Of a DNA stretch of 64,000 nt, positions 1 to 64,000 are shown in pieces (the first letter of the stretch is position 1; each line of letters starts with the position of its first letter). The notes beneath the pieces are model-generated. The model worked only from the letters and a program-made list of their open reading frames with translations, had not been told where the DNA came from and searched no databases. The stretch is from Microbacterium oleivorans NBRC 103075 (GTDB lineage Bacteria; Actinomycetota; Actinomycetes; Actinomycetales; Microbacteriaceae): the NCBI RefSeq assembly GCF_001552475.1, contig NZ_BCRG01000002.1, positions 62,001-126,000 of the forward strand, read 5' to 3'. Made by a program: the position numbers and the translations under genes.

Positions 1-930
1 CGAGGCGGGATCGAGGAGGAGTCGGTAGATCTCCGACAACTCCCGCCACTGGAGGGCGTGTCCCCGGAGGGTGTCGAGATCGAGCCGCGGGAACTCGTGG
101 CGGAACGCGTCGTACACACCGCGCTCGCCCTCGACGAGCACTTCGCGGCCCGTCAGCATGACCAGGTAGTCGCGCCAAAACGCCCCGATCTGCTCGCCGG
201 TGTTCGCTTCGATCGGCAGCCAGTAGTCGTTCTCGATCTCGCTCTGCTCGCTGTGCGAGAGGCCCATGAGGACGTAGTTGTGGATGAGCTCGTGGTCGCG
301 AAGAGGCTCGCCCGTGGAGTTGAGGCTCTCGAAGATCTGCTGCGCGTTCGCCTGACCGCCCAGGGTGATCGACACGTGCTCGAGTTTGCGGAGGCCGCGC
401 CAGATGCCGGCGGCCTCGTCGGGGCGGATCTGGCTACGGAAGAACGCGTAGTTGTCGTCGAAGCGCGAAACCCGGTCGGCGTCGGCGGGGGAGCGGCGAT
501 CGAGGACCACACTCTCGAAGACGTCCGCCCAGGCGCGGTGCGGGCGCAGCTTGGTGCGTCCCGGCTCGTCGCTTCGCACGAGGACGGCCTCGAGTTCGCC
601 AGCCAGCGCGGGGTCGTCGTCGCGAAGGGTGTGGTGCAGTGCCGCGATCAGAAGCATGAGGGTCGTCACGCGCTGCTGGCCATCGATCAGGACGAGGTGA
701 GCATCGTCGGCCGCCGAGGTACTCGCCGTCGAAAGGATCGACCCGATGAAGTGGGTCTGGCCGTCCTCGGTGTCGGCGACGGCGCGGATGTCGCCGAGCA
801 GCTGCTCGCACCCGCCGATGTCCCATCGATACTGCCGTTGATAGACGGGGACGACGATCGTGGTGTCGGAGGCGGAGAGCCAGTCGATCGTGTTGACGGC
901 TGTCGCATCGACGTTCGTAGCAGTGCTCAT
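1..930 (-). CDS. DUF262 (GmrS-like) domain protein, N-terminal part, gene cut by window edge
   Basis: The reading frame is open from an ATG at 930 to the first base, so 310 codons are visible and the C-terminus lies outside the window. It shows the two hallmark DUF262 motifs: a PVYQRQYRW box at residues 28-36 and IDGQQR at 82-87. DUF262 is the nucleotide-binding half of GmrSD type IV restriction enzymes and of several other phage-defence proteins. The C-terminal partner domain (DUF1524 HNH in GmrD) cannot be seen. A GGGGA ribosome site precedes the ATG, and a TAAAAT -10-like box lies at 952-957. The gene is divergent from the next gene. The domain call is confident; a defence role is inference, because solitary DUF262 proteins are also common outside defence loci. 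Confidence 0.85.
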   Translation of the reverse strand, partial: MSTATNVDATAVNTIDWLSASDTTIVVPVYQRQYRWDIGGCEQLLGDIRAVADTEDGQTHFIGSILSTASTSAADDAHLVLIDGQQRVTTLMLLIAALHHTLRDDDPALAGELEAVLVRSDEPGRTKLRPHRAWADVFESVVLDRRSPADADRVSRFDDNYAFFRSQIRPDEAAGIWRGLRKLEHVSITLGGQANAQQIFESLNSTGEPLRDHELIHNYVLMGLSHSEQSEIENDYWLPIEANTGEQIGAFWRDYLVMLTGREVLVEGERGVYDAFRHEFPRLDLDTLRGHALQWRELSEIYRLLLDPAS

Positions 931-988
931 GTTCCCCGAAATGCTCGTCGAATTTTACCGGTCGAGTCTACTGAGGCTCGCGGAGCTG

Positions 989-1006
989 CTAGGTAGGCTT
1001 ACCTAA
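989..1006. promoter_or_regulatory. Iron-box-like palindrome (possible DtxR/IdeR operator)
   Basis: The 18-bp sequence CTAGGTAGGCTTACCTAA has the half-sites CTAGGT and ACCTAA, close to the DtxR/IdeR iron-box arms TTAGGT/ACCTAA. The arms are 6 bp apart, whereas the classical 19-bp box has 7. It lies where the -35 element of the rightward gene should be, since a TAAAAA -10-like box is at 1017-1022. It could also affect the divergent DUF262 gene. Binding is inferred. Confidence 0.4.
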
Positions 1007-1053
1007 GTCGGGCCTGTAAAAACTTCGCTCGCCCGACAGAAAGGTTGATCCGC

Positions 1054-1827
1054 ATGGGTTACATCAAGAGTGCTCTGCTCGAGGAGACCGGGTACGTCGT
1101 CCTCGACATGTACGGCAAGCAAATCGATCCCAAGGAATGGATGGACATCGAGTACGTCGACTGGAAGTCCTCCGGCGACACCCGGTTCGCGCCGCTCGCG
1201 TCCGCCAAGGGCGAGATCGAATGCAACGGCTTCTGGAACCACCAGCCGCCGCGCACCGACAAGGATGGCGTCTGGATTCCGTCGCAGACCGAGAAGGCGC
1301 CCACGCTGACCGACCGTGCGCTCGAGCCCGGCTCGAACGTCGGTCGCTGCCGCATCATCGAATTGCAGCCGAACACGTACGCCGACGCGCTGTACAACCT
1401 GCACCAGGATGACAACAACCGTCTGAACCCCGACGGCACCGGCTGGGTCGTCCGCAGCTTCTTCAACCTGACCGATGACAAGGACAGCTTCTTCGTCCTT
1501 CGCGACAACCGCACCGACCCGAATGGCGAAACCCGGATCGCCCTTCCCGCCGGCGCCCAGCTCGTCATCGACACGCAGCGTCTCTGGCACGCCGCATACC
1601 ACCCGGGCGACGCGCCCCGGTACTGCCTCATCACGTCGTGGGAGTCCGGTCCCGAGCTCGACGCCTACATGGAGAAGTACAACGGCGTGAACAAGGTCGA
1701 GAGCGTCCCGCTCGATCAGGAGACCATCGACGCCGGCCAGGCAGAGCAGGAGCGACGCATCGCCGCTCGTGCTGCCGCGCTCGCGGCTCGTGGTCAGCGC
1801 GAGGTCCTCGCGATGAGCGAGGCCTGA
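1054..1827 (+). CDS. Putative Fe(II)/2-oxoglutarate-dependent oxygenase-like protein
   Basis: This 257-residue protein is not a family I can name securely. It carries the residue pattern of a double-stranded beta-helix Fe(II)/2OG dioxygenase: His117-x-Asp119 (LHQDD), a distal His179 in RLWHAAYH, and Arg189 ten residues later, in the usual spacing for the 2OG-binding arginine. The C-terminal 50 residues are Ala/Glu/Arg-rich and probably helical. The ATG at 1054 is chosen because AAAGG at 1040-1044 sits 9 nt upstream; an in-frame TTG at 1045 would be too close. It is monocistronic and followed by a strong terminator. The iron-box-like palindrome upstream would fit an iron-dependent enzyme whose synthesis responds to iron. 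The substrate is unknown. Confidence 0.55.
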   Translation: MGYIKSALLEETGYVVLDMYGKQIDPKEWMDIEYVDWKSSGDTRFAPLASAKGEIECNGFWNHQPPRTDKDGVWIPSQTEKAPTLTDRALEPGSNVGRCRIIELQPNTYADALYNLHQDDNNRLNPDGTGWVVRSFFNLTDDKDSFFVLRDNRTDPNGETRIALPAGAQLVIDTQRLWHAAYHPGDAPRYCLITSWESGPELDAYMEKYNGVNKVESVPLDQETIDAGQAEQERRIAARAAALAARGQREVLAMSEA

Positions 1828-1843
1828 GCCTTCCTCCACCTCG

Positions 1844-1880
1844 ACGACGCCCCCGGTTTCGGCCGGGGGCGTCGTTCTTT
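1844..1880 (+). terminator. Rho-independent terminator
   Basis: A perfect 13-bp stem (ACGACGCCCCCGG, 1844-1856, with its complement at 1863-1875) with a 6-nt loop is followed by TCTTT. It closes the oxygenase-like transcript and separates it from the fru operon. Confidence 0.85.
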
Positions 1881-1889
1881 ACCGCATTC

Positions 1890-1918
1890 TTGTTTCGTGT
1901 TGGTTTCTGTTGTAACGT
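1890..1918 (+). promoter_or_regulatory. fru operon promoter with DeoR-type direct-repeat operator
   Basis: A -35-like TTGTTT (1890-1895) and a -10-like TAACGT (1913-1918) are separated by exactly 17 bp. The spacer holds an imperfect direct repeat, GTTTCGTGTT (1892-1901) and GTTTCTGTTG (1903-1912), offset by 11 bp. TTTC/TGTT direct repeats resemble operators of DeoR-family repressors such as AgaR and SugR. Autoregulation by the next gene is therefore likely but inferred. Confidence 0.5.
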
Positions 1919-1942
1919 GTGGTCTTGTTCGAGGAGGACCAC

Positions 1943-2725
1943 ATGTACGCAACGGAGCGCCAGCAGCAGATCGAGCAGCTGATCGCCACTGACGGTCGCG
2001 TCGCCGTGCTCGACCTCGCCGATCGCTTCGGTGTGACGACCGAAACCGTCCGCCGCGACCTTGCAGCCCTCGAGCGCGTCGGTGTCGTCCGCCGTGTTCA
2101 CGGCGGCGCCGTGCACCGCACCCGTGCCAGCACCGCCGAGGCTTCCGTCGCAGAACGCTCCGTGCAGCGCAGCGGCTCCAAGCAGACCATCGCTCGCGCC
2201 GCCGTCGACCTGCTCGGTTCCGAGCTCGACGGAGCGCTGTACCTCGACGCCGGCACGACGACGGGCGCGATCGCGCAGCTCCTCGCGACCGGCCCCCACC
2301 CCGCAGGCGATCTCGAGGTCGTGACGCACTCCATGTCCGTGGCCCATACGCTCGCGGGCGCACAGGGCATCGGCTTGACCGCCATCGGCGGTCGCGTCCG
2401 CGGACTGACCGCCGCAGCGGTCGGCGCCCAGACCGTGGAGGCCATCTCGCGCCTGCGCCCCGACATCGCCTTCATCGGCACGAACGGTGTCGCCGCCGGC
2501 TTCGGCCTCAGCACCCCCGACCCCGACGAGGCTGCGGTGAAGCGGGCGATCGTGGCGTCAGCGCGACGGATCGTCGTCGTCGCGGACGCCGACAAGTTCG
2601 ACGCGGAGCTTCTCGTCTCGTTCGCTTCCCTGTCCGATGTCGATGTCCTGCTGACCGACACGGCGCCGTCGGGTGTTCTCGCCGAGGCCCTTCGCGAGGC
2701 CGATGTGGAGGTCCAGATCGCATGA
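1943..2725 (+). CDS. fruR: DeoR-family transcriptional repressor of the fructose operon
   Basis: 260 residues. An N-terminal winged helix-turn-helix of DeoR type (about residues 4-55, with ETVRRDL in the recognition helix) is followed by a DeoR C-terminal sensor domain with the sugar-phosphate pocket motif LDAGTTTG. Such repressors release DNA on binding a phosphorylated sugar, here probably fructose 1-phosphate or fructose 1,6-bisphosphate. The ATG at 1943 is preceded by GAGGAGG at 1931-1937; an in-frame GTG at 1919 has no ribosome site. Its stop overlaps the ATG of fruK (ATGA), so the two are translationally coupled, and it is the first gene of a four-gene PTS operon. Family call secure; the symbol rests on context. 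Confidence 0.88.
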   Translation: MYATERQQQIEQLIATDGRVAVLDLADRFGVTTETVRRDLAALERVGVVRRVHGGAVHRTRASTAEASVAERSVQRSGSKQTIARAAVDLLGSELDGALYLDAGTTTGAIAQLLATGPHPAGDLEVVTHSMSVAHTLAGAQGIGLTAIGGRVRGLTAAAVGAQTVEAISRLRPDIAFIGTNGVAAGFGLSTPDPDEAAVKRAIVASARRIVVVADADKFDAELLVSFASLSDVDVLLTDTAPSGVLAEALREADVEVQIA

Positions 2726-3705
2726 TCGTCACCCTGACAACGAACCCCTCGCTCGACCGCACGATCGCCCTCGAGGCACCGCTGCGCGTCGGCGAGGTCC
2801 AGGGCGCCCTGAGCGCTCGGGAGGATGCCGGGGGCAAGGGCATCAACGTGGCCCGCGTGGTGGCCGCGGCATCCCGCCCCACCCTCGCCGTGCTTCCGCT
2901 CGATCCGACCGACCCGTTCGCCGGCGCGCTCGACGCGACCGGGATCAACGTCCACACCGTCGCGCACGACGGCGCGACCCGTGCGAACGTCACGATCGCC
3001 GACGCGGCGGGTGTCACGACGAAACTCAACCTGCCCGGGGCGGCGTTCACCGCCGAGGATGCCGCGGCCCTCACAGCCGCGGTCGTCGCCGCCTCCGAGG
3101 GCGCGTTGTGGCTCGTGCTGGCAGGTTCGCTCGCTCCCGGACTGCCCGACGACTACTACGTCCAGGTCATCGGCGCTGTGCGGTCCGCCTGGGGCGCGGC
3201 CGCTCCGCGCATTGCCGTCGACACGTCGGGTGCGGCGCTGGCCGCCGCCGTCGCCTCGGGCCGGCCGGACCTCATCAAGCCCAACGACGAGGAGCTCGCC
3301 GAGCTCGTCGGACGCGATGTGGATGCTGCACTCGCCCTCCCCGACGCGGTCGCCGATATCGCCGCGGCTCTCGTCCCCGCGTCCGTGGGCGCCGCCCTCG
3401 TCACCCTCGGCGGCGACGGGGCGGTCCTCGTGACACCCGACGGCTCGTGGCACGGCACGCCCCCGCCGACCCGGGTGCGCAGCACCGTCGGAGCGGGCGA
3501 CAGTTCGCTCGCCGGATATCTGCTCGCCGAGACCGCCGGCGCTGAACCCGAGGACAGGCTGCGCTCCGGCATCCGCTATGGATCCGCTGCGGCTTCGTTG
3601 CCCGGCACCCAACCCCCGACCCCTGACGACCTGTCGACCGGCGACGTGCCGGTGCGACGGCTTCTGCAGAAGGACAACCCGACCACTGGAGGTCACCGTG
3701 ACTGA
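2722..3705 (+). CDS. fruK: 1-phosphofructokinase (PfkB family)
   Basis: 327 residues, the usual length for FruK. It phosphorylates fructose 1-phosphate to fructose 1,6-bisphosphate in the cytoplasm. PfkB features are visible: the N-terminal TNPSLDRTI segment, the GGKGINVARV glycine motif near residue 37, and the C-terminal TVGAGDS anion-hole motif with the probable catalytic base Asp260. Its ATG overlaps the repressor stop by 4 nt, and its own end overlaps the start of fruA by 8 nt. The repressor, kinase and permease are thus made as one coupled unit, consistent with fructose import as fructose 1-phosphate. Confidence 0.93.
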   Translation: MIVTLTTNPSLDRTIALEAPLRVGEVQGALSAREDAGGKGINVARVVAAASRPTLAVLPLDPTDPFAGALDATGINVHTVAHDGATRANVTIADAAGVTTKLNLPGAAFTAEDAAALTAAVVAASEGALWLVLAGSLAPGLPDDYYVQVIGAVRSAWGAAAPRIAVDTSGAALAAAVASGRPDLIKPNDEELAELVGRDVDAALALPDAVADIAAALVPASVGAALVTLGGDGAVLVTPDGSWHGTPPPTRVRSTVGAGDSSLAGYLLAETAGAEPEDRLRSGIRYGSAAASLPGTQPPTPDDLSTGDVPVRRLLQKDNPTTGGHRD

Positions 3706-5758
3706 GATCATCACCGCGGAACTCGTCAGTATCGACGAGCCGCTCGGCGCCGACAAGCGCGCCGTCATCGAGGCGCTGGCGCAGCGCGTCGCGTTGCAGG
3801 GGAGGGCCACCGACGGTGCTCGCCTCGCCGCCGACGCGTGGGCGCGGGAGGAGAAGGACGAAACCGGCCTTCCCGGTGGTATCGCGATCCCGCACGCGAA
3901 GAGCGCCGCGGTGACGCAGGCCTCGCTCGCCTTCGCCCGCCTGAGCCCCGGCGTCGACTTCGGCGCGGAAGACGGCGGCGCAGACCTCGTCTTCCTCATC
4001 GCCGCTCCCGACACCGCGGCGGAGGAGCACCTCGCCGTGCTGTCGAAGCTCGCCCGCAGCCTCATGCGCGACGACTTCACCGCGGGGCTGCGTGCCGCGA
4101 CGACGGCGGACGAGGTCGTCGCCATCGTGCGCGACGCGATCTCTGACGCGCCCGCCGCCGCCGCGCCCGAGACCCGCGCCACCGCCCGCGCGACGGCCGA
4201 GACGTCCGCCGACGACGCACTCATGATCAACGGGCGCCCCGCGCGGATCGTCGCCGTGACCGCCTGCGCGACGGGCATCGCCCACACCTTCATGGCCGCC
4301 GACGCGCTCACTGCGACGGGCCAGAAGGAGGGCGTCGACCTCACCGTCGAGCCTCAGGGGTCGAGCGGTTACAAGGCCATCGACCAGCGCATCATCGACG
4401 AGGCGGACGCCGTCATCTTCGCCGTCGACGTGGACGTCCGCGAGCAGGCGCGTTTCGCCGGCAAGCCCGTCGTCCGCTCCGGCGTCAAGCGCGGCATCGA
4501 GCAGCCCGCGCAGATGCTGCGCGAGGCCGTCGCCGCGGCGAAGAACCCGAACGCGGCGCGCGTGCCCGGTGCGGGTGCGGGCGCGGCCGCATCGGCCGGG
4601 AGTGCGGCGCCGACCACGCTCGGTGGCACGGTGAGACGCGCTCTGCTCACCGGCGTCAGCTACATGATCCCGTTCGTCGCCGGTGGTGGTCTCCTCATCG
4701 CTCTCGGCTTCGCGCTCGCGGGCTACCAGATCGCCTCGCCGCACGAAGGCACGGACGTCAACAACGCGGTGTACACGCTCCAGAACTTCACCCTCTGGAA
4801 TCTGCCCGATCAGGGCCTGCTCTACTACCTCGGCGCCGTGGCGTTCCAGATCGGTGGGCTGTCGTTCGGCTTCCTGGTGCCGGCCCTGGCGGGTTACATC
4901 GCCTACGGCATCGCCGACCGTCCCGGCATCGCGCCTGGATTCGTCGCGGGTGCCGTCGCGAGCTTCATGGGCGCGGGCTTCATCGGTGCCATCGTCGGCG
5001 GTCTTCTCGCCGGTCTCGCCGCCTGGTGGCTCAACCGCCTCGAGGTCCCGCGCTGGCTGCGTGGTCTCATGCCGGTCGTCATCATCCCGCTCCTCGGCTC
5101 GATTTTCGCGTCGGGTCTGCTCCTCATGGTGTTCGGTGGACCCATCGCCGCGCTGTCGGTCGCGCTGAACGGCTGGCTGTCCAGCCTTACGGGAGCCGGC
5201 GTCATTCTGCTCGGCGTCATCCTCGGCCTCATGATGTGCTTCGACCTCGGCGGACCGGTCAATAAGGTCGCCTACGGCTTCGCCACGGCGAACCTCGCGC
5301 AGGGCATCGCCGGCGACGAGCGCTATCTGCAGATCATGGCCGCGGTCATGGCCGCCGGTATGGTACCGCCGCTCGCCATGGCGCTCGCGTCGACCGTCCT
5401 CGGCCGGAAGCTGTTCACGGAGCCCGAGCGCGAGAACGGCAAAGCAGCCTGGCTGCTGGGCGCCGCCTTCATTTCGGAGGGAGCGATCCCGTTCGCTGCG
5501 GCGGACGTGTTCCGCGTCATCCCGGCCGCCATGTTGGGCGGTGCGGTGACCGGTGCCATGTCGATGGCGTTCGCCGTCACCTCCCGTGCCCCGCACGGTG
5601 GCGTGTTCGTCTTCTTCGCCATCGACAACTTCTGGCTGTGGATGTTCTCGATCGCCGTCGGAACTGTCATCAGCGCCGTCACCGTCGTGCTGCTGAAGCG
5701 CTACGCGCGTCGTCGTCCGATCGACGTCGATGTGCCCGCCGTCGCCGTCACGGCATAG
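3698..5758 (+). CDS. fruA: PTS fructose-specific transporter EIIABC
   Basis: 686 residues, a full single-chain fructose permease. EIIA spans about residues 1-150, with the phosphorylated His66 in GIAIPHAK. EIIB spans about 185-290, with Cys190 in TACATGIAH. The EIIC membrane domain covers about 310-675, with many hydrophobic helices. It imports fructose and phosphorylates it to fructose 1-phosphate using phosphate passed from HPr. The GTG at 3698 is chosen because GGAGG at 3688-3692 lies 5 nt upstream and this is where EIIA homology begins; the open frame runs further upstream only as an overlap with fruK. Linkers between domains are Ala/Thr-rich. Confidence 0.95.
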   Translation: MTEIITAELVSIDEPLGADKRAVIEALAQRVALQGRATDGARLAADAWAREEKDETGLPGGIAIPHAKSAAVTQASLAFARLSPGVDFGAEDGGADLVFLIAAPDTAAEEHLAVLSKLARSLMRDDFTAGLRAATTADEVVAIVRDAISDAPAAAAPETRATARATAETSADDALMINGRPARIVAVTACATGIAHTFMAADALTATGQKEGVDLTVEPQGSSGYKAIDQRIIDEADAVIFAVDVDVREQARFAGKPVVRSGVKRGIEQPAQMLREAVAAAKNPNAARVPGAGAGAAASAGSAAPTTLGGTVRRALLTGVSYMIPFVAGGGLLIALGFALAGYQIASPHEGTDVNNAVYTLQNFTLWNLPDQGLLYYLGAVAFQIGGLSFGFLVPALAGYIAYGIADRPGIAPGFVAGAVASFMGAGFIGAIVGGLLAGLAAWWLNRLEVPRWLRGLMPVVIIPLLGSIFASGLLLMVFGGPIAALSVALNGWLSSLTGAGVILLGVILGLMMCFDLGGPVNKVAYGFATANLAQGIAGDERYLQIMAAVMAAGMVPPLAMALASTVLGRKLFTEPERENGKAAWLLGAAFISEGAIPFAAADVFRVIPAAMLGGAVTGAMSMAFAVTSRAPHGGVFVFFAIDNFWLWMFSIAVGTVISAVTVVLLKRYARRRPIDVDVPAVAVTA

Positions 5759-5792
5759 TCTCGAGATACCGACTCAAGGAGGAAGAATCACC

Positions 5793-6062
5793 ATGGCCGA
5801 ACGGACCGCAACCGTCGCGAGCAGCTCCGGACTGCACGCTCGCCCCGCCAAGCTCTTCGTGCAGGCGGTCAAAGAGACGGGCGTCCCCGTCACGATCGCC
5901 GTGCCCGGTGGACCCGACCAGAACGCCGGCAGCATCCTGACCCTCATGGGGCTCGGTGCCACCCAGGGCACGGTCGTGACGCTCAAGGCCGAGGGCGACG
6001 GAGCCGACGAGGCTCTGGACAAGCTCGTCGCCTTTATCGAGACGGACCACGACGCCGAGTGA
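5793..6062 (+). CDS. ptsH: Phosphocarrier protein HPr
   Basis: 89 residues, typical for HPr. His15 in GLHARPA is the phosphorylation site that receives phosphate from EI and passes it to EIIA. The regulatory serine region of low-G+C HPr is not obvious here (QNAGSILTLM around residue 46 is the matching stretch). The ATG at 5793 has a strong AAGGAGGA site at 5776-5783. It lies 34 nt after fruA and ends the fru operon. EI (ptsI) is not in the window. Confidence 0.95.
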   Translation: MAERTATVASSSGLHARPAKLFVQAVKETGVPVTIAVPGGPDQNAGSILTLMGLGATQGTVVTLKAEGDGADEALDKLVAFIETDHDAE

Positions 6063-6081
6063 GTCTCGACCCCCACGAACG

Positions 6082-6124
6082 ACGGATGCCGCGGAGCGAG
6101 AGCCCCGCGGCATCCGTCTTTTCG
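6082..6124 (+). terminator. Terminator of the fru operon, built from a GGATGCC inverted repeat
   Basis: A perfect 13-bp stem (ACGGATGCCGCGG, 6082-6094, paired with 6105-6117) is followed by CTTTTC. The arms contain the 7-mer GGATGCC and its complement, which recurs throughout the window. It may also terminate the convergent gene ending at 6134. Confidence 0.8.
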
Positions 6125-6133
6125 TGTGTCAGA

Positions 6134-6772
6134 TCACAGGTCGGCGGACTGGCCCGGCTCGAGCTCGAGGAACTCGCCGCCGTTCTGCTCCGTCGCCCAC
6201 TTGAGACGGTCCCGGTGCATCGCGAGGCCGACGCGGGAGAGGGTCATGTCGTGGGTACCGAAGGCCCGCCGCGGCTTGACCGCCAGCACGTAGTCGATGG
6301 CCTCGCCGATCTTCAGCCACGGGGCGCCGACGGGGGCGGCGAGCAAGCCCACCTCGATGCCTTCGGGCACCGCGTAGGAGTCGCCGGGATAGTAGAAGTC
6401 GTCGTTGACCAGGACGCCCAGGTTGTCGATCACCGGGATGGACTCGTGGATCACGCTGTGCGTCCCGCCGAAGAAACGCATGCGGAAGGGGCCGACTTCC
6501 ACCTCGTCTCCGACATCGACCTTCGTGACGTCGTATCCGGATGCCGCGGCCACGACACCCTCCGGACCGAAGACGGGGACACCGGGCGCCTGCGACAGGA
6601 TGGCGTCGAGCTGGGCGGGGGTCCAGTGATCGGGGTGCTCATGGGTGAGGACGACGCCTACGAGGTCGTTGAGGTCGTCGAGCGGCAGGGTGAAGGAACC
6701 GGGATCTATGAGGAGGGTCTTTCCCTCGCTGTCGAGTCGCAGACAGGCATGTTCGTGCTTCGTAACGCGCAT
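6134..6772 (-). CDS. Metallo-beta-lactamase-fold metal-dependent hydrolase
   Basis: 212 residues. The zinc-binding HxHxDH motif appears as HEHPDH at about residues 44-49, with further conserved His in GGTHSVIH and GTHDM. The compact size resembles the YtnP/UlaG-like or UPF0173 subgroup of MBL-fold enzymes rather than true beta-lactamases. The ATG at 6772 starts an MRVTKHEHA segment that matches the family N-terminus; an upstream extension of the frame is unlikely to be coding. It is convergent with ptsH, so it is not part of the PTS operon. The substrate cannot be predicted. Confidence 0.85.
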   Translation of the reverse strand: MRVTKHEHACLRLDSEGKTLLIDPGSFTLPLDDLNDLVGVVLTHEHPDHWTPAQLDAILSQAPGVPVFGPEGVVAAASGYDVTKVDVGDEVEVGPFRMRFFGGTHSVIHESIPVIDNLGVLVNDDFYYPGDSYAVPEGIEVGLLAAPVGAPWLKIGEAIDYVLAVKPRRAFGTHDMTLSRVGLAMHRDRLKWATEQNGGEFLELEPGQSADL

Positions 6773-6886
6773 GGTCCCAGTCAACCCACGAGGGGGGCGG
6801 GAGGCAAGGCGATGCCGATTTTGCAGGGCTGTGAACCTCGTGCATAATTGAACGGTTGCCTCCGCAAGGAGGGAACGAAAAAGTAC

Positions 6887-6962
6887 GGCCCCATCGTATA
6901 GCGGCCTAGTACGCCGCCCTCTCACGGCGGTAACGCGGGTTCGAATCCCGCTGGGGTCACCA
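6887..6962 (+). tRNA. tRNA-Glu (anticodon CTC)
   Basis: A complete cloverleaf can be drawn. The acceptor stem pairs GGCCCCA (6887-6893) with TGGGGTC (6952-6958). The anticodon stem CCGCC/GGCGG encloses loop CTCTCAC with anticodon CTC. The T arm is GCGGG-TTCGAAT-CCCGC. The discriminator A and an encoded CCA end at 6962. It reads GAG, the preferred Glu codon in this G+C-rich genome. Confidence 0.95.
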
Positions 6963-6966
6963 CACT

Positions 6967-7002
6967 GACGAAGCCCTCGACCATCAGGTCGAGGGCTTCG
7001 TC
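6967..7002 (+). terminator. Terminator after tRNA-Glu (bidirectional)
   Basis: A perfect 16-bp stem (GACGAAGCCCTCGACC, 6967-6982, with 6987-7002) with an ATCA tetraloop starts 4 nt after the tRNA CCA. It also lies just downstream of the convergent DUF4349 gene, so it can serve both transcripts. Confidence 0.85.
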
Positions 7003-7019
7003 GTTGTCGGCGCGGAAGG

Positions 7020-8075
7020 TCAGCTTTCGGGGGACCGCGACGCGCGCCGGCGTCGCACGCGCCGAACGACCTGCACGATCGCGACGACGATCCCGGCGAC
7101 GACGAGCCAGGGGAGGAGGAAGCCGAGTCCGACGACGATCCCGTTGAGGGTCACGACGAGGGTGTTCCATCCCGTGGAGAGGCCATCCCCGAATCCCTGC
7201 GGGTCGGCCGCGACGCTCTGGCCCGGCGCAGTGATCGTCACGGTCGCGCTCGACAGCGCCACGTCGTCCTTGAGCGTCTCCGCCTGGGCGCGGAGCGAGT
7301 CGAGTTCCGCCTGCCGCTGGGCGAGCGCGTCCTCGGCGGTGAGAAGGTCGCTGGTGGATGCGGCATCCGTGATGAGGCCGCGCAGGCGGTCGACGGAGGC
7401 GTCCAGCGCCTCGATCCGGGCCCGGAGATCGGTCGTCTCCGCCGTGACGTCCTCCCGCGAGATCTGAGACGCGCGGACGGTGCCGAGTTCCTCGAGGTCG
7501 GTCAGGAATGAGGCGAGACCGGAGGCCGGCACCCGCACCGTGATCCGTGCATCGCCGGGGCCCGTCGCAGCTTCGCGGCCGGTGGACTCCGCGGCGTCCG
7601 CGACATTCAGCGACTCGACGTACCCTCCGGATGCCTCGGCTCGGTCGCCGATCGCCTGTGCGGCGGCGGCCGGGTCGTCGGCTTCGAGGGTGGCCTGGGC
7701 ACGGGCGACAACGGCACGCTGTCCGACCTCGGTCGACGGAGTTCCCGAGTCCTGGAGGTCCGTGGTGCCGCCCCCGCTCATCTCGACGCCCTCGTCGCCC
7801 CCGTCCTCGCCTGGCCGCGGTGCAGACTCCTCCGAGACGGCGCTCCCCGCTGACGAAGCACCCCCACTCACGTTGCCGAGCATCGGCCCGACGAACCCCG
7901 CGACCACGATCACGGCGGCAGCAGCTCCTGTAAAGGCCCAGGCCCGCCGACCGCGGCGGCGCGAGGTTTCGCGCGCGTCGGTCATCGACGCCGCGATCTC
8001 GGCGAAGAGCGCTCGTTCGATCTCGTCCTGCCGGGTCCGGATGAGTTCGGGCAGCCGGATGTCCTCTGCGGTCAT
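7020..8075 (-). CDS. DUF4349 membrane protein, encoded with the sigma factor
   Basis: 351 residues. Layout: a cytoplasmic N-terminus of about 50 residues, one membrane helix near 60-80 (AWAFTGAAAAVIVV), a Gly/Ser/Glu-rich linker, the DUF4349 domain with a long coiled coil rich in Leu/Ala/Asp, and a C-terminal membrane helix followed by an Arg-rich tail. The ATG at 8075 overlaps the stop of the sigma gene (ATGA) and has a GGAGGGG site. DUF4349 proteins are envelope proteins of unknown function. Its position suggests that it controls or responds to the sigma factor, although it has no recognisable zinc anti-sigma motif. Confidence 0.8.
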   Translation of the reverse strand: MTAEDIRLPELIRTRQDEIERALFAEIAASMTDARETSRRRGRRAWAFTGAAAAVIVVAGFVGPMLGNVSGGASSAGSAVSEESAPRPGEDGGDEGVEMSGGGTTDLQDSGTPSTEVGQRAVVARAQATLEADDPAAAAQAIGDRAEASGGYVESLNVADAAESTGREAATGPGDARITVRVPASGLASFLTDLEELGTVRASQISREDVTAETTDLRARIEALDASVDRLRGLITDAASTSDLLTAEDALAQRQAELDSLRAQAETLKDDVALSSATVTITAPGQSVAADPQGFGDGLSTGWNTLVVTLNGIVVGLGFLLPWLVVAGIVVAIVQVVRRVRRRRASRSPES

Positions 8076-8632
8076 GTCCCCTCCGTTTCGACGACGGTCC
8101 GGAGCTTCGTCCGAACCCGCGACAGACGGTTGCGGACGACGGCGTGCGAGACGCCCAACTCTTCCGCTGCAGCCGCATACGCGTACCCCTCCGTCGCGCA
8201 CAGGTGGAAGATCTGCTGGTCCAGCGGCGAGAGGGTGCCGAGTTCGGCGATGACCCGTTCCGCGAGCGCGCTGCCGATCACCTGCTCCTCCACGTTCACC
8301 GTCGCGGGAAGCATCTCGTCGACCGCCCCTGCGGTGTTCAGCCGATCACGGCGCTGGCGCCGCATCCGATTCGCGCTCTGAAAACGACAGATCGTGACCA
8401 GCCACGGCAGGAGCGACTCGCTGACGAGGTCGAGCGTGGGAAGTCTCCGCCACGCGACCAGGAAGGTCTCCTGCATGACATCCTCCGCATCCGCCGTATC
8501 GCCGAGAAGGCCGTGTGCCAGCCAGTAGACGGGCCTCGCGTAGGCGCGGTACAGCTCGCGGAAAGCCTGCTGGTCACCGCCCGCGGCGGCTGCCACCAGG
8601 TCCGCATCACGCCTCGCGAGCGGGTCGGCCAT
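8072..8632 (-). CDS. ECF-type RNA polymerase sigma factor
   Basis: 186 residues. The sigma-70 region 2 signature is clear (AEDVMQETFLVAW), and region 4 has the helix-turn-helix with EELGVSHAVVRNRLSRVR. Only regions 2 and 4 are present, as in group 4 (ECF) factors. The ATG at 8632 has GAGG 5 nt upstream; a GTG at 8674 would add 14 residues but lacks a good ribosome site. It overlaps the DUF4349 gene by 4 nt, so the two are coupled. The target regulon is unknown. DUF4349 is the only candidate regulator next to it. Confidence 0.9.
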   Translation of the reverse strand: MADPLARRDADLVAAAAGGDQQAFRELYRAYARPVYWLAHGLLGDTADAEDVMQETFLVAWRRLPTLDLVSESLLPWLVTICRFQSANRMRRQRRDRLNTAGAVDEMLPATVNVEEQVIGSALAERVIAELGTLSPLDQQIFHLCATEGYAYAAAAEELGVSHAVVRNRLSRVRTKLRTVVETEGT

Positions 8633-8736
8633 GGCATCCTCGTTCGTTCTGTCGATGGGGGAGTGTCGCGTCACCCGGCATCGTCTCAGACAACTCGAAA
8701 GGTACTCTTAGGTTCGCCCCCGCATGAAAGGTCCCC

Positions 8737-9831
8737 ATGGAGCTTCCCCTCTGGTTCGAGGTCGGCTCGCTCGTCGGCTTGACCCTCATCCTCGTCGCCG
8801 ACCTGCTGCTGATCATCAAGCGTCCGCACGTCCCGTCGACGAAGGAATCGACCCTTTGGGTCGTGTTCTACGTCGTGCTCGCGCTGCTGTTCGCGTTGTT
8901 GATGCTGGCCGTCACCAACGGCGAGTACGCGGGGCAGTTCGTCGCGGGGTGGCTCACGGAGTACAGCCTGTCGATCGACAACCTCTTCGTGTTCGTGCTG
9001 ATCATGAGCCAGTTCTCGGTGCCGCGCGCGGCGCAGCAGAAGGTGCTGATGGTGGGCATCATCATCGCCCTGATCCTCCGCGGCATCTTCATCCTGCTGG
9101 GTGCTGCGATCATCGAGCAGTTCAGCTGGGTCTTCTACGTCTTCGGGGCGTTCCTCATCTACACCGCGTGGCGCCAGGCGTTCCCGGGTGACGAGGACGA
9201 GGACGAAGAGAAGAAGGAGAGCTTCATCGTCCGCCTGCTCCGCCGCCGTATCGCGGTCAGCGATGAGTACGACGGAGCGAAGGTGCGCACGGTCCTCAAC
9301 GGCAAGAAGGTCTTCACGCCGATGATCATCGTGTTCGCCGCTCTCGGGATGACCGACCTGCTGTTCGCGATCGACTCGATCCCGGCGATCTTCGGCATCA
9401 CCCAGAGCCCGTTCATCGTCTTCACGGCGAATCTCTTCGCACTCATGGGGCTCCGGCAGCTGTACTTCCTGCTCGGCGGTCTGCTCGACCGTCTCAAGTA
9501 CCTGCACTTCGGGATCGCATTCATCCTCGCGTTCATCGGCGTCAAGCTCGTCCTGCATGCGATGCACGAGAACGAGCTCCCCTTCATCAACGGCGGCGAA
9601 CACATCGAGTGGGCTCCGGAGATCTCGACCTGGGTGTCGCTCGGCGTCATCGTCGCATCGATGCTCGTCGCCACGGTCGCGAGCCTCATCGCCGCTCGCC
9701 GTGACGGCCTTCGTGAGCCCGTACCTGCGACGGGACCGACCCCGGTGGGTCACGCCGAAGACGTCGCCGATGAGCAGGGCACGCCGCGCTCGGTCGACTC
9801 GCACCCGTCCGACGGCGACGCCGCCCGCTGA
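8737..9831 (+). CDS. TerC/Alx-family integral membrane protein
   Basis: 364 residues with about nine hydrophobic helices. The TerC family motifs are visible: ESLSIDN-like EYSLSIDN near residue 80 and FAIDSIPAIF near 210, whose acidic residues are thought to bind metal within the membrane. Family members (TerC, Alx, MeeF/YkoY) export Mn or load metalloproteins during secretion. The C-terminal 40 residues are polar and disordered-looking. A charged loop between helices (DEDEDEEKKE) is unusual in its density. GAAAGGT precedes the ATG. No yybP-ykoY manganese riboswitch is recognisable in the short upstream gap. Confidence 0.9.
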   Translation: MELPLWFEVGSLVGLTLILVADLLLIIKRPHVPSTKESTLWVVFYVVLALLFALLMLAVTNGEYAGQFVAGWLTEYSLSIDNLFVFVLIMSQFSVPRAAQQKVLMVGIIIALILRGIFILLGAAIIEQFSWVFYVFGAFLIYTAWRQAFPGDEDEDEEKKESFIVRLLRRRIAVSDEYDGAKVRTVLNGKKVFTPMIIVFAALGMTDLLFAIDSIPAIFGITQSPFIVFTANLFALMGLRQLYFLLGGLLDRLKYLHFGIAFILAFIGVKLVLHAMHENELPFINGGEHIEWAPEISTWVSLGVIVASMLVATVASLIAARRDGLREPVPATGPTPVGHAEDVADEQGTPRSVDSHPSDGDAAR

Positions 9832-9840
9832 GCTCGATCG

Positions 9841-11151
9841 TCAGAACGGGCGGAGGTTCGCCCGAAGCGTCGGTTCGTACTCTCGACGGAGGATGCCGCG
9901 CCGCCGCAGGATCGGCACGAGCTCGTCGAGCGTGCGGTGCACCGTCACGGGGTGCAGGTCGCCCCAGAGGAGCACACCGTCGTTGCCCCACGTGCCGTAC
10001 TCCTCGATGCGGTCGGCGAGCTCGACGGCCGTCCCCACCCACCCGGACCCATCGCGGATCCGTCCCAGGCGCGCGTGCGCGGTGAGGATCTCGCGCAGGG
10101 AGGCATCCTCGTCGTGGGTGCCGATCAAGCGCTGGATGCTGCCGTGCGAGACGTGCTCGCCGAAGATCCCGCGGTCCAGCGGGCGGTCGAGGTCGAGCCC
10201 GGTGAGGTCGGTCTCGAGGTCGCTCGACTGTCGCTCGGAGATCCGGCGGAGCACGTCATCGTCGGGATGATGCGACGCCGCGACCAGCCGATCCGCCTCC
10301 TCGGCCGAGGAGACGACCGTCGGCTGGATAGCGAACAGGATCGTGATGTCGTCCGGGGAACGCCCCGCGGCGATCGCCGCGTCATGGATGCGGCCGCGGT
10401 ACGCGCGGACGGACTGCTCGGTCATCGGAGCGAGGGCGAGCTGTACGTCCGAATTGGCACCCGCGAATCCCCGCCCTCGCGGTGATCCCCCGGGGGAGAC
10501 GATGACGGGCGCGCCGTCGGTGAACGGGATCGCGTTGAGTGGTCCGTCGAAGGAGAAGTACTCGCCGCGGTGACGGGTGGGCTGGAGCAGCGCGCCGTCT
10601 GCGTAGCGGCCCGCGTCGGGGTGGGCGATGAGGGCCCCCTCGGGCCAGCTCCGCCACAGCGCGACGACCGCCGACATCCATTCTTCGGCGCGGTCGTAGG
10701 CGGCGTCGTGACCGAGCTGCGGGGCGGTGCCGAAGTGACGCGCACTCCCGGTGTCGGTGACGACGTTGAGGCCGAGCCGGTGCCCGCTGAGGTGCTGCAG
10801 GGTCGCGAACTGACGGGCCGCCGTGTACGGCAGGTATGCGGCCGGATTCACGGTCGGGACGATGCCGATGCGGTCGGTCGCGGCAAACAGATACGGGGCG
10901 AGCAGGAGGGGGTCGAGCTTGGGGCCGCCGAAGGCCTGGCGCACACGCAGGTCGATGGTCGACGCTGATCCGAGAGAGGGTGCGTCTTCGATGATCAGCA
11001 GGTCGAATCCCGCCTGCTCGAGAGTGCGGACCGCCTGCTGGTAGAGCGCGGGGGAAGTCCAGTCGTAGTCCCAATCGAGGGAGGGGTGCCCCCAGCCGTG
11101 CGGCCCGAAGCCCCGCGCGAGGAACCAGCCGAAGTGCTGTTGCCGGCTCAC
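9841..11151 (-). CDS. LLM-class flavin-dependent monooxygenase (NtaA/SnaA/DszA type)
   Basis: 436 residues, the size of the NtaA/SnaA/SoxA(DszA) subfamily of luciferase-like monooxygenases. These use reduced FMN and oxygen on substrates such as nitrilotriacetate, dibenzothiophene sulfone or dimethyl sulfide. Typical segments are present: DLLIIEDAP, LNVVTDTG, and a GxSPRGRGFA-like SPGGSPRGRGFA phosphate/flavin site. The GTG at 11151 overlaps the stop of the upstream sulfhydrylase gene (GTGA), and homology starts there, so a longer upstream frame is not used. Pairing with a sulfur-assimilation enzyme suggests organosulfur use. The exact substrate is unknown, and a partner flavin reductase is not in the window. 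Confidence 0.85.
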   Translation of the reverse strand: MSRQQHFGWFLARGFGPHGWGHPSLDWDYDWTSPALYQQAVRTLEQAGFDLLIIEDAPSLGSASTIDLRVRQAFGGPKLDPLLLAPYLFAATDRIGIVPTVNPAAYLPYTAARQFATLQHLSGHRLGLNVVTDTGSARHFGTAPQLGHDAAYDRAEEWMSAVVALWRSWPEGALIAHPDAGRYADGALLQPTRHRGEYFSFDGPLNAIPFTDGAPVIVSPGGSPRGRGFAGANSDVQLALAPMTEQSVRAYRGRIHDAAIAAGRSPDDITILFAIQPTVVSSAEEADRLVAASHHPDDDVLRRISERQSSDLETDLTGLDLDRPLDRGIFGEHVSHGSIQRLIGTHDEDASLREILTAHARLGRIRDGSGWVGTAVELADRIEEYGTWGNDGVLLWGDLHPVTVHRTLDELVPILRRRGILRREYEPTLRANLRPF

Positions 11152-12467
11152 GCGACGACCGCCACATCGGTGGACACCACGGATACCGCCGCCTCGAGTC
11201 CCCGCGCGAGATCGGCGATGAGGTCGTCGACCTCCTCGATGCCGATGGACAGTCGCAGGGTGCCCGGGTGGACCCCGTGGGCCGTCCTCTCCGCCGCCGG
11301 TCGACGCGCGTGGCTCGTGGAGCCCGGGTGGAGCACCAGCGACCGCACATCTCCCAGGTGAGTCATGTGCGTGATGACCGACAGCTCCTCGACGAAGGCG
11401 CGTGCCGCGGTGAGTCCCCCGCGGAGCGTCACGGTGAAGACCGAGCCGTAGCCGCCGTGGAGGTAGGTGTTCGCAAGATCGTGCGTGGGGTGAGTGGGCA
11501 GCCCCGCGTAGTCGACGCTCTCGACCTCGGCTCGAGCCGACAGCCACTCGGCGACGGCGAGCGCGTTCCGGGACTGGCGCTCGACGCGGAGGCTCAAGGT
11601 CTCGATCCCCTGGCCGACGAAGAAGGCGGTCAAGGGCGAGGGGGTGGGGCCGTATCGAGGGGCGACGCTCTCCCGGAGGTACGCGATGCGTGCCCGGCCG
11701 CCGTGGCGGTCCCACAGGCTCGCGGACCCGTCCGTGCCTCCGCGAGCGAGATGTGGGAACAGATGTCCCGTCCGCCCTGCGTCGAAACGGCCGTCGTCGA
11801 CGATGACGCCGCCGAGCACCGATCCGTGACCGGACAAGAACTTGCTCGCCGAGTGGACGACGATGGCCGCGCCGTGTTCCAGAGGACGCAGAAGGTAGGG
11901 CGTCGCGAACGTGTTGTCGATGACCAGAGGGATGCCGACCTCATCGCCGACCGCCGCGATCGCTGCGACGTCGAGGACGTCGTTGCGCGCGTTCGCGATC
12001 GATTCACCGAGGAGCACGCGCGTCTCGGGACGGATCGCCCGGCGCCAGGCATCCGGATCACCGATGTCGTCGACGAACGTGGTCGCGATGCCGAGGCGGG
12101 CGAGATTGTCGACGAGGAGGCCCCGTGTGCCTTCGTAGATGTGCGTGGAGCTGACGATGTGAGTCCCGGCCTCGACGAGACCGAGGAGCGCGACCGCGAC
12201 CGCCGCCTGGCCGGACGCGACCAGCAGCGCTTCGGCTCCGCCTTCGAGCGACGCGAGTTTGCGCTCCACCGCCTCGACGGTCGGGTTGCCCGTCCGCGTG
12301 TAGCCGAACCCGTCACCAACGCCGAAATGGGCGGCGGCATCATCGAAGGAGTCGAAGGTGAAGCCGGCGGTGAGGTGGATGGGCAGGGCGCGCGGGGTGG
12401 CGTGAGCGGCATCCGCCCCCACATGCACTTGGCGCGTCGCGAACCCGCCCCGATCTCTCTCGGTCAT
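11148..12467 (-). CDS. metY: O-acetylhomoserine sulfhydrylase-like PLP enzyme (Cys/Met metabolism family)
   Basis: 439 residues, the MetY-like length (cystathionine lyases are about 380-400). The PLP lysine lies in VHSASKFLSGHGS, and GxTYTRxGNPT-like GFGYTRTGNPT is near residue 55. MetY makes homocysteine from O-acetylhomoserine and sulfide. The ATG at 12467 has an AGGAGA site. It is the first gene of a two-gene minus-strand operon with the LLM monooxygenase, and is divergent from leuC. I looked for a SAM riboswitch in the 229-nt upstream gap and saw none. Cystathionine gamma-synthase/lyase activity is a possible alternative. Confidence 0.8.
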   Translation of the reverse strand: MTERDRGGFATRQVHVGADAAHATPRALPIHLTAGFTFDSFDDAAAHFGVGDGFGYTRTGNPTVEAVERKLASLEGGAEALLVASGQAAVAVALLGLVEAGTHIVSSTHIYEGTRGLLVDNLARLGIATTFVDDIGDPDAWRRAIRPETRVLLGESIANARNDVLDVAAIAAVGDEVGIPLVIDNTFATPYLLRPLEHGAAIVVHSASKFLSGHGSVLGGVIVDDGRFDAGRTGHLFPHLARGGTDGSASLWDRHGGRARIAYLRESVAPRYGPTPSPLTAFFVGQGIETLSLRVERQSRNALAVAEWLSARAEVESVDYAGLPTHPTHDLANTYLHGGYGSVFTVTLRGGLTAARAFVEELSVITHMTHLGDVRSLVLHPGSTSHARRPAAERTAHGVHPGTLRLSIGIEEVDDLIADLARGLEAAVSVVSTDVAVVA

Positions 12468-12582
12468 CGTCGGTCTCCTGTCCCTCAGAGCCCACAGCGT
12501 GCCACGGTGGATCCCTCGCGGGGCTGTCGTGAGACGCGGTGTTACGGCGCGGCGGGCATCGGCGGCTGCGGCGAGCCGGTGA

Positions 12583-12659
12583 TAGTCTGACGCCGTGCGG
12601 ACCGCTCGACTCCTTATCGGCCGCGACGAGACCTCGCTCTGAGCCCTCTCTCGTCGCGG
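12583..12659 (+). promoter_or_regulatory. leuC leader: leaderless 15-codon leader peptide plus hairpin (candidate attenuator)
   Basis: A -10-like TAGTCT at 12583-12588 lies 6 nt before a GTG at 12595. That GTG opens a 15-codon frame ending at 12642 (MRTARLLIGRDETSL, with adjacent Leu codons CTC CTT and a final Leu). A perfect 11-bp stem pairs CCGCGACGAGA (12621-12631) with 12649-12659; the stop codon lies in its loop. There is no T-run, so control may be at the level of translation or Rho rather than intrinsic termination. leuC starts 37 nt downstream of the stem. Leucine leader peptides are known in actinobacteria, mainly upstream of leuA. Confidence 0.5.
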
Positions 12660-12696
12660 AGGCTGTCGCGGGCGCCATCCGACATCAGGAGACACC

Positions 12697-14139
12697 ATGA
12701 GCACGATTCCCGAACGTCCGCGGACCCTCGCCGAGAAGGTGTGGGACGACCACCTCGTCGTGAAGGGTGAGGACGGCAGCCCCGACCTCATCTACATCGA
12801 CCTCCACCTCGTGCACGAGGTGACGAGCCCGCAGGCCTTCGACGGTCTGCGAGCCGAGGGGCGCCCCGTGCGTCGACTCGACCTCACGATCGCGACCGAG
12901 GATCACAACACCCCGACCCTCGAGATCGACAAGCCGATCGCCGACCTCACGAGCCGCACTCAGATCGAGACCCTTCGGCGCAACGCCGAGGAGTTCGGCG
13001 TCCGGCTCCACTCGCTGGGCGACAAGGAACAGGGCATCGTCCACGTCGTGGGTCCCCAGCTGGGCCTCACGATGCCGGGCATCACCGTCGTCTGCGGCGA
13101 TTCGCACACCTCCACGCACGGCGCGTTCGGTGCGATGGCGTTCGGCATCGGCACGAGCGAGGTCGAGCACGTGCTGGCGACGCAGACCCTGCCGCTCAAG
13201 CCGTTCAAGACGATGGCCATCACCGTCGAGGGAACCCTGAAGCCGGGGGTGAGCGCGAAAGACGTCATCCTCGCGATCATCGCGAAGATCGGTGCCAACG
13301 GTGGTCAGGGGTACGTGCTCGAGTTCCGCGGTTCGGCGATCCGTTCGCTCTCGATGGAGGGTCGGATGACGATGTGCAACATGTCGATCGAAGCCGGCGC
13401 GCGCGCAGGAATGATCGCGCCCGACGAGACGACGTTCGCGTACGTCAAGGACAAGCCTCACGCGCCCCAGGGCGCCGACTGGGACGAAGCCGTCGCCTAC
13501 TGGCGGACGCTCCCGTCCGACGAGGGCGCCGTCTACGACGCCGAGGTCTTCCTCGACGCCGACGAACTGGAGCCGTTCGTCACCTGGGGGACGAACCCCG
13601 GCCAGGGCGTCATGCTGAGCGGCGTCGTCCCCGACCCCGCCGCGATGACCGAGCCCAACGAACGGGCCGCGGCCGAGCGCGCGCTCGAATACATGGATCT
13701 CACACCCGGCACACCCCTGAAGGAAGTGCCGGTGGATGCCGTCTTCATGGGCTCGTGCACGAACAGCCGCATCGAGGACCTGCGCCAGTTCGCCTCGATC
13801 GTGCAGGGTCGGACCAAGGCCGAGGGCGTCCGCGTCATGGTGGTGCCGGGGTCCGCTCGTGTCCGCCTGGAGGCGGAGGCGGAAGGACTCGACAAGGTCT
13901 TCACCGACTTCGGGGCCGAGTGGCGTTTCGCAGGGTGCTCGATGTGCCTCGGCATGAACCCGGATCAGCTCGCCCCGGGGGAGCGTTGCGCGTCCACGAG
14001 CAACCGCAACTTCGAGGGGCGCCAGGGCAAGGGCGGACGCACGCACCTCGTCTCGCCCCAGGTCGCCGCGGCGACGGCCGTCCTCGGCCGGCTCGCGAGC
14101 CCGAGCGATCTCGATGCACTCGCCCTGACGGAGGTCTGA
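12697..14139 (+). CDS. leuC: 3-isopropylmalate dehydratase, large subunit
   Basis: 480 residues, close to the usual 470. With LeuD it isomerises 2-isopropylmalate to 3-isopropylmalate in leucine synthesis. The [4Fe-4S] ligands are visible: one Cys in [13 protein letters not shown] near residue 350 and two in [10 protein letters not shown] near 410. [13 protein letters not shown] and the GTSEVEH segment are family signatures. The ATG at 12697 has CAGGAGA 4-10 nt upstream. It is one base from leuD and preceded by the candidate attenuator. Confidence 0.97.
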
Positions 14140-14140
14140 C

Positions 14141-14737
14141 ATGGACAAGTTCACCCGCCACACCGGCGTCGGCGTGCCGCTGAAGCGCTCCGCCGTCGAC
14201 ACCGACCAGATCATCCCCGCGGTCTACCTCAAGCGCGTTACCAAGACGGGCTTCGAGGACGCACTGTTCGCCAACTGGCGGCAGGACCCCGAGTTCATCC
14301 TCAACCAGGATGCCTACCGCGGCGCATCCGTCCTCGTCGCCGGCCCCGACTTCGGCACCGGCTCGAGCCGCGAGCACGCTGTCTGGGCGTTGCGCGATTT
14401 CGGATTCCGCGTTGTTCTCAGCACCAAGTTCGCCGACATCTTCCGCGGGAACTCGGGCAAGCAGGGCCTCGTCACCGGGGTCGTCACCGAGGTTGTCCTC
14501 GAGGCGATCTGGGCGGCTCTCGAAGCCGAACCCGGCCGTGAGGTCACGGTCGATCTCGAGACACGGACAGTGCAGGTCGGCGACCTCCAGGCCTCGTTCG
14601 ACATCGACGATTACACTAGGTGGCGGCTTCTCGAAGGGCTCGACGACATCGGGCTCACCCTGCGTAGCGAACATCAGATCGCACAATTCGAGGCGCGCCG
14701 CGAGGCGTGGCGGCCGCGGACGCTCCCCGTCCGCTGA
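14141..14737 (+). CDS. leuD: 3-isopropylmalate dehydratase, small subunit
   Basis: 198 residues, the normal LeuD length. It supplies the swivelling domain that completes the LeuCD active site. Family motifs: [14 protein letters not shown] near residue 20 and [17 protein letters not shown] near 70, whose SREH contacts the substrate. The start codon follows the leuC stop by one base, so the subunits are co-translated. Confidence 0.97.
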
Positions 14738-14803
14738 TCGGCCAGTGCCCCGCACAACGGGGCCGTCCACGCTTCCTCGACACCAGTAATGAGGTCCCAT
14801 CCC

Positions 14804-16168
14804 ATGAACACACTTCTCAGCGACTCCGCGTCGACCCCCGCCAGCGGCGGCAGCAACGGTCAGACGCTCCGGATCCGCGGCGGACGACCGCTGCGCGGCC
14901 GGGTCGAGGTGAAGGGGGCGAAGAACCTCGCCACGAAGGCGATGGTCGCCGCCCTTCTGGGTGAGACCGCCAGCATCCTGCGTGACGTTCCGGACATCAG
15001 CGACGTCCACGTGGTGCGCTCGCTCCTCGAGGTCCACGGCGTCCGCGTCGAGGACCTCGAGGACGGCGTGCTCCGGCTCGACCCGAGCGGCGCCGTCTCG
15101 GCGCACATGGAGGAGATCGACGCCCACGCCGGCGCCTCCCGCATCCCGATCCTGTTCTGCGGTCCGCTGCTGCATCTTCTCGGTCAGGCGTTCATCCCCG
15201 ACCTGGGGGGATGCCGCATCGGCGATCGCCCGATCGACTTCCACCTCGATGCGCTCCGCTCGTTCGGCGCCATCGTCGACAAGCTGCCCAGCGGCATCCG
15301 TCTCTCCGCACCCGACGGCCTGCACGGCGCCAACATCGAGCTGCCGTACCCGAGCGTGGGCGCGACGGAGCAGGTCCTCCTGACCGCTGTCCGCGCCAAG
15401 GGCACGACCGAGCTCCGCAACGCCGCGATCGAGCCCGAGATCATGGACCTGATCGCCGTCCTGCAGAAGATGGGGGCGATCATCTCCTACGAGCCCAACC
15501 GGGTGATCTTCATCGAGGGCGTCGAGTCCCTCCGCGGCTACGACCACCGCGCGATCTTCGACCGCAACGAGGCAGCCTCGTGGGCAGCTGCCGCGCTCGC
15601 GACCGACGGCGACATCTTCGTCGGCGGCGCGAAGCAGCAGGAGATGCTCACCTTCCTCAACGTCTTCCGTAAGGTCGGCGGCGATTTCGACATCGCCGAG
15701 GACGGCATCCGCTTCCGCCGTGGCGGTCCGTTGAAGCCCGTCATGGTCGAGACCGACGTGCACCCGGGCTTCATGACCGACTGGCAGCAGCCGCTCATCG
15801 TCGCCCTCACGCAGGCCGAGGGCGAGTCCGTCGTTCACGAGACGGTGTACGAGAACCGCCTCGGGTTCACGCGTGCCCTCGTCCAGATGGGCGCCGACAT
15901 CGTCGTGCACCCCGACGGCATCGCGAGCTCGGATCGCCGCGTGCCGCGCCGCGCCCTCGAGCAGGCGGCGGTCATCAACGGTCCGACGCCGCTCCACGGT
16001 GCCGACGTCGTCGTCCCCGACCTCCGCGGTGGATACTCCTACGTCATCGCCGCCCTGGCTGCAGAAGGCGAGTCGACCGTGCGCAATATCGGGATCATCC
16101 GTCGTGGCTACGAGAAGTTCCTCGAGAAGCTGACCGACGTCGGCGCCGACTTCGACGTCACGGAGTGA
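14804..16168 (+). CDS. murA: UDP-N-acetylglucosamine 1-carboxyvinyltransferase
   Basis: 454 residues. MurA transfers enolpyruvate from PEP to UDP-GlcNAc, the first committed step of peptidoglycan synthesis, in the cytoplasm. The catalytic lysine lies in VKGAKNLATK (about residue 40). The PEP-binding cysteine, Cys137 in PDLGGCRIGDRPID, is retained, so this is a fosfomycin-sensitive type by that criterion. The ATG at 14804 has GAGGT upstream; an in-frame ATG at 14789 would add five residues. The first 20 residues are a Ser/Gly-rich extension before the fold. It follows leuD by 66 nt and abuts plsC. Confidence 0.95.
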   Translation: MNTLLSDSASTPASGGSNGQTLRIRGGRPLRGRVEVKGAKNLATKAMVAALLGETASILRDVPDISDVHVVRSLLEVHGVRVEDLEDGVLRLDPSGAVSAHMEEIDAHAGASRIPILFCGPLLHLLGQAFIPDLGGCRIGDRPIDFHLDALRSFGAIVDKLPSGIRLSAPDGLHGANIELPYPSVGATEQVLLTAVRAKGTTELRNAAIEPEIMDLIAVLQKMGAIISYEPNRVIFIEGVESLRGYDHRAIFDRNEAASWAAAALATDGDIFVGGAKQQEMLTFLNVFRKVGGDFDIAEDGIRFRRGGPLKPVMVETDVHPGFMTDWQQPLIVALTQAEGESVVHETVYENRLGFTRALVQMGADIVVHPDGIASSDRRVPRRALEQAAVINGPTPLHGADVVVPDLRGGYSYVIAALAAEGESTVRNIGIIRRGYEKFLEKLTDVGADFDVTE

Positions 16169-16173
16169 TGCGG

Positions 16174-16935
16174 GTGAGCCCCCGTCGCCGGGCATCGGCC
16201 GAGAAGACGCGTCCGAGTGTCTTCTGGCCGGCTGCCATGATCGTGATCCCTGCCACGGCGTGGTTCGCCAAGATCGAGATCGAGGGGGCGGAGAACCTTC
16301 CTCTCGAGGGGCCCTACGTTCTGGCACCGAACCACTACAGCGAATTCGACCCGGTGATCGTCGCTGTCGCCACCTGGCGGATGGGGCGTGCTCCGCGGTT
16401 CATGGCGAAGGAGAGCCTGTTCAAGGTTCCCGTCCTGGGATGGCTGCTGCGCGCGACGGGCATGATTCCGGTGGCGCGGGCATCCAACTCCGCCGCCGCG
16501 AAGCAGACGATGGCGCAGTCCAATGCGCTCGTCGCCGCTCAGAGCGGCGTCATCGTCTACCCCGAGGGTTCCCTCACCCGGGACCCCGACATGTGGCCCA
16601 TGCGCGGGAAGACCGGCGCGGTGCGGCTCGCGCTCGCCCCGGAAGAGACCCTCCCGGTCATCCCCGTGGCCACGTGGGGAGTTCAGGAGATCCTTCCCCG
16701 CTACGGGCGGCTCCGCCTCTGGCCCCCGCGTCGTCGGATCCGCGTGCTCGTCGGACCCCCGGTCGACCTGTCGTCGTACACCGACACGACGCCCGGAACG
16801 CTGATCGCTGCGACGGACGCCATCATGCGCGACATCTCCATTCTGCTCGGTCGCCTCCGCGGCGAAGAGCCCCCGGCGGAGCGGTGGAATCCCGCGAAGC
16901 ACGGACAGAATGAAACGGGTCGACTTGACTCCTAA
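16174..16935 (+). CDS. plsC: 1-acyl-sn-glycerol-3-phosphate acyltransferase (PlsC family)
   Basis: 253 residues. It has the acyltransferase HX4D motif (NHYSEFD), the ARASNS-type second block, and YPEGSLTRDP as the glycerophosphate-binding EGS block. It probably converts lysophosphatidate to phosphatidate at the membrane. I chose the GTG at 16174 because GGAG at 16162-16165 lies 8 nt upstream. An ATG at 16168, overlapping the murA stop, is the alternative and adds two residues. It overlaps gpsA by 26 nt, so two successive steps of glycerolipid synthesis are encoded together. Confidence 0.9.
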   Translation: MSPRRRASAEKTRPSVFWPAAMIVIPATAWFAKIEIEGAENLPLEGPYVLAPNHYSEFDPVIVAVATWRMGRAPRFMAKESLFKVPVLGWLLRATGMIPVARASNSAAAKQTMAQSNALVAAQSGVIVYPEGSLTRDPDMWPMRGKTGAVRLALAPEETLPVIPVATWGVQEILPRYGRLRLWPPRRRIRVLVGPPVDLSSYTDTTPGTLIAATDAIMRDISILLGRLRGEEPPAERWNPAKHGQNETGRLDS

Positions 16936-18073
16936 GGAAGCGCCGCGTCGCGACGTCACCGGCCCCCGCGTCGCCGTGCTCGGCTCCGGGAGCTGGGGGA
17001 CGACATTCGGGAAGGTCCTCGCCGATGGCGGCGCGGACGTCATGATGTGGGCTCGTCGGGCTGAACAGGCTCACGAGATCCGTGAGGGCAAGCGGAACAC
17101 GCAGTACCTCCCCGGCATCAACCTCCCGCGGGGACTGTCCGCCACGCACCACCTCGCCGAGGCGCTCGACGGTGCGACGCAGGTGTACATCGCGATCTCC
17201 AGCCAGGCGCTCCGGCAGAACTTGAAGGCCGTTCGCCCCCTCATCGGCACCAGTGACGTCCCCGTCGTCTCGCTCATGAAGGGCGTCGAGAAGAAGACCG
17301 GACTCCGGATGAGTCAGGTCCTCGAGCAGGAGCTGCACTGCGATCCCGATCGGATCGCGGTGGCATCCGGTCCGAACCTCGCCCTCGAGATCGCGCGGCA
17401 GCATCCCACCGCTGCCGTCATCTCGTCGTCGAGCCAGGAGACCGCAGAAGCGGTGGCGCGTCTCGCGCGCAACCGCTACTTCCGGACTTTTGTCAACACG
17501 GACGTGATCGGCACGGAATTCGGCGGTGTCCTGAAGAACCTCATCGCTGTCGCGATCGGCATCGTCGACGGCGTCGGCTACGGCGAGAACACGAAGGCGT
17601 CGATCATCACGCGCGGTCTGGTCGAGATGACCGACTTCGCGGTGGCTCAGGGTGCCCGTCCGGAGACGTTGCAGGGGTTGGCCGGACTCGGCGACCTGAT
17701 CGCGACGTGTCAGTCGCCCCTGAGCCGCAACAACACCGCTGGCCGCCTGCTCGGGCAGGGGTACAGCTTCACCGAGGTCGTCAAGCAGATGGATCAGACG
17801 GCCGAAGGGCTCGCGTCCGTCGCTCCCGTGCTGCAGCTGGCGAAAGCCGCCGGCGTACAGATGCCGATCGTCGAGCAGGTCAAAATGGTGCTCGACGGCA
17901 CGATGAACCCGCGCGACATCGCACCGCATCTGACGACGGATGACGACGAGCCCACCGAGGAGAGGACTCAGAATGGTTCAGGCGGCAGTGGTTCTGCTTT
18001 TCGGCGGGCGCTCCAGCGAGCATTCGATCAGTTCCGCCACGGCGGGCGGGGTGCTGCGGGCGATCGATCGTGA
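16910..18073 (+). CDS. gpsA: Glycerol-3-phosphate dehydrogenase [NAD(P)+], with an unusual C-terminal extension
   Basis: 387 residues versus about 330-350 for most GpsA proteins. It reduces dihydroxyacetone phosphate to sn-glycerol 3-phosphate for phospholipids. The Rossmann motif VLGSGSWGTTF is near residue 24, SGPNLALEIA and the catalytic-lysine segment GGVLKNLIAVAIG follow, and the domain ends near residue 345. The frame then continues 101 nt into ddl, adding a Gly/Ser/Arg-rich tail. A single C-to-T change at 17969 (CAG to TAG) would restore a stop just before the ddl ATG. I suggest stop-codon loss or a sequencing error. The start overlaps the end of plsC. Confidence 0.93.
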   Translation: MKRVDLTPKEAPRRDVTGPRVAVLGSGSWGTTFGKVLADGGADVMMWARRAEQAHEIREGKRNTQYLPGINLPRGLSATHHLAEALDGATQVYIAISSQALRQNLKAVRPLIGTSDVPVVSLMKGVEKKTGLRMSQVLEQELHCDPDRIAVASGPNLALEIARQHPTAAVISSSSQETAEAVARLARNRYFRTFVNTDVIGTEFGGVLKNLIAVAIGIVDGVGYGENTKASIITRGLVEMTDFAVAQGARPETLQGLAGLGDLIATCQSPLSRNNTAGRLLGQGYSFTEVVKQMDQTAEGLASVAPVLQLAKAAGVQMPIVEQVKMVLDGTMNPRDIAPHLTTDDDEPTEERTQNGSGGSGSAFRRALQRAFDQFRHGGRGAAGDRS

Positions 18074-19052
18074 CCGTTACCGCGTGATCCCCGTCGGGAT
18101 CACGCGCGAAGGTGCCTTCGTCCTGGAGGACGACGATCCCGACAAGTTCGCGCTCGACCCCGAGCGGCTCCCGGAGGTCGTCGACAACGGCACGCGCATC
18201 GTGTGGCCGGACTCCACCGCTCATCGGACGCTCTCCGTCCGTCGCCCCGACGGGACTGTGGAGTCTCTCGGCGACATCGATGTGGTGTTTCCCATCCTCC
18301 ACGGCCGCTTCGGCGAGGATGGCACGGTGCAGGGCTTCCTGGAGCTGCTCGACCTGCCGTACGTGGGCGCCGGTCTTCTCATGTCGGCGATCGGCATGGA
18401 CAAGCACACGACGAAGAGCGTGCTCCGCGCGGCGGGTGTTCCCGTCGTGCCGTGGGTCACTCTGACGCGTGCTGCCCTCGAACGTGATGACGACCTCTGG
18501 CGCCGTCGCGTCCGTGCCCTCGGTCTGCCCGTCTTCGTGAAGCCCGCTCGGGCCGGCTCGAGCGTCGGGGTGTCGAAGGTCTCGGAGTGGGACGAGTTGG
18601 ATGCCGCCCTCGACGTCGCCTTCGCCGAGGACACCAGCGTCCTCGTCGAGCAGGCCGTGACGGGCCGCGAGGTCGAGTGCGGCGTCCTGCAGGCACGCGA
18701 CGGCGGCGATCCCCGCGTCAGCGTCGCGGGGGAGATCGTAGTCAGTGGACGGGACTTCTACGATTTCGAGGCGAAGTACCTGGGGGCGCCCGGGATCGAC
18801 CTCGTCTGCCCTGCGGACCTGCACGACGGGGAACTCCGGGAGATGCAGCGGATCGCGGCGCAGGCGTTCGAGGCCGTCGGTGGTCAGGGATTGTCCCGTG
18901 TCGACTTCTTCTTCACGGGAACCGAATTCTTCGTCAACGAGGTCAACACGATGCCGGGGTTCACCCCGATCTCGATGTTCCCCACCTGCTGGATCCAGAG
19001 CGGCGTGAGCTACCCGGACCTCATCACCGAGCTGATCGAACTCGCCCGCTGA
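17973..19052 (+). CDS. ddl: D-alanine--D-alanine ligase
   Basis: 359 residues, matching DdlA-type enzymes. It joins two D-Ala for the peptidoglycan stem peptide using ATP. Motifs: the N-terminal LLFGGRSSEHSIS, the ATP-grasp core VKPARAGSSVGVSKV, and the Mg-binding EVNTMPGFTPIS near the C-terminus. The ATG at 17973 has GAGGAGAG upstream and lies inside the extended end of gpsA in a different frame. Together with murA it makes this stretch a peptidoglycan-precursor island. Confidence 0.96.
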   Translation: MVQAAVVLLFGGRSSEHSISSATAGGVLRAIDRDRYRVIPVGITREGAFVLEDDDPDKFALDPERLPEVVDNGTRIVWPDSTAHRTLSVRRPDGTVESLGDIDVVFPILHGRFGEDGTVQGFLELLDLPYVGAGLLMSAIGMDKHTTKSVLRAAGVPVVPWVTLTRAALERDDDLWRRRVRALGLPVFVKPARAGSSVGVSKVSEWDELDAALDVAFAEDTSVLVEQAVTGREVECGVLQARDGGDPRVSVAGEIVVSGRDFYDFEAKYLGAPGIDLVCPADLHDGELREMQRIAAQAFEAVGGQGLSRVDFFFTGTEFFVNEVNTMPGFTPISMFPTCWIQSGVSYPDLITELIELAR

Positions 19053-19055
19053 GGC

Positions 19056-19532
19056 TCAGGGCTGCGTCTCGGTCGGGGCCACGCATTTGGCCGTGGTCTC
19101 GAACCGCTTGGTGATCAGTCGGCTCACGGCCGAGACCGGTCCACTCGACGAGACGGCGTCGTAATCGATGATGAGTTGCACTGCAGGGACGCGTCCGTAC
19201 GTCGAGATCCGGTAGAGGGGCGCACGCGAATCGTCGACGACCCAGTCGACGCCGTCGACGGTGAAACACGGCAGAGTCGTCGGGCCGAGCGGCTTCTCTC
19301 CGCACGCGAACTGGACGGTCGTGGGGTCACCCCAGGCGGCCGTGGATTGCGCATCGGTCCAGCGCCGCTGCTGGTCGCCCATCACGTCCGGAAGCAGGAC
19401 CATCACCTGCGCACACCGCGGGTCGTCGGCCTGAGGCGGCGTGTCGACCGCGACGGTGGACGAGCAGCCCGAGAGGGCGGCGACACCGGCCACGATCAGG
19501 GCGAGCGCGGCGGTCCAACGGATTCGGGGCAT
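19056..19532 (-). CDS. DUF3515 lipoprotein
   Basis: 158 residues. A signal peptide of about 20 residues ends in a lipobox LSGC, so the mature protein should be lipid-anchored outside the membrane. The DUF3515 pattern is visible: four later cysteines (in DDPRCAQV, FACGEKP, PCFTV, AKCVAP) likely form two disulfides, with a WGDP turn. The function is unknown. The gene is commonly found between ddl and thiL in actinobacteria, as here, but on the opposite strand. The ATG at 19532 is the only good start. Confidence 0.85.
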   Translation of the reverse strand: MPRIRWTAALALIVAGVAALSGCSSTVAVDTPPQADDPRCAQVMVLLPDVMGDQQRRWTDAQSTAAWGDPTTVQFACGEKPLGPTTLPCFTVDGVDWVVDDSRAPLYRISTYGRVPAVQLIIDYDAVSSSGPVSAVSRLITKRFETTAKCVAPTETQP

Positions 19533-19554
19533 CGCTCCAGGCTACCGTGGACGC

Positions 19555-20526
19555 ATGGGTGAGCTCCGTGTGCGCGACGTGTCCGAGAAGGACTTGCTGG
19601 CCCGCATCCTGCGTGTGCTGAGCCCGGCGTCACGAGCCGAGGTCGGGCCCGGCGACGACGCCGCCGTCCTGGCTGTGCCGGGGGGACGAATCGTCGCAAC
19701 GACCGACACGCTCGTTCACGGTCCCGACTTCCGACTCGCCTGGACGTCCGCCTACGATCTCGGTTACAAGGCCGCCGCCGTCAACGTCGCAGACGTCGCG
19801 GCGATGGGCGCCCGACCCACCGCTCTCCTCGTGGCTCTCGCGCTTCCCGAGTCGCTCCCCGCCTCGTTCGTCGACCATCTCGCGACGGGATTCCGGGACG
19901 CCCTGGCCGAGCTCGCGCCGGGGTGCGCGGTGGAGGGTGGGGACCTCACGGTCTCGGACACCCTGACCGTCGCCGTCACCGCGCTCGGTGTCCTCGACGG
20001 TGTCGAGCCGGTCCTTCGGTCGGGCGCGCGTCCCGGCGACGAGGTCGCCGTCGCGGGGGAGCTCGGCGCAGCGGCTCGGGGGCTCGGCATTCTCTTCCGT
20101 CGTTTCCGGGATGCCGACGGCACACCCGTCGTCGTGTCGACCGACGCCCTGTCGCCCGCGGAGCGCCACGACATCGACGCGCAGCTGCGCCCTCGGCCGC
20201 CCGTCGAGCTCGGCGTCGTCGCCGCGCGCGCCGGTGCCACGGCGCTCATGGACATCTCCGATGGTCTCCTGCTCGATTCGTCACGGATCGCGGATGCGTC
20301 CGGGGTGACGATCTCCCTCGACGCCGACCTCGACGATGCTGCGCTGACGGGGGGAGAGGACCATGCCCTGCTGGCGTGTTTCCCTGCAGGCATGGCGCCG
20401 CCTGCGTTCGAGGTCATCGGACGGGTGCGGGAGCGCGGCGAGACCGCCGTGCTCGTGAAGGGGGCGGTGCGCGAGGACCGCGGCGGATGGGATCCCTACG
20501 CCGACTGGGACTCGACGCTCGGCTGA
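19555..20526 (+). CDS. thiL: Thiamine-monophosphate kinase
   Basis: 323 residues. ThiL phosphorylates thiamine monophosphate to thiamine pyrophosphate. Motifs of the PurM/ThiL fold: GPGDDAAVL near residue 30, the DTLVHGPDF segment, VADVAAMGA near 80, MDISDGLLLD near 225 and GGEDHALLACF near 265. The ATG at 19555 lies 6 nt after a -10-like TACCGT (19543-19548), so the mRNA is probably leaderless. No other thiamine genes are in the window. Its last 31 nt overlap the convergent rsmD. Confidence 0.93.
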   Translation: MGELRVRDVSEKDLLARILRVLSPASRAEVGPGDDAAVLAVPGGRIVATTDTLVHGPDFRLAWTSAYDLGYKAAAVNVADVAAMGARPTALLVALALPESLPASFVDHLATGFRDALAELAPGCAVEGGDLTVSDTLTVAVTALGVLDGVEPVLRSGARPGDEVAVAGELGAAARGLGILFRRFRDADGTPVVVSTDALSPAERHDIDAQLRPRPPVELGVVAARAGATALMDISDGLLLDSSRIADASGVTISLDADLDDAALTGGEDHALLACFPAGMAPPAFEVIGRVRERGETAVLVKGAVREDRGGWDPYADWDSTLG

Positions 20527-21098
20527 GGCGGAGCCCCGGCATCCGCTGGGCTGAGCCACCATACGGTCGTGTCACCGTATTTCTTGGCGCGGTCGACGAC
20601 GAGACCGTCCGGCAGGGCGGGGTCGCCGGAGCGGGTGGCCCGCTCGAGGACCACGATGGCTTCGTCGGACAGGCGTGGCACGAGGAGCCCGAGAGTCGCC
20701 TCGACCTCGGCATCCGGCATGTCGTAAGGCGGGTCGACGAACACCAGGTCGAACGACGCGGCGGCGGCCCGGAGGAATCCCTCCGCTGCGGCCCGATGAA
20801 CGGTGAGCCGACGCCCGGGAAGGCTCCGGGCGACGGCGCGGACGTTGCGCTCGATGATGGACGCCGCCCGCGGCGCCCTCTCGACGAGATCGGCCGACGC
20901 CGCCCCGCGGCTGACGGCTTCGAGTCCGAGAGCCCCAGAGCCTGCGTAGAGGTCCAGAACGGTCGCATCGCGGATGAGATCCGCCGCTTCAAGCGCCCCG
21001 AAGAGCGACTCGCGCACACGCTCGCTCGTGGGACGCGTGCCGGCGCTCGGTACGGCGAGGGGCAGCGATCCTGCCGCGCCCGCAATGATCCTCGTCAC
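20496..21098 (-). CDS. rsmD: 16S rRNA (guanine(966)-N2)-methyltransferase
   Basis: 200 residues. A class I SAM methyltransferase with LDLYAGSGALGLE (residues 48-60) as the SAM loop and a DPPY catalytic motif at 122-125, the RsmD version of NPPY. It methylates G966 of 16S rRNA in the assembling small subunit. The start is GTG at 21098. Its C-terminal end is tail-to-tail with thiL with a 31-nt overlap. The rsmD-recG-coaD neighbourhood is typical for the family. Confidence 0.92.
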   Translation of the reverse strand: MTRIIAGAAGSLPLAVPSAGTRPTSERVRESLFGALEAADLIRDATVLDLYAGSGALGLEAVSRGAASADLVERAPRAASIIERNVRAVARSLPGRRLTVHRAAAEGFLRAAAASFDLVFVDPPYDMPDAEVEATLGLLVPRLSDEAIVVLERATRSGDPALPDGLVVDRAKKYGDTTVWWLSPADAGAPPQPSVESQSA

Positions 21099-21142
21099 CC
21101 CGCCACGATAGCCGCGTCGGCGGGCGCTCTTAGACTCATCCC

Positions 21143-23290
21143 ATGCCGTCGCACTCGCTGGATACGCCGCTCCTGGATGCGGTGGGCGAGACGCTCGCGA
21201 AAGGTCTGCGCCGCGCGTTCCACATGACGACGGTGGGCGACCTGCTCGCCCACTACCCGCGCCGCTACGCGAACCACGGCGAGCTGACCCCGATCGCCGA
21301 CCTCCCGCTCGGCGAACTGGTCACGATCGTCGCAGAGGTGCGCTCCGCGTCGACTCGATCCATGCGGGGCCGCCGCGGCGAGCTCGTGGAGGTCATCATC
21401 GGCGACGGCCAGGGCACGATGTCCCTCACGTTCTTCGGCCAGGCATGGCGCTTGAAGGATCTGCGTGCGGGTCGGCAGGGGATCTTCTCCGGGAAGGTGG
21501 GGGAGTACCGGGGTCAGAAGCAGCTGACTCATCCCGATTACGAGCTCTTCGACGATGAGGGTACGGCCCGACTGACGGCCGAGGCGTGGCGGACGCTCCC
21601 CATCCCGATCTATCCGGCGACCAGCACGTTCTCCAGCTGGCAGGTGAAGCGCTGCGTCGACCAGGTGCTTCCTGGTCTGACCGGTGTGCCCGAACCGCTC
21701 CCCGACGCATTCCGGCGGGAGCAGGGTCTTCTCGACGCCACGACCGCCCTCGCGCGGATCCATGCACCCACGACCTTCGATGAGATCGACCCGGCCCGCG
21801 AAACCCTCCGCATGCACGAGGCCTTCGTGCTGCAGGCGGCGCTTCTGCAGCAGCGGCAGTCGGTGCGGATGATGGAGGCGACCGCGCGTCCGGCGGGTGA
21901 GCTGCTGGCTCGTTTCGATGCGGCGCTCCCGTTCGATCGCACGCCCGACCAGGTGGGGGTCGGCGATCGCATCGCCGCCGATCTCGTCGCTCCATGGCCG
22001 ATGAACCGCCTCGTCCAAGGTGAGGTGGGTTCGGGCAAGACCCTCGTCGCGCTCCGAGCGATGCTGCAGGTGGCCCAGTCCGGTGGGCAGTCAGCCCTCA
22101 TCGCCCCCACCGAGGTCCTCGCTGCCCAGCACGTCCGCTCCATGGCGCGCATGCTCGGGCCGGAGCTCGCGCCCGAGCTCATGCCCACGCTGCTGACCGG
22201 CCAGTTGTCGACCGCCGAGCGCCGGCGTGCGGCACTGCGCGTCGCCTCCGGGCAGGCCCGCATTGTGATCGGCACGCACGCGCTGCTGAGCCAGTCCACG
22301 ACCTTCGCCGACCTCGGTCTGGTCGTCGTCGACGAGCAGCATCGATTCGGGGTCGATCAGCGTGAGACGCTCCGGGCGAAGGGCAGCTCCCCGCACGTTC
22401 TCGTGCTCACGGCGACACCGATCCCGCGGACCGTCGCGATGACGGTCTTCGGTGATCTCGACGTCTCTACGATCCGCACGATGCCGGGCGGTCGCGCCGG
22501 TATCTCGAGCTTCGTGGCGCCGGTGGGCGAAAAGCCGGCCTGGTTCGCCCGGGTGTGGGAACGCGTCGCGGAAGAGGTCCGTCTGGGACGTCAGGCGTTC
22601 GTCGTGTGCCCGGCGATCGACGCCTCGACGGATGCCGACGACGACGAGCTGCCGGAGGGCGAAGAGCCGGGCAAGACCCGCTGGGGCGTCGTCCAGGCGG
22701 CGGCTCTGTTGGCGGGGCATCCCGATTTCCGCGACATCCGCGTCGAGATCCTCCACGGCAAGATGCCCGGTGACGAGAAGGATGCCGTCATGCAGGCGTT
22801 CGCCCGCGGGGACATCGACGTGCTGGTCGCCACGACAGTGGTGGAGGTGGGCGTCGACGTGCCGAACGCGTCGACGATGGTGATCCTCGAGGCGGATCGG
22901 TTCGGGGTGTCGCAGTTGCACCAGCTCCGCGGGCGTGTCGGTCGAGGATCCGTTCCCGGCCTCTGCCTCCTGGTGACCGAGGCCGACCCGTTCACGCCGG
23001 CTCGGCAACGCGTCGAGGCCGTCGCGGCGACGACGGACGGCTTCGAGCTGGCCGAGGTGGACCTCGACCTGCGCGGTGAGGGCGACGTCCTGGGCGACGC
23101 TCAGTCTGGTGTTCGTTCTTCGTTGCGCCTCCTTCGCGTCGTGGCCGACGCCGACCTCATCGCGACGGCTCGCGCCGAAGCGGAGCAGCTCCTCGCCGAG
23201 GATCCCACCCTCGCCCGCACGCCGGGTCTCGCGGCAGCCATCGCCGGGCGCGTGAGCCAGCGGGAGCGCGCCGCGCTGGGCAAGAACTGA
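21143..23290 (+). CDS. recG: ATP-dependent DNA helicase RecG
   Basis: 715 residues. RecG remodels stalled replication forks and Holliday junctions. An N-terminal wedge (OB-fold) domain of about 200 residues precedes the helicase core: Walker A GEVGSGKT at about 293-300, DEQH (DEAH variant) at 397-400, TATPIPRT as motif III, and the C-terminal QLRGRVGRG motif VI. A GDVLGDAQSG stretch marks the RecG C-terminal TRG-like region. The ATG at 21143 is 6 nt from TAGACT (21131-21136), so the message is probably leaderless. Confidence 0.96.
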   Translation: MPSHSLDTPLLDAVGETLAKGLRRAFHMTTVGDLLAHYPRRYANHGELTPIADLPLGELVTIVAEVRSASTRSMRGRRGELVEVIIGDGQGTMSLTFFGQAWRLKDLRAGRQGIFSGKVGEYRGQKQLTHPDYELFDDEGTARLTAEAWRTLPIPIYPATSTFSSWQVKRCVDQVLPGLTGVPEPLPDAFRREQGLLDATTALARIHAPTTFDEIDPARETLRMHEAFVLQAALLQQRQSVRMMEATARPAGELLARFDAALPFDRTPDQVGVGDRIAADLVAPWPMNRLVQGEVGSGKTLVALRAMLQVAQSGGQSALIAPTEVLAAQHVRSMARMLGPELAPELMPTLLTGQLSTAERRRAALRVASGQARIVIGTHALLSQSTTFADLGLVVVDEQHRFGVDQRETLRAKGSSPHVLVLTATPIPRTVAMTVFGDLDVSTIRTMPGGRAGISSFVAPVGEKPAWFARVWERVAEEVRLGRQAFVVCPAIDASTDADDDELPEGEEPGKTRWGVVQAAALLAGHPDFRDIRVEILHGKMPGDEKDAVMQAFARGDIDVLVATTVVEVGVDVPNASTMVILEADRFGVSQLHQLRGRVGRGSVPGLCLLVTEADPFTPARQRVEAVAATTDGFELAEVDLDLRGEGDVLGDAQSGVRSSLRLLRVVADADLIATARAEAEQLLAEDPTLARTPGLAAAIAGRVSQRERAALGKN

Positions 23291-23332
23291 GCCGAGGCGC
23301 AGCGCGGGCGTTCTGTCATTAGGCTCATCGAC

Positions 23333-23830
23333 ATGAACAACCGGATCGCGGTGGTGCCAGGCTCGTTCGATCCGCCGACGTTGGGGCACCTCGACGTCAT
23401 TCGGCGCGCCGCGGCCCTCTACGACCAGCTGCACGTCCTGGTCGTGCACAACCCCGGCAAAGAGGCGATGCTGCCCATCGCACAGCGACTCACCCTGCTG
23501 GAGCAGTCGATCGCCGAGGGTGACATCGAGGGCGACGTCGTCGTCGCCGCATGGAGCGTCGGCCTGCTGGTGGACTACGCCACCGACGTCAACGCGGGCG
23601 TACTGGTGAAGGGGATCCGTTCACAGGTGGATGTCGCCTACGAAACGCCCATGGCGATCGTGAACCGCCACCTCGCGCACGTCGAGACGGTCTTCCTGCT
23701 CCCCGACCCGGCACACGCGCTGGTGTCGAGTTCGCTCGTTCGACAGGTGGCATCCCTCGGGGGAGACGTGTCCCCCTTCGTGCCCGGTCCTGTGGCGCGA
23801 TTCCTCGACACGGCGGCCGGCGCAGCCTGA
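23333..23830 (+). CDS. coaD: Phosphopantetheine adenylyltransferase
   Basis: 165 residues, the standard length. It adenylates 4'-phosphopantetheine to dephospho-CoA, the fourth step of CoA synthesis. The nucleotidyltransferase motif TLGH (equivalent to TxGH) is in [12 protein letters not shown], and the second signature is [10 protein letters not shown]. The ATG at 23333 lies 7 nt after TAGGCT (23320-23325) with no ribosome site, so it is probably leaderless. Confidence 0.95.
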
Positions 23831-23871
23831 ACCGGCCCAGCCCGGCCTGGGCACGCGTACGATGGACGACC

Positions 23872-24444
23872 GTGGTCAGAAAGCGCGTGAGTGGTCCCTT
23901 CGTCCTTCCCGTTAGGGACATCCTTCGAGCTCCCGGAGAGATGAGGGAGTTCGAGCTGACGGTGCCCGCCCCCGAGAAGTGGGGCGAGGGTTTAGCGTGG
24001 GTCGACAAGGGCTCCGACGTCGAGGTCGACGTGCGACTCGAGTCGGTGCACGAGGGGATTCTCGTGACGGCGGAGACCGTCACCACTTACGAGGCGCAGT
24101 GCAGTCGGTGCCTCGTGGACCTGACACACCCGCTCGAAGTCGAGTTTCAAGAGCTCTTCGGGTATTCTGGGGACGAAGCGACCGACTTCCAGGTTCAAGA
24201 CGACCACGTGGATCTTGAAACTGGCATCAGGGATGCGATCGTCCTGTCGCTTCCGTTCCAACCGGTGTGTCAGCCGGATTGCCCCGGACTTGATCCGTCT
24301 ACGGGCGAGAGGCTGACCGGAGCAGCGGTACAGGAAACCCAGATCGACCCGCGCTGGACTGCGCTGGCCGCCTTGTCGGCCCAAACCCCAGACCACGACG
24401 GCGAGGCAATACGCCCCGCCGCCGACGACACAGAGAAGAGCTGA
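23872..24444 (+). CDS. yceD: DUF177/YceD family protein upstream of rpmF
   Basis: 190 residues. The DUF177 family (YceD in E. coli, linked to 23S rRNA accumulation) typically sits directly before rpmF, as here with a 2-nt gap. Four cysteines (CSRC near residue 82 and CQPDC near 130) probably bind zinc. The GTG at 23872 is chosen because it lies 8 nt after a TACGAT -10-like box (leaderless) and the family N-terminus is basic; a GTG at 23887 is possible. The role in ribosome assembly is known for homologues and inferred here. Confidence 0.85.
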
Positions 24445-24446
24445 CC

Positions 24447-24656
24447 ATGGCAGGTAACCCCCCGAAGCGGAAGGTCTCCCGCTCCAACACCCGTTCGCGT
24501 CGCGCGCAGTGGAAGGCTGAGGCCCCCACGCTCGTCAAGACCATCGAGAACGGCAAGGTCGTCTACAGCCGTCCCCACCAGGCGAAGGTCGTCACCGACT
24601 CGCAGGGCACGGAGCTGTTCCTCGAGTACAAGGGCCGCAAGGTCGCCGACGTCTGA
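24447..24656 (+). CDS. rpmF: 50S ribosomal protein L32
   Basis: 69 residues with the conserved N-terminus [18 protein letters not shown] and a basic body. The zinc-binding cysteines of C+ L32 are absent, so this is the C- (zinc-free) version. It follows the YceD gene by 2 nt, so the two are co-expressed. Confidence 0.95.
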
Positions 24657-24666
24657 TCGACGCGTC

Positions 24667-25359
24667 ATGACTGACGCTGTCACCGATCACTCGGTGCTCA
24701 CACACAAGCTCGGGGTCGACATCGACCCCGAGCTTGTGTCGCTTGCACTCACTCACCGTTCGTACGCCTACGAGAACGGCGGGATCGCCCACAACGAGCG
24801 TTTGGAGTTCCTTGGGGACTCCATTCTCGGCATGGCCGTCACCGTCCACCTCTACCGAACGCATCCGGACCTCGACGAGGGGTCTCTGGCGAAACGGCGA
24901 GCGAGCGTCGTGTCGACGGTTGCTCTCGCGGAAGTGGCCCGCAGCATGGGCCTCGGCGCCCACCTGCGGCTGGGACGCGGTGAGGACCAGACCGGCGGAC
25001 GCGACAAGGACTCGATCCTCGCCGACACGACCGAAGCTCTCATCGGCGCTGCCTATCTGTCCGCAGGCATCGACGAGGCGACCGCGCTCGTGCTCCGGCT
25101 GGTGTCTCCGTTGATGGCCGACCCAGAGCGCTACGGCGCGGCGATGGACCCCAAGACTGCTTTGCAGGAACTCGCCGCACGATCGGGACTCCCGGTCCCG
25201 TCGTACAGCGTGGAGGCCGAAGGCCCCGACCATCACCGCGTCTTCACGGCGACGGTCGCCGTGGGCGATGTCGCGCGCAGCGGTCGCGGTTCGAGCAAGA
25301 AGCAGTCCGAGATGGTCGCTGCCCTCGCGGTGTGGCGCGAACTGTCCGCGCAGGCGTGA
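24667..25359 (+). CDS. rnc: Ribonuclease III
   Basis: 230 residues. It cleaves double-stranded RNA in rRNA and mRNA maturation. The RNase III signature NERLEFLGDSIL is at residues 43-54, with a second acidic cluster DTTEALIGA near 120. A double-stranded RNA-binding domain occupies about 150-228 (KTALQELAA to KKQSEMVAALAVW). It follows rpmF by 10 nt and precedes mutM by 6 nt, so translation and repair genes are probably co-transcribed. Confidence 0.96.
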   Translation: MTDAVTDHSVLTHKLGVDIDPELVSLALTHRSYAYENGGIAHNERLEFLGDSILGMAVTVHLYRTHPDLDEGSLAKRRASVVSTVALAEVARSMGLGAHLRLGRGEDQTGGRDKDSILADTTEALIGAAYLSAGIDEATALVLRLVSPLMADPERYGAAMDPKTALQELAARSGLPVPSYSVEAEGPDHHRVFTATVAVGDVARSGRGSSKKQSEMVAALAVWRELSAQA

Positions 25360-25365
25360 GCCCTG

Positions 25366-26268
25366 ATGCCCGAACTCCCTGAGGTCGAGGTCGTGCGCGC
25401 GGGCCTCGCGCCGGCACTCGCGGGCTCTCGGATCGATGCCGTCACGGTCCTCGACTCCCGGGCTCTCACGCGGCATGGGGGTACGGCGGCCGACTTCGAG
25501 GCCCGGCTGACCGGTCGCCGAGTGGACGCTGTCGTTCGCCGGGGCAAGTTCCTGTGGATGCCGCTGGCTGATGTCAACGTTCGCACTGAGGCGATCGTGG
25601 GCCACCTCGGTATGAGCGGTCAGATGCTGCTGCGCGCCTCGGGTGCGCCTGAGATCCGACACGAACGCGTCCGTTTCGATGTCCGGCATCCGGTTCACGG
25701 AGACGTCGCAATGGTGTTCGTCGACCAGCGGACCTTCGGCTCACTCGCGATCGACACGCTGGAGCGGACCGTCGACGGGGCAGCAGGCGGCTGGGGCAGC
25801 GAGGATGCCTCCGTGCCCTCCCAAGTCGCCCACATCGCCCGCGATCCCCTCGATCCGGCTTTCGACGTGAAAGCGTTCCGTGGGGCGTTGGGGCGCTCAC
25901 GGTCAGCGATCAAGCGGGTCCTTCTCGACCAGACGGTCGTGAGCGGGATCGGCAACATCTACGCGGACGAGTCGCTGTGGGCGGCGCGCCTTCACCCCGA
26001 ACGCCCCGCCGAAGACATCCCGGTTCGCGCCGTCGGTCAGCTCCTCAGCGAGATCCGCGCGGTGCTGCAGAAAGCCCTCGCCGAGGGAGGGACGAGTTTC
26101 GATGCCCAGTACGTCAACGTCAACGGACAAGCGGGATACTTCGCCCATTCCCTCAACGCCTACGGCCGGACGGGGGAGCCGTGCCCGCGATGCGGCACGC
26201 CGATCGTGCGAGTCAGCTTCACGAACCGATCGAGTCATTACTGCCCGCGGTGCCAACGCCGGCGTTAG
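25366..26268 (+). CDS. mutM: Formamidopyrimidine-DNA glycosylase
   Basis: 300 residues. MutM excises 8-oxoguanine and cleaves the abasic site. The catalytic N-terminal proline and Glu are in MPELPEVE; the lysine loop GKFLWMPL and the NIYADESLW helix-two-turn-helix follow. The C-terminal zinc finger has two CxxC pairs (CPRC and CPRC, about residues 268 and 294). Its end overlaps the convergent acetyltransferase gene by 4 nt. Confidence 0.95.
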   Translation: MPELPEVEVVRAGLAPALAGSRIDAVTVLDSRALTRHGGTAADFEARLTGRRVDAVVRRGKFLWMPLADVNVRTEAIVGHLGMSGQMLLRASGAPEIRHERVRFDVRHPVHGDVAMVFVDQRTFGSLAIDTLERTVDGAAGGWGSEDASVPSQVAHIARDPLDPAFDVKAFRGALGRSRSAIKRVLLDQTVVSGIGNIYADESLWAARLHPERPAEDIPVRAVGQLLSEIRAVLQKALAEGGTSFDAQYVNVNGQAGYFAHSLNAYGRTGEPCPRCGTPIVRVSFTNRSSHYCPRCQRRR

Positions 26269-27353
26269 TCCAGGACCTTCTTCCACGCACCGATGTAGGC
26301 CGCAGGCACGAACCCCATCGCCTCGTTGATGCTCAGCATCGGGCGATTCTCTTCGGCGTTCCAGGTGATGATCCGCGTCGAATCCGGTGCGACCTCGCGC
26401 CAGCGGAGGATGCCGGCGCACTTGATCAGCTGCCCGAGTCGATGGCCCCGGTGCTCGCGGAGGACCAGCGTGTCCATCTGCTGGGTCGTAGCCGTGGGAT
26501 CGGCTCCCGAGCACAGCTCCGTGAACGCGACGACGGCCCCGGATTCCTCGTGCACGGCGGCAGTGACCAGGACGGTCTGACCGGCATCGATGTAGCGAGC
26601 GTCATGGCGCGCGAGACGCTCGACGTCCCACTTTTCCTCGTCCACCTCCAGGCCGGCTGCGGGGGCATCGGTCGACATCCGCGACTTGGCCCACGCGAAA
26701 CTCTCGCGGTACTGCTCGGGGGTGGGCAGCATCCATTGCTCCACGCGGTATCCAGCCGCGTGACCCGTGGCGTCTGCGAACAGGGAGCGGACGGTGTCGA
26801 GGGACCCGTCCAGATCGAGGACACTCTTTCGATCGACTTGCTCGAGGGTATGGCCCTGTCGCAGGTAATAGCGCGCCGGCCCGTCGAGAGGAATCTCGCC
26901 GAATCCCGTCGGGGCGGGCAGCCGGGTGATCTCCGCGCCCACTGGCGGTTCGGGGTGCTCAGCCCAGGACTGCAGGACTGAACGCCCGGCGGAGCGGGCT
27001 GTCGCTTCGATGACCGAGTACACGTCGCCGCCGATACCGCGACCCTGCACTCTCTCGAGGAGTTCGACCATCCAGTAGGCGACCTGAGAGTCTTCTTCTG
27101 CCGGCAGGTCGACGATCACCCGGCCGACCACATTGCCATCGACGAGCACGATCCAGCACCGCTTGTCGTTGTCGGGGTTCTCCTGGAAATGCGGCAGAAG
27201 CTGCGACGCGGTGGCCGTTTCATCGTCGTTCGCGCTGATCTCGCGGTAGATCTCGTTGCGGACCTCGACCATCGCGAGGAAGTCGGCAGCGTCCGGTGCG
27301 TCGGGAGTTGCCGGAATGGTGAGCGGTCGGAGCTCGTACGGTGCGGTCGTCAT
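26265..27353 (-). CDS. Double-domain GNAT N-acetyltransferase
   Basis: 362 residues with two GNAT units. The first (about 10-170) has the acetyl-CoA loop ERVQGRGIGGDV. The second (about 200-360) has REHRGHRLGQLIK, followed by ITWNAEENRPMLSINEAMGF, which is typical of the C-terminal beta-strand region. Similar tandem-GNAT proteins occur in streptomycetes and mycobacteria (the MshD architecture and relatives). The sequence resembles the broad uncharacterised group more than MshD. The ATG at 27353 has AGGAGA. It is the last gene of a minus-strand mini-operon that interrupts the common mutM-smc order. Confidence 0.85.
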   Translation of the reverse strand: MTTAPYELRPLTIPATPDAPDAADFLAMVEVRNEIYREISANDDETATASQLLPHFQENPDNDKRCWIVLVDGNVVGRVIVDLPAEEDSQVAYWMVELLERVQGRGIGGDVYSVIEATARSAGRSVLQSWAEHPEPPVGAEITRLPAPTGFGEIPLDGPARYYLRQGHTLEQVDRKSVLDLDGSLDTVRSLFADATGHAAGYRVEQWMLPTPEQYRESFAWAKSRMSTDAPAAGLEVDEEKWDVERLARHDARYIDAGQTVLVTAAVHEESGAVVAFTELCSGADPTATTQQMDTLVLREHRGHRLGQLIKCAGILRWREVAPDSTRIITWNAEENRPMLSINEAMGFVPAAYIGAWKKVLD

Positions 27354-27413
27354 GGTGTTCTCCTGAAACTGGTGGGTGCGGGGGCTTCGACGCGGTCGCA
27401 GCCCCCGCGGGTG

Positions 27414-27671
27414 TCATCGGCGCGGAACGAGGAGCGCACGGCGGCGGTCCCACTCGGCTTCCCGTGCGTCGCGCGCGAGGCGCTCGCGACGGCGGGCGTC
27501 GATCTCTTCGCGGTCGGTGCCGGGCCGCGTGCTCCAGAGAAGCAGGGCCAGGGCCAGACGCAAAGCGAGTCGGTCGATGAACGTTTGACGGGCGGTGATG
27601 CGCGTCGGGGTGGGATGCTGCAGCGCGGCGATGACCGCCGTGGTGCGCTGCGGCGCGGTGAGAGTGCGCAT
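27414..27671 (-). CDS. Small hypothetical protein (85 aa), possible membrane-associated
   Basis: I do not recognise this protein. A basic/polar N-terminus is followed by a hydrophobic stretch (LALRLALALLLW, about residues 37-48) and then a highly charged Arg/Glu/Asp helix to the C-terminus, ending in RRALLVPRR. The ATG at 27671 has an AAAGAGA ribosome site. It lies 60 nt before the GNAT gene on the same strand and 183 nt after the 36-aa gene. Codon use (G/C at third positions) and the ribosome site support it, but it could be genus-specific or spurious. Confidence 0.55.
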   Translation of the reverse strand: MRTLTAPQRTTAVIAALQHPTPTRITARQTFIDRLALRLALALLLWSTRPGTDREEIDARRRERLARDAREAEWDRRRALLVPRR

Positions 27672-27854
27672 GAGTGATCTCTTTCGATCGTTGCAGTGGA
27701 GTGCCGCGGGCGCGGCGTGAGATCGTGCCGCAGCACGAGAGAGCACGACCGTGTGCAGGGCTGAACGCCCGGCGACGACGGGTGGTGAGGACGGGATCAG
27801 TCCGGGGCATGGCGATGCGCTGCCGTCAGATGACGGAGCTCACCTACGGGCGGG

Positions 27855-27965
27855 TTAGCGCCCGGTGTGAGCGCGGGTTTGCGCTGCCGCGACGAAGGAG
27901 ACGGTCCCCAGGGCGAACGGGAACGCAGTGAACGCTGCTCCGGTTGGCGTGATGTCGGTAATCAT
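27855..27965 (-). CDS. Very small hydrophobic protein (36 aa) with a perfect Shine-Dalgarno
   Basis: The frame runs from ATG at 27965 to TAA at 27855. The SD sequence AAAGGAGGT (27973-27981) is a perfect match to the 16S tail at ideal spacing (7 nt), one of the strongest in the window. A good promoter lies further upstream. The product has an 18-residue hydrophobic segment (AAFTAFPFALGTVSFVAA) ending in a short basic tail, so it could be a single-span membrane peptide. I recognise no family. It heads the minus-strand mini-operon and is divergent from smc. Confidence 0.6.
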   Translation of the reverse strand: MITDITPTGAAFTAFPFALGTVSFVAAAQTRAHTGR

Positions 27966-28005
27966 GTCGGGGACCTCCTTTCTCAGACTTCTGACGCGAG
28001 CCCCG

Positions 28006-28035
28006 ACACTAGCGTCGCCCCGGGCGCGCCGTCAA
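28006..28035 (-). promoter_or_regulatory. Sigma-A-type promoter of the small-protein/GNAT operon
   Basis: On the minus strand TTGACG (28030-28035) and TAGTGT (28006-28011) are separated by 18 bp, close to the housekeeping consensus. The predicted start near 28000 gives a leader of about 35 nt with the SD of the 36-aa gene at its end. Confidence 0.65.
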
Positions 28036-28092
28036 GTGGCGCGGACGCTTCGTCCGATAGCGTGGACGCGACGTCGATCCCGGAGGGTCCCC

Positions 28093-31000
28093 ATGCACTT
28101 GAAGAGCGTGACGCTCAAGGGGTTCAAATCCTTCGCCCAGCCGACGACGTTCGCCCTCGAGCCGGGCGTGACCTGCATCGTCGGCCCCAACGGATCGGGC
28201 AAATCGAACGTCGTCGATGCGCTCGCGTGGGTCATGGGCGAACAGGGTGCCAAAACGCTCCGCGGCGGCAAGATGGAGGACGTCATCTTCGCCGGCACAG
28301 CGACGCGCGGACCGCTCGGTCGGGCTGAGGTCCAGTTGACGATCGACAACGCCGACGGCGTCCTGCCGATCGAGTACAGCGAAGTGACGATCAGCCGGAC
28401 GCTGTTCCGCAACGGCTCGAGCGAGTACGCCATCAACGGCGAGACATGCCGGCTTCTCGACGTCCAGGAACTCCTCAGCGATTCGGGGCTGGGCCGAGAG
28501 ATGCACGTCATCGTCGGACAGGGACGCCTCGACACGGTCCTGCAGGCGAGTCCCGAGGATCGCCGCGGATTCATCGAAGAAGCTGCTGGCATCCTCAAGC
28601 ACCGCCGTCGCAAGGAGAAGACCCTGCGAAAGCTCGAAGCGATGGAGGCCAACCTCACCCGACTCAGCGATCTCGCCGGTGAGCTGCGACGTCAACTGAA
28701 GCCGCTCGGAAAGCAGGCGGAGATCGCACGCGAAGCGGCGACGATCGCCGCCGTGGTCCGGGATGCGAGGGCACGACTGTATGCGGACGAGTTGGCGCGC
28801 CTGCGCGGTGAATTGGCGGACCACTCTCGTAACGAGCAGGAACGTCATGCCGAACGACTCGTCCTGCAGGACCGTGCCGACGGGTTCCGTCGCCGGATCG
28901 AGGAGCTCGAGAGCGATCAGCGGTCAGAGGCCGTCGACCGCGCGCGAGCAGTCACGTTCGAGCTCGGCCGTGTGCAGGAGCGACTTCGGGGACTCTATTC
29001 GCTCGCCGGACAGCGCCTGTCCCTGCTGGAAGACGACGCTCAGCCCACTGACGCAGGTGCGACGGTGACGCAGGCCGTCATCGACGAGGCCCGCGCGGAG
29101 ATCGACGAGATCGGGTCCGGCCTCGGGACGGCGCAGGATGCCGCGGCTGCCGCCGCGAGGGATGTCATCCGGGCGCGCGCCGAGCTCGACGCGCTGGACA
29201 CCGACATCGCGGCGCAGAGCGCGCTCGTCTCTGAGCACGACATGCGCCTCGCGTCGTTGCGCGGACGGTCGGAGGCGGCGGCATCCAAAGCGGAGGCTCT
29301 CCGCGCGGCAGTCGAGCGTCAGCAACGTGCCCTCGATGCGGCGGAGCAGCGCCGTGATGAGGCGCAAGAGGCTCTGACGAAGATCGCCCCCGCCGACGAG
29401 GGCCCGACCGATTCGGCCGAGGAATACTCGGCGTCGTACGAGCGCGCCCAGCGGGAGGCGTCGGAGTCCGAGGCCGAGGTGGGGTCGATCCGCGAGCGGC
29501 TCCACGCGGCGGAACGCGAACGCGAGTCGCTGTTGGCGGAGACCGCCGCGCTGGGGCGTGCTCTCGACGTCCGCAACGCCGCTGCTGCCGTCATCGATCG
29601 GGGGGGCGAGGGAATCCGCGGGATCGTCAGCGATGCGATCCGCGTAACCGCCGGTTACGAGGCAGCCATCGCCGCGGCGCTGGGTGCGCTCGCGGACGGG
29701 ATACTCGTGGAGGATCTGGCGGCGGCCCGCGCGGTCATCGCGACGGCACGTGAGTACGATCTCGGATCCGTCGACATCGCTCTCGCGGAGGGGGCCGTCT
29801 TCGAACGGCCGACGCTGACGGGGGAGTGGACGTGGGCCGCCGAGGTGGTCGACGGACCGGCGGGAGTGCGCGCGGCTCTGGCGGGCATCGCGATCGCCGA
29901 CGACATCGAGGCCGCCTACCAGGCATGCCGGAAAGTCACCGACACAGGTACCCGGTTGGTCATCGTGACCCGGGCCGGCGAGACAGTCACCTCGAGCACC
30001 GTGCGAGCCGGATCGGGCCAATCGCGCTCGCGCATCGAACTCTCCGCCGAGCGCGATGGAGCACGGGAAAGGCTCACCGAAGTCACCGTTGTGGCCGATT
30101 CCCTTCGCGAGGGACTCGCCGACGCGCAGTCGCGGTGGGATGCTGCCCGCCAGCGCACCCGCGACTCTCTGACCGCGCTTCGCGAACACGACTCGGCTCT
30201 CGCCGCACATGCGGAGCAGAAGAACCGGGCGATGGTTCGGCTGGAGTCCGCTGTCGCCGAATGCGAGCGGCTGGATGCGGGTCTGCGTCAGGCCGAGACC
30301 ACTGCCCGTGAGGCCGACGCCGCCGCGCAGGCCGCGGGTGAGGCGTTCGCGTCGGTCGCAGACCTGCCGCGGCCGATCCTGGACGCGTCGGCGCGCGATG
30401 GTCTTCTCGATGCGCTCGAGGCCGCGCGAGCGCGCGAGATGGACACGCGCCTCGACGTCGAGACACTGCGCGAGCGCGTCCGAGCTGCGGAGGCGAGGGT
30501 GGCTCAGCTCGAGCGTCAGCGAGAGCGTGAGCGCGCGGCAGCCGAGGCGGCTGCGCGTCGTGCGGTCATCCGTCGCGCGCAACGAGCGGTCGCCTCCGAG
30601 GTCGTGAACGCGCTGCCACCCGTTCTCGACTCGATCGACCGGTCGACGGCTCAAGCGCGTGTGGAGCTGGAGCGCGCGGAGCAGACGCGGACAGCTCTCA
30701 CCGCAGAGCTCGCAAAGCTCAGGCGCGAGGATGCGGGGGTCCGCGAACGGCTGACCCGGGTGACGGAATCCGTGCACGGGCTTGAGCTCCAGATGCACGA
30801 GAAGCGACTTCACGTGCAGAGTCTGCTTGACCGGGTTCATTCGGAACTCAGCCTCGATGAGCATATTCTTTTGACGGAATACGGTCCCGATGTTCCCCTA
30901 CCGGGCACCGAGGGAGAGGACGCCAAGGCCTTCGACCGCGCCGCGCAGGCACGGCGCCTTCAGGAGGCGGAACGCAAGCTTGCACAGCTCGGCCGCGTGA

Positions 31001-31596
31001 ACCCGCTCGCGCTGGAGGAGTTCGCGGCGCTCGAGCAACGGCACTCGTTCCTGACGGCGCAGCTCGACGACCTCGTGCGCACACGGACGGATCTCCTGAC
31101 GATCATCGAAGAACTCGACGAGCGGATGCAGACGATTTTCCTCGCGGCATTCGAAGACACCAAGGTCGCCTTCGGGGAGGTCTTCCCGATCCTGTTCCCT
31201 GGCGGCACGGGATCGATTTCACTCACCGATCCGGAGCACCCGTTGACCACGGGGATCGATGTCTCCGTCCGGCCGGTCGGCAAGAAGATCGAACGGCTCT
31301 CGCTCCTCTCGGGAGGCGAGCGGTCGCTTGCTGCGGTCGCGCTTCTGACCGCGATCTTCAAGGCGCGACCGAGCCCGTTCTACATCCTCGACGAGGTGGA
31401 GGCCGCGCTGGATGACGCCAACCTCGGTCGCCTGCTGGGCGTGTTCGAGCAACTGCGGGAATCGAGCCAGCTCATCGTGATCACCCACCAGAAGCGGACG
31501 ATGGAGATCGCAGACGCTCTGTACGGGGTCTCGATGCGTCAGGACGGTGTCTCTGCCGTGGTCGGACAGCGGGTCCGTGAGCGCGCCACCGCCTGA
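28093..31596 (+). CDS. smc: Chromosome segregation protein SMC
   Basis: 1167 residues, the expected size. SMC dimers with ScpAB (not in the window) extrude DNA loops to organise the chromosome. Head: Walker A GPNGSGKSN near residue 33, signature LSGGERSL and Walker B YILDEVEAALDD near the C-terminus. Two long coiled-coil arms flank a hinge (about 500-650, with the glycine-rich GGEGIRGIVSDAI entry). The ATG at 28093 has GGAGGG; the frame is open further upstream but homology starts at MHLKSVTLKGFKSF. Divergent from the small-protein operon. Confidence 0.97.
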   Translation: MHLKSVTLKGFKSFAQPTTFALEPGVTCIVGPNGSGKSNVVDALAWVMGEQGAKTLRGGKMEDVIFAGTATRGPLGRAEVQLTIDNADGVLPIEYSEVTISRTLFRNGSSEYAINGETCRLLDVQELLSDSGLGREMHVIVGQGRLDTVLQASPEDRRGFIEEAAGILKHRRRKEKTLRKLEAMEANLTRLSDLAGELRRQLKPLGKQAEIAREAATIAAVVRDARARLYADELARLRGELADHSRNEQERHAERLVLQDRADGFRRRIEELESDQRSEAVDRARAVTFELGRVQERLRGLYSLAGQRLSLLEDDAQPTDAGATVTQAVIDEARAEIDEIGSGLGTAQDAAAAAARDVIRARAELDALDTDIAAQSALVSEHDMRLASLRGRSEAAASKAEALRAAVERQQRALDAAEQRRDEAQEALTKIAPADEGPTDSAEEYSASYERAQREASESEAEVGSIRERLHAAERERESLLAETAALGRALDVRNAAAAVIDRGGEGIRGIVSDAIRVTAGYEAAIAAALGALADGILVEDLAAARAVIATAREYDLGSVDIALAEGAVFERPTLTGEWTWAAEVVDGPAGVRAALAGIAIADDIEAAYQACRKVTDTGTRLVIVTRAGETVTSSTVRAGSGQSRSRIELSAERDGARERLTEVTVVADSLREGLADAQSRWDAARQRTRDSLTALREHDSALAAHAEQKNRAMVRLESAVAECERLDAGLRQAETTAREADAAAQAAGEAFASVADLPRPILDASARDGLLDALEAARAREMDTRLDVETLRERVRAAEARVAQLERQRERERAAAEAAARRAVIRRAQRAVASEVVNALPPVLDSIDRSTAQARVELERAEQTRTALTAELAKLRREDAGVRERLTRVTESVHGLELQMHEKRLHVQSLLDRVHSELSLDEHILLTEYGPDVPLPGTEGEDAKAFDRAAQARRLQEAERKLAQLGRVNPLALEEFAALEQRHSFLTAQLDDLVRTRTDLLTIIEELDERMQTIFLAAFEDTKVAFGEVFPILFPGGTGSISLTDPEHPLTTGIDVSVRPVGKKIERLSLLSGGERSLAAVALLTAIFKARPSPFYILDEVEAALDDANLGRLLGVFEQLRESSQLIVITHQKRTMEIADALYGVSMRQDGVSAVVGQRVRERATA

Positions 31597-31661
31597 GTCC
31601 CGCGTCTGTGTACCCTGAGCGCGGGGGAACAGGTCGTTCCACGCGATCGACGGGGGTGGCA

Positions 31662-32012
31662 ATGAAGGTTTCTGTGCGCACGGGAGTGCATCGGACGATG
31701 ATGGTTGTGCTGGTGGCGGGAGCGCTCGCGATCGCACCCGCAGGATCGGCGTCGGCTGCTCCGACGCACTCGGCGTCGGTGAGTGCGTCGCGGGTCGCGC
31801 CGGCGGCGAAGCCGGTCATCAAGACGTTCGCCAACTGCACCGCGATGCACAAGGTGTACAAAGGCGGAGTCGCCAAGTCGGGCGTGAAGTACAACAAGGT
31901 GAACGGCAAGAACAAGGCTTTCAAAATCAAGCCGGCCATCTCCACGGCGCTCTACAACGCCAATAAGAAGATGGACCGCGACAAGGACGGCATCGCCTGC
32001 GAGAAGGGCTGA
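31662..32012 (+). CDS. Secreted Excalibur calcium-binding domain protein
   Basis: 116 residues. A signal peptide of about 30 residues (MVVLVAGALAIAPAG, cleavage probably after GSASA) leads to a small mature protein. The Excalibur core is complete: FANCTAMHKVYKGGVAKSG, with the C-terminal DRDKDGIACE loop that resembles an EF-hand calcium site and provides the second cysteine of a disulfide. Excalibur domains occur on Gram-positive surface proteins and nucleases. This is a stand-alone version with a lysine-rich mature part. It lies between smc and ftsY, which are usually adjacent, with its own -10-like TACCCT near 31609. Confidence 0.88.
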   Translation: MKVSVRTGVHRTMMVVLVAGALAIAPAGSASAAPTHSASVSASRVAPAAKPVIKTFANCTAMHKVYKGGVAKSGVKYNKVNGKNKAFKIKPAISTALYNANKKMDRDKDGIACEKG

Positions 32013-32034
32013 CGCCGTCAACTAGCCTGAAGTC

Positions 32035-32907
32035 ATGGCGGAGAGCTCCTGGTCCCTTGGTCGCGCGCTGCGTGGCATGTTCGTCAAGCCGACGATCGAT
32101 GAGGACACGTGGGAGAACCTCGAAACCGCTCTCCTGACGGCGGACTTCGGTCCCGACATCACGGAACGCATCATCGCGGAGCTCCGTGAGAAGGTCGAGC
32201 GGTTCCGGACGACCGACCCCAAGGACCTGCAGCGGATGCTTCGCGAGACCCTCGAGGAGCACTTCGCCAAATTCGACACGACGCTTCACCTGAGTGAACG
32301 TCCGGCTGTCGTCCTCGTCGTCGGAGTGAACGGGGTCGGTAAGACGACGACGATCGGTAAGTTCGCCCATTACCTGCAGCGGTTCGGCCGGAGCGTCGTG
32401 GTCGGTGCCGCGGACACATTCCGCGCCGCGGCCGTCGACCAGCTCGCGACGTGGGCCGAGCGTGGCGGCGCCGCGATCGTCCGCCCGCAGCAAGAGGGCC
32501 AAGACCCGGCATCCGTCGCCTATCAGACGATCGATCACGCCATCCGGACGGGGACGGAGATCGTTCTTGTCGACACGGCTGGTCGTCTCCACACGAAGGC
32601 CGGGCTCATGGACGAGCTCACGAAGATCCGGCGAGTCATCGAGAAGCAAGCGCCCATCAGCGAGGTCCTCCTCGTCCTCGACGCGACGACGGGCCAGAAC
32701 GGTGTCATGCAGGCCGCGGCGTTCCTCGAGCACGCCGGTGTCACCGGTCTCGTGTTGACGAAGCTCGACGGTTCCGCCCGAGGTGGGTTCGTCCTCGCCG
32801 TGCAGGAGCGCACCGGCATCCCGGTGAAGCTCCTCGGGCAGGGGGAGGGCATCGGCGATCTGACCGGTTTCACGCCCCATGTCTTCGCATCTGCGCTCGT
32901 CGATTGA
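32035..32907 (+). CDS. ftsY: Signal recognition particle receptor FtsY
   Basis: 290 residues, a short FtsY consisting of the N and G domains without the long acidic A domain of E. coli. It docks the SRP-ribosome complex at the membrane. GTPase motifs: G1 GVNGVGKTTT near residue 98, DTAGR near 180, and TKLDGSARGG near 240. The N-terminal WSLGRALRGMF helix could bind membrane. The ATG at 32035 lies 6 nt after TAGCCT (32023-32028), so the mRNA is probably leaderless. Confidence 0.95.
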   Translation: MAESSWSLGRALRGMFVKPTIDEDTWENLETALLTADFGPDITERIIAELREKVERFRTTDPKDLQRMLRETLEEHFAKFDTTLHLSERPAVVLVVGVNGVGKTTTIGKFAHYLQRFGRSVVVGAADTFRAAAVDQLATWAERGGAAIVRPQQEGQDPASVAYQTIDHAIRTGTEIVLVDTAGRLHTKAGLMDELTKIRRVIEKQAPISEVLLVLDATTGQNGVMQAAAFLEHAGVTGLVLTKLDGSARGGFVLAVQERTGIPVKLLGQGEGIGDLTGFTPHVFASALVD

Positions 32908-32951
32908 CGAGTCCGGTCGCGCGAGGCCCGGAAGGCTGGTTTCATTGACAC

Positions 32952-33452
32952 ATGGCGATCGAGCACGACTACTTCGGACTCTTGGAGTCCGGACCCGACG
33001 GGTCGATCTTCTGGTCGGAGGTCGTGGACTTCGGTGATCAGCGGGTGACCGTCGATCTCACGGCGCCCGACCAGGACGACGTCTCGATCGATGCTCTCGA
33101 CGTAGCCGCCGCGATGATCGCCGCTCTGGAGACCATCGATCTGCGCGCCCGCAATGCCATGGTGTCGGAGCTCGATGACCGAACGAGCGAAGTCACCGAG
33201 TTCATCCTTCAGCAGCAGGAGATGCTGGGCGAAGACATCGAGGACCTTCTCGTCGACATCTCCGGCGACACCCACATGGACGTCATCCGCTCGCTGCAGC
33301 TGATGAGCATGACGATTCTCGCGGACGAGCACAGCGGCAAAGACCCCTTCGCCGTGCTCGAGTACGCGCTCGACCCGGATTCGACCGACGACGTCCTCTT
33401 GGTGAACCTGGACGTCGCCGGAGCGGTCCAGTCGGTGACCAGCGCGGACTAG
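32952..33452 (+). CDS. DUF2004 family protein
   Basis: 166 residues, acidic and mostly predicted helical/beta with no signal or membrane segment. It begins with HDYFGLLESGPDGSIFWSEVV, which I recall as the DUF2004 pattern (a YFG turn, then a beta-rich half and a helical half with QEMLGED). The biological role is unknown. It lies 44 nt after ftsY and converges with the next small gene with a 4-nt gap. Confidence 0.65.
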   Translation: MAIEHDYFGLLESGPDGSIFWSEVVDFGDQRVTVDLTAPDQDDVSIDALDVAAAMIAALETIDLRARNAMVSELDDRTSEVTEFILQQQEMLGEDIEDLLVDISGDTHMDVIRSLQLMSMTILADEHSGKDPFAVLEYALDPDSTDDVLLVNLDVAGAVQSVTSAD

Positions 33453-33456
33453 GCGA

Positions 33457-33783
33457 TCAGCCGCGCGTCGCGTGCGCCCAGTCGAGGGCGTCTCGCAGCG
33501 TGGCGAGGTCTCGGTACCACGTGCGGACCTCGACGCGGCAGCGGACCCGTTCGACGCGGGTGTCGTACTCGCCGCATTCCGCCAAGGCCTCCGAGTCCGT
33601 CGGCGGGTACTGGGCTGAGCCGTCGTAGTACTCGATCTCGAAGCCGTTCTCGGCACCTCCCGTCACCGAGACGACCGTGTCGGGCGCGGGTTCGGGGACC
33701 GGCTCAGACGCCGTCGCATGCGGAAGAACCGCCGCGGCGAAGGCCAATCCGACCGTGGCGGTGAGTGCAAGAGGGGTACGCAT
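33457..33783 (-). CDS. Small secreted hypothetical protein
   Basis: 108 residues. A clear signal peptide (MRTPLALTATVGLAFAAAV, cleavage around ATASEP) is followed by a Pro/Glu-rich linker. The mature part contains two cysteines (LAECGEYD, VRCRVEVR) that probably form a disulfide. I recognise no family. An AAGGAG ribosome site precedes the ATG. That site abuts a perfect 17-bp hairpin, so access to it may be controlled. Confidence 0.7.
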   Translation of the reverse strand: MRTPLALTATVGLAFAAAVLPHATASEPVPEPAPDTVVSVTGGAENGFEIEYYDGSAQYPPTDSEALAECGEYDTRVERVRCRVEVRTWYRDLATLRDALDWAHATRG

Positions 33784-33790
33784 ATCGCTC

Positions 33791-33829
33791 CTTCATCGGG
33801 ATGCCGAACCACTCGGCATCCCGATGAAG
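33791..33829 (-). promoter_or_regulatory. Perfect 17-bp inverted repeat over a ribosome-binding site
   Basis: CTTCATCGGGATGCCGA (33791-33807) pairs perfectly with 33813-33829 around a 5-nt loop. On the minus-strand mRNA the second arm ends in GAAG, the start of the AAGGAG Shine-Dalgarno of the 108-aa gene. The hairpin could mask that site, terminate lipA transcripts (no T-run), or bind protein as DNA. Its arms contain GGATGCC/GGCATCC. Confidence 0.6.
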
Positions 33830-33914
33830 GTAGAAGCGCGAGACCGCGGCGCTGAGCCCCGGAGCGAGTCCGGGGGAGGGATCGTGCGCACGGCAGCGTG
33901 GGGAGGAGTCGGCG

Positions 33915-34910
33915 TCACACCGCCTGGGCGAATCCCGCCTCGTCGGCCTCTTCCGCCAGGTGAGCGAGTGCAGGGGCGATGTCACGTCCTTTCGACCTCA
34001 TCGACCGCGCCCACAGGCGACCGGCCCGGTAGGAGGAGCGCACGAGCGGTCCGGCGAGGACGCCGAGGAATCCGATCGACTCGGCGAGTTGGCGCAGTTC
34101 GATGAATTCCTGCGGCGTTACCCAGCGCGCGACGGGCAGGTGTCGGGGGGAGGGCCGGAGATACTGCGTCAGCGTGATGATGTCGGTGCCCGCGGAGTGC
34201 AGGTCCCTGAGCGCCTCCTCGATCTCGTGTCGTTCCTCGCCCATTCCGAGGATGAGGTTCGACTTCGTGATCAAGCCGGCATCGCGCGCCCGGGTGAGCA
34301 CGCGCAGCGAACGGTCGTAACGGAAGGCGGGGCGGATCCGTTTGAAGATGCGGGGGACCGTCTCGACGTTGTGCGCGAAGACCTCCGGGCGCGATTCGAA
34401 CACCACGTCGAGCAACTCCGGTTCCCCGTTGAAGTCCGTGGCGAGCAGTTCGACACCTGTGCCCGGGTTCGCGGCGTGGATCTGACGAACCGTCTCCGCG
34501 TTCAGCCATGCGCCGCCGTCGGGCAGGTCGTCGCGCGCGACGCAAGTGACCGTCGCGTATCGCAACCGCATCCGGGTGACGCTCTCTGCGACACGCCGAG
34601 GTTCGTCGGTGTCGTAATCGGCGGGCTTGCCGGTGTCGATCTGACAGAAGTCGCAGCGACGGGTGCACTGAGAGCCGCCGATGAGGAAGGTGGCCTCGCG
34701 GTCCTCCCAGCACTCGAAGATATTGGGGCAGCCCGCTTCCTGACAGACGGTGTGGAGTCCCTCGTCCTTCACCAGAGCCTGGAGTTCCTGATACTCGGGT
34801 CCCATCCGCGCCTTCGTCCGGATCCATTCCGGTTTGCGCTCGATGGGCGTCTGAGCGTTGCGGACCTCGAGGCGGAGCATCCGGCGGCCGTCCGGCGTCG
34901 AGGCACTCAT
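33915..34910 (-). CDS. lipA: Lipoyl synthase
   Basis: 331 residues. A radical-SAM enzyme that inserts two sulfurs into octanoyl-protein. Both clusters are visible: the radical-[11 protein letters not shown] near residue 87, and the auxiliary cluster cysteines in [12 protein letters not shown] near 56. The C-terminal RSSY motif (VRSSYRAG) that ligates the auxiliary cluster is present. Start ATG at 34910 overlaps the lipB stop by 4 nt, so LipB product formation and sulfur insertion are coupled. Confidence 0.97.
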
Positions 34911-35548
34911 GCGGCCGCCTCCGCACCGAACTCGTCAGCGAAGGCGTCCATCACGACAGGGAGGACATCGGCGGGGGCGAGGTCGCGCTCGAGAATGCTG
35001 CTCAGGGTCGTGACTCCCGCGTCGGTGATGCCGCACGGGACGATCCGTGAGAACGGCTCGAGCACGTTGTCGCAGTTCAGAGCGAACCCGTGCATCGTGA
35101 CTCCGGACTGGACGCGAACGCCGATGGCGGCGACCTTCTCCGGGGATCCTCCGCGATCGACCCAGACCCCGCTGCGCCCGTCGACGCGCATGCCGTCGAC
35201 GCCGAACGACTTCGTCACGCGGATGAGCACGTCTTCCAGGCGACGAACATGCGCGACGACATCCACCGGCTCAGCGAGGCGCACCAGCGGGTACCCCACG
35301 AGCTGTCCGGGACCGTGCCACGTGATCTTGCCGCCTCGGTCCACGTCGACAACCGGAGTGCCGTCCACGGGTCGTTCGTGCTGAGCGGTCCGAGCTCCTG
35401 CGGTGTAGACCGCCTCGTGTTCGAGCAGAAGCAGAGTGTCCCCCCGCCTGCCGTCGACGATTTGCGCGTGCAGGTCGCGCTGCAATGCCCACGCTTCCCG
35501 GTACGGGACCAAGTCGGGTGTGAGGCCGACCGTGCGGATCTCGATCAC
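34907..35548 (-). CDS. lipB: Octanoyl-[acyl-carrier-protein]:protein N-octanoyltransferase
   Basis: 213 residues. It moves octanoate from ACP onto the lipoyl domains of 2-oxoacid dehydrogenases and GcvH. Active-site features: the lysine segment [16 protein letters not shown] and the catalytic cysteine in [11 protein letters not shown]. The GTG at 35548 has GGAGG 5 nt upstream and starts at the family N-terminus (VIEIRTVGL). The frame runs further upstream into the divergent TetR gene but without support. Confidence 0.95.
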
Positions 35549-35566
35549 AAGAGCCTCCAGATGTCG

Positions 35567-35587
35567 TTGTTGGACTGCGTGCAACAA
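35567..35587. promoter_or_regulatory. Inverted repeat between lipB and the TetR gene (candidate operator)
   Basis: TTGTTG (35567-35572) and CAACAA (35582-35587) form a 6-bp inverted repeat with a 9-nt spacer. It sits just upstream of the TAGGCT -10 box (35599-35604) of the TetR gene and close to lipB. This is a typical place for a TetR-family autoregulatory operator. The short arms make it tentative. Confidence 0.35.
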
Positions 35588-35610
35588 TACGCCGCCAGTA
35601 GGCTTGCGGG

Positions 35611-36192
35611 ATGACGACCGGCCGACCCCGCGCGTCGTCCCGCGAGGTGCTCTCCGAGGCGGCGTGCGAGCTGTTCCTCGAGAAGGGATTCGAGGCCACA
35701 TCCATCACGGAGATCGCGGCCCGCGCGGGCGTGAGCCGCTCGAGCTTCTTCAACTACTTCGACTCGAAGGACGCGATTCTCTGGTTGTCCCTCGATCACC
35801 GTCTCGGGCAGCTGGAGAGTGCGGTGCCGCCTGGCGACCCGGTAGTCGCTCTTCAGCATCTCTGCGATGGATTCGAGCCCGACAGCCTTGCGCTCGCGCT
35901 GATCAACTCCGAGGCGATGGGTCTCTTCGACGAGCTCGAGCGCGCCGCCGCCGTCCGCCAAGCCAGAATCGCGCGGGCCGTCGCGGCATCCCTCGTCGCG
36001 ACGGGGACGGGTGCGGTCGAAGCGGCCGTCTGCGGAGCCGCTCATGCCGGCGCCGTGATGATCGCCATCGAACGATGGGCCCGCGCCGGAGCAGGTCGCG
36101 CCTCACTCTCCGGTGAGCTCGAGAATGCACTCGCGATCGCAGCGGTGACTCTGCCGACGCGGGGCGCCGGGGACTCGGCCGCTCTCGACTAA
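35611..36192 (+). CDS. TetR-family transcriptional regulator
   Basis: 193 residues. The N-terminal TetR helix-turn-helix spans about 10-57 ([26 protein letters not shown]). The C-terminal ligand domain is Ala-rich and unclassified. The ATG at 35611 is 6 nt from TAGGCT, so the mRNA is probably leaderless. It is divergent from lipB with a 62-nt gap. It might control lipAB or only itself; the effector is unknown. Confidence 0.88.
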
Positions 36193-36204
36193 ACTCGAGT
36201 CATC

Positions 36205-37755
36205 ATGGCTACCTTCGGCACGCTCTCCGATCGGCTCACAGAGACCTTCCGCAATCTGCGCACGAAGGGAAAGCTCACTCCCGCCGACATCGACGGGACC
36301 GTGCGAGAGATCCGACGTGCCCTTCTCGACGCCGACGTCGCGCTCCAGGTCGTGAAGGAGTTCACGGGCAAGGTGCGCGAGCGTGCCCTCGGCGACGAGG
36401 TGAACCGGGCGTTGAACCCCGCTCAGCAGGTCGTTCAGATCGTCAACGAGGAACTCGTCGCGATCCTCGGCGGACAGCAGCGCCGGCTGCAGTTCGCCAA
36501 GCAGCCCCCGACGGTCATCATGCTCGCCGGGCTCCAGGGCTCCGGTAAGACCACGTTCGCCGGCAAGCTCGCGAAGCAGCTCGAGAAGGACGGCCACACG
36601 CCCCTGCTGGTCGCCTGTGACCTCCAGCGCCCAAATGCGGTCAACCAGCTCACCGTCGTCGCCGAGCGAGCGGGAGCTGCGATCTACGCTCCCGAGCCCG
36701 GCAACGGCGTCGGCGACCCGGTCAAGGTGGCGCGCGACGGAGTGGAGCACGCACGTCGCCAGCAGTTCGACACGGTGATCATCGACACCGCCGGTCGACT
36801 CGGTGTGGATGCCGAACTGATGAAGCAGGCCGCGGACATCCGTCGCGCGACCGCGCCCGACGAGGTCCTGTTCGTCATCGACGCGATGATCGGTCAGGAT
36901 GCCGTCAGCACGGCAAAGGCGTTCCAGGACGGCGTCGACTTCACCGGTGTCGTCCTCTCCAAGCTGGACGGCGACGCGCGTGGTGGAGCGGCGTTGTCCG
37001 TCGCGTCCGTCACGGGGCGCCCCATCATCTTCGCGTCCACGGGTGAAGGCCTGGACGATCTCGAGGCGTTTCACCCCGACCGCATGGCGAGCCGCATCCT
37101 CGACCTCGGTGACATCCTCACCCTCATCGAGCAGGCTCAGCAGGCCTTCGACGAGGATGAGGCCCAGCGGGTCGCTCAGAAGCTCGCGACCGAGCAGTTC
37201 ACCCTCGAGGACTTCCTCGAGCAGCTGCAGCAGGTCCGCAAGATGGGCTCGATGAAGAAGATGCTCGGCATGCTGCCTGGTATGGGGCAGATGAAGCAGC
37301 AGATCGAGAACTTCGATGAGCGCGAGATCGATCGCACCGAGGCGATCATCCGCTCGATGACGCCGGGCGAACGACGCAATCCGAAGGTGCTGAACGGTTC
37401 GAGGCGACTTCGCATCGCCCGAGGTTCGGGCATGACCGTCACGGACGTGAACCAGCTCGTGCAGCGCTTCGACCAGGCCGCGAAGATGATGAAGACGGTT
37501 GCTCGAGGAGGCGTTCCTTCCATGCCTGGGATGGGCGCGGTCGGCGGCAAGCCGGGTGCATCGAGCAAGCGGGGCAAGAAGCAGAAGAGCAACAGCGGCT
37601 CGCGCTCGGGCAACCCGGCCAAGCGAGCCGCCGAGAACGCGGGCATCACGACGGCGGATGCCGCGTCGGCCGGCTCAGGCTTCGGCCTCGGAGCCCCCGC
37701 GCAGCCCACCGAGGCGGATCTCGCCGAGATTCAGAAGCTCTTCGGAAAGAGCTGA
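36205..37755 (+). CDS. ffh: Signal recognition particle protein Ffh
   Basis: 516 residues. Ffh binds 4.5S RNA and signal sequences on nascent chains and delivers them to FtsY. The NG GTPase has G1 GLQGSGKTTF near residue 108, DTAGR near 195 and SKLDGDARGG near 250. The methionine-rich M domain (KMGSMKKMLGMLPGMGQM) starts near 345. The C-terminal 80 residues are a basic, Gly/Ser/Lys tail. The ATG at 36205 follows TAAACT (36190-36195) by 9 nt without an SD, so it is probably leaderless. Confidence 0.96.
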   Translation: MATFGTLSDRLTETFRNLRTKGKLTPADIDGTVREIRRALLDADVALQVVKEFTGKVRERALGDEVNRALNPAQQVVQIVNEELVAILGGQQRRLQFAKQPPTVIMLAGLQGSGKTTFAGKLAKQLEKDGHTPLLVACDLQRPNAVNQLTVVAERAGAAIYAPEPGNGVGDPVKVARDGVEHARRQQFDTVIIDTAGRLGVDAELMKQAADIRRATAPDEVLFVIDAMIGQDAVSTAKAFQDGVDFTGVVLSKLDGDARGGAALSVASVTGRPIIFASTGEGLDDLEAFHPDRMASRILDLGDILTLIEQAQQAFDEDEAQRVAQKLATEQFTLEDFLEQLQQVRKMGSMKKMLGMLPGMGQMKQQIENFDEREIDRTEAIIRSMTPGERRNPKVLNGSRRLRIARGSGMTVTDVNQLVQRFDQAAKMMKTVARGGVPSMPGMGAVGGKPGASSKRGKKQKSNSGSRSGNPAKRAAENAGITTADAASAGSGFGLGAPAQPTEADLAEIQKLFGKS

Positions 37756-37761
37756 GCGGCG

Positions 37762-38919
37762 TCAGCCGACGGAGACGAACTCCCGGAGGGTGGGTCCGCC
37801 GCGGAACTCGCGGATGAGGTGCCTCACCACTTCGCGCAGATCGCCGTCGGCGGCATCGGCCACTCGGATCTGACGCTCGTAGCTCGCACCTCGATCGAGG
37901 ATCTGGGTCACCTCGGCGAACTCCTTGGCGCAGTGGAGTTCCGCGGCGATGGGGGAGAGCGACTCGACGATCTCCCGCAGATGCTCGGCGACGGGACGCT
38001 GGCGTCCTTCCTGGTCGACGATCACCTCGGCCTCGAGGCCGTACCGGGCGGCGCGCCACTTGTTCTCTCGGACGAACCACGGCTGGATCGTCGGGAGAGC
38101 CTTGCCCTCGTCGAGCATCCGGGAGAAGTGCTCTGCGAGGACCTGGACCAGTGCGGCGACGGCGGCGAGTTCGGGGAGCGTGGACATCCCGTCACAGGCG
38201 CGGATCTCGATCGTGCCCCAGCGGGGAGCGGGACGGATGTCCCAGCGGACCTCTGTCGCGTCCGCCATGACTCCGGTCCGCTCCATGTCGCCGAGGTAGG
38301 CCTCGTACTCGGCCCACGATTCCAGTGGCCAGGGGAGGCCAGCAGTCGGAAGCTGCTGGAACACCAGCGCGCGATTGGACGCGTACCCGGTGCGATCCCC
38401 GGCCCAGAACGGGCTCGACGCCGAGAGCGCCTGCAGGTGCGGGAGGTAGGCCGACAGTGCGTTGATCATCGGGAAGACCTTGGCGACGTTCTCCACGCCG
38501 ACATGGACGTGAATGCCCCAGATCATCATGTTGCGCCCCCACCATTGGGTGCGCTCGATGAGCTTGTGATAGCGAGTCTTGTCGGTGACCTCCTGGTCGT
38601 ACCACCGCGCGAACGGGTGGCTGCCCGCGCAGAGGAGTTCGACTCCCTGGGTGTCGGTGACCGTCCGCACCAGGTCGATCGCATCTCCGATGTCGTCGAC
38701 GGCTGCCGCGACGGTGTCGCCGACCCCGCTCGTGACCTCGATGGTGTTGGTGAGGAGTTCGCCGGTGACGGTGTGCCGCTCGTGACGGGTCTGATCCTCG
38801 ATCTGGTCGAGGATGCCGGGCGCTGCCGGGACCAGATCACCGGTCGACCCGTCGGCCAGCATGATTTCCCATTCGATCCCGACGGACGAACGAGCGGATG
38901 TGGCGAAGGTCACCGTCAT
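37762..38919 (-). CDS. Glutamate--cysteine ligase-like carboxylate-amine ligase (YbdK/GCS2 type)
   Basis: 385 residues. The GCS2 fold is recognisable from [11 protein letters not shown] at residue 13, [20 protein letters not shown] and [19 protein letters not shown]. Family members ligate an amine to a carboxylate with ATP; YbdK has weak gamma-glutamylcysteine ligase activity. Actinobacteria usually rely on mycothiol, so true glutathione synthesis is doubtful. The ATG at 38919 is chosen over an upstream extension because homology begins there. It converges with ffh (6-nt gap). Confidence 0.82.
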
Positions 38920-38972
38920 GGGCCCAGTGTGGCACGCCGACTCGGCGGTTCGCGGCATCCCCTCGCATCTGG

Positions 38973-39028
38973 CAGAATAGACGGTTGGACCGCCTTGCCC
39001 GACCCTCTATCCGGCTCGGAGGTCCACC
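38973..39028 (+). promoter_or_regulatory. rpsP promoter and 5' leader stem
   Basis: A CAGAAT -10 box (38973-38978) predicts a start near 38984. GGTTGGACC (38983-38991) can pair with GGTCCACC (39021-39028) apart from one bulge, enclosing about 29 nt, so the mRNA would begin with a closed stem. The remaining leader runs 76 nt to the GTG. Compare the rplS leader. Confidence 0.45.
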
Positions 39029-39104
39029 GCAGAGCTCCCGCCGGGTGTGCACCCCACGCTCCAGGCGACGTTCAACATCACTCGCAACACCATTCAGGAG
39101 AATT

Positions 39105-39512
39105 GTGGCTGTCAAGATCCGTCTGAAGCGTCTCGGTAAGATCCGTGCGCCCTACTACCGCATCGTCGTCGCTGACTCGCGCACCAAGCGCGATGGCCGT
39201 GTCATCGAGGAGATCGGCAAGTACCACCCCACCGAGCAGCCCTCGTTCATCGAGGTCGACTCGGAGCGCGCGCAGTACTGGCTCTCCGTCGGCGCACAGC
39301 CGACCGAGCAGGTCGCTGCGATCCTCAAGCTCACGGGCGACTGGGGCAAGTTCAAGGGCGACAAGGATGCCGTGTCGACCGTGAAGACCCGCGAGCCCAA
39401 GGCTCCGTTCGAGATCGACTCGTCGAAGAAGTCCGTCATCAAGCCCAAGGCGGAGAAGAAGGCCGACGCGCCTGCTGCCGAGGCTGCCGACGACGCGACC
39501 GAGTCCGAGTAA
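39105..39512 (+). CDS. rpsP: 30S ribosomal protein S16
   Basis: 135 residues. The S16 core occupies the first 85 residues ([22 protein letters not shown], then [10 protein letters not shown]). The last 50 are a Lys/Ala/Asp/Glu tail typical of actinobacterial S16. The GTG at 39105 has AGGAG at 39096-39100 and matches the family start (VAVKIRL). First gene of the rpsP-khpA-rimM-trmD group. Confidence 0.96.
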
Positions 39513-39516
39513 TACC

Positions 39517-39747
39517 TTGCTGGCCGCCGCGCTCGAACACATCGTCAAGGGGATCGTCGATCACCCGGATGACGTCACCATCGCCTCCAGCACGTCGCCT
39601 CGCGGCGACGTGCTCGAAGTGCGTGTGCACCCCGACGACCGGGGTCGTGTGATCGGGCGCGGCGGGCGCACGGCAAAGGCTTTGCGCACCCTCATCTCCG
39701 CCTTGGCCGACGGCACGCGCGTCCGCGTCGACGTCGCGGACGACTGA
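39517..39747 (+). CDS. khpA: KH-domain RNA-binding protein KhpA
   Basis: 76 residues, a single KH domain with the RNA-binding GRGGRTAK loop (GxxG) near residue 48. KhpA with KhpB binds small RNAs and mRNAs and influences division in several Gram-positive bacteria. The start is a TTG at 39517, 4 nt after rpsP; homologues begin at the same point (LAAALEHIV). It lies between rpsP and rimM, the standard order. Confidence 0.9.
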   Translation: MLAAALEHIVKGIVDHPDDVTIASSTSPRGDVLEVRVHPDDRGRVIGRGGRTAKALRTLISALADGTRVRVDVADD

Positions 39748-39748
39748 C

Positions 39749-40354
39749 GTGTCGGCACCCTCGGCCCGGACGCAGCTGCGTGTCGGGCGCCTCGTGAAGG
39801 CGCACGGCCTGAAAGGCGCGCTGAAGCTCGAGCTCTTCACCGACGATCCGGATGGACGCTTCGTTCCTGGTGCGGTGTTCACCTTGCAGGTTCCGGAGTC
39901 GTCGCCCTGGCACGGAAAGACCGTCACCGTCAAGGAGTTCAAATGGATGAACTCCCACCCGGTGGTGTTCCTCGACGGGATCGATGATCGCTCCGGCGCG
40001 GAATCGATCGTCCGCGCGATCCTCTGGGTGGACCAGGACTCCGCCGCTCCGGTCGTCGAAGACGACGCGTGGTACGACCACCAGCTCGTGGGGCTCGACG
40101 TGGTGCGCGACGGAGCCGTCATCGGCCGGGTCTCGCGCATCGATCACTTCCCGTCTCAGGACCTCCTCAGCGTCCAGCTCACCGGAGACCAGGACCGCGA
40201 GGTCCTCGTACCCTTCGTGCGGGCGATCGTTCCCGAGGTCGACATGGCCGCCCGTCGACTCGTCGTCACCCCGCCTGCCGGGCTGTTCGAAGACCTGCCG
40301 TCCGACGACGACTCACCCGCTGAGTCGGGCGACGAGGACTCTGCCGGTTCCTGA
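39749..40354 (+). CDS. rimM: Ribosome maturation factor RimM
   Basis: 201 residues. RimM binds S19 and helps to fold the 30S head. N-terminal barrel: [18 protein letters not shown]-terminal PRC-barrel: [19 protein letters not shown] and [13 protein letters not shown]. The final 25 residues are Asp/Glu/Ser-rich. GTG start one base after khpA. Confidence 0.95.
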
Positions 40355-40355
40355 C

Positions 40356-41066
40356 GTGCGCATCGACGTCGTCACGATCTTCCCGGCCTTCTTCGACGTC
40401 CTCGAAGTCTCGCTGCTCGGCCGCGCCCGCGGTGCGGGACTGCTCGACATCCGCGTCCACGACCTTCGCGACCACGCGACTGATCGCCACCGCACGGTCG
40501 ACGACACGCCGTACGGCGGCGGCGCGGGCATGGTCATGAAGCCGGAGCCGTGGGCGCTGGCCCTCGATGAGATCGCGACTCTCGATGAGGGGGAGGCGGC
40601 GGATGCGGCATCCGGACCGCTCTTCGTCTTCCCATCGCCTGCCGGGGAACGGTTCACCCAAGCCACGGCGCGCGAGTGGAGCGCCGAGCAGCATCTCGTG
40701 TTCGGCTGCGGCCGATACGAGGGCATCGACGAGCGCGTGTTCGCGTACGCCGCCACGATCGGCCGAGTCCGGTTGGTGAGTCTCGGTGACTACGTCCTGA
40801 ACGGCGGCGAGGTCGCGGCGATGGCGATGATCGAAGCCGTGGGCCGACTCGTCCCCGGTGTTGTCGGCAATCCCGACAGCCTCGTCGAGGAGTCGCACGA
40901 GGACGGTCTTCTCGAGTACCCCTCGTACACGAAGCCCGCGTCGTGGCGAGGATACGACGTTCCCGGCGTGCTTCTCAGCGGTCACCACGGACGTGTGGCG
41001 CAATGGCGCCGCGAGCAACAGATCGAGCGCACCCGGACGCGGCGCCCGGATCTCCTCGCCGACTGA
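40356..41066 (+). CDS. trmD: tRNA (guanine(37)-N1)-methyltransferase
   Basis: 236 residues. TrmD is a SPOUT knotted methyltransferase that makes m1G37 and prevents frameshifting. Signatures: [39 protein letters not shown] at the knot and [15 protein letters not shown] at the C-terminus. The start is GTG at 40356, one base after the rimM stop. The frame is open upstream, but that part overlaps rimM. Confidence 0.96.
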
Positions 41067-41115
41067 GCGCGGCACCGCCGAAGACCGTTCGCCCGTGTCG
41101 GCGTAGCATCAGAGG

Positions 41116-41583
41116 ATGCCTCTGCGTCGCGGATTCTTCTTCTGGCTCCTCCCGAGCGCGGTCGTCCTGCCGCTGTGGCTGCTCATCGGATGGATCGTCT
41201 CGGATGCGGGTGGATGGGCGCTCGCGTGGGTCCTGATTGTCGCCATCCCCTCGGTCCTCGTGGGTCAGCTCGTCCTGACCCTTCTCATCCGTTCCCGTGG
41301 GACGGTCCGCCACACGCGCACCGTGTCCTGGTGGGATGCCGCGGGGGTCGGGTTCTGGCACGTGTTGACGATCGGCGTCGGCCTCTTTAATCAAGCCTGG
41401 TTCTGGCCCCTGCTGATCGCCGCGACCGTGGTCTTCTTCGCAGTCTTTTGGTCGTCGCTGCGTCAGCTGCTGCAGGAGGCCGGTCCGTCCGTCATCCTTC
41501 GTCGCTACACGGCCGCCGCCGACCTGGGCCGCGCCGACCCATCGGTGGTGGTCCTGGAGGAGAAGCGCGACCCGCTGCGCTGA
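41116..41583 (+). CDS. Small integral membrane protein between trmD and rplS
   Basis: 155 residues with four predicted membrane helices: 7-28, 33-57, about 78-96 and 97-115, then a 40-residue polar cytoplasmic tail. I recognise no functional family; similar genes are often called permease-like or hypothetical in this neighbourhood. The ATG at 41116 is 6 nt from TAGCAT (41104-41109), so it is probably transcribed separately as a leaderless message. Confidence 0.75.
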   Translation: MPLRRGFFFWLLPSAVVLPLWLLIGWIVSDAGGWALAWVLIVAIPSVLVGQLVLTLLIRSRGTVRHTRTVSWWDAAGVGFWHVLTIGVGLFNQAWFWPLLIAATVVFFAVFWSSLRQLLQEAGPSVILRRYTAAADLGRADPSVVVLEEKRDPLR

Positions 41584-41612
41584 GAAGGTTTGGCCCCCGT
41601 CTGCATTCATGG

Positions 41613-41686
41613 CAGAATGGGCACTTGTGCCCTGACAGATCTCTGCCTCAGGGGAGTTCGGAGCCGCTCAGGCGCCGACAGGGCAC
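41613..41686 (+). promoter_or_regulatory. rplS promoter and structured 5' leader (candidate L19 leader)
   Basis: A CAGAAT -10 box (41613-41618) with a TTGGCC -35 17 bp upstream predicts a transcript starting near 41625. GTGCCCTG (41627-41634) pairs perfectly with CAGGGCAC (41679-41686), closing a 44-nt internal region that can itself fold (GCC/GGC). Such closing stems are the usual form of ribosomal-protein autoregulatory leaders. The rplS start is 61 nt further on. Confidence 0.55.
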
Positions 41687-41746
41687 CACATCCTTTCTCC
41701 TCTAACTCTCGCGGTCGACCTGTGGCGGTCGCAGGAAGTGACGATC

Positions 41747-42094
41747 ATGCAGATCCTCGACTCCGTCGACGCAGCCTCGCTGCGGTCCGACATCCCCGTC
41801 TTCAACGCCGGCGACACCGTGAAGGTGCACGTCAACATCACTGAGGGCTCCCGCTCGCGCATCCAGGTCTTCCAGGGTGTCGTCATCGGTCGCTCCGGCG
41901 ATGGCGTCCGCGAGACCTTCACTGTTCGCAAGATCAGCTTCCAGGTCGGCGTCGAGCGCACCTTCCCCGTGCACAGCCCCGTGATCGACCACATCGAGGT
42001 CGTCACGCGTGGTGACGTGCGTCGCGCGAAGCTGTACTACCTGCGCGAGCTCCGCGGCAAGAAGGCCAAGATCAAGGAGAAGCGCGACCGCTAA
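41747..42094 (+). CDS. rplS: 50S ribosomal protein L19
   Basis: 115 residues, standard length. [16 protein letters not shown] and [14 protein letters not shown] are diagnostic. L19 sits at the 30S-50S interface. The ATG at 41747 has AGGAAG 8 nt upstream; an in-frame GTG at 41738 lacks such a site. A long structured leader and a downstream terminator isolate it from trmD and lepB. Confidence 0.97.
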
Positions 42095-42104
42095 GCGCTT
42101 CTGT

Positions 42105-42145
42105 GACGGATGCCCCGGGACGATGGTCTCGGGGCATCCGTCGTT
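42105..42145 (+). terminator. Hairpin after rplS, built from a GGATGCC inverted repeat
   Basis: GACGGATGCCCCG (42105-42117) pairs perfectly with 42130-42142, 12-nt loop, followed only by GTT. It is probably a terminator despite the weak T-run. The stem again carries GGATGCC/GGCATCC. Confidence 0.65.
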
Positions 42146-42228
42146 CCCGGGTGTTTCGATGCTCGCAGCGGCCGTCATGTGCGACGCTGGTGGATGGTCG
42201 CCGAACCCCGGCACCGGTGAAGGACAGC

Positions 42229-42966
42229 ATGACCACCGACTCCCCGTCGCCCGCGCTCGACAGTGACGCTCCCGGCCGTTCGCGCCGCGGTCCGTGGCCG
42301 TTCATCCGTGACGTCCTTGTCATCCTGGTGGTCGCGATCCTCGTGTCCTTCCTTGTCAAGACGTTCCTCGTGCGCTCGTTCTACATCCCCTCCGGATCGA
42401 TGGAGCGGACCCTCCTCAAGGGGGACCGGATCCTCGTTGACGAGCTGACCCCGCGCTTCGGAAGCTACGAACGCGGTGACGTCGTGGTCTTCCGCGACCC
42501 GGGCGGGTGGTTGCCCGCGACCTATCAGCCGGAGCAGCCTCCACTCACGGCGGCTCTCGACTGGCTGGGTTCGCTCGTCGGGCTCACCGCGTCCGACAGC
42601 GAGGACCACCTCATCAAGCGGATCATCGGACTTCCCGGCGACCACGTCGTCTGTTGCAACGCGATCGGCCAGGTGACCGTCAACGGTGTGCCGATTGACG
42701 AGAACGCCTACCTCGACCTCGACCCGTCTCAATCGGCTCCGGACGAGTTCGACTACGACGTCACCGTCCCGGAGGGGTCGATATGGGTGCTGGGAGACAA
42801 TCGCGACAACTCGCAGGATTCGCGCTACCAGCAGGATCAGCCGGGCCGCGGTTTCGTACCCATCGAGAACATCGTCGGTCGCGCCTTCCTCATCACCTGG
42901 CCCTTCGACCGCTTCGGGACGATCGACTCTCACCACGAGGTCTTCAGCGGGGTTCCGAAGCCGTGA
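42229..42966 (+). CDS. lepB: Signal peptidase I
   Basis: 245 residues. One N-terminal membrane helix (about 27-46) anchors the catalytic domain outside. The Ser/Lys dyad is Ser57 in IPSGSMERTL and Lys130 in LIKRIIGLPGD; GDNRDNSQDSR is the C-terminal box E. It removes signal peptides from Sec-exported proteins such as the secreted ones encoded in this window. The ATG at 42229 has GAAGGA upstream. It overlaps rnhB by one base. Confidence 0.96.
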   Translation: MTTDSPSPALDSDAPGRSRRGPWPFIRDVLVILVVAILVSFLVKTFLVRSFYIPSGSMERTLLKGDRILVDELTPRFGSYERGDVVVFRDPGGWLPATYQPEQPPLTAALDWLGSLVGLTASDSEDHLIKRIIGLPGDHVVCCNAIGQVTVNGVPIDENAYLDLDPSQSAPDEFDYDVTVPEGSIWVLGDNRDNSQDSRYQQDQPGRGFVPIENIVGRAFLITWPFDRFGTIDSHHEVFSGVPKP

Positions 42967-43625
42967 TGGCGGTCGTCGCGCCGACTCTGACGCTCGAGCG
43001 ACGCCTGCTACGCGAGCACGCTCTCGTGATCGCGTGCGACGAGGTCGGCCGAGGGGCCTTGGCAGGCCCGGTTGCCGTGGGTGCGGTGGCCGCGGATGCT
43101 GCCTTCAGCCGCCGCCGGATCCCTCAGGGTCTCCGTGACTCCAAGCTCATCGTGGAGCCGCGTCGTGCGGACGTCGCCGAGCGCGCCCGAGCGTGGGTAC
43201 CCGCTCACGCGGTGGGGTGGGCGACGGCGGCCGAGGTCGATGACGTGGGGATCATGCGGGCGCTCGGGCTCGCCGCCGTCCGAGCGATCCAAGACCTGGG
43301 GAGGCAAGGGGTCGATGTCCAGGATGCGCTTGTGATCCTCGACGGCAACTACGACTACATCAGTCCGGTCGCCGCCATCGGGCGGGGCGTACAACCGATC
43401 ATCAAGGCCGACCGCGACTGCGCTTCGGCTTCGGCCGCATCCGTCATCGCCAAGGTCGCGCGAGATGATCACATGGGCGAGTTGGACGGGGCAGCGCCCG
43501 TCTACGGCTGGTGCCGGAACAAGGGGTACGCGAGCGCCGAGCATCGCGCAGCCATCGAGCATCATGGATTGAGCGCTCACCATCGCGCATCGTGGGCGAT
43601 CGCGGCGGCACCGACCCTGTTCTAG
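42966..43625 (+). CDS. rnhB: Ribonuclease HII
   Basis: 219 residues. It cleaves RNA in RNA-DNA hybrids and single ribonucleotides in DNA. The N-terminal acidic pair is in ACDEVGRGALAGPV (Asp25, Glu26). ILDGNYDYI and IKADRDCASASAASVIAKV carry the other conserved acids and the family-specific SASIIAK-like run. The ATG at 42966 overlaps the lepB stop (TGATG), so translation is coupled. Confidence 0.95.
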   Translation: MAVVAPTLTLERRLLREHALVIACDEVGRGALAGPVAVGAVAADAAFSRRRIPQGLRDSKLIVEPRRADVAERARAWVPAHAVGWATAAEVDDVGIMRALGLAAVRAIQDLGRQGVDVQDALVILDGNYDYISPVAAIGRGVQPIIKADRDCASASAASVIAKVARDDHMGELDGAAPVYGWCRNKGYASAEHRAAIEHHGLSAHHRASWAIAAAPTLF

Positions 43626-43681
43626 ATCTCACGCCGACGCCGGCTCGACCCGGCCGAGCGCCCGCATAGGATGGAGTCACC

Positions 43682-44005
43682 ATGGATGACGAAGTCTTCG
43701 AGGACTACGACCGCGAACTCGAGCTGGCCCTGTACAAGGAGTACCGCGACGTCGTCGGTCAGTTCCAGTACGTGATCGAGACCGAGCGTCGGTTCTACCT
43801 CGCCAACGAGGTCAACGTCGTCCGCCGGGACACGGAGCACGACTTCTACTTCGAGATCTCGATGAATGACGTGTGGGTGTGGGACATCTACCGAGCGGAT
43901 CGTTTCGTCAAGTCGGTTCGGGTCCTCACCTTCAAGGACGTCAACGTCGAAGAGCTGCAGCGCCGCGACTTCCAGCTGCCCGAAGAACTCTCCCTCGACG
44001 GCTGA
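43682..44005 (+). CDS. DUF2469 family protein
   Basis: 107 residues, acidic, intracellular. DUF2469 is an actinobacterial family with a highly conserved sequence (DEYDRELELALYKEYRDV-like start, then VETERRFYLANEVN). It is almost always found between rnhB and yraN, as here. No function is established. A GGAG lies just upstream of the ATG, and a TAGGAT -10-like box is at 43667-43672. Confidence 0.88.
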   Translation: MDDEVFEDYDRELELALYKEYRDVVGQFQYVIETERRFYLANEVNVVRRDTEHDFYFEISMNDVWVWDIYRADRFVKSVRVLTFKDVNVEELQRRDFQLPEELSLDG

Positions 44006-44095
44006 GTCTTCTCCCCAGCGGCACGACTCGACCCCTCGTCCACTGACGTGGCCTACGGCATGCCGTCGATCCGCTGACCTCCCCAGAGTGGGGGA

Positions 44096-44458
44096 ATGGC
44101 AGCGAAAGACGACCTCGGCCGGGCAGGCGAAGAGCGCGCGGAGAAGTACCTCCGGGCTGAGGGTTTCACCATCCTCGACCGCAACTGGCGAAGTCGCAAC
44201 GGTGAGATCGACATCGTCGCCGCGCGAGGCGGCGAGCTCATCATCGTCGAGGTGAAGACCCGGCGCGGGGAATGGTTCGGTCATCCGTTCGCCGCCGTGC
44301 ACGCTCGAAAGCGCGACCGGCTGTGGCGCCTGGGCGCCGCGTGGGTGGTCGCGCACCCTGATGCAGCGCGCGGTCGCCGCCTCAGACTCGATGTCATCGG
44401 CGTCACGGGACCCGACCCCGAGACCGCCGTCGTCGAGCACCTCGAGGATCTCCGGTGA
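44096..44458 (+). CDS. yraN: YraN/UPF0102 family nuclease-fold protein
   Basis: 120 residues. The restriction-endonuclease-like core is visible: GEIDIVAARGGELIIVEVKTR, i.e. the E-x-D...E-x-K arrangement of PD-(D/E)XK nucleases. The family is nearly universal and of unknown function, usually encoded beside comM and dprA, suggesting DNA processing. It overlaps comM by 4 nt (GTGA). Confidence 0.9.
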   Translation: MAAKDDLGRAGEERAEKYLRAEGFTILDRNWRSRNGEIDIVAARGGELIIVEVKTRRGEWFGHPFAAVHARKRDRLWRLGAAWVVAHPDAARGRRLRLDVIGVTGPDPETAVVEHLEDLR

Positions 44459-45981
44459 GTCTCGGCCGAACGTGGTCGGTGGTGCTGACTGGTCTTGTGG
44501 GAGACATCGTCGAAGTCGAAGCCGACCTGTCCAATCAGGTTCCGGGCTTCTCGATCATCGGTCTCGCAGACAAGGCTCTCGGAGAAGCTCAGCAGCGGGT
44601 CCACAACGCCTGCGCGAACAGTGATCTCCCGCTGCCTCGTCGCCATGTCACGGTCAACCTGTCGCCGGCGAACCTCCCGAAACGCGGATCCGCGTTGGAC
44701 GTCGCCGTCGCCATCGCGGCCGTGGCGACGGAATCGCCTCTGGATCGACAGTCACTCGCAGAAACCGTCCACCTCGGGGAGCTCGGACTGGACGGGCGTC
44801 TCCGACCCGTGTCCGGAGTGCTCCCCGCCGTGATGGCGGCCGCGAGAGCCGGCTTCCGCAGGGTCATCGTTCCTCACGGCAACCTGTCGGAAGCCGAGCT
44901 GGTCGAGGGGATCGAGGTGCGCGGCGCGATCAGCCTTCGCGACGTGGCGCGAGCCCACGGTCTTGACGTTCCCGATGTGCTGACGGATCCCGTGCCCGCG
45001 CCTGAGGGCACTCCCGCCGAGGACATCCAGACGCCGGATCTCGCGGATGTGATCGGGCAGCGGGATGCCGTCGAAGCGCTGGTGGTCGCGGCCGCCGGCG
45101 GGCATCACCTGCTCATGAGCGGCCCGCCTGGGGCCGGGAAGACGATGCTCGCCAAGCGGCTGCCCGGGCTCCTTCCCGATCTCGATGACGGCACTGCGCT
45201 CCAGGTCGCGTCGATTCGATCGCTCGCGGGACTCCCTGTGACGGCGCTGCAGCGACGGCCTCCCTTCGAGGCACCCCACCACACCGCATCGGCGGTCGCC
45301 CTGGTCGGCGGTGGGAGTCGCACGCTCCAGCCGGGGGCGATCGCTCGCGCGAGCGGGGGAGTGCTGTTCCTCGATGAGGCGGGCGAGTTCAGCGGGCACG
45401 CGCTCGACGCACTCCGCCAGCCGTTGGAGTCGGGCTGCATCGAGATCCACCGTGTCGGTTTCCGAGCGGTCCTACCGGCAAGATTCCAGCTTGTGGTGGC
45501 CACCAATCCGTGTCCGTGCGGCAACTATGGCGTTCCCGGTGGAGCGTGCTCGTGTCCGTCGCTCGCTATCCGGCGTTACCTCGGCCGACTGTCCGGCCCG
45601 CTCATCGACCGGATTGACATCGAGCTGGGACTGCAGCGGGTCTCTGCGACCCAGAGCACTGCGGCCGAGATGACGACTGCTGTGGGGCGCGAACGCGTCG
45701 CCGTCGCGCGCGAACGGGCGCTGCGGCGCCTGCACGAGACTCCGTGGCGGACTAACGGCGAGGTCGACGGAACATGGCTGCGTTCGGGCCCGCTCCGGCC
45801 CGACCCCGCGATCACTCGTCCGCTGGACGACGCGCTTCATCGCGGTTCCCTCACCTTGCGCGGCTACGACCGTGTGCTCCGCGTCTCGTGGACACTGGCC
45901 GACCTGGCGGGCAGAGATCGTCCGAGCGCGGCCGATATCGGGGGAGCGCTGTACCTCAAGCGGGGAGCATCGACATGCTGA
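44455..45981 (+). CDS. comM: YifB/ComM family Mg-chelatase-like AAA ATPase
   Basis: 508 residues, the ComM length. An N-terminal Lon-protease-like substrate domain precedes the AAA core with Walker A SGPPGAGKTMLAKRLPG near residue 220 and Walker B VLFLDEAGEF near 305. The cysteines in NPCPCGNYGVPGGACSCP may bind zinc. In Haemophilus and Vibrio, ComM is a hexameric helicase that promotes branch migration during natural transformation. GTG start overlapping yraN by 4 nt; its end overlaps dprA by 7 nt. Confidence 0.93.
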   Translation: MSLGRTWSVVLTGLVGDIVEVEADLSNQVPGFSIIGLADKALGEAQQRVHNACANSDLPLPRRHVTVNLSPANLPKRGSALDVAVAIAAVATESPLDRQSLAETVHLGELGLDGRLRPVSGVLPAVMAAARAGFRRVIVPHGNLSEAELVEGIEVRGAISLRDVARAHGLDVPDVLTDPVPAPEGTPAEDIQTPDLADVIGQRDAVEALVVAAAGGHHLLMSGPPGAGKTMLAKRLPGLLPDLDDGTALQVASIRSLAGLPVTALQRRPPFEAPHHTASAVALVGGGSRTLQPGAIARASGGVLFLDEAGEFSGHALDALRQPLESGCIEIHRVGFRAVLPARFQLVVATNPCPCGNYGVPGGACSCPSLAIRRYLGRLSGPLIDRIDIELGLQRVSATQSTAAEMTTAVGRERVAVARERALRRLHETPWRTNGEVDGTWLRSGPLRPDPAITRPLDDALHRGSLTLRGYDRVLRVSWTLADLAGRDRPSAADIGGALYLKRGASTC

Positions 45982-47141
45982 CCGCCCGCTCGCGTGAGGT
46001 CCGGGCCAAGCTGACCGGACTCGTGGCACCGGAGGTGCTCGACGACGACGGTGCCGCCGCCCGTCATTACGCGCACGCCATCTGGTCGTGCGTGACGGAG
46101 CCGGGGGACGGGGTGGCCGGCGCCTTGATCGCCGAATGGGGGGTCATCGCAGCTGTCGAAGCAGGACTGGGTTCCGGCGGTACGACGAACGCCGCGCTCG
46201 AGGCCGGCCGCCGCCGGTGGCAGGCGCGTCTGTCTTCCGTAGAGGATGCGCTCGACAGCGCGAGGCACGTGGGGGCACGCCTTCTCGTGCCGGGGAACCC
46301 GGACTGGCCGGTTCGCGTCGATGACCTCGGCCTCCACGCTCCCCGAGCCCTCTGGGCCCGCGGGAACGTCGCCTCTCTCGCCGGCGATAGTGCCCTTGCA
46401 CTGGTCGGTGCGCGGGCGGCGACGGGATACGGCGAGCACGTCACGGGAGAACTCGCGACGCATCTCTCCCGCCGCGGCGCGACGATCGTATCCGGCGGCG
46501 CGTACGGGATCGACGGGCTGGCTCACCGAGCGACGCTCGCTGTCGACGGCGTCACGGTCGCGGTCCTCGCCGGCGGCGTAGACCGCCCCTATCCGGCGGG
46601 GCACGCGGATCTGCTCGGTCGGATCGCGAGGGGTCCCGGCGTCGTGGTCGCCGAGGTTCCCTGCGGCACGCCGCCCACCAAATGGCGCTTCCTGCAGCGG
46701 AATCGTTTGATCGCCGCCTTGAGCGATGCGACGGTCGTCGTCGAAGCGGGATGGCGCAGCGGCTCGCTCAACACGGCCGGGCACGCGGCTGCCTTGGGGC
46801 GCCCTCTCGGTGCTGTTCCGGGGCCGGTGACGAGCGCGGCCTCCGCGGGCTGCCACCGCCTGCTCCGCGAATACGACGCACGTTGCGTCACGTCGGCCGA
46901 CGACGCGTCCGAGCTCCTCGGCGCGCAAAGTCCGGCCGAGCCTGTCACGAGCGGGCGGACGGACGATCGGACCCGGGTGCTCGACGCATTGAGCGTTCGC
47001 AGTCCGCGCGAGCCGGACGACGTCGCCCGCCGCGCGGGGTTCGGAATCGACGAGATCCGCGGCCTCCTCGCGATCCTGGAGCTGGACGGACGGGCACGGC
47101 GCGGTCCGGAGGGGTGGCGGCGGGTGACGTCACCGTCGTGA
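45975..47141 (+). CDS. dprA: DNA-processing protein DprA
   Basis: 388 residues. DprA loads RecA onto incoming single strands during transformation. The Rossmann core is clear: [43 protein letters not shown] and [21 protein letters not shown] near residue 240. A C-terminal winged-helix (about 325-385) matches the DprA DML1-like domain. An N-terminal helical region of about 80 residues has a HhH-like character. The ATG at 45975 lies inside the end of comM. Confidence 0.93.
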
Positions 47142-47208
47142 CGGTCCGCGCCTGATCGGCACGCCTCCCGCACGCGCGGCGCGCACGCGGCATCCTGAAA
47201 GCGTGCGT

Positions 47209-48102
47209 ATGTCCGCGGCGGTCCAGCTCTACATCGAGCAGGTGGAGCGCGTGCGCCGCCTGTCGGCTGCGACGGTGCGTGCGTACCGGTCGGATCTCGC
47301 CGATCTCACGACATTCCTCGGTGACCCTGAGATCGCGCAGATCGATGTCGAAGACCTGCGCGAATGGCTGTGGTCCGCGGCCCAGAACGGCATCGCGCGC
47401 GCCAGTGTCTCGCGGAGAACCGCCTCTGCGCGCGGGCTTTTCGGGTGGGCGCTGGGAGAGAGCCTCCGCCCCGACGATCCGACTCTCCGACTGGTGACCC
47501 CCAAACGCGGTCGCACACTGCCGACCGTCGCCACGTCGACATCGCTCGACGACGTCCTCAACGGGCTCCGAGCTGCGGCCGACGAGTCCGGCGACCCGAT
47601 CGTTCTCCGCGACGCGGCGCTCCTGGAGGTCCTGTACGGAGCCGCGCTCCGGGTGTCGGAAGCGTGCGGCCTCGACCTGGAATCGCTCGACCGCTCGGCA
47701 TCGACCGTCCGCGTGCTCGGCAAGGGCGGCAAAGAACGTGTCGTGCCCTTCGGCGCCCCGGCGGCGAAGGCCGTGGACGCATGGATCGTCCGTGGGCGCC
47801 CCACGCTCATGACCGATCCCCCCACGACCGCGCTCTTCCTGGGCGCCCGCGGCGGACGTCTGGGGGTCCGCACCGCATATGAGGTTGTCCGGCGAACCGT
47901 TGGCCCCGTCGTAGGAGCGGATGCCGTGGGTCCCCACGCTCTCCGGCACTCCGCCGCCACGCATCTCCTCGACGGTGGCGCGGACCTCCGCTCTGTACAG
48001 GAACTGCTGGGGCACGCGAGCCTCGGCACGACCCAGATCTACACGCACGTCTCCACTGAGCGGCTGACCGCGGCGTACCGGCTCGCCCATCCCCGCGCGT
48101 AG
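47209..48102 (+). CDS. xerC: Tyrosine recombinase XerC-like
   Basis: 297 residues, the right size for XerC/XerD. N-terminal SAM-like core-binding domain (about 1-90), then the catalytic domain with Arg in ALRVSEACG, Lys in [14 protein letters not shown] (His-x-x-Arg), [14 protein letters not shown] with the His and the nucleophile Tyr. It resolves chromosome dimers at dif with a partner. GAAAG at 47197-47201 favours the ATG at 47209 over a GTG at 47203. Its position next to dprA suggests XerC. Confidence 0.9.
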
Positions 48103-48113
48103 GCGGGCGCCGC

Positions 48114-48608
48114 TCAGCAGCAGGGCAGCAGGATCGCTCGTGGGACGCGCCCGAGCAGGAGCAGCGGATTCACGTACTCGCCGTCGTGTCGGACGCCGAC
48201 GTGGAGGGTCCCGGGCAGCGAGTGACCGCCCTGGGAGAGTTCGCCGATCGGGTCCCCGGCGGAGACGACATCTCCGACCGTCACCGTCGCTGCGACGGGC
48301 TCGACGCTCGTCACCCACCCGCCGCCGTGGTCGATGGTGACGATCCCTCGGTCGACCACGGTTCCCGCGAAGGCGACGACCCCGGCTGCGGGAGCGTGGA
48401 CCGCCCCGTCGGCCGGACCGATGTCGATACCGCGGTGACCTGGTCCGTACTCGTGGGCCGGCGCCTCGAAGGGTCTGAGCACGCTCGCACCCGCCGCCGG
48501 CAGGCGCCAATCGGGTGGAGCATCGTCGGCTCCGCGCCCCGCCGGAGCGTTCGCCAGACTCATACTGGCGACAAGGGTGACGAGGGTGAGGAAGCGGAGG
48601 TGGCGCAT
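48114..48608 (-). CDS. Secreted M23-type peptidase domain protein, possibly inactive
   Basis: 164 residues. Signal peptide (about 1-25) then one LytM/M23 domain. The first zinc motif HxxxD is present as HRGIDIG near residue 59. The second motif, normally HxH, reads TLHVGV near residue 141: the zinc-ligand His is kept but the catalytic His is Thr. The domain may therefore bind peptidoglycan or activate another hydrolase, as degenerate LytM proteins do. The final residues LLPCC are odd. Convergent with xerC; divergent from rpsB. Confidence 0.85.
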   Translation of the reverse strand: MRHLRFLTLVTLVASMSLANAPAGRGADDAPPDWRLPAAGASVLRPFEAPAHEYGPGHRGIDIGPADGAVHAPAAGVVAFAGTVVDRGIVTIDHGGGWVTSVEPVAATVTVGDVVSAGDPIGELSQGGHSLPGTLHVGVRHDGEYVNPLLLLGRVPRAILLPCC

Positions 48609-48709
48609 TGACCCATCCTCAGAGTCATGACCATCGGGCCGCCCGGGGGCGAGTGAGTCGGGGATGGGGCACCGGGGCACCGCGCGGGGGAGGAGGCGCC
48701 GTTGTTGCT

Positions 48710-48754
48710 ATGCTGATGGGGCACCTCGCTTGTCGGGGTGACTACGCGTGCCCA
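48710..48754 (+). promoter_or_regulatory. rpsB promoter and leader stem
   Basis: TATGCT (48710-48715) is a good -10 box; the transcript should begin near 48721. GGGCAC (48720-48725) pairs with GTGCCC (48749-48754), enclosing 23 nt. The remaining leader runs about 140 nt to the ATG of rpsB. An 11-bp direct repeat GATGGGGCACC occurs at 48664-48674 and 48716-48726, the second copy overlapping the stem. S2 autoregulatory leaders are known upstream of rpsB in other phyla. Confidence 0.45.
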
Positions 48755-48896
48755 GAGTGGCTCGATTCGACCATGTCGATCGAAGACGCGGCATCCCCAC
48801 CCAACGGTCTCCTCCCGGAGCGGGTGCGTGCCGGGCACCAGGCTCGTCGTGACCATCGGTCCGGCGCGATCAACCACACAGAACAGGAGAACGGCC

Positions 48897-49796
48897 ATGG
48901 CCGTCGTCACCATTCGCCAGCTGCTCGACAGCGGCGTCCACTTCGGACACCAGACCCGCCGGTGGAATCCGAAGGTCAAGCGCTTCATCCTCACAGAGCG
49001 CAGCGGCATCCACATCATCGACCTGCAGCAGTCGCTCGGGTACATCGACAAGGCGTACGAGTACGTCCGCGAGACCGTTGCCCACGGTGGCACCGTCCTG
49101 TTCGTCGGTACCAAGAAGCAGGCGCAGGAGATCATCGCCGAGCAGGCCACGCGCGTCGGCCAGCCCTTCGTCAACCAGCGTTGGCTCGGTGGCCTCCTCA
49201 CCAACTTCTCGACCGTCTCCAAGCGACTCGCACGCATGAAGGAGCTCGAGGAGCTCAACTTCGAGAACCCCTCTGAGAGCGGCTTCACGAAGAAGGAGCT
49301 GCTGCTGAAGAAGCGCGAGCTCGACAAGCTGCACAAGTCGCTCGGCGGTATCCGCAACCTCACCAAGACGCCTTCGGCGATCTGGATCGTCGACGCGAAG
49401 CGCGAGCACCTCGCGGTCAGCGAAGCTCAGAAGCTCGGCATCCCCGTGATCGGAATCCTCGACACGAACGCCGACCCCGACGAGTTCCAGTTCCCGATCC
49501 CGGGCAACGACGACGCGATCCGTTCGGTCAGCCTGCTGACGCGCATCATCGCCGACGCTGCCGCCGAGGGTCTCATCCAGCGCCACAACCCGACCGACGA
49601 GTCGGCCGAGGCCGAGCCGCTGGCCGACTGGGAGCGCGAGCTCCTCGAGTCCGCTCCCGCCGAGCAGGCTGACGCCCCGGCTGCAGAGGAGTCCGCTCCC
49701 GCCGCCGAGGCAACCGAGGCTCCGGTTGAGGAAGCGACCGAGGCTCCCGCCGAGGACGCGACCGAGGCTCCCGCCGAGGCCAAGTCCGCCGAGTGA
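48897..49796 (+). CDS. rpsB: 30S ribosomal protein S2
   Basis: 299 residues. The S2 core (about 1-235) is typical: [42 protein letters not shown]. The last 60 residues form an Ala/Pro/Glu extension with repeats of [18 protein letters not shown] type, strongly acidic and disordered. AGGAGA precedes the ATG. Co-transcribed with tsf but separated by a perfect hairpin. Confidence 0.97.
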
Positions 49797-49802
49797 TCTT
49801 CC

Positions 49803-49835
49803 TGTCAGCGCCCCGCCCCCCGCGGGGCGCTGACA
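49803..49835 (+). terminator. Intercistronic hairpin between rpsB and tsf (possible attenuator)
   Basis: A perfect 14-bp stem (TGTCAGCGCCCCGC, 49803-49816, with 49822-49835) with a CCCCC loop lies 7 nt after rpsB. No T-run follows, so full termination is doubtful. It could slow polymerase, protect the rpsB mRNA end or adjust the S2:EF-Ts ratio. Confidence 0.6.
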
Positions 49836-49874
49836 TCGGAACACAACACCCCAACTACTGAGGAGCCGCCACCC

Positions 49875-50702
49875 ATGGCAAACTTCACCATCGCCGACAT
49901 CAAGGCGCTGCGCGAGCAGCTCGGCACGGGAATGGTCGACACGAAGAAGGCGCTCGAGGAGGCCGAGGGCGACCTCGAGAAGGCCGTCGAGATCCTCCGC
50001 CTCAAGGGCGCGAAGGGCAACGCGAAGCGTGCCGACCGCTCGACGAGCGAGGGCCTGATCGCTGCACGCGAGCAGGACGGCAAGGTGACGCTCATCGAGC
50101 TGAACACCGAGACCGACTTCGTTGCGAAGAACGACCGCTTCATCGCTCTGTCGGAGCAGGTCCTCGACGCCGCTGCCGCTGCCGGCGCCGACTCGGCTGA
50201 GGCCGCTCTCGCTGCCGATGCCGGCGGCAAGTCGGTCGCCGACCTCATCTCGGACGAGGCTGCGATCATCGGCGAAAAGGTCGAACTGCGTCGCGTCCGC
50301 ACCCTCACGGGTGACGCGTTCCAGGTCTACCTGCACAAGACGAGCAAGGACCTGCCCCCGCAGGTTGGCGTCGTCGTCGCGTACTCGGGTGACGACGCCG
50401 AGACTGCTCGCTCCATCGCGCAGCACATCTCGTTCGCCAACCCGACGTACCTCTCGCGCGACGAGGTGCCGGAGGCCGATGTCGAGAAGGAACGTGACAT
50501 CGTCACCGAGATCTCGCGCAACGAGGGCAAGCCCGAGGCTGCTCTGCCGAAGATCGTCGAGGGCCGCGTGAACGCGTTCTTCAAGCAGGTCGCTCTGCTC
50601 GACCAGGACTACGCGAAGGACAACAAGCTGTCCGTCGCCAAGGTCGCGGCCGATGCCGGGATCACCATCACCGGCTTCGCCCGCTTCAAGGTCGGCGCGT
50701 AA
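49875..50702 (+). CDS. tsf: Elongation factor Ts
   Basis: 275 residues. EF-Ts exchanges GDP for GTP on EF-Tu. N-terminal UBA-like LREQLGTGMVDTKKALEEAEGDLEKAVEILR, then TDFVAKN and the dimerisation domain. GAGGAG before the ATG. Ends at a strong terminator. Confidence 0.97.
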   Translation: MANFTIADIKALREQLGTGMVDTKKALEEAEGDLEKAVEILRLKGAKGNAKRADRSTSEGLIAAREQDGKVTLIELNTETDFVAKNDRFIALSEQVLDAAAAAGADSAEAALAADAGGKSVADLISDEAAIIGEKVELRRVRTLTGDAFQVYLHKTSKDLPPQVGVVVAYSGDDAETARSIAQHISFANPTYLSRDEVPEADVEKERDIVTEISRNEGKPEAALPKIVEGRVNAFFKQVALLDQDYAKDNKLSVAKVAADAGITITGFARFKVGA

Positions 50703-50713
50703 GTATATGGCCG

Positions 50714-50746
50714 AGGGGTTCGCATCGAATGATGCGAACCCCTTTT
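50714..50746 (+). terminator. Terminator after tsf
   Basis: A perfect 13-bp stem (AGGGGTTCGCATC, 50714-50726, with 50731-50743) and GAAT loop are followed by TTT. Separates rpsB-tsf from pyrH-frr. Confidence 0.85.
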
Positions 50747-50789
50747 CCATGCCATTCGATAGTCTCCCCCTAGACGAGAGGATCCCCGC

Positions 50790-51509
50790 GTGATCGATGA
50801 GAACACCGGACGCCGTCGCGTCCTTCTGAAACTGTCCGGCGAGGCGTTCGGCGCAGGGCAGCTCGGGGTCAACCCCGACGTTGTCAGCCAGATCGCCCAG
50901 GAGATCGCCGCAGCGGTCGATCGCGTCGAGGTCGCGGTCGTCGTCGGCGGCGGAAACTTCTTCCGCGGCGCCGAGCTGAGCCAGCGCGGCATGGATCGAG
51001 GTCGTGCCGACTACATGGGCATGCTCGGCACGGTCATGAACGCACTCGCGCTTCAGGACTTCCTCGAGCAGGCAGGTGCCGCCACCCGCGTGCAGTCGGC
51101 CATCTCGATGACCCAGGTCGCCGAGCCCTACATCCCGCGGCGTGCGGAGCGACACCTCGAGAAAGGCCGCGTCGTGATCTTCGGCGCCGGCGCCGGGCTG
51201 CCCTACTTCTCGACCGACACCGTTGCCGCCCAGCGCGCACTCGAGATCGATGCGGTCGAGGTCCTCGTGGCCAAGAACGGGGTCGACGGGGTCTACACCG
51301 CCGACCCGAAGAAGGATGCCACGGCTGAGAAGCTCGACACCATCACCTACCGGGACGCTCTGCAGCGCGGGCTCAAGGTCGTCGACTCGACGGCGTTCAG
51401 CCTGTGCATGGACAACGGCATGGACATGCGTGTGTTCGGCATGGAGCCCGCGGGCAACGTGACCCGCGCACTCCTCGGAGAATCGATCGGCACGCTCGTC
51501 AGCGTCTGA
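50790..51509 (+). CDS. pyrH: Uridylate kinase
   Basis: 239 residues. It phosphorylates UMP to UDP. Amino-acid-kinase fold: [11 protein letters not shown] at the start, [11 protein letters not shown] near residue 46, [15 protein letters not shown] near 130 and [16 protein letters not shown] near 160. GTG start at 50790 with GAGAGG upstream; a TAGTCT -10-like box is at 50760-50765. Standard position between tsf and frr. Confidence 0.97.
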
Positions 51510-51565
51510 GTCCGGGGCATCCCGCCGACTAGACTGAACCGGACGTACCGACGAATGGAGAGACC

Positions 51566-52120
51566 GTGATCGCCGAGACCCTGGCCGACACGAAGACCCG
51601 TATGGACCGCGCCGTTGAGGCTGCGAAAGAGGACTTCTCGACCGTCCGCACCGGGCGCGCGAACCCTCAGCTCTTCCAGAAGATCATGGTCGAGTACTAC
51701 GGCACGCCGACCCCGCTGGCGCAGCTGGCGTCACTGAACGCGCTCGAGGCGCGCACCCTCGTGATCACGCCCTACGACAAGTCAGCGCTCAAGGCCATCG
51801 AGCAGGCGATCCGCGACATGCCGAACCTCGGTGCGAACCCCTCGAATGACGGCAACGTCGTCCGCGTGACGATGCCCGAGCTGACGGCCGACCGTCGCAA
51901 GGAGTACGTCAAGCTCGTCAAGAGCAAGGCAGAGGACGCGAAGGTCCATGTTCGCGGGATCCGGCGCAAGTCCAAGGACGAGCTCGACGCCCTCAAGGGT
52001 GAGGTCAGCGATGACGACCTCGCACGTGCGGAGAAGGAACTCGACGCCGTGACCAAGACGCACGTCGATCTGATCGACGAGGCGTTGAAGCGCAAAGAGG
52101 CAGAACTCCTCGAGGTCTGA
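51566..52120 (+). CDS. frr: Ribosome recycling factor
   Basis: 184 residues, exact family length. It splits post-termination ribosomes with EF-G. Signatures: [12 protein letters not shown] near residue 30, and [17 protein letters not shown] near 130. GTG start with GGAGAG; its own -10-like TAGACT is at 51530-51535. Followed after 7 nt by cdsA. Confidence 0.97.
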
Positions 52121-52127
52121 GAGCGCC

Positions 52128-53159
52128 ATGTCCGAAGACGCATCGGGGAGCGCGCCCGGACCGGTCGTGCCCCCGAGTCGATCCGAGTTGCGGCGGGGTG
52201 GTGACACCCCGGGAGATCCGTCGTCTTTCCAGGCGCATGTGCGAGCAGCGCGGAGCGAGTTCGAGAGCCAGATCGAGCGCGCCCGCGTTGAATTCGAAGA
52301 GGCCAATGAGCGACTGAACGCGCGCTCGGGACGCAACCTCATCATGGCGACGCTGATCGGCCTCGCCATCGGTGCCGTTGTTCTGGGGTCGCTCCTGTTC
52401 TGGAAGTGGGCGTTCATCGCGTTCGCGGTCCCGTTGTGCCTCATGGGGGCATTCGAGTTCACGCGTGCCCTGCAGGCTGCGGGCCGGCGGATCGATCTCC
52501 CTGCCCAGCTGGGTGCAGGAGTCCTTGTTCTCGGGGCCGCCTTCGTCGGGTATCTCACGCAGTGGTTCGTGATCTTCGCCGCCGTGGTACTCGTGATCGT
52601 CTGGCGGCTCGTCGCGCAGATGGCGGCGGGTGACGGAAGACGCTACGGGGAGGTGGTCAGCGATGTCCTCGCGGGGTCGCTCGTCCAGCTCTATGTCGTG
52701 TTCCACGGAAGCCTCGCTCTCGTCATCCTTCGACAGGAGCACGGTGAGCTCTGGCTGCTCGCGGTGCTGGTGATCGCCGTGTCCGTCGATACAGGGGCCT
52801 ATGCCAGCGGAGTTGCTCTCGGTCGGCATCCGATGGCACCGCGGATCAGCCCGAACAAGACGTGGGAAGGCTTCGCCGGCGCGGTCGTCGTCAGCCTTGT
52901 CGCCGGTGGACTGCTCGGTGTGCTGATGCTTCAGATTCCGCTGTGGGCCGGTCTTGTGCTCGGCGCCGCGATCCTGGTGTCCGCCACGGTCGGCGACCTG
53001 GGTGAGTCCCTCATCAAGCGAGACCTGGGGATCAAAGACATGAGTTCGTTCCTGCCCGGGCACGGGGGAGTGCTCGACCGTCTCGACTCCATCCTCCCGT
53101 CCTTGGTGCCCGGCCTCGCGCTGTACATCCTCCTGAACCCTTTGAGTGCACTTTCATGA
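52128..53159 (+). CDS. cdsA: Phosphatidate cytidylyltransferase
   Basis: 343 residues. Makes CDP-diacylglycerol from phosphatidate and CTP. A 65-residue soluble N-terminal extension with a charged coiled-coil segment precedes about eight membrane helices. The C-terminal family signature is intact: VDTGAYASGVALG, ISPNKTWEGF and GDLGESLIKRD with GHGGVLDRLDS. Overlaps the next gene by 4 nt. Confidence 0.95.
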   Translation: MSEDASGSAPGPVVPPSRSELRRGGDTPGDPSSFQAHVRAARSEFESQIERARVEFEEANERLNARSGRNLIMATLIGLAIGAVVLGSLLFWKWAFIAFAVPLCLMGAFEFTRALQAAGRRIDLPAQLGAGVLVLGAAFVGYLTQWFVIFAAVVLVIVWRLVAQMAAGDGRRYGEVVSDVLAGSLVQLYVVFHGSLALVILRQEHGELWLLAVLVIAVSVDTGAYASGVALGRHPMAPRISPNKTWEGFAGAVVVSLVAGGLLGVLMLQIPLWAGLVLGAAILVSATVGDLGESLIKRDLGIKDMSSFLPGHGGVLDRLDSILPSLVPGLALYILLNPLSALS

Positions 53160-53713
53160 GCGAATTGACCTCGACCGCTGCCTTCCTCACGACCCCCGGC
53201 CGTCGAAAGGGATACGAACCGAATGCCGTGGACGCCTTCCTTGCGTCGGCGCGTGCCGCATTCGAGGCGGACGATGCGACGCTGACTTCGGACGACATCC
53301 GTGCGGCAGCCTTTCCCCTCGTGCGTGAGGGATATGCGGTGGACGCTGTCGATGCCGCCCTCGCCCGCATCGAGGACGCCTTTGCCCAGCGTGAGCGGGC
53401 CGCTGCCATGTCGCAGCGCGGCGCGCGCGCCTGGGTGGGCGCATCCCGTGCTCTCGCGCAGGAGATCCTGAACCGGCTCTCGCGCCCGGCGCGGCACCGG
53501 TTCCGCCGAGTCTCGCCGCTGCGCTTCGGATACCGCGTCGATGAGGTCGATCTCGTGGCGGGTCGGATCGCGCGGTATCTGGAAGCAGGCGAAGGACTCA
53601 CGATCGAGCAGGTACGCACCGTCGCGTTCCGCATGCAGTTGCGTGGCTACGACGAAGCGCAGGTGGATGCCGTCCTGGATTCCGTCGTGGACGTGATGCA
53701 GTCCGTCGGATGA
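53156..53713 (+). CDS. DivIVA-like repeat protein (internally duplicated)
   Basis: 185 residues. Four GYxxxxVD-type motifs (GY at residues 19, 59, 125 and 164) fall into two copies of a roughly 65-residue unit: 10-75 and 116-181, linked by a basic helix with RPARHRFRR. GY-x-VD motifs of this kind form the membrane-binding start of DivIVA/Wag31-type domains (DivI1A), which mark poles and division sites in actinobacteria. No long coiled coil follows, so this is not DivIVA itself. The ATG overlaps the cdsA stop (ATGA), suggesting an envelope role. Confidence 0.75.
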   Translation: MSELTSTAAFLTTPGRRKGYEPNAVDAFLASARAAFEADDATLTSDDIRAAAFPLVREGYAVDAVDAALARIEDAFAQRERAAAMSQRGARAWVGASRALAQEILNRLSRPARHRFRRVSPLRFGYRVDEVDLVAGRIARYLEAGEGLTIEQVRTVAFRMQLRGYDEAQVDAVLDSVVDVMQSVG

Positions 53714-53756
53714 CGGCGTGGCGACGGTCCGTGGCCGCGGATATGATCGGGGAACT

Positions 53757-54488
53757 GTGACTTCCGGCAATGAGATCCTCCCGTCGCGCGCGAGCCTCGC
53801 GTCGCGGTCCGCGCAGGGTCCCCGTCGTCCGACAGCAACCCCCCGCTGGTCTCGGCGGCGCGGCGTGCTCGCGGCCTTCTCGGTCCTCGCCACGGCGGGT
53901 TTCGTGGCCGCATCCCTCGTTCCACTCGTCTCGTTTCCCAACACGGCTGAGGCCACCGAACTCGACCCGATGTCGCTGTACGCATCCGCGGTGGAGGACG
54001 CGCAGCGGTATCAGGCGGGCGACGCCCCGTCGATCGAGCTGGACCGCGCCAGTGAGTACACGGTCTACGTGAAGCCGACGCCTACCCCGACGCCGACCCC
54101 CACGCCCCCGCCGGGCAAGAAGTCCTCTTCAGGGTCGTCGTCGCGGTCGTCGTCGGGCTGGAGCCCTCCGTTCGTCACGCCGAATCCCGGCAGCGCGCAG
54201 GCCATCGCGTACGACATGGTGACATCGCGGGGATGGGGCGACTCCGAGTTCGCCTGCCTCGTCGCGCTGTGGAAGAAGGAATCGGGCTGGCGGGTCAACG
54301 CCTACAACGCCTCGAGCGGCGCCTACGGCATCGCCCAAGCGACTCCAGGACGCAAGATGGCCTCGGTCGGCTCGGACTGGGAGACCAATCCGACCACGCA
54401 GATCACCTGGGGTCTCGGCTACATTCAGGGGCGCTACGGAACCCCCTGCGGCGCATGGGGGAAGTCGCAGCGCTCAGGCTGGTATTGA
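53757..54488 (+). CDS. Membrane-anchored/secreted lytic-transglycosylase-like protein (APF C-terminal type)
   Basis: 243 residues. A hydrophobic helix at about 36-58 (signal or anchor) is followed by a Thr-Pro repeat (107-117) and a Ser/Gly linker. The C-terminal domain (about 145-243) resembles the lysozyme-like domain of aggregation-promoting factors: WKKESGW with the candidate catalytic Glu175, YGIAQATPG and the ending CGAWGKSQRSGWY. It should act on peptidoglycan outside the membrane. The GTG at 53757 is 9 nt after TATGAT (53742-53747), so the mRNA may be leaderless. Confidence 0.85.
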   Translation: MTSGNEILPSRASLASRSAQGPRRPTATPRWSRRRGVLAAFSVLATAGFVAASLVPLVSFPNTAEATELDPMSLYASAVEDAQRYQAGDAPSIELDRASEYTVYVKPTPTPTPTPTPPPGKKSSSGSSSRSSSGWSPPFVTPNPGSAQAIAYDMVTSRGWGDSEFACLVALWKKESGWRVNAYNASSGAYGIAQATPGRKMASVGSDWETNPTTQITWGLGYIQGRYGTPCGAWGKSQRSGWY

Positions 54489-54493
54489 GCCGC

Positions 54494-54775
54494 ATGCCTC
54501 GCTCGAATCGCCGTAAGCCGACCGGCCCCGACGCCTCGTTCGACCGCCTCCTTGCCGGGTGGAAACGGACGGAGCAGCGTCGTGGGGCGGAATGGACCGT
54601 GCAACCCGTATCTGCTGCACAAGCGCAGAAGGACTACATCTGTCCGGGGTGTGGACGGACCGTGCCCGCGGGAACGGCTCACGTCGTCGTCTGGCGTGCC
54701 GACGGGGTGCTGGGCGATGCCGCCGACCTCGCCGCTCGGCGCCACTGGCACACGGCGTGCTGGCGGATCGCCTGA
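54494..54775 (+). CDS. Small zinc-ribbon-like hypothetical protein
   Basis: 93 residues. After a basic N-terminus (PRSNRRKPTG) comes ICPGCGRTV and, 30 residues later, RRHWHTACWR: CxxC plus HWHxxC can bind one zinc, as in small RNA/DNA-binding zinc ribbons. I recognise no established function. It begins 5 nt after the preceding stop, so it is probably co-transcribed, and abuts the convergent transporter gene without a gap. Confidence 0.75.
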   Translation: MPRSNRRKPTGPDASFDRLLAGWKRTEQRRGAEWTVQPVSAAQAQKDYICPGCGRTVPAGTAHVVVWRADGVLGDAADLAARRHWHTACWRIA

Positions 54776-55849
54776 TCAGAGTTCGTTCTGGCGGGGGATC
54801 AGCACCTGGCGGTAGATGATCAGCGCACTCGCAGCGACGGGGATCGCGATGAGCGCGCCGAGCAGGCCGAGGAGCGACCCGCCGGCGAGGGCGGCGATGA
54901 CGACGACTGCGCCCGGTACGGAGACGGCCCGACTCATGATGCGCGGCGAGAGGAAGTACGCCTCCACCTGCATGTAGACGAGGTACCAGATGAGTGCCAC
55001 CAGCGCGGTCAGCGGCGACGCGAGGCCGAGGCACGCGATCACGATGATCGCCGAACCCGTGAGCGTGCCCACGAGAGGGATGAGTGAGAAGAAGAACGCG
55101 ATGACGGCGAGGACCGCCGGGAACGGCGCCTTGATGATGGTGAGGAAGATGGCACTCAGGATGCCGTTGATCGCTCCCAGGACGACCTGCCCCATGACGT
55201 AGTAGCCCACGGAAGCGGTGATCTGCTCGGAGAGGTCGACGAAGCGCTCGCGCTTGGATGCCGGGGCGAGCTGGTAGACCGAACGCTTGAGGGAGCGCAT
55301 GGAGGCCGTGAAGTAGATCGTGAGGATCAGCACGATGATCGTTCCGGTCGCGACGGCGACGATGCCGGCACCGAATGAGAGCAGGCCGGACCCGAGCGAG
55401 GTGCCGATGTCAGCGAAGTCCAGACCGCTCCACCAGTCGTTGACGTATTTCAGGACCATGTCGACCTGGAGCAACGGGAACGTGTCCGACAGCCATGTGC
55501 TGACGACGGCGATGGGGTTCCACTGACCGTCGATGGCGCTGTCGACGAGGCGCTGGATCTGCTGAACGAGCTTGGCGATCTGGTCGACGAGGACGGGGAC
55601 GACGATCAGCACCAGGGCCGTGGCGATCGCCACGAGCCCCGCGAACGTCGCCAGGAGGGCTCCCCAACGCGGCAGGCCTCGCCGCTCGAAGAACGAGACG
55701 ATCGGGTCGAGGCCCAGGGCCAGGAACAGTGCGGTGCCGATGTAGAGAAGCACCGTCGAGAGTGTCTGCACTCCGGTGAGGATGAGGATGCCGACACCCA
55801 CGCCGAGGGTGGCGACGAGCGCGGTACGGAACGCATGCTGGATCTTCAC
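54776..55849 (-). CDS. AI-2E family transporter (PerM/TqsA type)
   Basis: 357 residues with about eight membrane helices. The family fingerprint is present: helix pair, a long extracytoplasmic loop (about 80-150), and the conserved PLVGTLTGSAI and C-terminal GGSLLGLLGALIAIPVAA motif. Members export autoinducer-2 or Na+/H+; the substrate here is unknown. The GTG at 55849 has GGGAAAGG 7 nt upstream; a GTG at 55873 would add eight residues. Confidence 0.88.
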   Translation of the reverse strand: MKIQHAFRTALVATLGVGVGILILTGVQTLSTVLLYIGTALFLALGLDPIVSFFERRGLPRWGALLATFAGLVAIATALVLIVVPVLVDQIAKLVQQIQRLVDSAIDGQWNPIAVVSTWLSDTFPLLQVDMVLKYVNDWWSGLDFADIGTSLGSGLLSFGAGIVAVATGTIIVLILTIYFTASMRSLKRSVYQLAPASKRERFVDLSEQITASVGYYVMGQVVLGAINGILSAIFLTIIKAPFPAVLAVIAFFFSLIPLVGTLTGSAIIVIACLGLASPLTALVALIWYLVYMQVEAYFLSPRIMSRAVSVPGAVVVIAALAGGSLLGLLGALIAIPVAASALIIYRQVLIPRQNEL

Positions 55850-56006
55850 GACTGCCCTTTCCCAGGTCTGCACTCACCCTAGTTCTCTCATAGCCGATGC
55901 ACGGGCAGCGACGCCCTCCCACGCGTTTGCCAGCGCCGTTCGCTAGGCTGGAACGTCGAAGATCGGCCGCGCACCCCTGAGTCCGGCTGGAGGAGGGCGG
56001 CGGTTC

Positions 56007-57785
56007 GTGAGATTCGTGTGGGCGATCATCGCCTTCGTGCTGGCCACGTTGATGATCGGTGCGAGCATCGCGCAGCGCACGATCCTCGAAGCGCCCGAGA
56101 CCGAGACGGCCAAGATCGCCACCGAGGGCAGCGCACCGTACGTCCTCATCGACGGGTCGGTCCTCGCCAGCCATCCGGGCGCGCAGACCTTGCGCATCGC
56201 TGGCGATAACGAGGTGTTCATGGCCTACGGGCGGACTCAGGACGTGAGCGCCTGGCTGGCGCCGTCCAGCTACGAGCACGTCACCCTGAACCGCGAGGGT
56301 GCGCCCGTGGCGAAGACCGTAGCGGCATCCGCTCCCGTCGAGGGCGCGTCTCCGACAGCGACGCCCGAGGGGTCGGACCTGTGGCTCCAGGAGTTCGAGC
56401 AGGACCGCTCGCTGGCCACCACGCTGCGTCTGCCGACGGACATGAGCGTCCTGGTCGCCTCAGACGGGACGGCTGCCGCGCCGTCCACGATGAGCGTCAC
56501 ATGGCCGACAGGTGCCACGACACCCTGGGCGGGGCCGCTTCTCGTCGGCGGCATCGTGATGGCCGTGATCGGCCTCGTCCTCTATGTCCTCGCGCTTCGT
56601 CACGTCCGGCGATCGCGAGGCCCCCGTCGCAAGGGGCTGCCGTTGACGGCGACCCAGCCGATCGACCTGTCCATCGAACAGGCGGAGAAGGGCGTGATCG
56701 CCGCCGCGCCTGGTCGCCGGCGTCTGGGATCGAAGCGGCGCCCCTTCGTCGCGATCTCCGCCGTCCTGATCGGTGGAATCGCTCTGACGGGGTGTTCCCC
56801 CGAATCATGGCCCGACCTGCAGCCCGCTCCGACGGCGTCCCCGACTCCGTCCGTCATCGTCCCCGAGGGACAGGGTGCGCCTGCCGTCACGGAGACGCAG
56901 GCAGAACGAATTCTCGCGCGCATCTCGGAGAAGGTCGCCGCGGCGGACAAGGCGAACGACCCCAAGGCCGCAGCAGAGCGTCTCACCGGTCCCGCGCTCG
57001 TCGAGCGGGAGACGAACTACCGTCTCCGCAAGAAGCTGCCGAAAGCTGAGGCGTTGCCCGCCCTCCCTTCGGGCGACATGACCGCCTTCCTGCCCCAGGC
57101 GAAGAACGACTGGCCGCGGATGTTCCTCGCCGTGGTCGAGGACGCGGACGGAGTGGCCACTGTGATGACCGCGACGCAGGAGAGCCCGTGGGCGGAGTAC
57201 AAGGTGGCGTACGTGTCCAGCCTCCGCGCCGACGCCAGCATGAACCTCGCCGCTCCGTACGTCGGCGCGGTCGCGGTCGAGCCGAACTCTCCCTTCCTCC
57301 TCATGGCACCCGAGAGTCTCGCGGCCGCCTACGCGAACGTCCTGGACAAGGGCGCCAAGAGCGAGTTCGCGAGCATGTTCGACGAGAAGACCGACACCTT
57401 CCGACCTCTCGTCGCCGAGAACCGCGCGACCCTGCTGAAGAACTTCAACAAGACGGGCGAGGAGACCGGTCGGGTGTCCTTCAAGGCGGAGGCCGGATCG
57501 TCCGACCCGCTCTCGCTCGTCACCCTCGACAGCGGCGCGATCGTGGCCGTCACAGTGACCGAGAACGAGACGATCGTTCCGACCGACGGCGACGCTGTGA
57601 TCAAGCTGGGCGACAATGTCGTGGTGAAGGCTCTATCCGGTGTCTCTCAGTCGAGCACCGGATTCCGAACCCGCTACACCGATCAGCTGTACTTCTTCGT
57701 TCCGGCCCAGGGGTCGAACCAGAAGATCCAGCTGCTCGCTTCCCGTTCCAACGTCCTCGACGCCAAGGTGGTCAAGAAAGAGTGA
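56007..57785 (+). CDS. Large membrane protein with an internal lipobox-like segment
   Basis: 592 residues, no family that I can name. Segments: membrane helix at 4-22; an extracytoplasmic domain of about 150 residues; second helix at 177-199 followed by RRSRGPRR; a cytoplasmic loop; a third hydrophobic segment at 246-262 preceded by KRRPF and ended by LTGC (Cys263), which looks like a lipoprotein signal in the middle of a protein; a Pro/Thr/Ser linker; and a C-terminal domain of about 300 residues, probably outside. GGAGG lies upstream of the GTG. Coupled to the thioredoxin gene by a GTGA overlap. Confidence 0.75.
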   Translation: MRFVWAIIAFVLATLMIGASIAQRTILEAPETETAKIATEGSAPYVLIDGSVLASHPGAQTLRIAGDNEVFMAYGRTQDVSAWLAPSSYEHVTLNREGAPVAKTVAASAPVEGASPTATPEGSDLWLQEFEQDRSLATTLRLPTDMSVLVASDGTAAAPSTMSVTWPTGATTPWAGPLLVGGIVMAVIGLVLYVLALRHVRRSRGPRRKGLPLTATQPIDLSIEQAEKGVIAAAPGRRRLGSKRRPFVAISAVLIGGIALTGCSPESWPDLQPAPTASPTPSVIVPEGQGAPAVTETQAERILARISEKVAAADKANDPKAAAERLTGPALVERETNYRLRKKLPKAEALPALPSGDMTAFLPQAKNDWPRMFLAVVEDADGVATVMTATQESPWAEYKVAYVSSLRADASMNLAAPYVGAVAVEPNSPFLLMAPESLAAAYANVLDKGAKSEFASMFDEKTDTFRPLVAENRATLLKNFNKTGEETGRVSFKAEAGSSDPLSLVTLDSGAIVAVTVTENETIVPTDGDAVIKLGDNVVVKALSGVSQSSTGFRTRYTDQLYFFVPAQGSNQKIQLLASRSNVLDAKVVKKE

Positions 57786-58726
57786 GTACTCCCGCCCCCG
57801 GCGCCGTCCTGCGCGGCGCCGTCGATCTCTCATCCCTGCGGAATCGCCCCGCGGACGCGCCCCCCGCGCCCTCGGGTTCCCAGCCCGCCGGGCAGGCACA
57901 GGCATCCCGTCTCATCTTCGACGTCACGGATGCCGACTTCGGACAGGTCCTCGAGCTGTCGAAGACGGTTCCCGTCGTCGTCGATCTCTGGGCCGAGTGG
58001 TGCGGGCCGTGCAAGCAGCTGAGCCCGGTCCTCGAAAAGCTCATCACCGAACTCGCGGGCCGCGTCGTGCTGGCCAAGGTCGACGTCGACGCCAACCCGC
58101 AGCTCGCACAGAGTTTCCGGGCGCAGTCCATCCCGCTCGTGGTTGCCCTCGTGGCCGGGCAACCGGTCCAGCTGTTCACGGGGGCCGTGCCCGAAGGGCA
58201 AGTGCGCGAGGTCCTCACGCAGCTTCTGCAGCTCGCTGCGCAGCACGGTGTGACGGGGACGATCCCCCTGGATGGGCCTCCTGCGGAGGGGGAGGAGGAG
58301 CAGCCTGCTGCCCTTCCGCCGCTGCACCAGGCGGCCTTCGACGCCATCGAGGCGGGGGACTACGCCGCAGCAGCGACGGCTTACGAGCAGGCCCTCACCG
58401 AGAATCCTCACGACGAGGACGCGAGAGCGGGACTCGGACAGGTGCACCTCCTCGCCCGCGTGCAACACCTGGACCTCACGGCAGCGCGCGCTGCGGCGGC
58501 ATCCGCCCCTCGAGACGTCCAGGCGCAATTCGACGTCGCCGATCTCGACCTTGCCGGTGGTCACGTCGACGATGCTTTCGCGCGCCTGCTCGACCTGTTC
58601 GCCGAGCTCCCGGGTGACGAGCGCGCACCGGTTCGGGTGCGACTCCTCGAGCTCTTCGGCGTGGTCGGGGACGCCGACCCGCGCGTCATCCGCGCACGCA
58701 GTCGTCTCGCCAGTCTGCTGTTCTGA
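57782..58726 (+). CDS. Thioredoxin-TPR fusion protein (CnoX-like)
   Basis: 314 residues. A thioredoxin domain (about 45-150) with the active-site WCGPC at 73-77 is followed by a TPR region (about 180-310). The E. coli protein with this arrangement, CnoX (YbbN), is a chaperone-redox protein that hands oxidised clients to GroEL; there the active-site motif is SxxC. Here both cysteines of CGPC are kept, so it may also be a functional oxidoreductase. The GTG at 57782 overlaps the previous stop; first 40 residues are Pro/Ala-rich. Confidence 0.88.
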   Translation: MSTPAPGAVLRGAVDLSSLRNRPADAPPAPSGSQPAGQAQASRLIFDVTDADFGQVLELSKTVPVVVDLWAEWCGPCKQLSPVLEKLITELAGRVVLAKVDVDANPQLAQSFRAQSIPLVVALVAGQPVQLFTGAVPEGQVREVLTQLLQLAAQHGVTGTIPLDGPPAEGEEEQPAALPPLHQAAFDAIEAGDYAAAATAYEQALTENPHDEDARAGLGQVHLLARVQHLDLTAARAAAASAPRDVQAQFDVADLDLAGGHVDDAFARLLDLFAELPGDERAPVRVRLLELFGVVGDADPRVIRARSRLASLLF

Positions 58727-58729
58727 CGA

Positions 58730-58767
58730 AGATCGGGTCCGGGCTCACGCCCGGACCCGATCTCGTT
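58730..58767. terminator. Bidirectional terminator between the thioredoxin gene and glgB
   Basis: A perfect 15-bp stem (AGATCGGGTCCGGGC, 58730-58744, with 58749-58763) and TCAC loop sits between two convergent genes that end at 58726 and 58769. It can end both transcripts. Confidence 0.85.
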
Positions 58768-58768
58768 G

Positions 58769-60904
58769 TCAGCCCTGGTGTCGCAGCCAGAGGACGCCGA
58801 GCGGGGGGAGTGCGACGCGCGCGGTGCCCTCGGCATCCGTCATCACCCCACCGAAGTTGCCCACGCCGGATCCGCCGAACTCCTGCGCATCGGAGTTGAG
58901 GACCTCGGTCCAGGTGCCGACCTCCGGCATCGCGAACTCCACGTCGTGACGCGGCGAGCCGGCGAAATTGCACAGCACGACGACCGTGCCGCCGTCGTTG
59001 TCGCGACGCGCGAAACCGAGGACGTTGCTGTCGGGGGAGTGCGGCCACACCCGTGAGAACGCCTCACCGTCGCTGTCCCGAGACCACAGCGGCGCCTCCG
59101 CGCGGTAGGTGTGGTTGAGGGCAGACACGAAGTGCTGCAGCTGCTGATGGGCCGGCTGGTCCAGCATCCACCAATCGAGGCCCCGCCCCTCCGACCACTC
59201 GGACATCTGGCCGAACTCCTGCCCCATGAAGAGCAGCTGCTTGCCGGGGTGGCCCCACATGTAGGCGAGGAAGGCGCGCATGTTGGCCAATTGTTGCCAG
59301 TGGTCACCGGGCATGCGGGTGAACAGTGATCCCTTGCCGTGCACGACCTCGTCGTGGCTGATCGGCAGAACGAAGTTCTCACTGAACGCGTAGACGAACG
59401 AGAACGACAACTCGCCTTCGTGGTGGGCCCGGTAGAGCGGATCGCGACCCATGTAGACGAGCGAGTCGTTCATCCAGCCCATGTTCCATTTGAACCCGAA
59501 CCCGAGGCCGCCCTGGCTGGTGGGGGCGGTGACGCCGGGGAAGCTCGTTGATTCCTCGGCGATCATCGCGATCCCCGGGTAACGCTTGTAGGCCGTCGCG
59601 TTGACTTCCTGCAGGAACCGCATCGCTTCGAGGTTCTCGCGGCCGCCGTGGATGTTCGGCTCCCACTCGCCCTCCTCGCGGGAGTAGTCGAGGTAAAGCA
59701 TGGACGCGACAGCGTCGACGCGGAGACCGTCGACGTGGAACTCCTCGAACCAGTACAGCGCGTTCGCGACGAGGAAGTTCCGGACCTCGTTGCGGCCGTA
59801 GTCGAAGATGTATGTGCCCCAGTCGCGGTGCTCACCGCGACGCGGGTCGGGGTGCTCGTACAGTGGAACCCCGTCGAAGCGTGCCAGCGCGAACGCGTCC
59901 TTCGGGAAGTGCCCGGGCACCCAGTCCATGATGACGCCGATACCGGCCTGGTGGAGGCGGTCGATCAGGTAGCGGAGCTCGTCGGGAGTGCCGAATCGGC
60001 TCGTGGGGGCGTAGTAGCCCGTGACCTGGTAGCCCCACGACCCGCCGAACGGGTGCTCGGCGAGCGGCAGGAACTCGATGTGCGTGAAGCCCTGCTCGCC
60101 GACGTACGCGACCAGCTCGTCAGCCGCTTCGCGGTAGCCGAGTCCGGGCCGCCACGAGCCGAGGTGCAGCTCATACGTGGACATGGGCTTGTCGTGCAGC
60201 GACCCCGTCGAGCGAGCGGAGATCCACTCGTCGTCGGACCACGTGTACTCGCTCTCGGTGACGACGGATGCCGTCGCAGGCGGCACCTCGGCGCGCCGGG
60301 CCATCGGGTCGGCCTTCATGATCCACTGGCCGTCGGCGGTCAAGATCTCGAACTTGTAGGCCGAGCCCACCCCGATGCCCGGGACGAAGAGCTCCCACAC
60401 ACCGCTGGAGCCGAGCGACCGCATCGCGTGCTGGGTTCCGTCCCAGCCGTTCAGGTCGCCGACGACGCGGACGGCTCGGGCGTTGGGGGCCCACACCGCG
60501 AAGGAGACGCCGCTCAGCGCGTCGTAGTGACGCACGTGAGCGCCGAGGACGTTCCAGAGCTCTTCGTGACGCCCCTCGCGTATCAGGTGCAGGTCGACTT
60601 CCCCGAGGGTGGGAAGGTGGCGGTACGGGTCGTCGATCCGGTACTCGGGTGCGCCCTCGTAGGTCGCGACGATGTCGTAGGCGGTCGGCTGGGTATCGGC
60701 GGAGCCCTCCCACACGCCCGCGCGGACGTGCGTGAGCTCCACGCGCGTGCCGTCGGAGAGGACGGCGGTCACCGTCTGGGCGAAGGGACGCCGGGCACGG
60801 ATGACCCAGTCGTCGCCGTCGCGGTGGGGGCCGAGCACGTCGTGCGGCGCGTGGTAGGCGCCGGCACCGACGGCATCCAGGATCGATTCGTCAGGACGGG
60901 TCAT
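58769..60904 (-). CDS. glgB: 1,4-alpha-glucan branching enzyme
   Basis: 711 residues. It introduces alpha-1,6 branches into glycogen-like glucan. Two N-terminal beta-sandwich (CBM48-type) parts precede the GH13_9 barrel. The nucleophile is the Asp in GLRVDAVASMLYLDYSR and the acid/base the Glu in MIAEESTSFPGV. AGDEFGQM-like FMGQEFGQMSEW is near the C-terminus. The ATG overlaps the glgE stop by 4 nt. Minus-strand operon glgX?-glgE-glgB. Confidence 0.96.
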   Translation of the reverse strand: MTRPDESILDAVGAGAYHAPHDVLGPHRDGDDWVIRARRPFAQTVTAVLSDGTRVELTHVRAGVWEGSADTQPTAYDIVATYEGAPEYRIDDPYRHLPTLGEVDLHLIREGRHEELWNVLGAHVRHYDALSGVSFAVWAPNARAVRVVGDLNGWDGTQHAMRSLGSSGVWELFVPGIGVGSAYKFEILTADGQWIMKADPMARRAEVPPATASVVTESEYTWSDDEWISARSTGSLHDKPMSTYELHLGSWRPGLGYREAADELVAYVGEQGFTHIEFLPLAEHPFGGSWGYQVTGYYAPTSRFGTPDELRYLIDRLHQAGIGVIMDWVPGHFPKDAFALARFDGVPLYEHPDPRRGEHRDWGTYIFDYGRNEVRNFLVANALYWFEEFHVDGLRVDAVASMLYLDYSREEGEWEPNIHGGRENLEAMRFLQEVNATAYKRYPGIAMIAEESTSFPGVTAPTSQGGLGFGFKWNMGWMNDSLVYMGRDPLYRAHHEGELSFSFVYAFSENFVLPISHDEVVHGKGSLFTRMPGDHWQQLANMRAFLAYMWGHPGKQLLFMGQEFGQMSEWSEGRGLDWWMLDQPAHQQLQHFVSALNHTYRAEAPLWSRDSDGEAFSRVWPHSPDSNVLGFARRDNDGGTVVVLCNFAGSPRHDVEFAMPEVGTWTEVLNSDAQEFGGSGVGNFGGVMTDAEGTARVALPPLGVLWLRHQG

Positions 60905-62976
60905 GAGCGTGCCTTCACATGGAGGATGTGGACGGGTTCAGCGAACGCGTCGAGTCGGACGTAGTTGTGTTCGTTCCAGGTCCAGCGGGCGCCGGTGAGG
61001 AGGTCCTCGACGTCGTAGTCGTGCCCGCGGGGAAGGCCCCAGACCTCGGAGTCGATGTGCACCGTCGTCTCGCGCGCGGAGTGCGGATCGACGTTCGCGA
61101 CGACGATGATCGTGTCGACCTCGCCGGCGGGGGAAAGGGCCGCCGGGAGACTCTTGACGTAGGCGAGGATCGCGTCGTCGTCGGTTCCCTGGAGGTGAAG
61201 CCCGCGCAGCTGACGCAGGGCGGGATGTGCGCGTCGGATCTCGTTCAGACGACGCAGGAACGGCGCGAGCGAATCGCCGGACGCCTCGGCTGCGGCCCAA
61301 TCGCGCACCTTGTACTCGAACTTCTCGTTGTCGATGTTCTCTTCCGCACCGGGACGGGCCACGTTCTCGTAGAGCTCGTAGCCCGCGTACACGCCATAGT
61401 TGGCGCCTGCGGTCGCGGCGAGCGCGGCACGGATGCGGTAGGCCGCGCGTCCACCGAACTGCAGGTACTCGGTGAGGATGTCGGGCGTGTTCACGAAGAG
61501 GTTGGGACGCATGAAGTCGGCGGTCTCATCGGAGATCGACGCGAAGAACTCTTCGAGTTCCTCCTTCGTGTTCCGCCACGTGAAGTACGAGTAGCTCTGC
61601 TGGAAGCCGCTCTGTGCCAGCGCGCGCATGGGCATCGGACGCGTGAACGCCTCCGCCAGGAAGACCACGTCGGGGTGCTCGGCGTTCACCGTGTGGATGA
61701 GCCACTCCCAGAACTGAAGCGGCTTCGTGTGCGGGTTGTCGACGCGGAAGATGTTCACCCCCTGGCGGATCCAGTGCTGGACCACGCGCAGAACCTCCGC
61801 GCGAATCCCCTGAGGATCGTCGTCGAAGTTGATGGGATAGATGTCCTGGTACTTCTTCGGCGGGTTCTCTGCGAATGCGATCGAGCCATCCGGGAGCGTC
61901 GTGAACCACTCTGGGTGCTCGGTCACCCAGGGGTGATCGGGAGCTGCTTGAAGGGCGAGATCCAGAGCGACCTCCAGACCGTGCGACTGGGCTGCCGCAA
62001 CGAACGCCCTGAAGTCCTCGAGAGTGCCGAGGTCGGGGTGGACCGCGTCGTGCCCGCCCGCGGCGGAACCGATGGCCCAGGGTGATCCCGGGTCACCCGG
62101 GCCGGCGTCGAGCGTGTTGTTCGGGCCTTTGCGGTTGACTTCCCCGATCGGGTGGATCGGAGGCAGGTAGACGACGTCGAATCCCATGTCGGCGACGGCG
62201 GGGAGCCGTCCTGCCGCCGTTCGGAACGTGCCACTCTGCACGGAACCGTCGGGACGCCGGACCGCCCCTTCGGAGCGGGGGAAGAACTCGTACCAGGCGC
62301 CGACTCCCGCCCGTTCGCGTTCGACGAGGAGGACGTTCTCCTCGTGGACGGTGTGCAGCGAGATCGCCGGACGGTCGGCGAAGAAGCGCGCGATGCCGGG
62401 ATCGCGGACGACGATCAGTGCTGCGGCATCATCGACGGCGTCATCGCGGAGGGCGCGTGCGGCAGCCGTGAGCGCGGTCCTCTCGTCACTGGGACGCGTC
62501 TTCTCCGAGGCGGCGCGATCGAACAGGCGCGCACCCATCTCGCGCATCAGGATGGGGTCGACGCCGGCGGCGATCTTCACATCCGCGGCGTGGCGCCACG
62601 TCGCGTAGTCGTCGGCGAAGGTCTCGAACCGGAACTTCCAGGTGCCCTGCTCGAGCGGCGCAACCTGCACCTGCCAGGTGTCGAAACCGTCATCGAGCGG
62701 GCCGAGGCGGTGCAGCGTCGCGGTCCCCGAGGGGGCGGTGAGCCGAAGGTGAACGCCGATGCGGTCGTGACCGTCGCGGAAGGCGGCCACGGTGAACGGA
62801 ACAGCTTCGCCGACGAACGCCGTCGGTGCGAATCGGCCGCCGGGGACACTGGGTCGATGGGAGGCGATCGGGATCCGGCCGTTGCGGATGCCGGCATCCT
62901 TTCGGGTCGCCTTCGCAGGGCGGAGGGGGATCTCTGCGGAGCTGCGGACGGAAGCGGGGGAGATCTGTGAGGCCAC
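60901..62976 (-). CDS. glgE: Alpha-1,4-glucan:maltose-1-phosphate maltosyltransferase
   Basis: 691 residues, GH13_3. GlgE extends alpha-1,4-glucan using maltose 1-phosphate. The nucleophile is the Asp in FRVDNPHTKPLQFWEW and the acid/base the Glu in VFLAEAFTRP. YLPPIHPIGEVNRKG and KKYQDIYPINFD are diagnostic of GlgE. The GTG at 62976 is 6 nt from TAAGTT (62983-62988, minus strand), so a leaderless start at its own promoter is likely. TreS/Pep2, which would supply maltose 1-phosphate, are not in the window. Confidence 0.96.
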   Translation of the reverse strand: MASQISPASVRSSAEIPLRPAKATRKDAGIRNGRIPIASHRPSVPGGRFAPTAFVGEAVPFTVAAFRDGHDRIGVHLRLTAPSGTATLHRLGPLDDGFDTWQVQVAPLEQGTWKFRFETFADDYATWRHAADVKIAAGVDPILMREMGARLFDRAASEKTRPSDERTALTAAARALRDDAVDDAAALIVVRDPGIARFFADRPAISLHTVHEENVLLVERERAGVGAWYEFFPRSEGAVRRPDGSVQSGTFRTAAGRLPAVADMGFDVVYLPPIHPIGEVNRKGPNNTLDAGPGDPGSPWAIGSAAGGHDAVHPDLGTLEDFRAFVAAAQSHGLEVALDLALQAAPDHPWVTEHPEWFTTLPDGSIAFAENPPKKYQDIYPINFDDDPQGIRAEVLRVVQHWIRQGVNIFRVDNPHTKPLQFWEWLIHTVNAEHPDVVFLAEAFTRPMPMRALAQSGFQQSYSYFTWRNTKEELEEFFASISDETADFMRPNLFVNTPDILTEYLQFGGRAAYRIRAALAATAGANYGVYAGYELYENVARPGAEENIDNEKFEYKVRDWAAAEASGDSLAPFLRRLNEIRRAHPALRQLRGLHLQGTDDDAILAYVKSLPAALSPAGEVDTIIVVANVDPHSARETTVHIDSEVWGLPRGHDYDVEDLLTGARWTWNEHNYVRLDAFAEPVHILHVKARS

Positions 62977-63021
62977 GTTCCGAACTTACCGTTGCCGGGC
63001 GGACCCGGAAACGGGCCTGGA

Positions 63022-64000
63022 TCACTCGGCCCGGAACAGGTACATTGACGTTCCCGCCGCCGCGAACGTCTCACCCGGTGCGCGGACCGCAGCGTCGCCG
63101 CACGGACGTTCGTCCTCGCTCGACCACAGCCTGACGAAGCGCGTCACGCCCTCGAGCGAGGGGAGCGTGATGTCCGTGCCGTTCTCCCGTCCGTGGATGA
63201 CGAGCAGCGTCCGGTTCGGCGCCTCGTGCTCGGGCGTCGACTGCGCGTCGTACTGGAGCGTGCGGTGTGACGGGTCGGTCCACTGGTCGACCGACATCGT
63301 CTGGCCCGTCTCGTCGTACCAGTCGATCACCGATGCGCTCGGGACGACCTTGTCAGCGTGGGCGAAGCGGACCGGCCGGAGAGCGGGGTTCTCGCGCCGG
63401 ATACGGGTCAGCGCCTCGACGTGAGCCCGGAGATCCTCCTGCCACGACTGGAGTCCCCAGTCGTACCACGTGAGCGCGGTGTCGTGGCAGTAAGCGTTGT
63501 TGTTGCCCTGCTGGGTTCGACCGATCTCGTCCCCTGCCGTCACCATCGGGACGCCGGCCGACAGAAGCAGTGTCCCCAGGAGGTTGCGCATCGCGCGTCG
63601 CCGTGTCGCGAGGACACCCTCGTCGTCGGTCGGTCCCTCGAAGCCGTGGTTGAAAGAACGGTTCGTGTCCGCCCCATCGCGTCCGTGCTCGCCGTTCGCC
63701 TCGTTGCGCTTGACGTCGTAGGACACGAGGTCGTGAAGCGTGAAGCCATCGTGCGCCGTCACGAAGTTGACGCTCGCCAGCGGTCCTCGCTCTGCGCTGA
63801 AGGTGTTAGCCGACCCCGCGAGGCGCGACGCGTAGCCGCCGATGCCCACCGGGGTGACGTCCGCGCGGCGGGAGTAGTCGATGTCGCTCAGCCAGAAGTT
63901 CCGGACGCGGTCGCGGTACCGGTCGTTCCACTCACTCCAGCCGTCGCCGAAGGCACCCGTCTGCCAGCCCCCCATTCCGACATCCCACGGCTCGGCGATC
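63022..64000 (-). CDS. glgX: Glycogen debranching enzyme GlgX, C-terminal part, gene cut by window edge
   Basis: 325 codons are visible. The N-terminal half lies beyond the right edge. GH13_11 signatures: GMGGWQTGAFGDGWSEWNDRYRD, NFVTAHDGFTLHDLVSYD, NEANGEHGRDG and GTLLLSAGVPMVTAGDEIGRTQQGNNNAY. It hydrolyses alpha-1,6 branches of glycogen. It lies 45 nt before glgE on the same strand, completing a glucan cluster with a debranching, an extending and a branching enzyme. Confidence 0.95.
   Translation of the reverse strand, partial: IAEPWDVGMGGWQTGAFGDGWSEWNDRYRDRVRNFWLSDIDYSRRADVTPVGIGGYASRLAGSANTFSAERGPLASVNFVTAHDGFTLHDLVSYDVKRNEANGEHGRDGADTNRSFNHGFEGPTDDEGVLATRRRAMRNLLGTLLLSAGVPMVTAGDEIGRTQQGNNNAYCHDTALTWYDWGLQSWQEDLRAHVEALTRIRRENPALRPVRFAHADKVVPSASVIDWYDETGQTMSVDQWTDPSHRTLQYDAQSTPEHEAPNRTLLVIHGRENGTDITLPSLEGVTRFVRLWSSEDERPCGDAAVRAPGETFAAAGTSMYLFRAE

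What the first reader, a model, noticed from the sequence alone, without database searches (positions are those of the whole stretch)
1..64000. A 7-mer GGATGCC/GGCATCC is strongly over-represented on both strands and builds hairpins: uptake-sequence-like motif?
Reading through by eye I logged about 35 GGATGCC and 38 GGCATCC (the count may be off by a few), usually extended to GGATGCCG/CGGCATCC. With independent bases at about 68% G+C I would expect roughly 15 in total. The word sits in genes in all frames (often as xxG-GAT-GCC or GCA-TCC, against the normal C-ending codon preference). It also forms inverted-repeat hairpins at 6082-6117, 33791-33829 and 42105-42142, and a 14-bp palindrome in glgE near 62886. 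The two orientations are balanced, unlike KOPS or Chi. Dense, non-polar and duplicated in terminators is the pattern of DNA-uptake sequences in Neisseria and Pasteurellaceae. comM and dprA are in this window. Alternatives are a methylation or restriction site (it contains GGATG), a codon-pair effect, or a protein-binding motif.
Basis: partly seen in the sequence, partly recalled or inferred. Interest (0 to 1): 0.75.

Follow-up and report, generated by a model that had tools for sequence, protein, structure and literature searches.

The report
Microbacterium's genome-wide DNA watermark with dialects
The genome of this Microbacterium carries about 4,000 copies of one eight-letter DNA word, and some related species carry different but similar words; the word likely works as a tag by which these bacteria take up DNA of their own kind, which would be, as far as I could find, a first for Gram-positive bacteria.

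Summary
GGATGCC occurs 75 times in the window (13.6 expected), GGATGCCG 58 times (5.8 expected). The genome, a Microbacterium, holds 4,068 GGATGCCG, strand-balanced. It is the strongest 8-mer after synonymous-codon shuffling, 519 genic copies against about 100, and equally dense between genes. Inverted pairs form hairpins just after gene ends. Two foreign-looking islands have 5 and 2 sites per 20 kb against means of 27 and 23.

Key result: in 15 of 46 further family genomes sampled, mostly chosen for few GGATGCCG, a different but related word tops the list. Whole-genome counts confirm GGATGCGG (up to 4,331), GGATCCG (up to 9,980) and GGATGGCC (up to 1,938). These dialects follow clades on a ComEC tree, with some convergent repeats, like Neisseriaceae uptake-sequence dialects. 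ComEA, ComEC, DprA and two Tad pilus loci are present.

Uptake and the reading protein are untested; ComEA/ComEC gave no convincing dialect residues, and some phages share the word. A methylation-linked (HIP1-like) origin is the main rival. My searches found no report of this word.

The parts
6084..6115 (.). Inverted pair of GGATGCCG (arms 6084-6091 and 6108-6115), hairpin 22 nt after the end of the gene at 5793-6062; predicted terminator
   Evidence: fold -38.6 kcal/mol, z -8.5
33799..33821 (.). Inverted pair of GGATGCCG, hairpin about 100 nt downstream of the minus-strand gene at 33915-34910; predicted terminator
   Evidence: fold -35.9 kcal/mol, z -9.5
42108..42139 (.). Inverted pair of GGATGCC, hairpin 14 nt after the end of the gene at 41738-42094; predicted terminator
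   Evidence: fold -38.1 kcal/mol, z -5.4
62886..62899 (.).
2823..60878. The other dispersed copies of GGATGCC/GGCATCC, on both strands and mostly inside genes; with the four features above 75 in all between 2823 and 62899, full list
44455..45981 (+). ComM/YifB-family ATPase gene (that YifB is called ComM is recalled); possible helper of transformation
   Evidence: TIGR00368 415.7 bits, over its cut-off; PF01078, PF13541
45975..47141 (+). dprA, DNA-processing protein; possible helper of transformation
   Evidence: TIGR00732 209.1 bits, over its cut-off; PF02481, PF17782; query

Best explanation
GGATGCCG is a genome-wide, strand-balanced word in Microbacterium that likely works as a DNA-uptake sequence: a protein of the transformation machinery is predicted to bind it, so that free DNA of the same dialect would be imported preferentially. 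Shown: extreme enrichment beyond codon use; replacement by related words in other clades of the family; low density in two foreign-looking islands; inverted pairs after gene ends; genes for ComEA, ComEC, DprA and two Tad pilus loci. Inferred: DNA is caught by a Flp/Tad-type pilus or an associated protein that reads mainly the GGAT part, passed to ComEA and ComEC, protected by DprA and recombined. Because fragments with the word would enter more often, copies would accumulate by uptake-driven molecular drive, in genes at a synonymous cost and as inverted pairs reused as terminators. When the reading protein changes, the word would be rewritten genome-wide (dialects); when reading is lost, the word would decay.
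For: 4,068 copies in 2.98 Mb, 2,085/1,983 by strand. Top 8-mer after synonymous shuffling: 519 against 29 + 70. 71 of 88 Microbacterium genomes have over 500 copies per Mb (counted, bases rounded there), while 59 genomes of other families of the order have at most about 240 per Mb. Dialects: sample survey and whole-genome counts on 41 genomes; clade-following with convergent cases on a ComEC tree of 49. No orientation bias over 20 stretches of one complete chromosome, 234/222. 9 of 9 inward inverted pairs between genes lie within 150 nt after a gene end. Genes of least typical codon use have 0.78 sites per kb, most typical 1.46; islands with 5 and 2 sites per 20 kb. Sites more conserved than matched control words in 10 of 11 alignments, yet many positions turn over. 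ComEC/ComEA, two tad loci, the set needed or present in Micrococcus luteus transformation (PMC4322843, passages). Natural transformation shown in two Microbacteriaceae, Rhodoluna lacicola and Aurantimicrobium photophilum (PMC11577799, passages). Neisseriaceae dialects are the close parallel (PMC3630211, passages).
Against: No uptake data; Microbacterium competence was not found in my paper searches. The machinery does not predict the word: ComEC in 80 of 80 and a T2SSE-type ATPase in 73 of 73 genomes, including motif-poor ones. ComEA lies beside comEC in 45 of 49 sampled genomes and was not found there in motif-rich G034. No ComEA or ComEC residue convincingly follows dialect. Three of seven phages read carry the word about threefold over codon shuffles, which uptake does not predict. 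No bias to gene ends, unlike Pasteurellaceae (PMC2346458, abstract). Even spacing is weak and absent in two other dialect samples. Dialect replacement is also known for HIP words tied to methyltransferases (PMC4390886, passages). In most sampled genomes with few GGATGCCG no clear replacement word was seen.
Confidence: 0.6

Rival explanations
1. HIP1-like word: a DNA methyltransferase acts on the motif and a methylation-dependent repair or mutational process creates and keeps it; clades with another methyltransferase get another word.
For: HIP words have similar density (1,000 to 2,000 per Mb) and are replaced by alternates, each with a predicted methyltransferase (PMC4390886, passages). The GGATCCG dialect is palindromic as CGGATCCG. 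Phages partly sharing the word fit a process acting on resident DNA.
Against: GGATGCCG, GGATGCGG, GGATGGCC are not palindromes, whereas HIPs are. One-base neighbours of the word are at 0.5 to 2.7 times expectation against 6.5 for the word itself, so no shorter core stands out. The excess of post-gene inverted pairs is not explained. Methyltransferase content was not examined.
Confidence: 0.18
2. Chi-like recombination hotspot: a recombination nuclease of the RecBCD/AddAB/AdnAB kind reads the word and it is selected for repair.
For: Genome-wide excess and species-specific words also occur for Chi (recalled; HIP paper names Chi as such a class).
Against: No orientation bias: 234/222 overall, 62/65 in the first five stretches with negative G+C skew and 15/16 in three late stretches with positive skew; but the origin was not located and skew is weak there, and one chromosome only. 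Islands lacking the word and post-gene inverted pairs are not predicted.
Confidence: 0.1
3. Codon-pair, amino-acid or restriction-site effect: the word follows from protein coding or is a restriction or modification site by itself.
Against: Synonymous shuffles give about 100 against 519, and density between genes equals that in genes. Phages do not avoid the word: 4 of 7 within the range of codon shuffles, 3 above it.
Confidence: 0.03

Closest known systems
DNA uptake sequence (DUS) and its dialects in Neisseriaceae, read by minor pilin ComP
   Same: Thousands of copies of one short word on both strands, in and between genes; related words replace it in clades around a shared core; pairs in dyads; found in bacteria with transformation genes (PMC3630211, passages; ComP as receptor: PMC3868556, abstract start in listing).
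   Different: Unrelated word; Gram-positive actinobacteria; Tad rather than type IVa pilus loci in this genome; no receptor and no uptake shown; intergenic density not higher than genic.
Uptake signal sequence (USS) of Pasteurellaceae
   Same: Dense short word tied to competence; one orientation preferred in a reading frame (PMC2346458, abstract; here 211 of 233).
   Different: No bias to gene ends here, reported for all Pasteurellaceae in that abstract; different word and machinery.
HIP1 and alternate HIP words of cyanobacteria
   Same: Similar density; one word replaced by another in some lineages (PMC4390886, passages).
   Different: HIPs are palindromes tied to methyltransferases; most words here are not palindromes; methyltransferases not examined.
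Micrococcus luteus Flp/Tad-dependent transformation
   Same: Two tad loci, one with a fused or single TadB/C protein and a small Flp-like protein, plus comEA/comEC (PMC4322843, passages).
   Different: No uptake word was mentioned in the passages I saw; transformation of this Microbacterium not tested.

Membership tests
DNA uptake sequence (DUS/USS) | One short word hugely over-represented genome-wide on both strands | tested here: met
DNA uptake sequence (DUS/USS) | Excess not explained by coding or codon use | tested here: met
   519 against about 100 in synonymous shuffles; intergenic density equal
DNA uptake sequence (DUS/USS) | Inverted pairs between genes near gene ends (terminator-like) | tested here: met
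   9 inward pairs against 2 outward between genes, 9 of 9 after gene ends; 22 of 97 intergenic sites are in such close inverted pairs; terminator function itself not tested
DNA uptake sequence (DUS/USS) | Clade-following dialects around a shared core | tested here: met
   core GGAT except GGAGGCGC in G182
DNA uptake sequence (DUS/USS) | Low density in recently acquired DNA and phages | tested here: inconclusive
   two islands and atypical genes are low, but 3 of 7 phages are about threefold over codon shuffles
DNA uptake sequence (DUS/USS) | Transformation genes in the genome | tested here: met
   ComEC, ComEA, DprA, two TadA ATPases; the ComEC and ComEA full-length NCBIfam models and one of the two TadA matches are under their cut-offs, while PF03772 for ComEC and PF12836, PF10531 and TIGR00426 for ComEA are over
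DNA uptake sequence (DUS/USS) | Word-dependent DNA binding, uptake and transformation by a receptor protein | not testable with these tools
   no assay; ComEA/ComEC residue scan negative; pilins not compared
HIP1-type word | Palindromic word | tested here: not met
   GGATGCCG, GGATGCGG, GGATGGCC are not palindromes; only the CGGATCCG form is
HIP1-type word | Matching methyltransferase in the genome | not tested
Chi site | Orientation bias along the replichore | tested here: not met
   234/222 over 20 stretches of M. galbinum, balanced on both skew flanks; origin not located

The most novel reading that the evidence does not exclude
Microbacteriaceae own a DNA-uptake-sequence system that arose independently of Neisseriaceae and Pasteurellaceae, works through Tad-pilus transformation in Gram-positive cells, and has diversified into at least seven dialects sharing GGA(T), with convergent switches, so that sequence-specific sex structures a large bacterial family.
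Probability: 0.55. Interest if true: 0.92.

Novelty: new variant of a known kind. Interest (0 to 1): 0.85.

Why it matters
Uptake sequences are described for Pasteurellaceae and Neisseriaceae (PMC7811141, abstract start in the listing). A further, independent origin in Gram-positive actinobacteria, with several dialects inside one genus and natural transformation already shown in the family (PMC11577799, passages), would give a replicate experiment on how uptake words arise, spread through genes and switch; it would point to a new DNA-reading protein; and it would tell people how to design DNA that transforms Microbacteriaceae. It is directly testable by adding or removing one eight-base word.

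Tried and rejected
Codon-pair effect: rejected as a full explanation. Restriction target: phages do not avoid the word. Replication-strand marker: no bias. Known RNA element: at gathering thresholds Rfam finds one tRNA in the window. ComEC or T2SSE-type ATPases as predictors of the word: present in 80 of 80 and 73 of 73 genomes, so uninformative; a PilB-sized match (best E below 1e-130) occurs in 23 of 73 genomes and is missing in motif-rich G000, G010, G018 and G034. ComEA/ComEC as dialect reader: nothing convincing (25 ComEA and 26 ComEC sequences with a called dialect, out of 45 and 49). Even spacing: weak; p 0.036 (8-mer) and 0.07 (7-mer) with all blocks, 0.004 after I left out the block with the island, a choice made after seeing the data; not seen in the G056 and G035 samples. 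Gene-end bias inside genes: none. Literature: the listings show no paper on an uptake or over-represented word in Microbacterium or other actinobacteria; only listed titles and abstract starts were looked at, and most subscription papers are not held.

Limits: genes come from my own caller (it left a gap at about 16.9-18.0 kb and others). Expected values use a second-order Markov model or the pooled sample. Of 46 genomes sampled there besides G000 and G306, 15 have a dialect word as top 8-mer (14 with GGAT, one GGAGGCGC); in the others, among them G198, G161, G171, G202, G060, G088 and G040, no clear word was seen, but samples are only 5.7 to 120 kb. Genomes were mostly picked for few GGATGCCG. 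The GGATGCTG, GGATCCTG, GGATGCYC and GGAGGCGC dialects rest on samples of 21 to 60 kb only. Tree labels marked 'weak', and G078 (labelled 'none' there, later 2,775 GGATGCGG), were set. Rows lost: the first G151 stretch is all N, first contigs of G043, G026, G197 and others are short, 5 requested stretches do not exist. In one search I gave 49 of the 80 named loci; one was not held. One search kept the best 80 of 340. Names FokI, Chi traits, YifB = ComM and the reading of L096 genes are recalled or by eye.

Full report
What was checked. GGATGCC occurs 75 times in the window, 37 and 38 by strand, against 13.6 in dinucleotide shuffles; GGATGCCG 58 times against 5.75. They are the most over-represented 7-mer and 8-mer against a third-order Markov model. 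The whole genome (2.98 Mb, 20 contigs) has 2,085 + 1,983 copies of GGATGCCG.

Where it comes from. The nearest DprA relatives are Microbacterium oleivorans strains and an unnamed Microbacterium, 72 to 75% identity, and exact whole-genome counts tie unnamed genus members to named Microbacterium species (for example G033 and the M. esteraromaticum genome G323, both 1,200/1,186). In 88 Microbacterium genomes GGATGCCG has 379 (a 44% complete genome) to 4,967 copies, over 500 per Mb in 71 of 88. It varies widely in 148 genomes of other genera of the family. In 59 genomes of other families of the order it stays at or below about 240 per Mb.

Not codon use. In 464 kb of this genome (the window plus 20 stretches) the word has 519 genic copies; 100 synonymous shuffles that keep each protein and each gene's codon usage give 29 + 70 on average. 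Among all 8-mers it ranks first after that correction (12 shuffles). Density between genes is 1.38 per kb, in genes 1.26. Its 24 one-base neighbours are at 0.5 to 2.7 times expectation, the word itself at 6.5. Flanks are weakly constrained; GACGGATGCCG is the best 11-mer (91 against 3.4), probably in part because of hairpins.

Hairpins. Of 11 close inverted pairs that lie fully between genes, 9 point inward and all 9 sit within 150 nt after a gene's end, seven of them 7 to 22 nt after a plus-strand gene. The three in the window fold far better than shuffles. Terminator function is predicted, not shown. Forty further close inverted pairs lie in or partly in genes, 20 in each arrangement.

Foreign DNA. 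The least typical fifth of genes by codon use has 0.78 sites per kb, the most typical 1.46. Stretch L096 of this genome (by eye: CrcB-like, P-type ATPase and other accessory genes; no family search) has 5 sites in 20 kb, and L137 in M. galbinum, 63.5% G+C, has 2; the means of the 20 stretches each are 26.9 and 22.8. Phages: nine records have 6 to 21 copies of GGATGCC each. Of seven read whole or nearly whole, Min1, BonaeVitae, Clayda5 and Abigail lie within the range of codon shuffles; Efeko, PoRanda and Noelani have 13 against about 4 (Efeko also 13 against 1.9 in dinucleotide shuffles). So phages do not avoid the word, which argues against a restriction target, and one phage family partly shares it, which the uptake model does not predict.

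Dialects. In species with few GGATGCCG another word can be on top. G056: CGGATCCG, 172 against 29 in 100 kb (a palindrome, counted on both strands); G032: GGATGGCC, 49 against 7 in 80 kb. A survey of further genomes (stretches; analysis) added GGATGCGG (G035, G054, G167), GGATCCG (G063, G043), a GGATGGC form (G038), GGATGCTG (G050), GGATCCTG (G194, G234, G151), GGATGCCC with GGATGCTC (G237, G158) and GGAGGCGC (G182): 15 of 46 sampled genomes besides G000 and M. galbinum. In others, among them G198, G161, G171, G202, G060, G088 and G040 (40 to 120 kb each), no such word was clear. Whole-genome counts on 41 genomes confirm three dialects sharply: GGATGCGG 1,559 to 4,331 in five genomes (G035, G054, G078, G084, G167) and at most 1,105 elsewhere; GGATCCG 6,303 to 9,980 in three (G043, G056, G063) and at most 2,642 elsewhere, the largest being a 5.3-Mb outgroup; GGATGGCC 1,388 and 1,938 in two (G038, G032) and at most 525 elsewhere. 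On a ComEC tree of 49 genomes the dialects group: G032 with G038, G043 with G056, G035 with G054 and G078, G158 with G237, G151 with G234; while G063, G194 and G167 repeat a word on distant branches. The part kept in all but G182 is GGAT.

Turnover. Against 11 relatives aligned over 13 to 21 kb of the window, motif sites are conserved more than same-composition, same-frame words in 10 of 11 (12 of 20 against 5.1; 13 of 20 against 5.3; the exception 1 of 13 against 2.5), yet many positions are lost while the relatives keep a similar density. The word is thus kept as a density more than as fixed sites. The alignments are not independent of each other.

Machinery. comEC and comEA lie side by side at the end of contig 2. 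Two TadA-type ATPases sit in two tad loci: one with a TadB/C-like protein and a 67-residue protein of family DUF4244 that by eye carries a Flp-like site, the other with two proteins that look TadB/C-like, another 67-residue protein without a family match, two TadE-like proteins (one under its Pfam cut-off) and one Tad-like protein. In M. luteus both of two tad loci are needed for transformation and comEA/comEC orthologs are present (PMC4322843, passages). Natural transformation is shown in two other Microbacteriaceae (PMC11577799, passages). dprA and the ComM-family gene are in the window.

Reading. The set of features matches Neisseriaceae DUS dialects (PMC3630211, passages) better than HIP, Chi or a codon effect. 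What works like a DUS is not thereby shown to be one: the defining test, preferential uptake, cannot be run here, the reading protein is unknown, and the machinery genes do not distinguish motif-rich from motif-poor genomes. The HIP-like rival would need methyltransferase data that I did not obtain.

Noticed in passing
L239, L240, L242 (Microbacterium phages Efeko, PoRanda, Noelani; 17-kb Orlajensenviridae): Three of four small phages of this family carry GGATGCCG about threefold over codon shuffles (13 against about 4), the fourth (BonaeVitae, L241) does not; larger Microbacterium phages do not. Unexplained.
   Followed up: partly
L096:1-20000 (G000:C4:20001-40000): A 20-kb stretch of the window's genome with 66% G+C and only 5 GGATGCCG; by eye it holds CrcB-like fluoride exporters, a second enolase, a P-type ATPase and other accessory genes, so low word density may mark acquired islands.
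   Followed up: partly
L233 (G034), L199 (G002), L207 (G033), L220 (G243): No comEA was found beside comEC in 4 of 49 sampled genomes, one of them (G034) rich in GGATGCCG; whether comEA lies elsewhere was not checked.
   Followed up: partly
L112-L116, L221 (G198): This family genome lacks the word and instead shows a longer repeat containing AGGAGCCTGG (18 against 0.2 in 100 kb), which looks like an interspersed repeat.
   Followed up: no
L245-L267: 23 of 73 Microbacteriaceae genomes have a full-length PilB-sized type IV pilus ATPase match besides Tad ATPases; within Microbacterium it is patchy and not tied to the word.
   Followed up: no
L219, L176 (G182): The top word of this genome is GGAGGCGC (41 against 6.3 in 40 kb), possibly a further-diverged dialect that breaks the GGAT core.
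   Followed up: no
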